From assembly GCA_902774075.1 (NCBI GenBank), contig CACYGT010000008.1, forward strand, positions 1 through 37,116: a stretch of 37,116 bases of DNA. The letters are read 5' to 3'. Source of the DNA: an uncultured Bacteroidales bacterium (GTDB lineage Bacteria; Bacteroidota; Bacteroidia; Bacteroidales; Paludibacteraceae). Below, in pieces: positions 1-37,116 of the stretch (position 1 is the stretch's first letter; every line of letters begins with the position of its first letter). A program made the translations under genes and the position numbers. The notes under the pieces were generated by a model. The model did no database searches. It was given only the letters and a program-made list of their open reading frames with translations, and had not been told where the DNA came from.

Positions 1-666
1 CAAAGGAAGAGCACGCAAAGTGGAGTTATCGAGCATCGTAATAACTCGCAACACCTGCTCGTAATACTCATTATTACCCAAAGCAACACTATATGCTTCC
101 AAGAACGGTACATACATGTGCTCCGAGAACTGCTGCGAAAATTTGTAGATATTTACCGTCTTATAATAGTCCGGTATTTCTTCATAGCGGAATTGACTAT
201 TCGGAATAAAGCGCTGAATACGGTTCTCTTCATCAATAGTCACCACTGTTCCGTCCATCCAACTCTCATACTTATCCACCAATGCCAAATCCGGATACGG
301 ATGCTCCACTAACTTCGTCAATACGGCATCTTCCATGATAATATCCGACTCTAACAACAGGGTGTCTTGCTCACGCATATAATCTTTAGCCAAGTACAAC
401 GAATATATATTATTCGTCTTGTCATAAATCGGATTCTCCACAAATACTAGCGGAGTCTTAATAGATACACCGGACAGATACTCTTTCAGTTCTGCCCCCT
501 TATATCCAATAACAATAATAATACGACTTAATTGCAATTTGTCAAGTTGCCCCAAGACACGTTCAATTAGCGTCTCTCCACCGACACGCACCATACACTT
601 CGTATTATTTTGGGTATATTCGCCTAAACGCTTACCCATTCCAGCAGCTAAAATAATTGCTTGCAT
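1..666 (-). CDS. Nucleotidyltransferase (NTP_transferase family), N-terminal part, runs off the left edge
   Basis: This is an open frame of 222 codons with no stop before the window edge. It starts at ATG 666 with MQAIILAAGMGKRLGEYTQN, the glycine-rich nucleotide-binding signature (AAGMGKRL) of sugar-phosphate and choline-phosphate nucleotidyltransferases. Further family-like stretches follow: KCMVRVGGETLIERVL, an ESDIIMED metal/nucleotide segment, and YKTVNIYKFS. The family joins an NTP to a phosphorylated sugar or alcohol in the cytoplasm, usually for surface polysaccharide or phospholipid head groups. From memory of similar Bacteroidota proteins, this domain is often the front half of a longer protein with a PLP-dependent aminotransferase behind it; the C-terminus is not visible, so this cannot be confirmed. 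Substrate unknown. A large 9-bp-unit dyad lies 41-94 bp upstream. Confidence 0.8.
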   Translation of the reverse strand, partial: MQAIILAAGMGKRLGEYTQNNTKCMVRVGGETLIERVLGQLDKLQLSRIIIVIGYKGAELKEYLSGVSIKTPLVFVENPIYDKTNNIYSLYLAKDYMREQDTLLLESDIIMEDAVLTKLVEHPYPDLALVDKYESWMDGTVVTIDEENRIQRFIPNSQFRYEEIPDYYKTVNIYKFSQQFSEHMYVPFLEAYSVALGNNEYYEQVLRVITMLDNSTLRALPL

Positions 667-903
667 CTATATCAACCTTATTTAGTTTCTTTCTAAAAAT
701 TTGCTCTGGCAAAAGTGGCAAAGTTGGCAAAACTTTTGCCATTTATGCCATTTGTGCCATGTCATTTTTTTCTATGTTCGTTGCGTCGGATGGTTCCGAT
801 ATCTATAGTATTATATACTATGTATATAATACAGGAACTTTAAAACCTTAGGTATTCCTTAGATATTCCTTAACCATTCATTAACCATTACCAGACCCAT
901 CAC
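667..903. other. Gene-free spacer with two dyad structures
   Basis: No convincing gene lies between the left-edge nucleotidyltransferase and kdsC, both on the minus strand. The spacer holds a six-unit 9-bp repeat dyad at 707-760, a perfect AT-rich inverted repeat at 805-821 (ATAGTAT, 3-nt gap, ATACTAT), and degenerate ATTCCTTA/ACCATTCATTAACC repeats at about 850-893. It probably contains the end of the kdsC operon and the leader or promoter of the nucleotidyltransferase. I could not identify a well-spaced TTTG/TAnnTTTG promoter. Confidence 0.5.
707..760. repeat. Dyad of six 9-bp units (three TGGCAAA.. then three ..GCCAT)
   Basis: Three head-to-tail units, TGGCAAAAG, TGGCAAAGT and TGGCAAAAC (707-733), are followed by three inverted units, TTTTGCCAT, TTATGCCAT and TTGTGCCAT (734-760). 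The whole block is symmetric about base 733. The inner 8 bp each side pair perfectly and the outer units pair on the same axis with few mismatches. It could form a long hairpin or bind a multimeric protein. Its function is not known. Confidence 0.75.
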
Positions 904-1401
904 TTACTTTCTTTCTGCCAAAAGGCTATCTGCGAGTTCGCGAATCGCGCCTTGGCCACCGGGGGTGTGAAGGACGTGAATACCGGGGAGAGCGAGCACT
1001 TCCGGACGGGCGTTGGGGGGACAACAAGGATAGCCTACTGCCTTCAGCAGATCGATATCAAGGATATCGTCGCCGACAAAGCAGACGTCACTGAGCGATA
1101 TGTCCATCTCATCGCAGATTGCCTGCGCAGCCTCCAACTTGGTCAGGCAATCCGGATTGACCTTACTGCCTACGCCCATATAGAGATACTGCAATTTCAG
1201 TTTCTCCGCCCGCGCTTTCACGATGCCGTTATTCTCCGAGGTCAAGATACCGCACGGAATACCAGCCTGTTGGAGCATCACCAGGCCTAAACCGTCGTAC
1301 ACGCAGAATCGCTTCATCGTGTCGCCTTCCGCCGAGTAGTACAACCCGCCGTCCGTCAGGCAGCCGTCTACATCTGTCAAAAATAACTTTATCTCTTTCA
1401 T
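904..1401 (-). CDS. kdsC: 3-deoxy-D-manno-octulosonate 8-phosphate phosphatase (KdsC-type HAD phosphatase)
   Basis: The protein has 165 residues, the usual size of the small capless HAD phosphatases of the KdsC family. Motif I is DVDGCLTDG (D10 and D12 as nucleophile and acid/base), motif II is LTSEN around residue 53, and motif III is GDDILD around residue 110. The family removes phosphate from Kdo-8-phosphate to give Kdo for lipopolysaccharide core synthesis in the cytoplasm. The gene starts 6 bp after the kdsD stop, so it is the last gene of the thiL-to-kdsC operon, and the adjoining kdsD supports the Kdo assignment. A related possibility is N-acylneuraminate-9-phosphate phosphatase, which shares the fold; no sialic-acid genes are visible. 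The Cys in DVDGCLTDG replaces the more usual Val. Confidence 0.88.
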   Translation of the reverse strand: MKEIKLFLTDVDGCLTDGGLYYSAEGDTMKRFCVYDGLGLVMLQQAGIPCGILTSENNGIVKARAEKLKLQYLYMGVGSKVNPDCLTKLEAAQAICDEMDISLSDVCFVGDDILDIDLLKAVGYPCCPPNARPEVLALPGIHVLHTPGGQGAIRELADSLLAERK

Positions 1402-1407
1402 ACTTTA

Positions 1408-2379
1408 TCAATGATAAAAACGCGTTCCTGGCAGGCACGAGAACGAGTCAATAATACCGACTACCTTCGTCTCGTCCATCACCACCAGCGTGTGGATCGA
1501 ATAGTGATTCATCGTCTCGCCGGCCTCCACGATCTTCGCGTTCTTGTTTATCGTCTTGGGGTTCTTACTCATGATCGTCTCTACCGGTGTAGCAAAGAAC
1601 GCAGGACCTAATTTCTGCATCGCGCGACGGATGTCGCCGTCTGTGATAACACCCACCAATGCGCTGTCTTTCAGCACGATACCTACACCGAGTTTGCCAT
1701 TTGTAACAATCTCTATCGCCTCTCCCATCGGTGTCTCGGGTTTCAAGAGCGGCAGGTTCTCCGTGAACATCACATCTTCTACTTTTGCCAGCAGTTTGCG
1801 TCCTAGATCTCCTCCCGGGTGTAAGCGTGCGAAGTCTGTCGGTTGGAAATGTTTGGCCTCAATCAGTGCGCAAGCGAGTGCGTCGCCAAGTGCCAAAGTA
1901 GCGGTCGTCGAAGACGTCGGCACGAGGTTCAAGGGATCAGCCTCACGCTCCACGGCTACGTTTAGATGAACGACCGAATAGCGCGCCAGCAGACTCTCCG
2001 GGTTACCCGAGATACCTATAATAGGTATCTGCTTGGCCTGAATAAGTGGCAAGAACCGCAATAACTCTTCGGTAGCTCCCGAATAAGAAATCGCCAGTAC
2101 GAGGTCTTTCTCGCATAACATACCAAGGTCTCCGTGATAGGCGTCCAGGGGGTTCAAGAAGAATGCCGGCGTACCTGTTGAAGCGAATGTTGCAGCGATC
2201 TTAGAACCGATATGTCCGCTTTTGCCGACACCCGTCACGACGATTTTACCTTGGCAGTCCCGAATCAGTTCCACGGCCCGCAGGAAGTCTTCGTCCAGCC
2301 GTCCGACCAGCGCCTCTATCGCCTTCGCCTCGCATTCAAGGCACTCTTTCGCTTTGGTAAGAATATCCATCTTTTTCAT
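1408..2379 (-). CDS. kdsD: Arabinose-5-phosphate isomerase, KpsF/GutQ family (SIS + two CBS domains)
   Basis: This 323-residue protein has the full KpsF/GutQ architecture. An N-terminal SIS sugar-isomerase domain (about 35-190) carries GVGKSGHIG at 50-58, LDAYHGDLGM around 78-87 and SYSGATEE at 98-105. A pair of CBS domains follows (about 200-315). It converts ribulose-5-phosphate to arabinose-5-phosphate, the first committed step to Kdo. The C-terminus (IIDSFSCLPGTRFYH) is slightly longer than the CBS fold needs. The start could be ATG 2379 (MKKMDIL) or ATG 2370 (MDIL); the first lies inside a heptad repeat that also carries the upstream gene's stop codon 3 bp away. A perfect TTTATCA-A-TGATAAA palindrome at 1404-1418 spans its stop and the gap to kdsC. 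Confidence 0.93.
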   Translation of the reverse strand: MKKMDILTKAKECLECEAKAIEALVGRLDEDFLRAVELIRDCQGKIVVTGVGKSGHIGSKIAATFASTGTPAFFLNPLDAYHGDLGMLCEKDLVLAISYSGATEELLRFLPLIQAKQIPIIGISGNPESLLARYSVVHLNVAVEREADPLNLVPTSSTTATLALGDALACALIEAKHFQPTDFARLHPGGDLGRKLLAKVEDVMFTENLPLLKPETPMGEAIEIVTNGKLGVGIVLKDSALVGVITDGDIRRAMQKLGPAFFATPVETIMSKNPKTINKNAKIVEAGETMNHYSIHTLVVMDETKVVGIIDSFSCLPGTRFYH

Positions 2380-2403
2380 CTTTCAGTTTTCACCTTTCAC
2401 CTT
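2374..2403 (-). repeat. Heptad repeat at glycosyltransferase/kdsD junction (GGTGAAA type)
   Basis: Read on the minus strand, degenerate GGTGAAA units (GGTGAAA, GGTGAAA, ACTGAAA, GATGAAA) encode the last residues of the glycosyltransferase (KVKGEN). They also contain its TGA stop and provide the first ATG of kdsD. Confidence 0.85.
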
Positions 2404-3528
2404 AATAAACGCACGCGTCATATTCGCCCATGCGTACTTGGTTTTCTCTTTTTGCAGGTATTTTGTGAACGCCGCCTGTCTATTGTTGGTAAAATAGTCC
2501 AGCAAGTCCTCGGAGATAGCCTCAGCTGTCGGGGCACATGCATAGCCCATCTTACCGTTATGAACGATCTCGCCCAAGCCGCCGACGTTGGTAACAAGCA
2601 TAGGTTTCTCAAAATGGAACGCTACCTGCGTCACACCGCTCTGCGTGGCGGTTTTGTAGGGTTGAACGATCAAGTCTGCCGCACCGAAATACTTTCTTAG
2701 GTCACCGTCCGGAATAAACTCATTTCGCACGATCACTCTGTCTTTCAGGCTATTAGCCTCTATCTGCGTACGGTATTTTTCTTCATCCTCATAGAACTCT
2801 CCGGCGATGATTAACTGCAAGTTCGGCAGTTGTTCTTTCACTTTTCCGAAAGCGTCTAATAGCAGATCGAGACCTTTATAGGCCCGCACGAGTCCAAAGA
2901 AAAGCATATAGTCTTTCTTGGCGTCCAAACCCAGCGCTGCACACGCCTCTTTCTTGCTCATCTGCTCGCCATAATGGTCATAAATCGGATGGGGCGAGAA
3001 GGTCTTTGGGCTCTTGACTCTTGACTCTTGACTCTCGACTCTCTCTATATCACCCACTACACTTTCTGAAAGCGCCACAAAGCCGTCCTGACTCTTTACA
3101 AAGTACGGAGCAAAGAGCTTGTCCAGTATATTCGGTTCGTGCGGTATCATATTGTGAACCAGCGCGATACAGCGAGTCTTACCGTTCTTCTTCGCCATGC
3201 GCGAAATCAGTCCGTACGCCGGCGCAAAGAATGACATCCAATAGCAGCAGATCAGCATATCCGGCGCAGCTTTGCGAATCGCTCTGCCTACCCGCAGCCA
3301 GTTAAACGGATTACAGGAGTTCAGTTCGCGGCGAATGACCAGCCCTTCCGGTGCCGGTTCGCTCGTATATTGCGTCTTGCCGGGGAAGAGGAAAGACGGA
3401 TACTGCAAGGTAAACGTCCACATCTCCACTTCGTGACCTTCCGCCACAAACTGCTTTGCCAGACGCTCATTGAACGTTGCCAACCCGCCTCTGTACGGCC
3501 ATGATGTGCCTAAAATAATAACTTTCAT
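2383..3528 (-). CDS. GT4-family glycosyltransferase
   Basis: The 381-residue protein has the two-Rossmann GT-B layout. The N-terminal acceptor half begins MKVIILGTSWPYRGGLATFN, with the GG loop near residues 14-15. The C-terminal donor half has LFFGLVRAYKGLDLLLDAF and, near the end, IVQPYKTATQSGVTQVAFHFEKPMLVT, the region where the GT4 E-x7-E motif normally sits. It is expected to transfer a sugar from a nucleotide donor at the cytoplasmic face of the membrane. Kdo genes next door suggest a surface-glycan role, but donor and acceptor cannot be told. Its ATG overlaps the preceding stop as ATGA (4 nt). Residues about 162-174 (ERVESQESRVKSP) are encoded by a GACTCTT heptad tract between the two domains, and the last residues by a GGTGAAA tract. 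Confidence 0.88.
   Translation of the reverse strand: MKVIILGTSWPYRGGLATFNERLAKQFVAEGHEVEMWTFTLQYPSFLFPGKTQYTSEPAPEGLVIRRELNSCNPFNWLRVGRAIRKAAPDMLICCYWMSFFAPAYGLISRMAKKNGKTRCIALVHNMIPHEPNILDKLFAPYFVKSQDGFVALSESVVGDIERVESQESRVKSPKTFSPHPIYDHYGEQMSKKEACAALGLDAKKDYMLFFGLVRAYKGLDLLLDAFGKVKEQLPNLQLIIAGEFYEDEEKYRTQIEANSLKDRVIVRNEFIPDGDLRKYFGAADLIVQPYKTATQSGVTQVAFHFEKPMLVTNVGGLGEIVHNGKMGYACAPTAEAISEDLLDYFTNNRQAAFTKYLQKEKTKYAWANMTRAFIKVKGEN
3009..3047 (-). repeat. Intragenic heptad repeat in the glycosyltransferase (GACTCTT type)
   Basis: About five CTCTTGA/CTCTCGA units (plus-strand reading) in tandem with period 7, wholly inside the GT4 gene. The tract stays open and encodes ERVESQESRVKSP at residues about 162-174, in the linker after the N-terminal domain. 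Confidence 0.9.
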
Positions 3529-4232
3529 AAGTCCTCTTTGTACGTGATTTTACGGTTTGCCTCTTCGCCGGGGACGATCACGACAGGCACTCTGGGTGCA
3601 TATTTGCGTACGATACCGGCATCGTCGGTTGCTATCACTTCATCCTCCGCCAGCGCCTTTACATACGCGTCAAAAACGACCTCATATTTAAATGCCTGCG
3701 GCGTCTGTGCCCGCATATATTCGCTTCGCGAAGGAACACTATTCACTTTCACCTTTAACCTTTCACCTTTCACCTTATAGAGCGTATCCGTCACCGGCAC
3801 TGCCACCGTCACCGCATCATTCCTCTCCAAGGCCTCAGCGATATCGGCTAATATTCGTTGACTTACAAACGGCCGCGCGGCGTCATGGAACCACAAACTG
3901 ACATCAGACGGCTGATCGCTGAACGCCAAGATTGCATGCCAGGACGACTCCCATCGTTCGTCTCCGCCGGGTATGATCTGCGACACTTTGCGCCAGGTGT
4001 TCTGCTCACACAGACGCTTCGCGTCTTCCATGAAATCCGGGTGCATCACGATGGCTATCTCGTCGATAGCGGGCGCCGCCTCAAAGGCGTCCACCGAGTG
4101 CTCTAATATAGAACGCCCGTCGTCCAGCGGCAGTAACTGCTTCGGGGTCTTACCGCCTACCCGGCTACCTGTTCCTCCGGCTAATATGATGGCTATGTTT
4201 CTCAAATCTAAAATCTCAAATCTAAAAGGCAT
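3525..4232 (-). CDS. IspD/TarI-family cytidylyltransferase
   Basis: Family motifs are clear: the glycine-rich CTP loop (IILAGGTGSRVGGKTPKQ, 16-32), HDAARPF at 116-122, VPVTDT at 145-150, RSEYMRAQTPQAF at 169-181 and a C-terminal TDDAGIVRK. IspD makes CDP-methylerythritol for isoprenoid (MEP) synthesis, and ispH is present at 15965. The close relative TarI makes CDP-ribitol for surface polymers, and the Kdo/glycosyltransferase operon makes that a real alternative. Residues about 153-163 (KVKGERLKVKV) come from a GGTGAAA heptad tract in the hairpin before the RS..AQTPQ motif. Start choice is open: ATG 4232 overlaps the thiL stop by 11 bp and would translate a heptad tract as FRFEILDLR. A TTG at 4205 inside that tract gives MRNIAIILAGG, a more natural N-terminus. 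Confidence 0.85.
   Translation of the reverse strand: MPFRFEILDLRNIAIILAGGTGSRVGGKTPKQLLPLDDGRSILEHSVDAFEAAPAIDEIAIVMHPDFMEDAKRLCEQNTWRKVSQIIPGGDERWESSWHAILAFSDQPSDVSLWFHDAARPFVSQRILADIAEALERNDAVTVAVPVTDTLYKVKGERLKVKVNSVPSRSEYMRAQTPQAFKYEVVFDAYVKALAEDEVIATDDAGIVRKYAPRVPVVIVPGEEANRKITYKEDL
3744..3777 (-). repeat. Intragenic heptad repeat in the IspD-like gene (GGTGAAA type)
   Basis: On the coding strand: GGTGAAA, GGTGAAA, GGTTAAA, GGTGAAA, with flanking partial units. It encodes VKGERLKVK. A 30-bp stretch is identical to the tract at 31821-31853 in the S1/P1 nuclease gene and is read in the same frame. Confidence 0.93.
4200..4227 (-). repeat. Heptad repeat at thiL/ispD junction (GATTTGA type)
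   Basis: On the coding strand: GATTTGA, GATTTTA, GATTTGA in tandem. The tract begins directly at the thiL stop (TAG) and offers a TTG (4205-4203) as a possible ispD start. Confidence 0.85.
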
Positions 4233-5244
4233 TCCATCCTTGTGCCTTCAATGCTAATTCTTCGCCGTTTCTACCGATGAGGTTACAGCCGTACTCGGGT
4301 TTGGTGATATGACCGATGATATAGAGGTCCTCGATAGGTATCAGTTTCTCGTAGTCGTCCAGCGAGCAGGTGAAGAGCAGTTCATAGTCCTCACCGCCGT
4401 TGAGCGCGCAGGTGACGATATTGAGGTTCATCTCGTCCGCCAGTGATGCTGCTTCGAAATCTATCGGTAACTTATCCTCGTAGATGCAGCACCCTACGCC
4501 GGACTGCGAGCATATATGCATCAACTCGGACGACAGGCCGTCACTCACGTCCATCATGGCTGTCGGCTTGACGCCCGCCTTACGCAGAGCCTCTAAGATA
4601 TCGCGTCGTGCTTCGGGTTTGAGTTGTCGCTCGAGCAAGTATTCCTTACCTTCAAAAGCCAATTGTGCCTTATCATCTCCTTGCGCTACAAGTCGCTCTC
4701 TCTCAAGCAGTTGCAGACCCATATACGCTGTACCGAGGTTTCCGGAAACACAGATGAGATCGTTCAATTTTGCACCGTTTCGATAGACGATATCTTTTGC
4801 ATTCGCTACGCCCAGACAGGTGATAGAAATGGTCAATCCCGTCATCGACGCACAGGTATCGCCGCCTACGATATCCACGTTGTACCGCTCGCACGCCAGA
4901 CGGATACCGCTGTACAGCGCCTCGATGTCTTCTACCGAGAAGCGCTTGCTGATACCCAGACTGACTGTTATCTGCGTCGGGGTGCCGTTCATCGCGTAGA
5001 TATCCGAGAAATTGACCACTGCAGCCTTGTATCCCAAGTGTTTGAGGGGCACGTACTCCAGGTTAAAATGGATTCCTTCGAGCAGCATATCCGTCGTCAT
5101 GAGCACCTTCTTGCTGCCAAAATCCATCACGGCGCAGTCGTCGCCCACACCCTTCTTCGTACTCGCTTGAACGGGCTTCATGTCCTTGGTCAGATGCTTG
5201 ATCAGACCGAACTCACCCATCGTTGAAATTTCTGTTTTTGCCAT
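4222..5244 (-). CDS. thiL: Thiamine-monophosphate kinase
   Basis: The 340-residue protein matches ThiL throughout. It has an N-terminal GEFGLIKHL, the ATP/Mg loop GVGDDCAVMD near residues 32-41, TTDMLLEGIHF, AVVNFSDIYAMNGTPTQ, GGDTCAS, DVSDGLSSEL and a C-terminal NGGEDYELLFT. ThiL phosphorylates thiamine monophosphate to thiamine diphosphate with ATP in the cytoplasm. It is the first gene of the leftward operon. Its stop overlaps the first possible start of the IspD-like gene, with no spacer beyond a short heptad tract. A -7-like TATCTTTG lies on the minus strand at 5272-5265, but no TTTG sits at the right distance, so the promoter is uncertain. I see no TPP riboswitch in the 157-bp gap to ruvA. 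Confidence 0.95.
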   Translation of the reverse strand: MAKTEISTMGEFGLIKHLTKDMKPVQASTKKGVGDDCAVMDFGSKKVLMTTDMLLEGIHFNLEYVPLKHLGYKAAVVNFSDIYAMNGTPTQITVSLGISKRFSVEDIEALYSGIRLACERYNVDIVGGDTCASMTGLTISITCLGVANAKDIVYRNGAKLNDLICVSGNLGTAYMGLQLLERERLVAQGDDKAQLAFEGKEYLLERQLKPEARRDILEALRKAGVKPTAMMDVSDGLSSELMHICSQSGVGCCIYEDKLPIDFEAASLADEMNLNIVTCALNGGEDYELLFTCSLDDYEKLIPIEDLYIIGHITKPEYGCNLIGRNGEELALKAQGWNAF

Positions 5245-5353
5245 AATATGCCTAATTTAGCGTGCAAAGATAGTATAAAAAGTCGAAAGTAGAAAGAGGA
5301 AAGGATAAAATTTTCGAAAAAACACTCTTTTTCTTTAAAAAACGCGCGCGCTC

Positions 5354-5384
5354 TTGTGTATGTAAAATAATTTTTGTACTTTTG
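5354..5384 (+). promoter_or_regulatory. Bacteroidota-type promoter for ruvA-sprA
   Basis: TTG at 5354-5356, a 20-nt spacer and TACTTTTG at 5377-5384 fit the TTTG/TAnnTTTG consensus. The start codon at 5402 leaves a leader of only about 10-12 nt. Confidence 0.7.
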
Positions 5385-5401
5385 CGGGCTTTTTATGTGT
5401 T

Positions 5402-6010
5402 ATGATAGAATATATTAAAGGAATATTGACGGATTTGAACCCGACGCAGGCGGTGGTAGAAGCAGCCGGTGTGGGGTACTCGATCGCTATTACGCTGCCC
5501 GGTTATTCGGCTTTGGTAGGTAGCGAAAACAAAGAAGTGAAGTTGTTTATCACGGAGGTCATTCGTGAGGACGCCCATGAGTTATACGGCTTTGCCGTAC
5601 GTGCCGAGCGCCAGCTCTTCGAACTGCTGATGACCGTCAGCGGTGTAGGCGCGGCAACTGCACGTATGATCATGTCGGCTTTCTCGGCTGAAGAACTGCG
5701 TATGCTGATTGCTACCGGTAACACCAAAGCGATGGCGAAGGTCAAGGGCCTTGGCTCCAAGACCGCACAGCGTATCATCGTGGATCTGAAGGACAAAGCC
5801 CTTAAGATTGACCTTGGCGGTGACCCGACCGAACTGCCGCTGGGTGACTTCGAACCCGAAGACAACAGCGTGAAGGCCGAAGCTGTCAGTGCCCTCACTA
5901 TGCTCGGCTTCCCCTCTGCCGCAAGTGCCAAAGCCGTTGATAAGATCCTCAAGTCCGATCCGACTCTCAAAGTAGAGGCCGTGATTAGAGAAGCACTGAA
6001 GATGCTTTGA
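5402..6010 (+). CDS. ruvA: Holliday junction DNA helicase subunit RuvA
   Basis: At 202 residues this is the usual RuvA length. The N-terminal OB-fold (MIEYIKGILTDLNPTQAVVEAAGVGY) is followed by the tandem helix-hairpin-helix region (LFELLMTVSGVGAATARMIMSAF and KVKGLGSKTAQRIIVDLKDK). A linker leads to the small C-terminal RuvB-contacting domain (about 155-202, EAVSALTMLGFP). RuvA binds four-way junctions and loads the RuvB motor for branch migration in recombination repair. It has its own promoter and is separated from sprA only by a 45-bp heptad tract, so the two are probably co-transcribed. The ruvA-sprA pairing is, to my recollection, common in Bacteroidota. Confidence 0.96.
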   Translation: MIEYIKGILTDLNPTQAVVEAAGVGYSIAITLPGYSALVGSENKEVKLFITEVIREDAHELYGFAVRAERQLFELLMTVSGVGAATARMIMSAFSAEELRMLIATGNTKAMAKVKGLGSKTAQRIIVDLKDKALKIDLGGDPTELPLGDFEPEDNSVKAEAVSALTMLGFPSAASAKAVDKILKSDPTLKVEAVIREALKML

Positions 6011-6070
6011 TATTTGATATTTGATATTTGAGATTTGAAATTTGACATTTAAGATTTGAAATTTAAATTT
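6009..6070 (+). repeat. Heptad repeat filling the ruvA-sprA spacer and forming the sprA start
   Basis: Nine or so units with period 7: GATATTT three times, then GAGATTT, GAAATTT, GACATTT, AAGATTT, GAAATTT. It begins at the ruvA stop and runs into the first codons of sprA, supplying its TTG start. Confidence 0.93.
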
Positions 6071-9000
6071 CTCTATATTGTATTTGCGCTCCTGACGCTC
6101 ACGTCAGTGCCTGTCTATGCCCAGAAGACGCTTAAGCAGCTTGTGGCAGAAGAGAGAGCACGTAAGGCGGCAGAGAAAGAGGCGAAGGAAGGAAAGAAGC
6201 CTACCCCGAGCGCCACTACCCCGGCTGCAAACAGTAAAGACTCTACACTCGAGTCCGCTGCCAACTATGTCACCGAGACCGACAGCGCCATCTGGGCGCC
6301 AACGAAGGTGCGCCAACTGGGTACGCAGAACTACGGCGAGTTGACGCAGCCTACCTCTTCGCTCGATCTTCAAGACCCGGCGAACATCACCACGACCGTC
6401 GAGTACCAACCCGAGACGGGTACCTATATCATACGCACGCGCATGGGCGACACGGACATCACTACGCCGTATATGCTCACGCAAGACGAGTACAACCAGT
6501 ACGCTGAGCGCCAACTGATGCACCGGTACTGGCAGCAGAAGATCGGCGAGGTGGAGCATAATAACGAGAAGAAGTTCGACATCACGGATATGAAGTTCAA
6601 CATCGGTCCGGCAGACAAGGTCTTTGGTCCCGGCGGTGTGCAACTCAAGATGCAAGGATCGGCGGAGTTGCTCTTTGGTTTCAAGCACCAGTATATCGAC
6701 AACCCCTCGCTTACTGCACGCGCGCGCAACAACAATATCTTCGATTTCGACGAGAAGATACAGGCCTCTATCCAAGGTAAAGTGGGTACCAAGTTGAACT
6801 TCAACCTCTCCTACAACACCGAGGCATCGTTCTCCTTCGACCAGCAGAACCTCAAACTGAACTACAAAGGCGAGGAAGACGATATCATTCAGTCCATCGA
6901 GGCGGGAAATGTGACGATGGATCTGCCGTCTTCGCTCATCCGAGGCAGCAAGGCGCTCTTCGGTATCAAGACCAACCTCAAGTTCGGTAAGTTCCGTATC
7001 CAGGCCCTGATCTCGCAGCAGAACAGCGAGGCGCAGACGGTGAGCAGTAAGGGCGGTGCGCAGATGACGAAGTTCGATATCGCCTGCGACACCTACGACG
7101 AGAACCGCCACTTCTTCCTTAGCCATTTCTTCCGCGATAACTACGAGAAAGCAATGGAGACCGCGCCCTACGTATCCTCCGGCTTCACGATCAACAAGGT
7201 CGAGGTTTGGATCACCAACAAGCGCGGCACGTATGACCAGGCACGTAACATCGTCGCCTTCACCGACCTCGGTGAGAGCAACGACCACCAGCAGAAAGAT
7301 GTATGGGGCGGTGTCAAAGGAGCGGCGCCGGATAACAACACCAACAGTCTCTACAACGCTGTGCGCGCCACACCTTTCCGCGAACTGGATAACACGACCG
7401 TTGCTCTCGCTTCTCTCGACATGGAAGGCGGCGTGGACTTCGAGAAGATAGAGTCCGCACGTCTGCTCTCCAGCAGCGATTATACGCTTAACACATCCCT
7501 CGGATATATCTCCCTCAAGGCGGCATTGAACCAGGACGAAGTGCTCGCCGTCGCGTACGAATATACCTACAACGGCCGCGTCTATCAGGTCGGTGAGTTC
7601 TCTACGGACGGTAGCGAAGAACTCAAGACCCCGAATGCGCTGGCCCTTAAGATGTTGAAGTCCAGCGCGAATGCACCGGCTCGTAAGAACCGCGGTACAT
7701 GGGACCTGATGATGAAGAACATCTACTCCCTCGGTGCGACCTCTATTCAGTCGGATAAGTTCGAGCTCTACGTCACCTACCGGAATGACTCGGTGGGTAC
7801 GGACGTGCAGTACCTCAACGAAGGCCCGATCAGCGGTAAGCAGCTCTTGCGTGTCATGAACCTGGACCGCCTCGATCAGAAGCACAACGCCAGCCCCGAT
7901 GGACGATTTGACTTCCTCGAAGGCCTCACCGTCTATGCGTCCTCCGGTAAGATCATCTTCCCGGTCCTCGAGCCGTTCGGTTCGCACCTCGCTTCGGTAC
8001 TCGATAACAAAGCCCTCGCGGACAAGTACTGCTACCAGATCCTCTATGACTCGACCCTCGTCATCGCGCAGGAGATGACGGAGAAGAACAAGTTCCACCT
8101 CACCGGTAAGTACAAAGGCACGAACGGTAGCGAGATACGTCTCGGTGCGATGAACGTGCCGCGCGGTTCGGTCACCGTCACTGCCGGAGGTGCTACCCTC
8201 ATCGAGAACGTCGACTATACGGTGGACTACACGATGGGTACCGTCACTATCCTCAACACCGCTATCCTCGAGTCCGGCACGAATGTCGATGTCAAGCTCG
8301 AGAACCAATCGACCTTCTCCATGCAGCGCAAGTCGCTCTTTGGCGCCCACCTCGAGTATGAGTTCAACAAAGACCTCGTCATCGGCGGTACCATCATGCA
8401 CTTGCGCGAGCGACCGCTGACGACCAAAGTGAACACCGGTTCGGAGCCTCTCGCGAACACCATCTGGGGTGTCAACGGTAGTTGGAAGACCGAGATGCAG
8501 TGGCTTACCAATGCCATCGATAAGATACCTTGGATCACCGCCACCGCACCTTCTACCTTCTCCATCAACGCGGAGTTTGCGCACTTGATACCCGGTCACA
8601 CCCGGGATGTGGGCGATGTAGGTACGGCCTATATCGATGACTTCGAGTCCACGACCACCAATATCGACGTGCACTACCCCAGTTACTGGTTCTTGGCCTC
8701 CACGCCTGTGGCCTTTGACGAAGCCAAGGACATCAACCGGATCACCTACAACAAGAACCGTGCACATATCGCCTGGTTCTCCGTCGATCCTATCTTCGGC
8801 TACCCGCAGACGAACACCCCGGCGCATATCAAGAACGACCTGGTGGCCCTCAGTGACCACCGTACGCGTATCGTCTATCAGGAGGAGATATACCCCAACC
8901 GCCAAGAGCCCTCTAACGTCGATACCAAGCTCGCCGTGCTCAACCTCGCCTATTACCCCGAGGAGCGCGGACAGTACAACATCTCTGCTGACGAGATCAA

Positions 9001-12000
9001 CAGCCTGGGACGCATGACGAACCCCAAGCAACGCTGGGGCGGTCTCATGCGCCGACTGGACAACTCGGACTTCGAGAAAGCCAACATCGAGTATATCCAG
9101 TTCTGGCTCATGGACCCTGCCCTCACCAACCCTGACGGATATGACGGAGAGCTGTACTTCAACTTCGGTGACGTGAGTGAGGATATCTTGCATGACGGCA
9201 AGAAAGCTTTTGAGCACGGCTTGCCTGTCTCCGATGCCGAGACCGGCAAACTCGACTCGACCATCTGGGGTTACGTACCGCGTACCACCAGTACCACCGT
9301 TGCTTTTAGCAACGAACCCGGCTCGCGTATCAAACAAGACGTCGGACTGAACGGTATGAGTACCGAGCAGGAGAAGACTTTCTCGACCTATCGTAACTAC
9401 CTGACCGAACTGCAGAGCCGCGTCTCGGCAGACGTGTGGAACCAATGGAGTGCAGACCGGTTCTCGCCCCGTAATGACCCCGCCGGCGATAACTACCACT
9501 ACTACCGCGGTACGGACTTCGACGAAGAAGAGGTCTCTATCCTCGACCGATACAAACACTACAACGGTACCGAAGGTAACTCCCCTGCCGTCGAGCAGCA
9601 GACCGAGAGTTACGGTACGGCGGCGACACTCAACCCGGATATCGAAGATATCAACCAGGATAACACCCTCAACGAGTACGAGAAATACTACCAGTACCGC
9701 GTCATCCTCCGTCCCGACATGATGGAGGTAGGACGCCAGCATATCACCGAGAAGAAGATCCGCAAGGTCACACTCAGAAACGGCGAGACGGTCGATGTAG
9801 CATGGTATCAGTTCAAGATACCTCTCCGCGGCGACAGCGCGACCATGCAGCGTGTAGGCTCGATACGTAACTGGAAGTCCATCCGCTTCATGCGTATGTA
9901 CCTCACCGGTTTTGAGCACGAGACCCACCTGCGTTTTGCAACGCTCGACCTCGTTCGCGGCGAGTGGCGTCAGTACACCCGCGACCTTGCGCCGATAGGT
10001 GTACCGGTCAACACAGGCGCGTCCATCGACGTACAGACCGTCAACATCGAGGAGAACAACACCCGTACGCCGGTTAACTACGTCCTTCCGCCGGGAGTGA
10101 GCCGTCAGACCGATCCGGGACAAGCACAACTCATCGCCCAGAACGAGCAGGCACTCGTTCTCCGCGTCGCCAACCTCAGTCCGCACGACGCACGGGCCGT
10201 CTATAAGAACACCGGCTATGACATGCGCCAGTACAAGAACCTGCAGATGTTCGTGCATGCCGAGAAACTGGAGTCCCTTGACCCGGACCTCAAGGACGGC
10301 GACCTGACGTGTTTCATTCGTCTCGGTACCGACCTGCGCAATAACTACTACGAATACGAGATCCCGCTGCGCTTGACCGAACCGGGTATCTATAACAATA
10401 ACTCCGCTACCGACCGACTCAAAGTATGGCCGAAGGAGAACATGTTCGACTTCCCGCTCAAGGCCCTCACGGCCGCTAAGATAGCGCGTAACAAAGCGAA
10501 ACGCGCCGGCACCGAAGGAGTGAGCAACACCATCCCCTACGTCATCTACGATGACGCCAATGACAAGCCGCAGAACAAGATCACCGTCCTCGGTAACCCG
10601 ACGCTCGAAGATGTGTCGTCGATCATGGTCGGTGTGCGCTCCGCCGGACAACACGACGCCAGCGGTGAGGTATGGATCAACGAGCTGCGCCTCAGTCAGT
10701 TCAATGAGCAAGGCGGTGTAGCGGCGATGGCGAATGCCGCCCTCTCCATCAGCGATATCGCACAACTCAACGTAGCCGGACGGCTCGAGACGGCCGGATA
10801 CGGATCCATCGAGTCCAATGTGCTCGACCGTAACATGGATAACTTCTACCAGATATCCGTCAGTGCCGCCCTCGAGGGTGGACGACTCTTCCCTGAGAAA
10901 GCGAAGATACAGATGCCGCTCTACGTCTCCTACAGCAACGAGACCACAAGCCCTGACTACGACCCGCTCGACACCGACGTCAAGCTCGCCGAGACACTCG
11001 ACACATACACCACCAAGGCGGAGAAAGACTCCATCAAACAGCTATCCAACACCGTACACGAGTCCACCTCTTTCTCGCTCTCGAACCTCAAGGTCAACCA
11101 CCACTACACTAAGAAGCGAGACCTCTTCGTCGACCCGGCTAACTTCTCCATCTCGGCGTCCTACAACAAGCAGAACGAGCACTCGCCCGAACTGGAGACC
11201 AACCTCACCACCGACCATAAGGGTTCGTTCCAGTACGCCTATAACTTCAACCCCAAGCCTTGGGAACCATTTGCGAAGATGGAGAAAGTGCAGAAAGTGA
11301 AGTTCCTTAAGGAGTTCAACCTCTACTACCTGCCGCAGTCCTGGGCGTTTAACACCAACATGCACCGTACCTTCAGTCATATGAAGATGCGCGACCTGGC
11401 CGGCACCGCACCGGGCGAGATGGATCTGACCTACAGCAAGGACTTCACCTGGGATCGTCATGTCGATATCAAGTACGACTTGACCAAGAACATGAAATTC
11501 AGTTTCCAGTCGGCTATGAATGCCATCATCGACGAAGGTCAGTACACGCCGGAGATACTCAACGGACGCTATTTCGATGCCGAGTTCAACCACGACAAGT
11601 ACGAAGCTTGGCGCGACACGATCCAGCACTCCTTGGCTAAGTGGGGTAAGCCCTACACCTACCAGCAGGTCTTCACGGCGTCGTGGAACGTGCCGTTTAA
11701 CCGTGTGCCGGGACTCGACGCCCTCTCCGCCAATGCGTCTTATAACGCCAACTATAACTGGACCCGTACGGCCTCTACTACCAGCGGTATCGACCGCGGT
11801 AACACGGTGAGCAGCCTCCAGACCTGGCAAGTGGACGGAGGTATCAATTTCGAGACCTGGTACGGCAAGTCCAAGTACTGGAAGTCAATGACTCAGCGTT
11901 ATACGGGACGTAGCGCCAAGCGTGCTTTCCGGCCGAAGACCTACACCCAGACATCGGCACTCACCAAAGGCGAGGCACTCGAAATCACGCACCGCCTCAA

Positions 12001-13600
12001 TAGCGAGTCACTCACCGTCCACGTCACCGACTCGGCCGGTAAAACGATACCTGTCAGCTTCAAGCCGGCGGGTAACACCAAGATCAGCATCACCCCGAAG
12101 AGCTCGTGCGCCAAGGCGACCATCACCGTCACCACACGCGATCCGAACTACCGCACACCGGCGCAGGTAACAGGCGATGTCTTTGCGTACCTCGGTACGA
12201 TGATCCGTCGTCTGCAGATCACCTATCGCGAGACCAACTCCATGACCGTACCGGGCTTTGAGCCCGAGGCGGGCTTCATGGGACAGTGCAAGACCGCCGG
12301 CGGATATGCGCCGGGCTTTGACTTCGCCTTTGGTTTCATACCGAATGACTTCATGGAGCGTGCGACACGAAACAACTGGCTCAGCGGTGATACGACGGTG
12401 GTACAGCCTGCTACCCGTGCACATACTTCGGATATTGATATCAAACTCACGCTCGAACCGCTGCCTGGATTTAAGATCCAACTCAACGGTAAGCGCTACT
12501 ACGCGAACTCGACCTCTATCACCTACTCCTACGACCAGTTGCAGGAGAACATGACGGGTTCGTTCAATATCTCGCAGGTCGCTATCGGTACCATCTTCAG
12601 CCATGTCGGTTCCCAGGAAGAGAACTTCGCCAACAGTGCGTATGACCAGTTCATCGCCAACCGAGATATCCTCCTCGAGCGTGTGCAGGGTCAGTACACC
12701 GGTGTCACGCTGCCGTCCAAGGGCTTTATGAGTAATATACCGATGGATACCAAGTACGACCCCAACAAACACGGGCGTGTCAACCGTAACTCCGCCGATG
12801 TGCTCGTACCGGCGTTCCTGGCTGCCTACACCGGCCGCGACCCCAACACCATCGGTCTGGATCCCTTCCTGGGTATCCTGCAGATCCTGCCTAACTGGTC
12901 TGTGACCTACGACGGCCTGGGCAAACTGCCTTGGCTCCGCGACCACTTCAAGTCCGTCACCCTCACTCACGCTTATACCTGTAAGTACGCCATCGGCTCC
13001 TTCGGTTCGTACTCCACCTGGGTCGGTGTGGATGACAAGAACAAGAACGTCGGTTTCGTGCGCGATGTGACGACCGACGCACCCACGCCGTCTTCGGCGT
13101 ATGACATCACCAACGTCACCATCACCGAGGCGTTCTCACCGCTTATTGGTCTGAATATGACGATGAAGAACTCGCTGAATTTCAAAGCCGAGTACCGCAA
13201 GCAGCGTAACCTCGCGCTCAACGTCACCAGCGTGCAACTGACCGAAGGACACACGTCGGAGTTCGTGCTCGGTGCAGGTTATACGATTAAGAACCTCAAC
13301 TTCATCGCCAAGAAGAAAGACGGCGGACAGAAGAAAGTATCCAATGACCTCAAGTTGCAGGTCGATGTGTCGTACAAAGATGTCAAGATGCTGCTCCGTA
13401 AGGTAGAGGATAACATCACGCAGGCTTCGTCCGGTAACCGCGTTATTGCGGTCAAGGTATCTGCCGACTACGTGCTGAGCCAGAAGATCAACCTCCAGCT
13501 CTTCTACGACCATCAGGGCACTACCCCGCTCCTCTCGTCGTCCTACCCCGTGCGGTCGGATAATATAGGTCTGAACATCAAACTGATGCTGACAAGATAG
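6056..13600 (+). CDS. sprA: T9SS outer-membrane translocon SprA (Sov homologue)
   Basis: This 2514-residue protein has the size and sequence character of SprA/Sov, the giant beta-barrel pore of the type IX secretion system that passes cargo across the outer membrane. It opens with a signal peptide (KFKFLYIVFALLTLTSVPVYAQ). Long stretches of alternating hydrophobic/aromatic strands and SprA-like segments follow, for example DVGTAYIDDFESTTTNIDVHY and repeated SGEVWINELRLSQF-type motifs. It ends in strand-like GLNIKLMLTR. The only start that keeps the signal peptide is TTG 6056: an in-frame TAA lies two codons upstream and the next ATG is far inside. This TTG belongs to the heptad repeat. A 1553-codon antisense open frame (6104-10765) is a by-product of codon bias. 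porQ, another T9SS gene, lies nearby. Confidence 0.95.
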   Translation: MKFKFLYIVFALLTLTSVPVYAQKTLKQLVAEERARKAAEKEAKEGKKPTPSATTPAANSKDSTLESAANYVTETDSAIWAPTKVRQLGTQNYGELTQPTSSLDLQDPANITTTVEYQPETGTYIIRTRMGDTDITTPYMLTQDEYNQYAERQLMHRYWQQKIGEVEHNNEKKFDITDMKFNIGPADKVFGPGGVQLKMQGSAELLFGFKHQYIDNPSLTARARNNNIFDFDEKIQASIQGKVGTKLNFNLSYNTEASFSFDQQNLKLNYKGEEDDIIQSIEAGNVTMDLPSSLIRGSKALFGIKTNLKFGKFRIQALISQQNSEAQTVSSKGGAQMTKFDIACDTYDENRHFFLSHFFRDNYEKAMETAPYVSSGFTINKVEVWITNKRGTYDQARNIVAFTDLGESNDHQQKDVWGGVKGAAPDNNTNSLYNAVRATPFRELDNTTVALASLDMEGGVDFEKIESARLLSSSDYTLNTSLGYISLKAALNQDEVLAVAYEYTYNGRVYQVGEFSTDGSEELKTPNALALKMLKSSANAPARKNRGTWDLMMKNIYSLGATSIQSDKFELYVTYRNDSVGTDVQYLNEGPISGKQLLRVMNLDRLDQKHNASPDGRFDFLEGLTVYASSGKIIFPVLEPFGSHLASVLDNKALADKYCYQILYDSTLVIAQEMTEKNKFHLTGKYKGTNGSEIRLGAMNVPRGSVTVTAGGATLIENVDYTVDYTMGTVTILNTAILESGTNVDVKLENQSTFSMQRKSLFGAHLEYEFNKDLVIGGTIMHLRERPLTTKVNTGSEPLANTIWGVNGSWKTEMQWLTNAIDKIPWITATAPSTFSINAEFAHLIPGHTRDVGDVGTAYIDDFESTTTNIDVHYPSYWFLASTPVAFDEAKDINRITYNKNRAHIAWFSVDPIFGYPQTNTPAHIKNDLVALSDHRTRIVYQEEIYPNRQEPSNVDTKLAVLNLAYYPEERGQYNISADEINSLGRMTNPKQRWGGLMRRLDNSDFEKANIEYIQFWLMDPALTNPDGYDGELYFNFGDVSEDILHDGKKAFEHGLPVSDAETGKLDSTIWGYVPRTTSTTVAFSNEPGSRIKQDVGLNGMSTEQEKTFSTYRNYLTELQSRVSADVWNQWSADRFSPRNDPAGDNYHYYRGTDFDEEEVSILDRYKHYNGTEGNSPAVEQQTESYGTAATLNPDIEDINQDNTLNEYEKYYQYRVILRPDMMEVGRQHITEKKIRKVTLRNGETVDVAWYQFKIPLRGDSATMQRVGSIRNWKSIRFMRMYLTGFEHETHLRFATLDLVRGEWRQYTRDLAPIGVPVNTGASIDVQTVNIEENNTRTPVNYVLPPGVSRQTDPGQAQLIAQNEQALVLRVANLSPHDARAVYKNTGYDMRQYKNLQMFVHAEKLESLDPDLKDGDLTCFIRLGTDLRNNYYEYEIPLRLTEPGIYNNNSATDRLKVWPKENMFDFPLKALTAAKIARNKAKRAGTEGVSNTIPYVIYDDANDKPQNKITVLGNPTLEDVSSIMVGVRSAGQHDASGEVWINELRLSQFNEQGGVAAMANAALSISDIAQLNVAGRLETAGYGSIESNVLDRNMDNFYQISVSAALEGGRLFPEKAKIQMPLYVSYSNETTSPDYDPLDTDVKLAETLDTYTTKAEKDSIKQLSNTVHESTSFSLSNLKVNHHYTKKRDLFVDPANFSISASYNKQNEHSPELETNLTTDHKGSFQYAYNFNPKPWEPFAKMEKVQKVKFLKEFNLYYLPQSWAFNTNMHRTFSHMKMRDLAGTAPGEMDLTYSKDFTWDRHVDIKYDLTKNMKFSFQSAMNAIIDEGQYTPEILNGRYFDAEFNHDKYEAWRDTIQHSLAKWGKPYTYQQVFTASWNVPFNRVPGLDALSANASYNANYNWTRTASTTSGIDRGNTVSSLQTWQVDGGINFETWYGKSKYWKSMTQRYTGRSAKRAFRPKTYTQTSALTKGEALEITHRLNSESLTVHVTDSAGKTIPVSFKPAGNTKISITPKSSCAKATITVTTRDPNYRTPAQVTGDVFAYLGTMIRRLQITYRETNSMTVPGFEPEAGFMGQCKTAGGYAPGFDFAFGFIPNDFMERATRNNWLSGDTTVVQPATRAHTSDIDIKLTLEPLPGFKIQLNGKRYYANSTSITYSYDQLQENMTGSFNISQVAIGTIFSHVGSQEENFANSAYDQFIANRDILLERVQGQYTGVTLPSKGFMSNIPMDTKYDPNKHGRVNRNSADVLVPAFLAAYTGRDPNTIGLDPFLGILQILPNWSVTYDGLGKLPWLRDHFKSVTLTHAYTCKYAIGSFGSYSTWVGVDDKNKNVGFVRDVTTDAPTPSSAYDITNVTITEAFSPLIGLNMTMKNSLNFKAEYRKQRNLALNVTSVQLTEGHTSEFVLGAGYTIKNLNFIAKKKDGGQKKVSNDLKLQVDVSYKDVKMLLRKVEDNITQASSGNRVIAVKVSADYVLSQKINLQLFYDHQGTTPLLSSSYPVRSDNIGLNIKLMLTR

Positions 13601-13651
13601 TGTAAGGTGTAAAGTGTAAGGTGTAAGGTGTAAAGTGTATGGTGTATAAAG
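13600..13651 (+). repeat. Heptad repeat between sprA and the NadR-like gene (GTGTAAG type)
   Basis: Seven units GTGTAAG/GTGTAAA/GTGTATG, period exactly 7. It starts at the last base of the sprA stop and contains the ATG (13639) of the next gene. Confidence 0.93.
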
Positions 13652-14118
13652 TAGGTATCATAGGTCCGGAGAGTTCAGGCAAGAGCACACTGGCGCGCTA
13701 CCTGGCGAAGCGATACAAGGCAACCCTTGTGCCCGAATACGCCCGCGAATACGTGGAGCGCAAAGGCACCACCGATGTCACCTATGACGAGCTGTGCGCC
13801 ATCGCACACCACCAGATCGAGGAAATTGAAGCCGCTAACCGCTCACCCCTCACCGCTAACCCTTATATCTTCGACACCGAACTGATCGTGTCAAAAGTAT
13901 GGTTTGATTACGCGTTCAAACAGGTACCGGAGTGGCTCAACGAAGCTATTGAGCGGTACCCGATGGACGTCTATCTGCTGACCTACCCGGACTTGCCTTG
14001 GGTCCCCGACCCTGCACGGTACAACGGCGCCGATGCTATACGACTCGAACTCTTCAAACGATACGAACAAGAGATACAAACATTGAATATACCCTATTAT
14101 ATCATCACACATTGCTGA
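13639..14118 (+). CDS. NadR-like AAA/ribosylnicotinamide kinase-type ATPase, short C-terminus
   Basis: The 159-residue protein begins with a strong Walker A (GIIGPESSGKST, P-loop 9-17). EYAREYVERKG and IFDTELIVSKVWFDYAF follow, the pattern of the kinase domain of NadR and related free-standing Bacteroidota ATPases, which phosphorylate nicotinamide riboside. Substrate here is uncertain. It ends abruptly at NIPYYIITHC, where relatives usually continue with about 15-20 more residues of the last strand and helix, so the end looks clipped. Residues about 65-75 (AANRSPLTANP) come from a CGCTAAC/CGCTCAC heptad tract. The ATG lies within the upstream heptad tract. porQ follows 8 bp after the stop. 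Confidence 0.75.
   Translation: MVYKVGIIGPESSGKSTLARYLAKRYKATLVPEYAREYVERKGTTDVTYDELCAIAHHQIEEIEAANRSPLTANPYIFDTELIVSKVWFDYAFKQVPEWLNEAIERYPMDVYLLTYPDLPWVPDPARYNGADAIRLELFKRYEQEIQTLNIPYYIITHC
13833..13862 (+). repeat. Intragenic heptad repeat in the NadR-like gene (CGCTAAC type)
   Basis: CGCTAAC, CGCTCAC, CCCTCAC, CGCTAAC in tandem, period 7 and in frame, encoding NRSPLTANP. Twelve bases (TAACCGCTCACC) recur at the end of ispH near 16873. Confidence 0.8.
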
Positions 14119-14126
14119 AAACGAAC

Positions 14127-15233
14127 ATGAATATGCGTAAATATATCTTCCTCATAGGACTCTGCCTGGGCGTAGTAGCACCCGCCTTCGCGCAAGTATC
14201 CAACGCAGGACGGTCGGTCTTCTCCTTTATGAGTCTGCCGGTGTCCTCCCGTGTCAATGCCCTTGGCGGTAGTAGCGCCAGCCTCAGCGATGGTGATATA
14301 TCGCTGGCTATGTGCAACCCCGCGCTGCTCCACGCTCAGTCTCATCAGGTGCTACAACTCAACTTCTCCTATTACCTGCCCGGAACCATGTTCGGCTCCG
14401 TGCTCTACGGCCATAACTTCGGCCGCTCGAAGATCGAGAAACCCTATACCGGCGAAGGCGAACCCGACAAACCCAATTATTTCGCGGTGGGACTGCACTA
14501 CCTTGACTACGGCCGGATGGCCTATGCCAATGAGGACGGTCAGCAGACCGGCGGTGTGTTCGGTGCACGCGACATCCTCGTCGACGTCATGTACGCCCGC
14601 CAGCTGCATCCGTGTTGGAAAGTCGGTGTGAGCCTCAAACCCGTGTACTCCATCTATGAGAGTTATACCGCCTTTGCCATCGGGGCGGACGTCGGAGCCC
14701 ACTTCCAGACGAAGGACTCCACTTTCCAGATGGGACTGGTGCTGCAGAACATAGGTTGGCAACTCAAGAGTTTCTACTCCTCCGAAGACGGGACAGGAAA
14801 GGAGATGTTACCGCTCAACCTCCAACTCGGTCTCACCTACCGCGTCAAGCACGCCCCGCTGCGTTTCCACCTGCAGATACATAACATGCAGACCTGGTAC
14901 CTCAACTACGAGTGGACTTCGCTCGACAAGAGCCCCACAACAGGCGATATCATCCCCCACGATGTACCGTGGTACGACATGCTGTTTAGGCATACGATAT
15001 GGTGTATTGAGGTTGTGCCGAAGAGCGAGAAGTTCTATATCGCCCTCAGTTATAACCACCGCCGCCGTGCCGAACTGCAACTGATTGACCAGCGCTCCCT
15101 TGCCGGCTTTGCCCTCGGCGCCGGCGTCAAGATCAAACAGGCTCGACTTGGTTTTGCCATCAGCCAAATGACCAAATCCAATTTCTCCTACCAGGTAGGC
15201 CTCACCTTAGATATTAACTCATTGATGAAATAA
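14127..15233 (+). CDS. porQ: Type IX secretion system protein PorQ
   Basis: The open frame extends further upstream, but the signal peptide places the start at ATG 14127 (MNMRKYIFLIGLCLGVVAPAFAQ) or ATG 14133. The mature protein opens with SNAGRSVFSFMSLPVSSRVNALGGSSASLSDGDISLAMCNPALL, the PorQ/PorV-like outer-membrane beta-barrel signature. The rest is beta-strand rich to a terminal FSYQVGLTLDINS, about 368 residues in all. PorQ is an outer-membrane T9SS component linked to anchoring cargo on the cell surface. The neighbours cmk and ispH follow directly; this order is, as I recall, shared with Porphyromonas. The gap to cmk is only a heptad-type AT-rich tract. Confidence 0.88.
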   Translation: MNMRKYIFLIGLCLGVVAPAFAQVSNAGRSVFSFMSLPVSSRVNALGGSSASLSDGDISLAMCNPALLHAQSHQVLQLNFSYYLPGTMFGSVLYGHNFGRSKIEKPYTGEGEPDKPNYFAVGLHYLDYGRMAYANEDGQQTGGVFGARDILVDVMYARQLHPCWKVGVSLKPVYSIYESYTAFAIGADVGAHFQTKDSTFQMGLVLQNIGWQLKSFYSSEDGTGKEMLPLNLQLGLTYRVKHAPLRFHLQIHNMQTWYLNYEWTSLDKSPTTGDIIPHDVPWYDMLFRHTIWCIEVVPKSEKFYIALSYNHRRRAELQLIDQRSLAGFALGAGVKIKQARLGFAISQMTKSNFSYQVGLTLDINSLMK

Positions 15234-15236
15234 TTC

Positions 15237-15285
15237 AATGAACAAATAAATGACAAAATGGTAAATGAACAAATGGTAAATAAAA
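15237..15285 (+). repeat. Heptad-type repeat between porQ and cmk (AAATGGT/AATGAAC type)
   Basis: Degenerate units AATGAAC, AAATAAA, AAATGGT, AAATGAAC, AAATGGT, AAATAAA. The tract lies just after the porQ stop and contains both candidate cmk start codons. Confidence 0.75.
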
Positions 15286-15950
15286 TAATTGTTGCCATCG
15301 ACGGCTATAGCAGCTGTGGCAAATCGACGATCGCCAAAGCGCTGGCCAAATACGCCGGCTATACCTATGTCGATACCGGCGCTATGTACCGCGCCATCGC
15401 CCTCTATACCCTGCACCATCACCTGACCGAAGAGGCAGATATCATCGCTGCACTGCCGGCTATCCAAGTCGGCTTCGTCCTCGTAGACGGCGCGCAGCAT
15501 GTCACCCTCAACGGCGAAGACATCGAGTCGCAGATCCGTACCCTTGAGGTCGGCAACGCTGCCAGCCGTGTCTCGGCCATCAAAGAGGTACGTGCTTTCC
15601 TGGTTGCCCAGCAGCAGAAGATGGGACTGGAGAAAGGCATCGTCATGGACGGCCGCGACATCGGTACGGTGGTCTTCCCGCAGGCCGAACTCAAGCTCTT
15701 CCTGACCGCTACTCCCGAGGTACGCGCACAACGTCGCTACGACGAGCTGCTGGAGAAAGGCCAGACGCCGGACTTCAGTGCAGTGCTCGCCGATGTCAAT
15801 GACCGCGACTACCGCGATACCCACCGCGCTGAGTCGCCTCTCCGCCAAGCCGAGGATGCCATCGTCATCGATAACTCCAACCTCACGCCCGACGAGCAGA
15901 TGAAGGTCATTTATGGCCTCTTTGATAAAATCATAAATTTGAAATCATAA
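15258..15950 (+). CDS. cmk: Cytidylate kinase
   Basis: This is a standard (d)CMP kinase. The P-loop IDGYSSCGKST is followed by YVDTGAMYRAIAL, the CMP-binding region (TLNGEDIESQIRTLEVGNAASRVSAI), GIVMDGRDIGTVVFPQAELKLFLTA and a lid RRYDELLEKGQ with DVNDRDYRDTHRAESPL. It phosphorylates CMP/dCMP with ATP in the cytoplasm. The start may be ATG 15258 (MVNEQMVNKIIVAIDG) or ATG 15273 (MVNKIIVAIDG); both lie in a heptad-type tract, and the second gives the usual N-terminus. Its C-terminus (INLKS) and TAA stop lie inside the next tract, which also supplies the ispH start 15 bp downstream. Confidence 0.95.
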   Translation: MVNEQMVNKIIVAIDGYSSCGKSTIAKALAKYAGYTYVDTGAMYRAIALYTLHHHLTEEADIIAALPAIQVGFVLVDGAQHVTLNGEDIESQIRTLEVGNAASRVSAIKEVRAFLVAQQQKMGLEKGIVMDGRDIGTVVFPQAELKLFLTATPEVRAQRRYDELLEKGQTPDFSAVLADVNDRDYRDTHRAESPLRQAEDAIVIDNSNLTPDEQMKVIYGLFDKIINLKS

Positions 15951-15967
15951 ATCATAAATCATAAATG
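15929..15967 (+). repeat. Heptad repeat at cmk/ispH junction (TCATAAA type)
   Basis: TCATAAA, TTTGAAA, TCATAAA, TCATAAA, TCATAAA, TGG. It encodes the last residues and stop of cmk and the ATG of ispH. Confidence 0.9.
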
Positions 15968-16861
15968 GTTGTATCGATTGATACAAACTCCGGTTTCTGT
16001 TTTGGTGTGACACGCGCCATCAACGCAGCGGAGAGCGAACTGGAGAAGGGCGCACTCTACTGCTTGGGCGATATCGTGCATAACGGTCAGGAAGTAGCGC
16101 GGCTGGAACTCAAAGGCCTCGCGACCATCGACTACGACGACCTGCGTACGCTCCCTGCCCACTCCCGTGTGCTGCTCCGTGCGCACGGCGAACCGCCTTC
16201 TACCTACTGGATAGCGCAGCAACGCGGCATCGAGATCATCGACGCCACCTGTCCGGTCGTCAAGAAACTGCAGGACCGTATCCGCGCGTGCTATGAGCTC
16301 CATCGCAACGATGAAGGCCGGGCTCCCCAGATCGTCATCTACGGCAAACCCGGACACGCCGAAGTCATCGGACTCCAGGGCCAGACCAACAACACCGCCA
16401 TCGTCATCGAGTCCGTCGACCAACTCCACCTCCTCGACTTCTCCCGCCCTATCTACCTCTTCTCCCAGACCACCAAATCCGTCGAGGGCTTCCATTCCCT
16501 CGTCGAAGCCATCCAATCTCAAATCTCCAATCTCAAATCTCCAATTGCGCTGGAAGCGCACGACACGATATGCAGGAGTGTAGCAAATCGAGTGAAGGAG
16601 TTGCAGGAGTTTGCGAAGGCGAACGACATCGTCTTCTTTGTAGGTGGTACTAAAAGCAGTAATGCCAAGGTGCTATATAAAAATTGTGTTGAGGCAAACC
16701 CCAACACAATTTTCATATCTTCTCCCGACGAAGTTGATAAAATAAACCTTTCAACTTTCACCTTTCCCCTTTCAACTTTAAAGATCGGGATTTGCGGAGC
16801 GACGAGCACGCCTTTATGGCTTATGGAACAGGTACGGGATAAACTTTCCCGTAACCCGTAA
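15965..16861 (+). CDS. ispH: 4-hydroxy-3-methylbut-2-enyl diphosphate reductase (IspH/LytB)
   Basis: The three cluster cysteines are present: C12 (SGFCFGV), C96 (DATCPVV) and C203 (DTICRS). So are the substrate histidines H39 (VHN), H74 (RAHGEPP) and H131 (GHAEV). IspH is the last enzyme of the MEP pathway, making IPP and DMAPP with a 4Fe-4S cluster. Total length (298) is normal even though three heptad tracts touch it. One encodes QSQISNLKSPI (about 184-194) just before C203. One encodes NLSTFTFPLSTLK (about 261-273) just before GICGATSTPLWLMEQV. A CGTAACC tract forms the final residues (RNP) and the stop. The start ATG also lies in a tract. All essential motifs are intact, so the enzyme is probably functional. 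Confidence 0.95.
   Translation: MVVSIDTNSGFCFGVTRAINAAESELEKGALYCLGDIVHNGQEVARLELKGLATIDYDDLRTLPAHSRVLLRAHGEPPSTYWIAQQRGIEIIDATCPVVKKLQDRIRACYELHRNDEGRAPQIVIYGKPGHAEVIGLQGQTNNTAIVIESVDQLHLLDFSRPIYLFSQTTKSVEGFHSLVEAIQSQISNLKSPIALEAHDTICRSVANRVKELQEFAKANDIVFFVGGTKSSNAKVLYKNCVEANPNTIFISSPDEVDKINLSTFTFPLSTLKIGICGATSTPLWLMEQVRDKLSRNP
16513..16545 (+). repeat. Intragenic heptad repeat 1 in ispH (AAATCTC type)
   Basis: CAATCTC, AAATCTC, CAATCTC, AAATCTC, CAATT; period 7. It encodes QSQISNLKSPI before the third cluster cysteine. It is the reverse-complement class of the GATTTGA tracts. Confidence 0.92.
16746..16780 (+). repeat. Intragenic heptad repeat 2 in ispH (CTTTCAA type)
   Basis: CTTTCAA, CTTTCAC, CTTTCCC, CTTTCAA, CTTTAAAG. 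It encodes NLSTFTFPLSTL. The class is the reverse complement of the GGTGAAA tracts, read here on the opposite strand. Confidence 0.92.
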
Positions 16862-16877
16862 CCCGTAACCCATAACC
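16848..16877 (+). repeat. Heptad repeat at the ispH/malQ convergent end (CGTAACC type)
   Basis: CGTAACC three times, then CATAACC. It encodes the ispH C-terminus and stop and fills the gap to the hairpin. An inverted copy of the class sits in the pta leader at 24289-24319. Confidence 0.9.
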
Positions 16878-16898
16878 GCTCACCTCACAGAGGTGAGC
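16878..16898 (+). terminator. Hairpin between convergent ispH and malQ
   Basis: GCTCACCT, a 5-nt CACAG loop, then AGGTGAGC: a perfect 8-bp stem overlapping the malQ stop codon. On the plus strand it is followed by a moderately T-rich TTCTTAATCTTCTC, so it may terminate ispH. It is weak as a classical terminator. Confidence 0.45.
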
Positions 16899-19483
16899 TT
16901 CTTAATCTTCTCATTCAAGTTCTTGCATTGCATCAAGTCCTCGAGGCTGAGGTGCATTCTATAGTTCCAGAAGTGGCGCGGGTTAGCCGGTACGTTGATA
17001 CGGTCGGAGAACTGATCTTGGACACGTACCTCACCGTCGATAGCCAGCCAGTCTTGTAGCGGCAGGATGGTCCACATAGCGGGGCTGTACATATGCTGGT
17101 TGATGATGAACTCAGCGATCTCCGGCGTCATCTGCTGCGGAGCATCACCCCACCAACCCATCTGCTCGTTGTAGAAGCGCTGCGTCACGGCACGGTCTTC
17201 TTCCCACCATGCGCGGAGCGGGTTCATATCGTGCGTACCGGTCGTGCAGACGCTCTGATACGGTGCATCGGCCGGGTGAGCGAACTTGACGGTCGGGTCT
17301 TTCGGCATACGCTGGATCTCGAGGCTGAGGATCTGCAGCTCGTGCATCACATCGGGTACGCAAGCCGGTACCATACCTAAGTCCTCACCGCAGCAGAGCA
17401 TGTGGGTCGAGTGGATGAGTGTCGGCAGTTTGCGCATCGCGCTGTCACGCCAGAACTGCGTATGACGACGGAAGAAATACTCGTTGTAGATGCGCATCAG
17501 CACCTCTTTCTGGTCGCTATAGAGCTCGTTGAACGAGTGGCTCTGATAGATAGAGATACGCGGGTGTAACCAACCCGGACGACGCTGGTCTTCGACGAAC
17601 AGCACCTCGCAGTGGAGGTAGATGAGTCCGTTGCAGATGTTGTGTACTGCCTCGGCACTCAGGCCTGAAGCCTTCAGCTGTTTCTCGTCGCCGAGCAGGC
17701 GGTCAGCCCACTCCTGTACCTTCGCCTGGGTGTCAAACTCGGGCTTGAACCAATAGACATAGCCGTCGCGGGTGTTGAGCGCATGCTGCTTGGCCCACTC
17801 GAGGTCGTAGCCTAACACGTCGCCTAAGAAGTTCGAGCGGATATAGGGCTTGGTCAGACGGTCCCAGTCGAGGCATACGCCTTGCGCGCAGAGGTCGTCG
17901 TAGCTGTACGGCAGGGTCGGAACGAAATGACCGCAGAGGCCCCATACATCGCTCTTACGCATCTGCCAGATACGGAAGAAGCCCAGGATATGATCCACGC
18001 GGTACGCATCGAAATAGTCCTGCATCTTACGGAAGCGGCGCTGCCACCAGCCGAAGTTATCCTCCGCCATCTTGTCCCAGTTATAGGTCGGGAAGCCCCA
18101 GTTCTGTCCGCTGATGGAGAAATCATCGGGCGGAGCACCGGCGCTGGCGTCGAGGTTAAAGAGCTCCGGATAAACGGCGGCATCCACCGAGTCCGGACTG
18201 ATACCGATAGGTATATCGCCCTTCATCGCTACGCCGATCGAGTGAGCATACGCTACTGCGTCGGCCAACTGACGGTCGGCGTGGAACTGCAGGAACTTAT
18301 AGAAATCCTTCGGTTGTTTGTCGCGCTTACTGAGGAACGCAGCATACGGCTCCAGCCACTCGGCGTTCTTAGCCTCAAAAGCCTTGTATTCTTCGCTGCT
18401 GAACAGAGCCTCTTTGTCTTGCTTGTACAGCGCTTTGAAGAACACCATCTTCGCGTCATACACGTTCTGGTAGTCCGCGAAACTGAGGGCATTCAGCTCC
18501 GCCTTCTTCGCCTCGTATTTCTTCTTCATCGCCGGCGTGAGCTTACCCATCTTCTCGATATTGATGTATATCGGATGGAGAGCAAACACACTCACGGCGT
18601 TGTACGGATAGCTGTCGAGGTTGTTATGCCTCAGCGTCGTATCGTTGATCGGCAGCGTCTGGATCATCTTCTGTCCCGTCGAAGCAGCCCAGTCGGCCAT
18701 CTTCTTCAGATCCTGGAACTCACCGATACCGAAGCCTTCTTCCGTACGCAGCGAGAACACAGGTACCGCTACGCCGGCACCTTTCCAGCGCGGCTGGGTG
18801 CGACGGAAAGCGCGGTCGTTCTCGTAGATCACACTGCCCTTCTCTACGCCCCATATCTGGCGGTTCTCGCCCCACTCGGTGTCCACTACCGCACCGCTCT
18901 TGAGGTCATACACCACATATTTGTACTCCACTATATCCTGCCCTTTCACCTTGATGTCCGCACGCCAGAGCGGGAACTCAGCGTCGTTCATCACCAGCTT
19001 GCCCGCCGGATCCCAGTTACCGAGTTCGGCGCAGTTACCGATGATCGCTACACCCTGGCTCGGCAGGATCTGCGGCAGGTCGATCGAGAAGCGGATGTTG
19101 CCCTTCGGCGCTTTGGCCTTAGCGGGGTTGTGACGCGCGAAGAGCGACTTGAGGAACACCGTCGTGTAGAAGCTGTCCTCGTACGTGCTTGCCTGCCATG
19201 CGTCGCGAACGATGATGTTCTTGTCCGCAGCGCGCAACTCCAGACGACGCGGCTCGCCCGCCTCGTAGATATAGTGGCCCTCGCATACGCGGATGGCGTA
19301 CTTGTACTCCACCTCGGTCGGAAAATCATTCACCGGCACATTGGCCTGCCAGAAGTCCGTCCCCTGGCAATTCAAAACAAGCGGATCCTTTTCGGTCCAG
19401 CCTAAGATAGACTCGCGCGTAGCTATCACGCACAACTGCTGCCCATACTCGGCACGATAATGAATCTGAAAATTAATGTTCAT
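16880..19483 (-). CDS. malQ: 4-alpha-glucanotransferase with two CBM20 starch-binding domains (GH77)
   Basis: The 867-residue protein starts with two CBM20-type domains (about 1-110 and 130-235; the second shows GVAIIGNCAELGNWDPAGKLVM). A GH77 catalytic domain begins near AGVAVPVFSLRTEEGFGIGEF. Expected catalytic residues are present: nucleophile D497 in YRVDHILGFF, acid/base E700 in CCGEDLGMVP, and D752 in GTHDMNPLRAW. The domain order resembles plant DPE2 and Bacteroidota MalQ. It transfers alpha-1,4-glucan segments between maltooligosaccharides or glycogen, probably in the cytoplasm because no signal peptide is visible. It is a single-gene unit with its own promoter. The GH13 enzyme at 26745 may act in the same glucan metabolism. 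Confidence 0.95.
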   Translation of the reverse strand: MNINFQIHYRAEYGQQLCVIATRESILGWTEKDPLVLNCQGTDFWQANVPVNDFPTEVEYKYAIRVCEGHYIYEAGEPRRLELRAADKNIIVRDAWQASTYEDSFYTTVFLKSLFARHNPAKAKAPKGNIRFSIDLPQILPSQGVAIIGNCAELGNWDPAGKLVMNDAEFPLWRADIKVKGQDIVEYKYVVYDLKSGAVVDTEWGENRQIWGVEKGSVIYENDRAFRRTQPRWKGAGVAVPVFSLRTEEGFGIGEFQDLKKMADWAASTGQKMIQTLPINDTTLRHNNLDSYPYNAVSVFALHPIYINIEKMGKLTPAMKKKYEAKKAELNALSFADYQNVYDAKMVFFKALYKQDKEALFSSEEYKAFEAKNAEWLEPYAAFLSKRDKQPKDFYKFLQFHADRQLADAVAYAHSIGVAMKGDIPIGISPDSVDAAVYPELFNLDASAGAPPDDFSISGQNWGFPTYNWDKMAEDNFGWWQRRFRKMQDYFDAYRVDHILGFFRIWQMRKSDVWGLCGHFVPTLPYSYDDLCAQGVCLDWDRLTKPYIRSNFLGDVLGYDLEWAKQHALNTRDGYVYWFKPEFDTQAKVQEWADRLLGDEKQLKASGLSAEAVHNICNGLIYLHCEVLFVEDQRRPGWLHPRISIYQSHSFNELYSDQKEVLMRIYNEYFFRRHTQFWRDSAMRKLPTLIHSTHMLCCGEDLGMVPACVPDVMHELQILSLEIQRMPKDPTVKFAHPADAPYQSVCTTGTHDMNPLRAWWEEDRAVTQRFYNEQMGWWGDAPQQMTPEIAEFIINQHMYSPAMWTILPLQDWLAIDGEVRVQDQFSDRINVPANPRHFWNYRMHLSLEDLMQCKNLNEKIKKLTSVR

Positions 19484-19553
19484 GATATTGTGTTTTAGTT
19501 ATTTTTCGGTCTTTCGGTATTCCTTTATACCGGTCTTCTGACAAATTTGCCTG

Positions 19554-19585
19554 CAAATTTACAACTTTTTTTTCAACTATGCAAA
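19554..19585 (-). promoter_or_regulatory. Bacteroidota-type promoter for malQ
   Basis: Read on the minus strand: TTTG (19585-19582), a 20-nt spacer and TAAATTTG (19561-19554). The leader to ATG 19483 is about 65 nt. Confidence 0.75.
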
Positions 19586-19617
19586 CAATTTAACGTTTTT
19601 TTTGCCAAAAAAAACAT

Positions 19618-19641
19618 TTTAACCCTTTAACCCTTTAACGT
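19618..19641 (-). repeat. Short tandem repeat at the end of the UPF0104 gene (AACCCTTT, period 8)
   Basis: Plus-strand reading: two AACCCTTT units and a third partial one. It encodes the C-terminus (TLKG) and contains the TAA stop of the membrane protein. The period is 8 rather than 7. Confidence 0.65.
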
Positions 19642-20514
19642 TTTTCGTAAGAAAAACCATCCCACGCACGGAAGCAGCGTATTGATCACCCAGAGCAGCA
19701 CGCCCGCCAACGCCGCATTCATCGTCCCGAAGACCGCTATCGCCCACGCTCCGCGCACGCCTACCTCCGCGATCGGCACACTCGGTGAGATGGTCACCAG
19801 CAGATAATACACCGGTAAATTGAAAATTGAAAATTGAAAATTGAAAGTTGCGCCGAGGGCAAAAAGGACTAAGTAAAGTTGCACGCACCAGCAGGCGAGG
19901 CGGACGAGGCTCTGAACGGTGCTGCGGAGCATGAGGGTGTGGTTGACCTGCGCGAAGCGCTTAAGGGCGCAGGGAGCGAAGGCAAAGATGAGTCCGAGCA
20001 CGATGATGACCGCCAGCAAGGTATATAGATAACTGCCGCCCAGGAGGTCAAAGACCGCCGGGCTAGCCATGAGGCCGATGACACCGGCCATGACAATGGC
20101 TATTGTCATAGTGACCGAACCGACCGCACCCATGGAGAGGGTGTTTTTCCATTCGCCCTGAAGCATCGCCCGCGCCGGGTATTCGCCAAGCCGCCAGGGG
20201 GTAATCAGCCCCGCCAACTTGCTGTAATAGACCTGCCTGTGTGCCTCCCTCCAGCTCATCCTTTCATCATTCTCACCATTAAGCGAAGCGTCACCATTCA
20301 TCAACGTTCTCCACTTCCACGCCTCAATCGACATGTTCACCGGCATCAGCGCTATACATATAAGGAGCGCGCACACGCGCGCGGTGTCCATCGACCGCAG
20401 CGCAGCCCACAGACCGGCATAGTCGTCATAGGTCGCCATCTTCCACACCAGCCACCCGCACGCCGCCAAGGCGACGATCCACTCAACAGTATGCAAAAGG
20501 GCCTTCTTATCCAT
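19627..20514 (-). CDS. UPF0104 / lysylphosphatidylglycerol synthase TM-region family membrane protein
   Basis: I place the start at ATG 20514 (MDKKALLHTVEWIVALAACGWLVW). The longer frame to 20634 crosses the divergent promoter and part of the next gene. About 295 residues with roughly seven or eight hydrophobic helices and the family patterns SIEAWKWRTLM and ITPWRLGEYPARAML match the flippase-like UPF0104 group. Some members take part in lipid flipping or polysaccharide export; the function here is unknown. Residues about 222-233 (FNFQFSIFNLPV) are encoded by an AAAATTG heptad tract falling at the edge of a membrane helix. NGDASLNGENDER near the middle may be another degenerate insertion. It has a dedicated promoter with almost no leader. 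Confidence 0.8.
   Translation of the reverse strand: MDKKALLHTVEWIVALAACGWLVWKMATYDDYAGLWAALRSMDTARVCALLICIALMPVNMSIEAWKWRTLMNGDASLNGENDERMSWREAHRQVYYSKLAGLITPWRLGEYPARAMLQGEWKNTLSMGAVGSVTMTIAIVMAGVIGLMASPAVFDLLGGSYLYTLLAVIIVLGLIFAFAPCALKRFAQVNHTLMLRSTVQSLVRLACWCVQLYLVLFALGATFNFQFSIFNLPVYYLLVTISPSVPIAEVGVRGAWAIAVFGTMNAALAGVLLWVINTLLPCVGWFFLRKTLKG
19816..19850 (-). repeat. Intragenic heptad repeat in the UPF0104 gene (AAAATTG type)
   Basis: Plus-strand reading: four to five AAAATTG units, period 7. On the coding strand it encodes FNFQFSIFNL. It shares a 27-bp identical stretch with the intergenic tract at 35042-35083. Confidence 0.92.
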
Positions 20515-20523
20515 AATTCGCCA

Positions 20524-20554
20524 CAAAAGTACACTTTTTTTTGCATATATGCAA
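20524..20554 (-). promoter_or_regulatory. Promoter for the UPF0104 gene, left half of a divergent pair
   Basis: Minus strand: TTG (20554-20552), 20 nt, TACTTTTG (20531-20524). The box ends 9 bp before ATG 20514, so the 5' leader is at most a few nt. The -33 TTG is one end of the palindrome TTGCATATATGCAA (20541-20554). Confidence 0.72.
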
Positions 20555-20571
20555 GATTTTTTGTAATTTTG
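20540..20571 (+). promoter_or_regulatory. Promoter for the HHH outer-membrane protein, right half of a divergent pair
   Basis: TTTG (20540-20543), 20 nt, TAATTTTG (20564-20571). Only 4 bp separate it from ATG 20576, which predicts a leaderless mRNA. The -33 box is the other end of the same TTGCATATATGCAA palindrome. Confidence 0.78.
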
Positions 20572-20575
20572 CCGT

Positions 20576-22417
20576 ATGAAAACGTTTTTAGCGCTCATAT
20601 TACTGGTTGCGAATCTCTCCCTCGACGACATCATCGGGGATATTTACAACCGCATGACTGAACTGTCGGAAGTCGATTATGAGCAACTCCAGACGGATCT
20701 CTATGCCCTGGCGGAGTCGCCGATAGACCTCAATGATGCCTCCGAGGAAGAACTAAGCCAACTGCCTTTTCTCTCCTCGCGTCAGATAGACGATATCCTC
20801 CTCTACGCCCACCGACATCCGTTTGAGTCGCTATATGAGTTACGTCTGATCCCCAGCCTGACGGATTACGAGATCCGCGACCTTTTGCCTTTCGTTCAAA
20901 TCACAAATCAGAAATCTGAAATCATAAATGCACCTTCCGCGAAAGAGGTCTTCACCAAGGCTCAGCACGAGATCCTCGCGCGGGTGGATGCACGCAACAT
21001 AGAGGCATTCGAAGGCACCGATCCGATCTATGTGCAGACGCGCTATCGGTTTGATTACCAGCGTCGTGTCACTTTTGGCGCCCAACTGCGCCGACCGCAG
21101 GGAGGCCAAGCAGAGGACTTGCAGTATGGCGCTTATCTCCGCCTGCGAGACGTTGCGCCCCATCTTCATTCGCTCGTAGCAGGTAACTTCCAGGCATCCT
21201 TCGGGCAAGGCCTCGTCTTCTCACCCGTCTTTCACTCCGGTAAGTCCATGTACGTGCAGACGATAGGACAGAGCGCCGAAGGGATCCGCCATTATTCTTC
21301 CGTTGATGGCGAGAGTCTGCACGGCGCTGGAGTCACACTGCGGTGGGAGTGGAACAAGAAGACACGCCTCGATATCTCCGCGCTCTATTCGCTCAAACGC
21401 GCCAATGACTCCACCTGGCATCACCTCATCGGCGCGAACGTCACCGTGCGCCATAAGCGGTTCGAACTGCAAGTAACAGCAGCGGAAAACATATGGTCGG
21501 ACAGCATCGCCCCCTATCGCAACACGACCTATAACAGTCATTATTTCCGTGGAACCAACCAAGCCGTCTTGGGTGCCTCCTTCCGCTATAACCACGGTTG
21601 GTTCGATCTCTTCGGAGAAGTGGCGACAGCGCAGAACAAGGAATGGGGCTTTGGTACAATCGTCGGCAGCCGTTTCTATCCCACTTCCGGGGTCAGCCTC
21701 ATCGCCCTCTATCGCTTTTATTCTCCTTGGTTCGACAACGCGCTTGGATATGCATTCTCGGAGAGTTCACGCCTCGGTGATGAGAACGGTGGATACCTCG
21801 GCTTCGACATCACCAGCCTCAACCATTGGCGCTTCTCCGGATACGGCGATGTGTTCTATTTCAGCGGCCCCAAATACGGCATTCCGGACAGCTGCACGCT
21901 TGGTTACGATGCTCTCGCCGAGGTACAACACATCCGCGAAAACTGGCGTATCTCTCTCCGTGCCCGTGCTCGGCAGAAAGGTACCGCCATCTACTCCGCA
22001 CGGCTGCTCTTCGAGTGGCGACGAGGCGGCTGGAGCCTAAACACCACAGCGGACTTCAACCATACGCCTCTCAACGGCGATTCCGTTTTCCATTATGGCC
22101 TGTCTGTCGCGCAGGACGTAGCGTACCGTTTTGCACAAGCGCCGGTGAGCATACGCGGACGCCTGCAGTTCTTCGACGCCCGCGAGTGGGCTAACCGCAT
22201 CTATACCTACGAGCACGACGTCCTCTATGCCTTCTCGATCCCCGCTGTCTATGGTTTTGGAGGCAAAGCTTATCTCTGCCTCCAGTGGCAGATAATTCCT
22301 CAGCTCGCCCTTTATCTCAAACTCAGCGAGACCATCTACGAAGCCTCCTGGGCCTCCGCCCATAACCGTCCTCAAACCCGGACGGATATCCACCTCCTCT
22401 TCCGCGCAAAACTATAG
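20576..22417 (+). CDS. Helix-hairpin-helix domain outer-membrane beta-barrel protein
   Basis: The 613-residue protein starts with a short signal-like segment (MKTFLALILLVANLS). Two ComEA-like helix-hairpin-helix units follow: DLNDASEEELSQLPFLSSRQIDDIL at about 51-75 and ESLYELRLIPSLTDYEIRDLLPFV at 84-107. From about residue 120 the sequence alternates aromatic and polar residues, as in an outer-membrane beta-barrel, ending DIHLLFRAKL. HHH-plus-barrel proteins are widespread in Bacteroidota with no settled function; DNA binding or uptake is only a guess from the HHH domain. Residues about 107-119 (QITNQKSEIINAP) are encoded by a CAAATCA heptad tract exactly at the domain boundary. The promoter box sits 4 bp before the ATG. 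A strong terminator follows. Confidence 0.82.
   Translation: MKTFLALILLVANLSLDDIIGDIYNRMTELSEVDYEQLQTDLYALAESPIDLNDASEEELSQLPFLSSRQIDDILLYAHRHPFESLYELRLIPSLTDYEIRDLLPFVQITNQKSEIINAPSAKEVFTKAQHEILARVDARNIEAFEGTDPIYVQTRYRFDYQRRVTFGAQLRRPQGGQAEDLQYGAYLRLRDVAPHLHSLVAGNFQASFGQGLVFSPVFHSGKSMYVQTIGQSAEGIRHYSSVDGESLHGAGVTLRWEWNKKTRLDISALYSLKRANDSTWHHLIGANVTVRHKRFELQVTAAENIWSDSIAPYRNTTYNSHYFRGTNQAVLGASFRYNHGWFDLFGEVATAQNKEWGFGTIVGSRFYPTSGVSLIALYRFYSPWFDNALGYAFSESSRLGDENGGYLGFDITSLNHWRFSGYGDVFYFSGPKYGIPDSCTLGYDALAEVQHIRENWRISLRARARQKGTAIYSARLLFEWRRGGWSLNTTADFNHTPLNGDSVFHYGLSVAQDVAYRFAQAPVSIRGRLQFFDAREWANRIYTYEHDVLYAFSIPAVYGFGGKAYLCLQWQIIPQLALYLKLSETIYEASWASAHNRPQTRTDIHLLFRAKL
20895..20930 (+). repeat. 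Intragenic heptad repeat in the HHH-barrel gene (CAAATCA type)
   Basis: CAAATCA, CAAATCA, GAAATCT, GAAATCA, TAAATG; period 7, in frame, encoding QITNQKSEIIN between the HHH and barrel domains. Confidence 0.9.
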
Positions 22418-22423
22418 ACAAAA

Positions 22424-22450
22424 CAAAAAGGAGGGGTGACCTCCTTTTTG
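22424..22450. terminator. Bidirectional intrinsic terminator between the HHH-barrel gene and tRNA-Met
   Basis: CAAAAAGGAGG, GGTGA loop, CCTCCTTTTTG: a perfect 11-bp stem whose ends give a T-run on either strand. It can end the rightward gene and the leftward ompA-tRNA transcript. It abuts the tRNA 3' end. Confidence 0.88.
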
Positions 22451-22525
22451 TGGTTCCAGTAGGGCTTGAACCTACGACCCCCTGATTATGAGTCAGGTGC
22501 TACTAACCAACTGAGCTATGGAACC
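22451..22525 (-). tRNA. tRNA-Met (anticodon CAT)
   Basis: The minus strand reads GGTTCCA (acceptor), GCTCAGTTGGTTAG (D arm), CCTGACTCATAATCAGG (anticodon arm with CAT), GGTTCAAGCC (T loop) and TGGAACC plus discriminator A. The CAT anticodon with this body matches elongator tRNA-Met; a tRNA-Ile2 (lysidine-modified) is less likely. The D-arm 3' strand reads GTAGC instead of the usual GAGC, leaving a 3-bp D stem. CCA is not encoded. The first tRNA base is also the last base of the OmpA-LysM stop codon, so the pair is presumably co-transcribed or the tRNA promoter lies inside the CDS. Confidence 0.93.
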
Positions 22526-24141
22526 TATTTACCTTGACGAGCGGCGGTGAAGAGTACCAGGCTCTCGTCTTTGGTGATGCGCATCTCTTTCTCGGTGAGC
22601 TCAGGGATGGTGAGCTGTGTACCGGGAGTGAGGCTGTTGGGATTAGCTATCGTCTCTCTATTGGCGATATAGATGTATACCCAGCAGTAGGTATTGCCGT
22701 AATACTGGCGTGCGAGCTTGGAGAGGGTGGTCGATTTGTCGACAGTGGCCTCGGCGCTAGTGCGACGCTGGTACTGGTTGGGCTTAGCTTTGGGTTTGGC
22801 GCTCTGGCTGAGCGGTACGGTCTTGACGGGCTTGGTCTCCACTGCCTCCTCGACCACACGGTTCTCTTTGGCGTCCTCGAGGTTACCGATCATGCGCAAG
22901 AACGTCTTGCGGTCCACGAGTCGGATAGCGGCACGTCTGTTCGGTCCGTAGGAAGCTTGGCTGCGACGGCCTACGACCTTACCCATACCCATCGAGTAGA
23001 GGTGGGTCGGTGCGATAGCGTACTCCTCGCGGAGCTCGTCGATCACGTTCGCGGCACGCTTGTCGCCCAGCTCGTAGTTATGCTGCGCCGAACCGGTGTT
23101 GTCGCAATAGCCGGTGACGACGGCGTAGAGGGTGGTATCCTCGGTCAGGCGGTCAGCCACCTGCTGGATCGTGATCAGCCCCTTGTCGTCCAGCGTAGCT
23201 TTGTTGTTCGCGAAATAGACGTAGTAGATCTGCGGCTGGTTGCTGCCGGGCTCTCCGTAGACCTTGGTCTTGGTCTTCACGATCTCGCGGATACGGGTCG
23301 TATCGCGGATGATGATGACGGTATCGTGTACATAACACGGATCAATCGGTTTTGCCCAAGCCTCGTAGGACGAGATATTGCGGACGTGGGTCTTGGACTT
23401 AGCCAGGATCTTAAAGCGCATGTTGAGCGTGAGATCGAAGATACCATCGTTGTTCTTCGAAGCATAGGCCTGCGGACCCGAGAAACCACGACCGTCGATA
23501 TAGTCATTGATGAAATAGGTGTACGTACCGCGGATACCGAGCGAGAGGGTGCGGTTGAGGTTGAACTCGATGTTGAGACCTCCCGTCATGAACCACTCGC
23601 CTTCGAAATGATCCATCGAGAGCGGTGTGTTCGAGCCGGTGTGGTAGCGCATCGCGTCGGTGTAGTACGCATCGTTCTTATACCACGCATATCCGCCACC
23701 GAAGAGGGGCTGGATACCTAAGATACGTTTTTTAGCTTTCGGGAAGAAAAGTCCCATGAAGTCCATCGAGACATACGCTTGCGCCCTATGCATTTGTCCG
23801 CGGAGCATCGCCTCGGCGTTCTCAGGGTCCTCTGTACGTCCGGTGACCTTGTACATGTCGAACATATACTCGACACCGAGGTTCCACACCGGCGTGAACG
23901 AATACTCGAGCGCCAGGCCGGCGGTAGGTATAGAGAGGGAATGCTTCATCTCAGAATGGAAATCACCGTCGAACATGTTCGCGCCCACATGGGGGATCAA
24001 GGACCAGTGCGAGTACTCCTCCGAGATCTCGCTGTTTTCCTCTACCTTATAGGGGTGCGCTCCTTTGACTTCCTGCGTGACTTGCGCGGTCAGCGCAGCC
24101 GAGAAGGCCAAGAGTAATATAACTATAAAATGACGTTTCAC
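22525..24141 (-). CDS. OmpA-family outer-membrane protein with C-terminal LysM-like domain
   Basis: This 538-residue protein has a signal peptide (MKRHFIVILLLAFSAALTAQ), an eight-strand OmpA-like barrel (about 45-250) and a linker. The OmpA C-terminal peptidoglycan-binding domain runs about 305-410 (YFANNKATLDDKG, GYCDNTGSAQHNYELGDKRA, NRRAAIRLVD). A LysM/XkdP-type module lies at about 468-515 (LSKLARQYYGNTYCWVYIYIAN, NSLTPGTQLTIPEL). It likely tethers the outer membrane to peptidoglycan through two wall-binding domains. The start codon is GTG (24141); no ATG is available in the signal peptide. It has its own promoter, and its TAG stop shares its G with the first base of tRNA-Met. Confidence 0.9.
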   Translation of the reverse strand: MKRHFIVILLLAFSAALTAQVTQEVKGAHPYKVEENSEISEEYSHWSLIPHVGANMFDGDFHSEMKHSLSIPTAGLALEYSFTPVWNLGVEYMFDMYKVTGRTEDPENAEAMLRGQMHRAQAYVSMDFMGLFFPKAKKRILGIQPLFGGGYAWYKNDAYYTDAMRYHTGSNTPLSMDHFEGEWFMTGGLNIEFNLNRTLSLGIRGTYTYFINDYIDGRGFSGPQAYASKNNDGIFDLTLNMRFKILAKSKTHVRNISSYEAWAKPIDPCYVHDTVIIIRDTTRIREIVKTKTKVYGEPGSNQPQIYYVYFANNKATLDDKGLITIQQVADRLTEDTTLYAVVTGYCDNTGSAQHNYELGDKRAANVIDELREEYAIAPTHLYSMGMGKVVGRRSQASYGPNRRAAIRLVDRKTFLRMIGNLEDAKENRVVEEAVETKPVKTVPLSQSAKPKAKPNQYQRRTSAEATVDKSTTLSKLARQYYGNTYCWVYIYIANRETIANPNSLTPGTQLTIPELTEKEMRITKDESLVLFTAARQGK

Positions 24142-24176
24142 AGGTGTTTCCGTTCAAAAATTTGCAAAATCGGGTG

Positions 24177-24208
24177 CAAAGGTACTGCTTTTTTTTGAAT
24201 TGACCAAA
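24177..24208 (-). promoter_or_regulatory. Bacteroidota-type promoter for the OmpA-LysM gene
   Basis: Minus strand: TTTG (24208-24205), 20 nt, TACCTTTG (24184-24177). The leader to the GTG at 24141 is about 30 nt. Confidence 0.78.
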
Positions 24209-24244
24209 TTTTTTAATAAAAAAAAATATTTTGTGTACTAAGTA

Positions 24245-24275
24245 TTGCATATATGAAAAAAAAATTGTAATTTTG
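24245..24275 (+). promoter_or_regulatory. Bacteroidota-type promoter for pta-ackA
   Basis: TTG (24245-24247), 20 nt, TAATTTTG (24268-24275). The TTGCATATATG around the -33 box matches one half of the palindromic divergent promoter at 20541. The leader of about 65 nt carries a heptad tract. Confidence 0.75.
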
Positions 24276-24288
24276 TAGCCGAATTGAG

Positions 24289-24319
24289 GGGTTACCGGTT
24301 ACGGGTTACGGGTTATGGG
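24289..24319 (+). repeat. Heptad repeat in the pta leader (GGTTACG type)
   Basis: GGTTACC, GGTTACG, GGTTACG, GGTTATG, period 7. It is the inverted orientation of the tract at 16848-16877. It lies within the predicted 5' untranslated region. Confidence 0.88.
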
Positions 24320-24347
24320 ATAGCAAATATAAAAAAATCAATATATT

Positions 24348-25346
24348 ATGGACATTTTGAATCAGATGATTGCGCGTGCGAAAGCGAATCCGCAGCGCAT
24401 CGTGTTGCCGGAAGGTGACGAACCCCGTACGTTAGAGGCTGCTAACATCTTATTGAGAGATAAGATTGCGCAGCTTATTTTGATTGGTGACCCGGACAAG
24501 ATCCGCTCGATGGCGGCTGAGAAGGGTTTTTCTTATATCGCTGAAGCGAAGATCGTGGACCCGCTTCGCGACCCGAAGATGCCGGAGTATGCCAAACTGC
24601 TCTTCGAGCTGCGTAAGGCAAAGGGTATGACCGAAGAAGAGGCGGCCAAGAAAGCGCAAGACCCGCTCTATCTCGGTTGTCTGATGATCAAAGCCGGTGA
24701 TGCGGACGGTGAGTTAGCCGGTGCACGCGGTACGACGGCCGACACCATTCGTCCGGCCTTTCAGATCCTGAAGACGAAGCCGGGTTGCTCGATCGTAAGC
24801 GGTGCGTTCCTGATGTTCACCCCTGCCAAGCAGTTGGGCGAGAACGGTTTCCTGCTGTTCGCCGACTGCGCCGTGAACCCGAACCCGGATGCGCAGCAGT
24901 TGGCTGAGATCGCTATCTCGACGGCAGAGACGGCCCGTGCTATTGCCGGCATCGAGCCGCGCGTAGCGATGTTGAGTTTCTCGACGAAGGGCAGTGCGAA
25001 GCACGAGTTGGTGGACAAAGTACAAGAGGCGACGCGTATCGCCAAGGAGCTCGCACCGGAGTTGCAGCTGGACGGTGAGTTGCAGGCAGATGCGGCACTG
25101 GTAGAGTCCGTAGCGAAGACCAAAGCACCGGGCAGCCCCGTAGCCGGCAAGGCGAATGTGCTGGTGTTCCCCGACCTGCAGGCTGGTAACATCGGCTACA
25201 AGCTCGTAGAGCGCTTCTCGGGCGCAGACGCCGTAGGACCGATCCTCCAAGGTATCGCAGCGCCGGTCAATGACCTCAGCCGCGGATGCAAAGTACAAGA
25301 TATTGTTCAAATGGTTATAATAACGGCGAATCAAGCCATCAAATAA
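24348..25346 (+). CDS. pta: Phosphate acetyltransferase
   Basis: The 332-residue protein matches the short, single-domain Pta family. It has RIVLPEGDEPRTLEAA at the N-terminus, ADGELAGARGTTADTIRPAFQILKT in the middle, CAVNPNPDAQQLAEIAISTAETA, and a C-terminal VLVFPDLQAGNIGYKLVERFSGADAVGPILQG. It interconverts acetyl-CoA and acetyl phosphate in the cytoplasm. With ackA immediately downstream it forms the acetate-producing, ATP-yielding pathway of fermentative Bacteroidales. It has its own promoter, and the gap to ackA is a heptad tract only. Confidence 0.96.
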   Translation: MDILNQMIARAKANPQRIVLPEGDEPRTLEAANILLRDKIAQLILIGDPDKIRSMAAEKGFSYIAEAKIVDPLRDPKMPEYAKLLFELRKAKGMTEEEAAKKAQDPLYLGCLMIKAGDADGELAGARGTTADTIRPAFQILKTKPGCSIVSGAFLMFTPAKQLGENGFLLFADCAVNPNPDAQQLAEIAISTAETARAIAGIEPRVAMLSFSTKGSAKHELVDKVQEATRIAKELAPELQLDGELQADAALVESVAKTKAPGSPVAGKANVLVFPDLQAGNIGYKLVERFSGADAVGPILQGIAAPVNDLSRGCKVQDIVQMVIITANQAIK

Positions 25347-25348
25347 CC

Positions 25349-25397
25349 ATTTGAAATTTATGATTTCAAATTTATGATTTCAAATTTCAAATTTATG
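25349..25397 (+). repeat. Heptad repeat filling the pta-ackA spacer
   Basis: A 14-bp double unit (AAATTTATGATTTC) occurs twice, followed by AAATTTC and AAATTTATG. Each AAATTTATG copy offers an ATG; the last is the ackA start. Confidence 0.92.
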
Positions 25398-26585
25398 AAG
25401 ATATTGGTTTTGAACTGCGGTAGCAGCAGTATTAAATACAAGCTCTTCAACATGGAGAGCAAGTCCGTATTGGCACAAGGCGGTATCGAGAAGATCGGTC
25501 TGCCCGACTCGTTCCTGCAAGTGAAGTTAGCGAACGGAGAGAAAGTGAAGTTCGAGAAACCGATGCCGGAGCATACGGTAGGTATCGAGTTGATTCTGGA
25601 GAAGTTGGTGGACCCGGAGATCGGTGTCATCAAGGACCTCAAACAGATCGACGCAGTCGGTCACCGCGTAGTGCACGGCGGCGAGAAATTCAACAAGAGT
25701 GTGCTGATCACGCCGGAGGTGAAGAAAGAGATCATCCAGTGCGTAGAGTTGGCTCCGCTGCACAACCCCGCTAACCTCAAGGGTATCGATGCGATCGAGA
25801 AGATACTGCCGGGTGTACCGCAGGTAGCGGTCTTCGACACGGCGTTCCACCAGACGATGCCGGACTACGCGTATATGTACGCGATCCCGTACGAGCTGTA
25901 TGAGAAATACGCGATCCGTCGTTACGGCTTCCACGGCACCAGCCACCGTTATGTCTCTGCTCGCGTATGCGAGTTCCTCGGTGTCGATCCGAAGAAGCAG
26001 AAGATCGTGACCTGCCACATCGGCGGAGGCGGCAGTTGTACGGCTGTGCTCAACGGCGAGAGCGTAGATACCTCGATGGGCCTGACGCCGGTAGAGGGTC
26101 TGGTGATGGGTACCCGCGCGGGCGACCTGGACCTCGGTGCAGCGACCTTCATCATGGACAAAGAGCATCTGACGACGGCTGAGTTCAATAACCTGGTGAA
26201 TAAGAAATCCGGTTTGCTCGGTGTATCGGGCGTGTCCAGCGACTGCCGCGATATCGAGGCTGCCATCAATGCCGGCAACAAACGTGCGGACCTGGCGCGT
26301 AAGATGTTCATCTACCGTACAATCAAGTACATCGGCGCGTATGCAGCCGCTATGAACGGTCTGGATATCCTTGTCTTCACGGCCGGTATCGGCGAGAACG
26401 ACCCCTATATCCGTGCTGAGATCATGAAGGGCCTCAGTTTCCTCGGTATCGAGGTAGATGACGAGGCGAACAAAGTGCGCGGTGAGGAGCGGATCATCTC
26501 CAAGAAGGGCAGCAAAGTGACCGTCTGCCTGATCCCGACGGATGAAGAGCTGATGATCGCCAGCGATACAGCGGCTTTAGTATAA
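25395..26585 (+). CDS. ackA: Acetate kinase
   Basis: Starting at ATG 25395 (MKILVLNCGSSSIKYKLF) gives 396 residues, the normal AckA length. An earlier in-frame ATG (25374) would only translate repeat sequence (MISNFKF). The acetokinase family patterns are present: N-terminal NCGSSSIK, HRVVHGGEKF, the FDTAFHQTMP segment, RYGFHGTSHRYVS, HIGGGGSCTAVLNGESVDTSMG and the C-terminal FTAGIGENDPYIR. The enzyme converts acetyl phosphate and ADP to acetate and ATP. It is co-transcribed with pta. Confidence 0.97.
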   Translation: MKILVLNCGSSSIKYKLFNMESKSVLAQGGIEKIGLPDSFLQVKLANGEKVKFEKPMPEHTVGIELILEKLVDPEIGVIKDLKQIDAVGHRVVHGGEKFNKSVLITPEVKKEIIQCVELAPLHNPANLKGIDAIEKILPGVPQVAVFDTAFHQTMPDYAYMYAIPYELYEKYAIRRYGFHGTSHRYVSARVCEFLGVDPKKQKIVTCHIGGGGSCTAVLNGESVDTSMGLTPVEGLVMGTRAGDLDLGAATFIMDKEHLTTAEFNNLVNKKSGLLGVSGVSSDCRDIEAAINAGNKRADLARKMFIYRTIKYIGAYAAAMNGLDILVFTAGIGENDPYIRAEIMKGLSFLGIEVDDEANKVRGEERIISKKGSKVTVCLIPTDEELMIASDTAALV

Positions 26586-26596
26586 TCTATTAGTTC

Positions 26597-26687
26597 GCAT
26601 ATCAAACTCTTCGGAGTAACTCGCCCCATGCTCGACGACTCTCGCGTTCCCCATCCGCTCGAGACGCCTCCGAGAGAGTTTATATGC
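26597..26687. repeat. 91-bp element bounded by 20-bp imperfect inverted repeats
   Basis: The left arm 26597-26616 (GCATATCAAACTCTTCGGAG) pairs with the right arm 26668-26687 (CTCCGAGAGAGTTTATATGC) with small bulges only. The interior holds a nested CTCGA...TCGAG pair. No T-run follows and no coding potential is visible. It could be a structured RNA, an attenuator or a small MITE-like remnant between ackA and the GH13 gene. Confidence 0.6.
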
Positions 26688-26692
26688 TCACG

Positions 26693-26739
26693 GATTGAAG
26701 ATTGAAGATTGAAGATTGAAGATTTGAGATTTTAGATTT
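26693..26739 (+). repeat. Heptad repeat upstream of the GH13 gene (GATTGAA type)
   Basis: GATTGAA four times, then GATTTGA, GATTTTA, GATTTTT; period exactly 7. It ends 6 bp before the start codon at 26745. Confidence 0.93.
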
Positions 26740-26744
26740 TTACC

Positions 26745-28385
26745 ATGAACAAACCGATCATTTACCAACTCTTCCCCCGTTGGTTTGCAAACTATAATGA
26801 GACACGGAAGCATAACGGATCGAAGGAAGAGAACGGTTGCGGGCGATTTGTGGATATCAACGAGCGGGCACTCCGGGCCATCGTGGACCTGGGTGCTACG
26901 CACGTTTGGTACACCGGCATCATCCGTCACGCGACCGCACAATATAACAACCCCGCTATCACCAAAGGCAAAGCCGGCAGTCCGTACGCGATTACGGACT
27001 ATTACGACGTGGACCCCGACTTGGCGCGCAACGAAGCCAAGCGCATGGAGGAGTTCGAAGACCTCGTAGCTCGTACTCACGCCGCCGGCTTGGACGTACT
27101 GATAGATTTTGTGCCCAACCATGTGGCACGCCAGTACAAGAGTGTGTGCAAGCCCAAGGGTGTGAAGGATCTCGGCGAAGGCGACAACCCCGAGTGGGCG
27201 TTCTCGCCGCTGAATAACTTCTACTACCTCCCGGGCGAGCGGTTCACGATGGACAAGGACCTGCAGGGCTACGAAGAGTATCCGGCTAAGGTGACGGGAA
27301 ACGACTGCTTCACCTCCCACCCCTCCGAGAACGACTGGTACGAGACCGTCAAACTCAACTACGGCGTCTATTACCAAGGCGGCCGGGAGAAACAGTTCGA
27401 TCCGATTCCCTCGACCTGGGTGAAGATGCGGGATATACTCCTTTTCTGGGCCGACAAAGGGATCGACGGCGTGCGTGTCGATATGGCCGAGATGGTACCG
27501 GTGGAGTTCTTCGCTTGGGCGATTGCGGCGGTGAAGAAGAAACATAAGAAATTCCTCTTCATCGGCGAGTGCTACGACCCCAACCAGTACAACGCTTATC
27601 TCGCAGCGGGTTTTGACTACCTGTACGACAAAGTAGGTATGTACGACTACCTTCGCGGAGTGACGAGCAAGGGTTGGCCGGCGGAAGGCATCACGAACCA
27701 GTGGATGCAACACGGAGACGAGCGAATCAAGCATATGCTCTATTTCCTCGAGAACCACGACGAGCAACGTCTAGCGAGCGGATTCTTCTGCGGTGACGGC
27801 CGTTGTGCCGAGCCGGCGATGATCGTAGCGGCGACGCTGAACCAGTGCCCGGTGATGATCTACTCCGGTCAGGAGTTAGGCGAGCGGGGAATGGATATGG
27901 AGGGTTTCTCGGGCATCGACGGCCGCACGACCATCTTTGACTACTGGGGTGTGAAGAGCTTGCAGGCTTGGGCGAACAAGGGTAAGTTCGACGGCGGTCA
28001 GTTAAGCAGCGAGCAGAAAGAGCTCCGCGCGTTCTACCAGCGTCTGCTCACTCTCGCACGCGACGACAAGGCGATCCAGAAAGGCCTGATGTACGATATC
28101 ACGTACGCGCAGGGCGAAGGCTTCAACAAACAGCAGCACTATGCGTACCTGAGGCACGTCAAAGGCGAGACGCTGCTGATCGTCATCAATTTCCATGACC
28201 GCGAGCAGTATATCCCCGTTCGTATTCCAAACGACGCATTCGTCTATCTGGACCTCGAAGGCAAGATCAATGCAACGGCCATCGATCTGCTGACGGGCGA
28301 CAAGCGGGCTTATACGTTCGTGCCCGATGCCGTCAACGAGATCGTCCTCCCTGCGTGGAAAGGAGTGGTTTTGAAAATCAAGTAA
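26745..28385 (+). CDS. GH13 alpha-amylase-family glycosidase
   Basis: The 546-residue protein has the GH13 (beta/alpha)8 signatures: region I DVLIDFVPNH (about 117-126), nucleophile D246 in GVRVDMAEM, acid/base E275 in FIGECYDP, and D339 in FLENHDEQR. A C-terminal beta domain follows (about 445-546). No signal peptide is seen, so it probably acts in the cytoplasm on maltooligosaccharides or glycogen. The exact specificity (amylase, glucanotransferase or a related activity) cannot be fixed from sequence alone. It lies between ackA and the UbiA gene, each separated by heptad tracts. I see no convincing promoter of its own, so it may be read from the pta promoter. Confidence 0.88.
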   Translation: MNKPIIYQLFPRWFANYNETRKHNGSKEENGCGRFVDINERALRAIVDLGATHVWYTGIIRHATAQYNNPAITKGKAGSPYAITDYYDVDPDLARNEAKRMEEFEDLVARTHAAGLDVLIDFVPNHVARQYKSVCKPKGVKDLGEGDNPEWAFSPLNNFYYLPGERFTMDKDLQGYEEYPAKVTGNDCFTSHPSENDWYETVKLNYGVYYQGGREKQFDPIPSTWVKMRDILLFWADKGIDGVRVDMAEMVPVEFFAWAIAAVKKKHKKFLFIGECYDPNQYNAYLAAGFDYLYDKVGMYDYLRGVTSKGWPAEGITNQWMQHGDERIKHMLYFLENHDEQRLASGFFCGDGRCAEPAMIVAATLNQCPVMIYSGQELGERGMDMEGFSGIDGRTTIFDYWGVKSLQAWANKGKFDGGQLSSEQKELRAFYQRLLTLARDDKAIQKGLMYDITYAQGEGFNKQQHYAYLRHVKGETLLIVINFHDREQYIPVRIPNDAFVYLDLEGKINATAIDLLTGDKRAYTFVPDAVNEIVLPAWKGVVLKIK

Positions 28386-28399
28386 CTGATTTTCAAAAC

Positions 28400-28465
28400 A
28401 TTTAAGATTTAAATATTTAAGATTTAAAGATTTAAGATTTAAAGATTTAAGATTTGGAGATTTTT
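28400..28465 (+). repeat. Heptad repeat filling the GH13-UbiA spacer and forming the UbiA start
   Basis: Alternating ATTTAAG and ATTTAAAG units (period 7-8), about nine in all, ending AGATTTGGAGATTT. It supplies the TTG start of the UbiA-family gene. Confidence 0.93.
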
Positions 28466-29413
28466 AAGGACATATTACGTCTCATCCGCTGGAGCAATCT
28501 GCTGTTTCTGGGGATACTGGTGTGGGTGATGGAGAAATGGGTAGCGGCGCCGGTGTTGACCCATGCGGCGTTTGGGGAACAGTTACCGGGCTGGGTGCTT
28601 TGGCAACTGATCATCGCGGTCATTCTTATCGCGGCCGGGGGGTATGTGATCAATGACTATTTCGATGTCAAGATCGACCGTATCAACCGCCCGGACGAGT
28701 TGGTGGTCACCCGCTCTATCTCCAAACAGACGGCAGTGAGGCTGAGTATGGGCTTAAGTATCTCCGGTGCTATCCTGGGGCAGATCATCGCTATCTGGCT
28801 TGCTAACTGGACGCTGGCGGCGGTCTTTCTGATCGTTCCCGGACTGCTGTGGTTCTACTCGAGTAGTTACAAGCGGCTCTTTATGATCGGCAACATCACG
28901 GTTGCGCTTCTGTCGGGCTTGGTACCGCTGTTGGTCGCGATGGTCAACGTAGCGCTCCTGGAGCAGCGATACGGCGAGATCCTACCCTACACTTCGCTGA
29001 CGCATGACCTCTATGCCTGGTTAGGCGGTTTTGGTTTGTTCGCATTTCTGCTGACCTGGATACGGGAGATCGTCAAAGACATGCAGGACCAGGAGGGTGA
29101 CCGCGAGTTCGAGTGCCACACGATGCCTATCGTATGGGGTGAGAAATGGACGAAAGTGTTTGTGACGGGCTTGGTAGTGCTGACGATCGCCATCATCGGC
29201 CATCTGTGGTTCCATGTGTTGCCCTTCCCGATCGGTTGGACGAGTCTGAGCACGCGGTATATCGTGCTGGGAATCATTGTTCCGCTGCTGGCTTCGGTAT
29301 GGCTGTTATGGTCCGCAAAGATCCCCTCTGACTATAAAACAACCCAGCAGGTAGTGAAGTTCACTATGCTGCTGGGCGTTCTCTACAGTATCTGTATTGT
29401 GCGGGGCCTTTAA
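28454..29413 (+). CDS. UbiA-family prenyltransferase (geranylgeranylglycerol-phosphate geranylgeranyltransferase-like)
   Basis: The 319-residue membrane protein has about eight or nine hydrophobic helices and both aspartate-rich UbiA motifs: [15 protein letters not shown] (about 76-90) and [10 protein letters not shown] (about 211-220). The family transfers a polyprenyl chain to an acceptor at the membrane. Bacteroidota members of this type are usually labelled geranylgeranylglycerol-phosphate geranylgeranyltransferases, but the true acceptor is unproven; a quinone-ring acceptor is possible. The start is TTG 28454, two codons after an in-frame TAA, inside the heptad tract in the same TAAGATTTG context as sprA. 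No upstream ATG exists, and the next Met (VMEKW) would remove the first membrane helix. Its TAA stop overlaps the convergent thrS stop. Confidence 0.85.
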
Positions 29414-31239
29414 TAGGCGCTCATCTGTTCCTTGACCGCATTATTGATGAAGTCTGCGAACTCCTGAATCGTCATGGAGCCGTCTCCTGCGGGTGCCGGT
29501 TGACCACTGGCTTCGCCGCCTTGACGACGTACGCTAACCTTGCCTTCTTCCGCCTCTTTCTCACCGACGATGAGCATGTACGGGATACGCTTGAGTTCGT
29601 TGTCGCGGATCTTACGGCCGAGTTTCTCGTTGCGGTCATCTACGATGACGCGTACGTCTTGGGCCTCGAGGACCTCTTTTACTTTCCAAGCATATTCGTT
29701 TGATTTCTCGGAGATCGGCAGTACCACTGCCTGGTCCGGCGTGAGCCAGAGCGGGAACTTACCGGCGGTGTGCTCGATGAGGACGGCTACGAAACGCTCC
29801 ATCGAACCGAAGGGTGCACGGTGGATCATGACGGGACGATGCTTCTGGTTGTCCTCACCGGTGTATTCGAGTTCGAAACGCTCCGGCAGGTTGTAGTCCA
29901 CTTGGATGGTACCGAGTTGCCAGCGACGGCCGAGGGCATCCTTGACCATGAAGTCGAGTTTAGGACCATAGAAAGCTGCCTCACCGGTCTCTTCGTGGGC
30001 CGGCAGGTTCATCTCACGGCAAGCCTCACGGATGGCATTCTCTGCATGCTCCCATATCTCGTCTGAACCGACGTATTTCTCGTGGTTGTTGGGATCGCGA
30101 AGGGAGATCTGTGCTTCGTAGTTCTCGAAGTTGAGGGCCTTGAAGATGATGTTGATGATCTCCATGACGCGAATGAACTCTTGCTTCACCTGATCCTGAC
30201 GGCAGAAGATATGCGCGTCATCTTGAGTAAAGGAACGCACGCGCGTGAGGCCGTGGAGCTCACCCGACTGCTCGTAACGATAGACGGTACCGAACTCCGC
30301 ACAGCGGAAGGGCAGGTCTTTGTAGGAGCGCGGGCTGTTCTTGTAGATTGCGCAGTGGTGGGGGCAGTTCATCGGCTTGAGGAGGTAAACCTCACCCTCT
30401 TCCGGGGTCGTGATGGGCTGGAAGGAGTCCTTGCCGTAGTGATCCCAGTGACCTGAGGTCATATAGAGGTTCTTGGAGCCGATATGCGGAGTGATGACCT
30501 GCTGGTAGCCGTAGCGCTTCTGGATCTTCTTGAGGAAGTCCTCGAGACGCAGACGCAGGGCCGTACCCTTCGGCAACCAGATAGGCAGACCTTTTCCGAC
30601 CATGTCGGAGAACATAAAGAGTTCGAGGTCTTTACCGATCTTACGGTGGTCACGTTTCTTCGCCTCTTCGAGCAGCGCGAGGTACTCGTCGAGCATCGAG
30701 CGCTTGGGGAAAGAGATGGCGTAGATACGCGTCATCATCGGACGTTTCTCGTCGCCACGCCAGTAAGCGGCGGAGCAAGAGAGCACTTTGACAGCCTTGA
30801 TATCGCCGGTGGAGAGGAGGTGCGGACCCTTACAAAGGTCAGTGAACTCACCCTGGGTATAGGTGGTGATGGAGCCGTCCTCGAGTTCGGAGATCAACTC
30901 ACATTTGTAACTCTGTCCTTTGTCACCGAAGGCTTTGAGGGCATCGGCTTTGCTGATCTGAGCGCGTACAACGGATTCTTTCTTCGCACGCAACTCCATC
31001 ATCTTGTCTTCGATCGCCGCAAAACAGGTGTCGTTAATCACCACGCCCTCGGGGGGCATCACGTCATAATAGAAACCGTTCTCGATAGCCGGTCCGATAC
31101 CGAACTGGATACCGGGATACAACTCTTGCAGCGCCTCTGCCATGAGGTGTGAGGAGGTGTGCCAGAAAGCGTGTTTCGCTTCTGCATCTTCCCACTCAAA
31201 GGCCTGTACACTGCCGTCTTGATACTGTACTTTAATCAT
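29410..31239 (-). CDS. thrS: Threonyl-tRNA synthetase lacking most of the TGS domain
   Basis: I place the start at ATG 31239 ([11 protein letters not shown]), giving 609 residues. The editing domain has HTSSH (H27, H31) and CKGPH. The class II core has the zinc ligands in MNCPHH, DDAHIF and [13 protein letters not shown], and the anticodon-binding domain ends the protein. It charges tRNA-Thr and edits Ser-tRNA. In E. coli the first editing histidine is residue 73; here it is 27, so about 46 residues of the N-terminal TGS domain are missing, leaving only its first strand. [13 protein letters not shown] stretch near the C-terminus also looks inserted. The open frame extends upstream to 31446 only because the promoter region is free of stops. 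Confidence 0.96.
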
Positions 31240-31270
31240 ATAATTGTGTTCAATTTTTGCAAATCGGCTG

Positions 31271-31302
31271 CAAAGGTACACTTTTTTTTTGAAATATACA
31301 AA
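31271..31302 (-). promoter_or_regulatory. Bacteroidota-type promoter for thrS
   Basis: Minus strand: TTTG (31302-31299), 20 nt, TACCTTTG (31278-31271). The leader to ATG 31239 is about 26 nt. Confidence 0.8.
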
Positions 31303-31338
31303 TTTATTTGCACATTCGGATTTTTTTTTGTAATTTCG
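31303..31338 (+). promoter_or_regulatory. Upstream copy of a duplicated promoter, with a weakened -7 box
   Basis: TTTG (31307-31310), 20 nt, TAATTTCG (31331-31338). Its first 34 bp (31303-31336) are identical to 31408-31441, but the -7 box has C in place of the third T. It overlaps the end of the thrS promoter region. Confidence 0.55.
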
Positions 31339-31407
31339 GACTCCGCCAGCTATGCTTTCCCCCGAAATTTTCCAAAAAAATCCTGCAAATGGCAAAATAA
31401 AACGAGT

Positions 31408-31443
31408 TTTATTTGCACATTCGGATTTTTTTTTGTAATTTTG
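31408..31443 (+). promoter_or_regulatory. Bacteroidota-type promoter for the nuclease-TonB receptor unit
   Basis: TTTG (31412-31415), 20 nt, TAATTTTG (31436-31443). The leader to ATG 31467 is about 17 nt. It is the downstream copy of a 34-bp exact direct repeat lying 105 bp apart. Confidence 0.8.
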
Positions 31444-31466
31444 CACTCGATTTAAATAAAGTTATC

Positions 31467-32264
31467 ATGAGACGTTATTTATCATTCGTTATAGTATGCG
31501 CACTTATGTGCGTATATTCTCTTCCCGTGTGGTCTTGGGGTCAGGAGGGACACCGAATTATTGCTAAGATCGCGTACGACAACCTGAGTCGCAAGGCCAA
31601 GAAATCGGTGGATCAGACGCTGGGTAAGCAGGGTATCATCTACTGGGCGAACTGGCCGGACGAGATCAAATCCGATACGATCTACAAGCAGAGTATCCAG
31701 GACGGCTGGCACTACCAGGACTTCGACGGCGGTCTGAGCGACAGTGCGGTGGTAGCGGCGCTGACGGACTACCCGAAAGAGGGAGGAAATCTCTTTCGAG
31801 CCTTGGACAGCCTCGAAAGAGAGGTGAAAGGTGAAAGGTTAAAGGTGAAAGAGCATACCTTGCGGTTCATTGTTCACTTGAGCGGCGACCGGTACTGCCC
31901 GATGCATACGGCGCATATGGACGACAAGGGCGGAAATGCGGTCAAGATGAAGTGGTTCAACAACCACACGAACCTCCACTCCGTTTGGGATAGCAAACTG
32001 ATTGACAGCCAGGGATACAGTTATACCGAGTACGCCGAGAAGCTGGAGATCGAGTACGCGGCTGAGAAGAAAGCCATCGAGGCGATGAGCGACGCGGAAC
32101 TACTGCTGCACAACTACCATTTCACGGAAGATATCTACGCCTACCAGCAGATCTGGGACGGCAATACCTATCATTATATATACCGCTGGCACATTCCCTG
32201 CGAGCGGCAACTCTATATCGCCGGCATCCGCTTGGCCAAACTCTTAAACGAGATATACAAATAA
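31467..32264 (+). CDS. Secreted S1/P1-family nuclease
   Basis: Start ATG 31467 gives 265 residues with a signal peptide (MRRYLSFVIVCALMCVYSLPVWS). Cleavage there leaves Trp24 as the mature N-terminus, as in P1 nuclease. The zinc ligands appear in order: W24, H29 (GQEGHR), D65 (WPDEI), H82 (WHYQD), H137 and D141 (FIVHLSGD), H147, H171 and D175 (NLHSVWD). The family cuts single-stranded DNA and RNA and removes 3'-phosphates. It should act in the periplasm or outside the cell. Residues about 119-128 (EVKGERLKVK) come from a GGTGAAA heptad tract between the H82 and H137 ligands. The TonB receptor starts 21 bp downstream, so they are probably one operon. Confidence 0.93.
   Translation: MRRYLSFVIVCALMCVYSLPVWSWGQEGHRIIAKIAYDNLSRKAKKSVDQTLGKQGIIYWANWPDEIKSDTIYKQSIQDGWHYQDFDGGLSDSAVVAALTDYPKEGGNLFRALDSLEREVKGERLKVKEHTLRFIVHLSGDRYCPMHTAHMDDKGGNAVKMKWFNNHTNLHSVWDSKLIDSQGYSYTEYAEKLEIEYAAEKKAIEAMSDAELLLHNYHFTEDIYAYQQIWDGNTYHYIYRWHIPCERQLYIAGIRLAKLLNEIYK
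31821..31853 (+). repeat. Intragenic heptad repeat in the S1/P1 nuclease gene (GGTGAAA type)
   Basis: GGTGAAA, GGTGAAA, GGTTAAA, GGTGAAA with flanking GAGA. It encodes VKGERLKVK. A 30-bp identical stretch, in the same reading frame, lies in the IspD-like gene at 3744-3777 on the other strand. Confidence 0.95.
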
Positions 32265-32285
32265 CATATAACAAACTCTCTATTT

Positions 32286-35039
32286 ATGCGAAAGATTTTT
32301 ACTTTATGTGTGTGCATGATGGCGGCGGTGACGTTGCTGGCGCAGGACGTAAAAGTAACCGGTACGGTGCTGGACGCCAAGACGGGCGAAGAGCTGATCG
32401 GTGTTTCTGTTCTGGAGCTGGGTACGACCAATGGTATCATCACGGACCTGGACGGTAACTTCACGTTTACCGTCAAGCAGGGAGCCCGGTTACAACTCTC
32501 GTATGTAGGTTACCAGGCGCTGGAGATCAACGCCAAAAACGGAGATCTGGGTGTGATCCGATTGAACCCGGAGACGATCGCATTGGAAGATGTGACGATC
32601 ACCGGTCAGTTGGCTCGTTCTCAGCAGACGCCGGTGGCGGTGAGCCAGGTGATGGCGCTGGATATTGAGGAGCGTCTGGGAGGTCAGGAGTTCCCGGAGA
32701 TCCTCAAGAACACACCGGGTGTACATGCGAACGGCCAAGGTGGCGGTTGGGGTGACTCGGAGATCTTCATGCGTGGTTTCGATAACACCAACATCGCTAC
32801 GATGATCAACGGTGTACCGATGAACGACATGGAGGGCGGAACAGTCTATTGGTCTAACTGGCAGGGTCTTAGCGACGTGACGAGTGTGATGCAGACGCAG
32901 CGCGGTATGGGTGCAGCCAAACTGTCAGCTCCTACCGTCGGCGGTTCGATCAATATCGTGACCAAAGGTATCGACGCCAAGAAAGGCGGTTCGCTCATGT
33001 ACTCGCTCGGAAACGACAATGCCAACAAAGTAGCCTTCTCCGTTTCGACGGGTCTGCGCAAGAGCGGTTGGGCCATCACTATCTTGGGTTCCAAGACCTG
33101 GGGTGACGGTTATATACAAGGCACGAGTTACAGCGGATACAGTTATTTCGCGAATATCTCCAAGCGTATCAATGACAAGCACCAGTTGAGTCTGACCGGT
33201 TTCGGTGCACCTCAGTGGCACTGGCAACGTCCTTCGGGCAGTTCGGGTGCACTGACGCTTGCTGAGTGGAATAACGTCAAGAAATACATGACGGACGGCC
33301 GTGACTACCGCACCTACAACCCTGCGTACGGTTATAACAGTCAAGGCAAGCAGAAAGGTACGAACTTCAACAGTTACCACAAACCGCATATCAGTTTGAA
33401 CCACGTATGGCAGATCGACTACAAGTCTTCGCTCTCTACTGCGGTGTACGTCTCTATCGGTCGTGGTTACGGAGGTACGGCAGAGGCCAGCCAATATTCC
33501 ACCTATATCGGCAAGGACGGTATTGAGCGCAGTGCCAGCTACAACGATATCCGAGGTGCTAACAACGGAAAGTTGACGATGGACTTCCGTCGCGAAGACG
33601 GTTCATTTGACTTCGCAGCTATCGAGGGCATCAACGCGGAGTCCACGACGGGTTCCAAATACGTGTTGGCACAAAACCGTAACGACCATAACTGGGTAGG
33701 ACTGGTATCGAGTTACAACAACAAGTTCCTCAAGGGTCTGCTTGAACTGACGGCCGGAATCGACCTTCGTTACTACCAGGGTATCCACAGCGCGGTCATC
33801 TCGGACCTGCTGTGTGGCGACTATTTCATCGACGCTACCCGTTTCAGCATTGATCCGAAGAACAACAGTCACGCGGCCGATCCGCTATGGCAGAACCAGA
33901 AACTGAACGTAGGCGATGTGGTCTATCGCGACTATACGGGCCATGTGATGCAAGAGGGTGTGTTCGGTACCTTAGAGTACGCACAGAACGGCTTGTCGGC
34001 CTTCATCAACACCTCTATCAGTTATTGTAACTACTGGCGTGAGGACCGCATGTACTACGACGAAGAGCACCGCAAATCGGATGTAGCCGGTTTCATAGGC
34101 GGTACAATCAAGGGAGGTGCTAACTACAATATCAATGATAACCACAACGTGTTCGTCAACGTCGGTTATATCAGCCGTGCGCCTAAGTTCCAAGCCGCTT
34201 ATGCGAACGCGAACACCTCGCATGCGCTCAACCGATATGCCCGCAACGAGCAGATCGCATCCGTGGAGGTAGGTTACGGCTACCACACCCAGTACGTCAA
34301 CCTCGCTTTCAATGGTTACTACACCCGCTGGATCGATAAAACCATGAACACATCCACGGATATCCGTCAGGGCGAGAAAGCGTTCATCAACATGACCGGT
34401 GTCGGTGCTCAGCATATGGGTCTTGAACTTGAGATCAAAGCGCGTCCGGCTAAGTGGGTGGAACTCAACGCGATGGTATCGCTCGGTGACTGGAAATGGA
34501 AAGGTAAAGACGTGACCGGCTATCTCTATGACGAGAAGGGTAACGCCATCACCCGAGACGGAGTCATCACTACGCCGTACTGCACCGAAGAGGGCAAAGA
34601 GCACGCGTGGGCAAAGATCGATCTGGAAGGTATCCGCGTCGGCGGTCAAGCACAGACGACTGCTAACTTCGGCGTCCTGTTCAAACCGTTCAAGGGCTTC
34701 CGTATCGGCGCCGAATATACGCTGTACGACCGTAACTACAGTTACTACTCCTTCAACGGAGGTAACTTAAGTCTCGGTAAGACAGTGAAGATCGTAGAGC
34801 CCTACCGCTGCCCGATAGGCGGCACGATGGACGCTCGAGCCAGCTACTCATTCGAGATAGGCGCTGTACGTGCGACCCTCTCGGCGAATGTGACGAATGT
34901 GCTGGACCAGCATCATATTGAGAAAGCCTGGTCTGCTTCGACGGTTACTCAAACCATCGCGGAGAACACGAAGGATAATATCTACTTCTTCTATAACAAA
35001 GGAAGACAATGGAATATACGCTTAAAACTGAATTTTTAA
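32286..35039 (+). CDS. TonB-dependent outer-membrane receptor with carboxypeptidase-regulatory-like N-terminal domain
   Basis: The 917-residue protein has a signal peptide (MRKIFTLCVCMMAAVTLLAQ) and a CarboxypepD_reg-like beta-sandwich (about 22-100, KVTGTVLDAKTGEELIGVSV, LQLSYVGYQ). A TonB plug follows (about 115-230, EILKNTPGVHANGQGGGWGDSEIFMRGFDNTNIATMINGVPMNDMEGG), then a 22-strand-type barrel ending NIRLKLNF with a terminal aromatic. It should import a bulky ligand across the outer membrane using TonB energy. No SusD homologue follows; an OB-fold/choice-of-anchor-J lipoprotein takes that place. The nuclease upstream suggests nucleic-acid fragments as ligand, but this is inference; siderophore or peptide uptake is also possible. 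Confidence 0.92.
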   Translation: MRKIFTLCVCMMAAVTLLAQDVKVTGTVLDAKTGEELIGVSVLELGTTNGIITDLDGNFTFTVKQGARLQLSYVGYQALEINAKNGDLGVIRLNPETIALEDVTITGQLARSQQTPVAVSQVMALDIEERLGGQEFPEILKNTPGVHANGQGGGWGDSEIFMRGFDNTNIATMINGVPMNDMEGGTVYWSNWQGLSDVTSVMQTQRGMGAAKLSAPTVGGSINIVTKGIDAKKGGSLMYSLGNDNANKVAFSVSTGLRKSGWAITILGSKTWGDGYIQGTSYSGYSYFANISKRINDKHQLSLTGFGAPQWHWQRPSGSSGALTLAEWNNVKKYMTDGRDYRTYNPAYGYNSQGKQKGTNFNSYHKPHISLNHVWQIDYKSSLSTAVYVSIGRGYGGTAEASQYSTYIGKDGIERSASYNDIRGANNGKLTMDFRREDGSFDFAAIEGINAESTTGSKYVLAQNRNDHNWVGLVSSYNNKFLKGLLELTAGIDLRYYQGIHSAVISDLLCGDYFIDATRFSIDPKNNSHAADPLWQNQKLNVGDVVYRDYTGHVMQEGVFGTLEYAQNGLSAFINTSISYCNYWREDRMYYDEEHRKSDVAGFIGGTIKGGANYNINDNHNVFVNVGYISRAPKFQAAYANANTSHALNRYARNEQIASVEVGYGYHTQYVNLAFNGYYTRWIDKTMNTSTDIRQGEKAFINMTGVGAQHMGLELEIKARPAKWVELNAMVSLGDWKWKGKDVTGYLYDEKGNAITRDGVITTPYCTEEGKEHAWAKIDLEGIRVGGQAQTTANFGVLFKPFKGFRIGAEYTLYDRNYSYYSFNGGNLSLGKTVKIVEPYRCPIGGTMDARASYSFEIGAVRATLSANVTNVLDQHHIEKAWSASTVTQTIAENTKDNIYFFYNKGRQWNIRLKLNF

Positions 35040-35041
35040 GC

Positions 35042-35083
35042 AATGGAAAATTGAAAATTGAAAATTGAAAATTGGAAATTGTT
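35042..35083 (+). repeat. Heptad repeat between the TonB receptor and lipoprotein genes (AAAATTG type)
   Basis: GAAAATT units four times, then GGAAATT, filling the spacer up to the lipoprotein start (ATG 35084). It shares 27 identical bases with the tract inside the UPF0104 gene at 19816-19850. Confidence 0.93.
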
Positions 35084-36832
35084 ATGAAAAAGATATATAT
35101 CATTGGAATCGTTGCATTCGCACTGGCCGCTTGCTCGAACTATTTCGACGAGCACTATCTGGACAACGGCAACACACCGGTCACGGACGTGAAGACGGTG
35201 TATTATACCTTGACGGATAATGATTATAAGCTGATTGCTAAGAACGTCACGAACATAGAAATCGCTCGAACAGCGGATTCTATAGCCGGAGATACCGTCA
35301 ACAAACCGGCTCAAAAGGCATTAGAGGCTATCGGAAAAGACTGCTATTTCACCGAGGCCGCTACCGCTGATAATTATCTGCTGCCCTTTGTGGCGAACAA
35401 GTATATCTACCTCAGTACCGGTTCGCTGGCGTATGTGACCTATAAACAGTACGAAGCGAACACCTCGGCGCGTAGTTATACCATGTTCAACGACGACTAT
35501 AAGGAGATATGGGACGGCGTAGCCAACTATTATATCTCTCCGGGGTCTGAGGAGAAGTTTTCAAAATGGATAGATAACAAATTCAATGACGTAGCGAACG
35601 GTGCGTATATGTTCATCACCTATAATTATCAGAACATCGAGCCGCTGCCGTATGTGACAACTATTGCGGACATTCTCTATGCCCGAGATGCGATTGAGCA
35701 CGAGATCACCGCGTACGTAGGTACGATCGTCGTACCGGCATCCGGTGCGTTCTGGCTCGTAGACGGTCCGGACTCCGTGTTCGTCAAGACGCTCATGGAT
35801 CAGGAGGGTAACAAGCGCAACGTGCTGAGCAACAACAATATTCACACCGGCGATCGGATCACTATCCACGCCACCTTTGATCCCAAAGAGACGGACCAAC
35901 CGACTTTAGTCAATGCGGTCTATATCAGTCATGTACCCGCTAATGCACCGAGACGCGCGCCCGAAGAAGTGATTAAGGAAGTACGCACCAAACTGTACCA
36001 ATACAATTTGCAGAAGGCACACTGGGAGGAGCAGTCGAAAGAGATCTTCTTGCCGCAGTCGGTATATGAATCCCTCGGATCGGATAAGATAGAAGATCCG
36101 GAAACGGTGATTGATATCTATCTGCGCAATAAATATCCGTACGCCGTAAAAGATGAGTCGTATCTGGTGGCTTATTATAGCGGAACGAAATACGTGCTGG
36201 CCAAATATAGCTTTGATGGCGAACATTTCGTAGCGGAGCCCAATACGTCAGAAGAGACGATGTCGTTTGAGATCAAAGAAGATACATGGAAGGCAGACTT
36301 ATCCACCTACCTCAAGGCTGCGTTTGTAGGTGAAGGACCGGGTAAGTTCACGATTCAACACGTTGAATTAGGTGAGTTGAACTATATCTGGCGTTACCAA
36401 GCCTTGTATGGCATGACCGCATCCGCGTATGTCAGCGGTACCAACCACCGCGTAGAGGACTGGCTCGTTTCACCCAACATCAAATTGAAGAAGAGCGTGA
36501 AGCCGCAGCTGACCTTCGACCATGCGGTTCGTTACGGAAACGTAGAGGATAACCCCAAATGGTTGACTGTTTGGGTAACAGATAACTTCACCGGCGATGT
36601 GACAACTACCGAGTGGAAACAATTGGAGTGGCACGAAGAATTGCCGGATGGCAGTAACTGGATCTTCCGCTCGGCAGGCGTATGGGACTTGAGCGAATAT
36701 AACGGCAAGACGATCGTTATTGCCTTCCGCTACAACACCAACATTGACGGAGTAGAAGTACCCTCTGCTCCTACTTGGGAGATTCAGAACTTACTCCTCG
36801 CAGAGCCTACTCCCGTAGTAGAAAATGAATAA
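35084..36832 (+). CDS. Surface lipoprotein with internal OB-fold-like and C-terminal choice-of-anchor-J domains
   Basis: The start is ATG 35084 (MKKIYIIGIVAFALAACSNYF); the frame from 35072 only adds repeat sequence. A lipobox (LAAC) puts the lipidated Cys at about residue 17. The 582-residue protein has an N-terminal region of unknown fold. At about 206-284 there is a stretch that looks like a nucleic-acid-binding-type OB-fold (ITAYVGTIVV, GAFWLVDG, GDRITIHATF, PTLVNAVYISH). The C-terminal beta-sandwich (about 440-575) resembles choice-of-anchor-J/cleaved-adhesin modules (VEDWLVSPNIKL, IVIAFRYN, PTWEIQNLLL). It probably sits at the outer membrane and partners the TonB receptor in ligand capture. 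The domain labels are by eye and not confirmed. A TGAATAA heptad tract forms its last codon and stop. Confidence 0.78.
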   Translation: MKKIYIIGIVAFALAACSNYFDEHYLDNGNTPVTDVKTVYYTLTDNDYKLIAKNVTNIEIARTADSIAGDTVNKPAQKALEAIGKDCYFTEAATADNYLLPFVANKYIYLSTGSLAYVTYKQYEANTSARSYTMFNDDYKEIWDGVANYYISPGSEEKFSKWIDNKFNDVANGAYMFITYNYQNIEPLPYVTTIADILYARDAIEHEITAYVGTIVVPASGAFWLVDGPDSVFVKTLMDQEGNKRNVLSNNNIHTGDRITIHATFDPKETDQPTLVNAVYISHVPANAPRRAPEEVIKEVRTKLYQYNLQKAHWEEQSKEIFLPQSVYESLGSDKIEDPETVIDIYLRNKYPYAVKDESYLVAYYSGTKYVLAKYSFDGEHFVAEPNTSEETMSFEIKEDTWKADLSTYLKAAFVGEGPGKFTIQHVELGELNYIWRYQALYGMTASAYVSGTNHRVEDWLVSPNIKLKKSVKPQLTFDHAVRYGNVEDNPKWLTVWVTDNFTGDVTTTEWKQLEWHEELPDGSNWIFRSAGVWDLSEYNGKTIVIAFRYNTNIDGVEVPSAPTWEIQNLLLAEPTPVVENE

Positions 36833-36862
36833 TGAATAATGAATAATGAATAATGAATAATT
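36826..36862 (+). repeat. Heptad repeat after the lipoprotein gene (TGAATAA type)
   Basis: Five TGAATAA units in tandem. The first supplies the stop codon of the lipoprotein gene. It leads into AATAATTATTATTTTTT, which could act as a weak terminator. Confidence 0.93.
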
Positions 36863-36895
36863 ATTATTTTTTAACCCAACTAATCAATTTAAATT

Positions 36896-37116
36896 ATGAA
36901 GAAAATCTTTCTTTTTTGCGCAGCTATCGTAGCTGCAATGAGTGTTAATGCAGACGTACTCACCTGTGCGGAAGCTTATGAAGAAGCGATGAAACTGGAT
37001 GCGGGTAAAACAGGAACAGAAACTGTTACCGTTCATGGCTTTATTACCTTCACCAATGGTACCGTATCCCGTAAACAACAAGTTTTCTGGATGGCCGACA
37101 CAGAAGATGGCGGTCA
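36896..37116 (+). CDS. Secreted protein with OB-fold-like N-terminus, partial at the right edge
   Basis: An ATG at 36896 opens a frame of 73 codons that runs off the window. MKKIFLFCAAIVAAMSVNA is a signal peptide. The mature part begins DVLTCAEAYEEAMKLDAGKTGTETVTVHGFITFTNGTVSRKQQVFWMADTEDGG. The last 35 residues (VTVHGFITF..KQQVFWMAD) have the strand pattern of extracellular OB-fold modules found in secreted Bacteroidota proteins, some of them with nuclease domains. What follows is outside the window, so no function can be given. It lies 63 bp after the lipoprotein gene on the same strand and probably belongs to the same locus. Confidence 0.8.
   Translation, partial: MKKIFLFCAAIVAAMSVNADVLTCAEAYEEAMKLDAGKTGTETVTVHGFITFTNGTVSRKQQVFWMADTEDGG

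Follow-up and report, generated by a model that had tools for sequence, protein, structure and literature searches.

Heptanucleotide tandem repeats recur at shared sites with changing units in Bacteroidales genomes

Heptamer tracts of the window

The window, by which we mean the whole 37,116-nt stretch analyzed here, belongs to the 1.80-Mb metagenome assembly of a rumen bacterium (G000; 95 contigs, 85.75% complete). Its named relatives fall within Paludibacteraceae/Bacteroidales, most of them coming from herbivore rumen and gut. Genes of the window include those for a GT4 glycosyltransferase, ispD, ruvA, cmk, ispH, a GH77 protein, an LPG-synthase-like protein, PTA, and acetate kinase, and tandem repeats lie both between and within them. 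TRF gave 46 rows for the window, in which period 7 and its multiples dominate, together with a few loci of period 6 and 8-15. By position, the rows yield the following 19 loci of period 7, 14, or 21; all were found by TRF, and "scan" marks loci for which an ungapped self-match scan is further evidence.

2374..2403, minus strand: tract TTTCACC (GGTGAAA on the minus strand) at the gene junction near 2380
3011..3043, minus strand: tract CTCTTGA in the GT4 glycosyltransferase gene (2383-3528, minus strand), between two Pfam domains; scan
3742..3776, minus strand: tract TTCACCT (AGGTGAA on the sense strand) in ispD (3525-4232, minus strand), within the IspD domain
4200..4227, minus strand: tract with the 14-bp unit TCTCAAATCTAAAA at the ispD start
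6006..6064, plus strand: tract TTTGATA/ATTTGAN at the ruvA stop codon and the next start; scan
13600..13647, plus strand: tract GTGTAAG, filling the spacer 3' of a 2514-aa ORF; scan
15928..15966, minus strand: tract AAATCAT at the cmk-ispH junction; scan
16512..16545, plus strand: tract with the 14-bp unit TCCAATCTCAAATC in ispH (site 1), adjoining an alignment gap versus Aquifex IspH (3dnf)
16748..16779, plus strand: tract CTTTCAA in ispH (site 2), at gaps of 3dnf
16848..16877, no strand assigned: tract CCCGTAA between the convergent ispH and GH77 genes; scan
19817..19850, minus strand: tract AAATTGA in the LPG_synthase_TM gene (residues about 261-272), a site that recurs in relatives
20897..20929, plus strand: tract CAAATCA in the gene for an HHH_3 protein (20576-22417); scan
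24289..24319, plus strand: tract GGGTTAC between divergent genes, upstream of the PTA gene
25349..25398, plus strand: tract with a 14/21-bp unit (ATTTCAAATTTATG) in the PTA-acetate kinase spacer; scan
26693..26740, plus strand: tract GATTGAA upstream of an alpha-amylase-family gene; scan
28396..28463, plus strand: mixed 7/8 tract, called as period 15, with the 15-bp unit AAAGATTTAAGATTT, in the spacer before a UbiA gene; scan
31822..31851, plus strand: tract AGGTGAA, with GGTTAAA in one unit, in an S1/P1-nuclease-like gene
35042..35081, plus strand: tract AATTGAA in the spacer 3' of a TonB-dependent receptor gene and at the next ORF start; scan
36824..36861, plus strand: perfect tract AATGAAT at the stop codon of the ORF 35072-36832; scan

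Excess of period 7 in the window and its genome

The ungapped scan of the window detected 14 tracts of period 7 and a single tract each of periods 8 and 11, and the same threshold gave a mean of 0.0 tracts in 100 local dinucleotide shuffles of the window; under a looser threshold, 20 tracts were obtained versus 0.04 in shuffles. Across 802,728 b of the same genome, we counted 99 tracts of period 7, 15 of period 14, and three of period 21 (117 in total), together with 10 of period 8, seven of period 9, 13 of period 11, and six of period 15, so that period 7 alone exceeds periods 11 and 8 eight- to tenfold. Ten shuffles of these 802,728 b contained no tract of period 7, 14, or 21. Tracts are denser in the window (16 in 37 kb) than in the genome sequence scanned (117 in 803 kb, window included). 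When five-unit windows were counted regardless of unit order, with own-genome stretches and the loci of 80 related species pooled and the mismatches allowed scaling with the period, period 7 accounted for 261 of them, as compared with 22 for period 8, 12 for period 11, eight for period 4, six for period 9, three for period 6, and one for period 5.

The tracts are real, and chance is excluded. With 117 tracts versus 0 in shuffled sequence, they are longer than chance would give and have 7 as their commonest unit length, as heptanucleotide simple-sequence repeats (SSRs) do, and the excess of period 7 claimed in a preliminary description of the window withstood this genome-scale comparison. The 22 tracts counted in that description compare with 19 TRF loci of period 7, 14, or 21 and with 14 tracts in our ungapped scan, whereas their occurrence on both strands, within as well as between genes, and with differing units was confirmed by the own-genome scan. 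Its wording that the tracts share a period but not a sequence is right with regard to the differing units and slightly too strong otherwise, since the repertoire of words is limited: the 314 tracts comprise 102 distinct canonical units, of which AAAGTTG, the most frequent, occurs 34 times (orthologous copies included).

Structure and placement of the tracts

Four full units are the modal tract length in the own genome (68/117). On approximate gene calls (greedy longest ORFs), whose coding fraction of 0.948 is too high and makes the intragenic counts upper estimates, 45 tracts lie deep in genes and 22 at gene ends; 36 separate co-directional genes, nine separate convergent genes, and three separate divergent genes, while two lie at sequence edges. 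Among the 15 deep-in-gene tracts with the G-rich strand as the sense strand, 11 have stops in two frames and leave a single frame open; the open frame of each follows from the gene calls and is secured by Pfam spans for ispD, ispH, the LPG gene, and the nuclease. Tracts with one open frame often contain a single altered unit, such as GGTTAAA for GGTGAAA in ispD (one unit of 3742..3776, where two frames carry stops and one is open) and in the S1/P1-nuclease-like gene.

G and C tend to lie on opposite strands, a tendency that is clearer over all tracts (minor-strand C share in own tracts, 0.125 versus 0.219 ± 0.019) than over the distinct own units, where it is weaker (0.187 versus 0.232 ± 0.028); for the distinct units of the 80 loci, the share is 0.186 versus 0.249 ± 0.019. 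Four GGG or CCC runs were present in 3 of the 117 tracts, which makes quadruplex potential rare, and the tracts do not conform to the GGGNATC type. Transitions make up 38-42% of the mismatches between neighboring units, versus 58-75% between species. For tracts with a single variable column, the idea that this column holds a random letter was dropped, as at least three letters occurred there in just 4 of 52 tracts.

Distribution across Bacteroidales

The loci of 80 separately assembled related species (1,502,076 b) contained 224 tracts of period 7, 33 of period 14, and 10 of period 21, with at least one tract of the period-7 family in 69 of the 80, which indicates that the tracts are not an assembly error. 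Density varies within the genus: 40-kb samples of G008 and G011 had no tracts, and one of G007 had eight. Eight genomes from other families of the order had one tract in about 330 kb. When 295 genomes of the order were searched by pattern, two common words were matched in 21 and 25 of them. In stretches away from these word matches, all taken from contigs with matches and therefore mildly biased, five of seven genomes again carried tracts of the period-7 family, including 20 in 100 kb of G217, nine in 60 kb of G049, and seven in 60 kb of G212, a few of the period-14/21 rows being longer direct repeats and not heptamers; G230 and G258 had no tracts in 40 kb each. The stretch taken from an eighth genome, G095, did not lie clear of that genome's matches, as it included one of them. 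The trait is patchy across unrelated Bacteroidales families.

Turnover of units at shared sites

A new observation is that the tracts recur at the same sites across species, in spacers as well as in loops of IspH, the LPG-synthase-like protein, and others. Cross-species mapping covered six genes of the window. In a clustered count, a period-7 tract was present at IspH site 1 in 24 species, at the LPG loop in 23, and at IspH site 2 in 18. Two loops of IspH vary between species, and Aquifex IspH is gapped at both. The interval at site 1 measures 66 nt in 30 of 54 rows and is mostly 7-periodic, with words as different as AATCTCA, AATCACA, AATCAGC, and AATCGAA, and with octamer or 17-18-bp repeats instead in other species. 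In the LPG-synthase-like gene, 35 of 66 loci have a loop region of 105 nt, and since more distant species that lack a tract are among them, the tract in many species replaces the loop and does not lengthen it. Loop lengths of +21 and +42 were seen in 2/66 and 1/66 loci, and no row at IspH site 1 (54 rows) or the LPG loop (66 loci) had the length of a 21-bp contraction. A unit in this gene can also be wholly replaced at equal length, as between CCTTTCA of L070 and CAATTTA of L071, and L070 and L075 have nearly the same LPG stretch. GH77 carries AGTCGAA-type tracts in three loops in a few species; L103, L113, and L116 have one of these loops exactly 21 bp longer than L093 and L099, where the tract is absent, and L103 has the identical irregular AGTCGAA tract at two loops, with L116 nearly so.

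The unit was unchanged in 16 of 17 same-site pairs with local flank divergence below 10%. At 10-18%, the unit distance was 0/1 in 20 of 32 pairs, 3/4 in 12, and 2 in none, which indicates unit jumps besides gradual change, and above 30% the mean unit distance was 2.44, versus 2.74 for non-orthologous pairs (both flanks were present in 928 of the 976 pairs of this comparison). An apparent unit jump at 8-12% gene divergence was set aside as partly due to recombination, the local flank divergence giving the cleaner picture. At the HHH355 site, one identical tract in L084, L085, and L103 lies within a common patch of about 100 bp, which shows that recombination can carry tracts between species.

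Comparisons between sister species, with one genome per species and about 5% difference in the nearest pairs, numbered 140, of which 34 lacked a usable flank and were left out. The remaining 106, counted in both directions, comprised a majority of 68 that kept their length, of which 31 were identical in place and 37 showed differences, and 38 differing in length. The length difference was exactly 21 bp in six, 14 bp in one, and otherwise in 31; multiples of 7 thus make up 7 of the 38, the remaining cases being replacements, and the sole 14-bp difference pairs a tract with a different sequence.

Candidate enzymes

Searches for candidate enzymes covered 21 genomes. A reverse transcriptase, among the genes that the preliminary description proposed to look for, is not supported as a cause: RVT_1 was found in 7/21 genomes and had no match in the window's genome, where, at 85.75% completeness, absence is not final, nor in G001, G003, and G007, all of which have tracts. 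Ku and the family-X polymerase thumb were each matched in 0/21 genomes, loss of MutS was ruled out by its presence in 21/21, and a Y-family polymerase, present in 19/21, gave no contrast. SbcD, a hairpin nuclease, scored above the cut-off in none of 10 tract-rich versus 5 of 11 tract-poor genomes, classes that derive from samples of 20 kb to 803 kb, include G002 (5 tracts per 100 kb) as a weak rich member, and contain rich genomes outside the genus picked via pattern matches. It was rejected in a pre-set test on 295 genomes of the order (14/43 heptamer-positive versus 91/252 others; p = 0.73).

Discussion

Shared sites with changing words point to a 7-base duplication habit of the genome and not to one mobile sequence. 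That the tracts are heptanucleotide SSRs at extreme density, produced by local duplication with a 7-nt step and passed through a tolerance and frame filter, is the reading we favor, at slightly better than even confidence. Duplication in tandem, preferably in steps of 7 nt (multiples 14 and 21), would build tracts of about four to five units and would hit tolerant sites, namely short intergenic spacers and protein loops, and in genes the frame-compatible versions (21-bp steps, units without an in-frame stop) would survive. Tracts once formed may be fairly stable, short homologous recombination patches may carry them between species, and in the long term new duplications or other inserts would overwrite a tract, such that the site persists while its word changes.

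What we observed is that period 7 is in excess, that sites are shared, that units turn over with divergence, and that some lengths differ by 21 bp. Slippage or duplication may be the generator and the frame filter the sieve, and together they probably account for most of the observations, in agreement with the heptanucleotide views in the available portions of PMC4679880 and PMC4692102. The period spectrum, the 21-bp length differences, including the longer loops of GH77 (+21 bp) and the LPG gene (+21/+42), the single open frame of most G-rich-sense intragenic tracts (11/15), and the unit kept at low divergence (16/17) argue for local duplication. Near-constant lengths at IspH site 1 and the LPG loop despite differing units count against it, since plain slippage should yield more length variation, as do the transition-poor unit mismatches, unlike ordinary point mutation of copies, the small share of multiples of 7 among the length differences (7/38), the jumps to a wholly different unit, and the modest excess of shared imperfect stretches. 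Neighbor-correlation tests of slippage within tracts were set aside, as their outcome changed with the detection rule and detection biases them.

The excess of shared stretches could instead reflect the copying of small cassettes between tracts or sites of the genome, by ectopic gene conversion or in a transposition-like manner, with occasional wholesale replacement of a site. In the own genome, 23 pairs of unlinked tracts have an imperfect 25-mer in common (raw lengths count both strands, the stretches truly shared measuring about 25-32 bp), and an imperfect 21-mer is shared by 33 own pairs versus 18.5 ± 4.0 in a column-permutation null, 0 of 300 null runs being as high. However, this excess falls with length (24-mers, 20 versus 11.4, with 5/300 as high; 28-mers, 6 versus 2.9, with 19/300 as high), and within the 80 loci an imperfect 25-mer is common to just four pairs; the same null reduced the case for a stronger version of the cassette claim. 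The duplicated GH77 tract of L103 and the equal-length unit replacement between L070 and L071 are likewise consistent with cassettes, although the near identity of L070 to L075 means that interspecies recombination can explain the latter jump. We regard cassette copying as unlikely. The preliminary description had preferred a process to the copying of a mobile sequence, and this preference is supported by the differing units of same-site tracts in related species and by 21-mer sharing at unlinked sites that is modestly above the null.

Constant length with a changing unit at IspH site 1 and the LPG loop, the preference for four full units, variation poor in transitions, and the tendency of G and C to opposite strands would also suit a dedicated enzyme or templated system that rewrites stretches of about 30 bp with 7-periodic DNA while hardly altering their length. 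We consider such a system improbable, given the missing RVT_1 match in the window's genome (85.75% complete), the lack of Ku and family-X polymerase thumb matches in the 21 genomes, the uninformative distribution of MutS and the Y-family polymerase, and units that stay unchanged below 10% local divergence. Rather doubtful, too, is the broader proposition that in some Bacteroidales lineages an active process, either enzyme-driven or inherent in the replication machinery, replaces the DNA of tolerated sites (about 30 bp each, in spacers as well as in essential-enzyme loops) time and again by newly made 7-periodic sequence of four to five units and near-constant length; if true, tolerated sites would be long-lived hotspots of invented sequence. 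Selection might keep 7-periodic DNA for a function, be it a leader RNA, a protein-binding array, three-frame stops, or flexible linkers. Many tracts stop all three frames on one strand, many lie at gene junctions, and MacGregor, in the consulted part of PMC4679880, proposed a translational role for TAACTGA. Nevertheless, the unit sequence is not kept, the orientation bias in co-directional spacers is weak (G-rich strand sense in 21, antisense in 14, undecided in one), and the rarity of four GGG/CCC runs (3/117) speaks against a general quadruplex role. Selection for such a function appears very improbable.

Heptanucleotide repeats are a known oddity without an established cause. In the many related species, gain, loss, and replacement of units can be traced at the same sites, inside genes of known fold, which makes the origin of the 7-nt step testable. 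The four-unit preference needs no G-quadruplexes, and one repeat-derived loop sequence after another is tolerated by enzymes, IspH among them.

STRR repeats of heterocystous cyanobacteria resemble the present tracts in that one genome holds several tandem heptamer words, and the analogy drawn in the preliminary description is apt in this respect. STRR consist of a few fixed words, and we know of no frequent placement of STRR in essential genes; their hosts belong to another phylum than the present genome, whose nearest named relatives are Bacteroidales/Paludibacteraceae. Rickettsia palindromic elements are palindromic copies of a family, inserted in frame at tolerated places in protein genes; heptamer tracts share such in-frame, tolerated protein sites, but they are not one family.

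The open-licence literature yielded no account of heptamer arrays as a feature of whole Bacteroidales genomes, which is weak evidence, and high repeat density is reported for Bacteroidota in PMC12699852, where period 7 is not singled out in the accessible text. According to the available portions of PMC4679880 and PMC4692102, the survey of Mrazek in 2007 found heptanucleotides to be the most abundant repeat category in most genomes. Those long SSRs, for which polymerase slippage was proposed, likewise have 7 as the commonest unit length, whereas the present tracts are short (mode, four full units), often lie within ordinary genes, and occupy sites that outlive their unit. The GGGNATC heptamers of Xanthomonas and Nostoc, as far as described in the seen part of PMC4692102 (Rehm 2015), similarly prefer four units and vary in length and sequence among related species, and they are intragenic in 11% (Xcc) and 7% (Xac); they represent one G-rich word type with quadruplex potential, in contrast to the varying words found here. 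The same portion mentions three tandem heptanucleotides in Calothrix. The preliminary statement that no such system was known in Bacteroidales needs care: heptamer tracts occur here in several unrelated families of the order, and the consulted part of PMC4679880 (MacGregor 2015) lists TAACTGA heptamers, some of them accompanied by other heptamers, in five Bacteroidetes. Like our tracts, the TAACTGA repeats of Beggiatoaceae, cyanobacteria, and these Bacteroidetes lie near starts and stop three frames in one direction; according to the same part of that source, they form one word, with related heptamers rare as repeats in the BOGUAY genome, whereas the present genome employs many.

Repeats of other periods and words

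Several loci from separately assembled related species, as well as the window itself, carry tandem repeats with periods other than seven.

Window 707-760 and 846-889: repeats of period 9 (TGGCAAAAG, TGCCATTTA) and period 11
ispH site 1, L071: octamer repeat, CATGACGT-like
ispH site 1, L069: octamer repeat, TCGAGATC-like
LPG loop (inside the LPG_synthase_TM gene), L069, L076, L078-L080, L082, L084 and L108: period-9 CTAGG-rich stretch
ispH site 1, L078 and L114-L116: 16-18-bp CAGCGAAGCGGTCTTA-like repeat
ispH site 2, L091 and L123: 16-18-bp CAGCGAAGCGGTCTTA-like repeat

The repeats at the start of the window lie slightly beyond the range reported for its tracts (2374-36862). At ispH site 1, the first of two variable loops in this gene, the sister species represented by L071 and L069 share the position of their nearly palindromic tandem octamers, and similar octamer repeats were found in the region upstream of GH77 in L070/L071, with related words present at two loci in L071. 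In the LPG loop, the period-9 stretches occupy the position of the heptamer tract within the same loop. The 16-18-bp repeat, found at differing sites across several species, possibly represents an interspersed repeat family. In the pattern screen of the order sample (295 Bacteroidales genomes), the control pattern AGTTTANAGTTTANAGTTTA, a further heptamer word, had 55 matches in G230, a genome of a different family; a 40-kb sample of this genome contained no period-7 tracts.

Inverted sequences at the ispH sites

The insert at ispH site 2 frequently ends in AATCCCGAC (many loci, e.g., L029, L072, and L080), an inverted copy of GTCGGGAT, the gene sequence after it; because of this inversion, the insert end and the downstream gene sequence could pair as a hairpin. 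Variants with both arms altered (GCCGAC..GTCGGC) were observed in L081 and L138. At many loci, ispH site 1 is flanked by a small hairpin, GCGCTGGAAGCGC in one set of species and GTACCGGAGGTAC in another, with both arms differing between the versions; yet other species encode FEYHD at this position.
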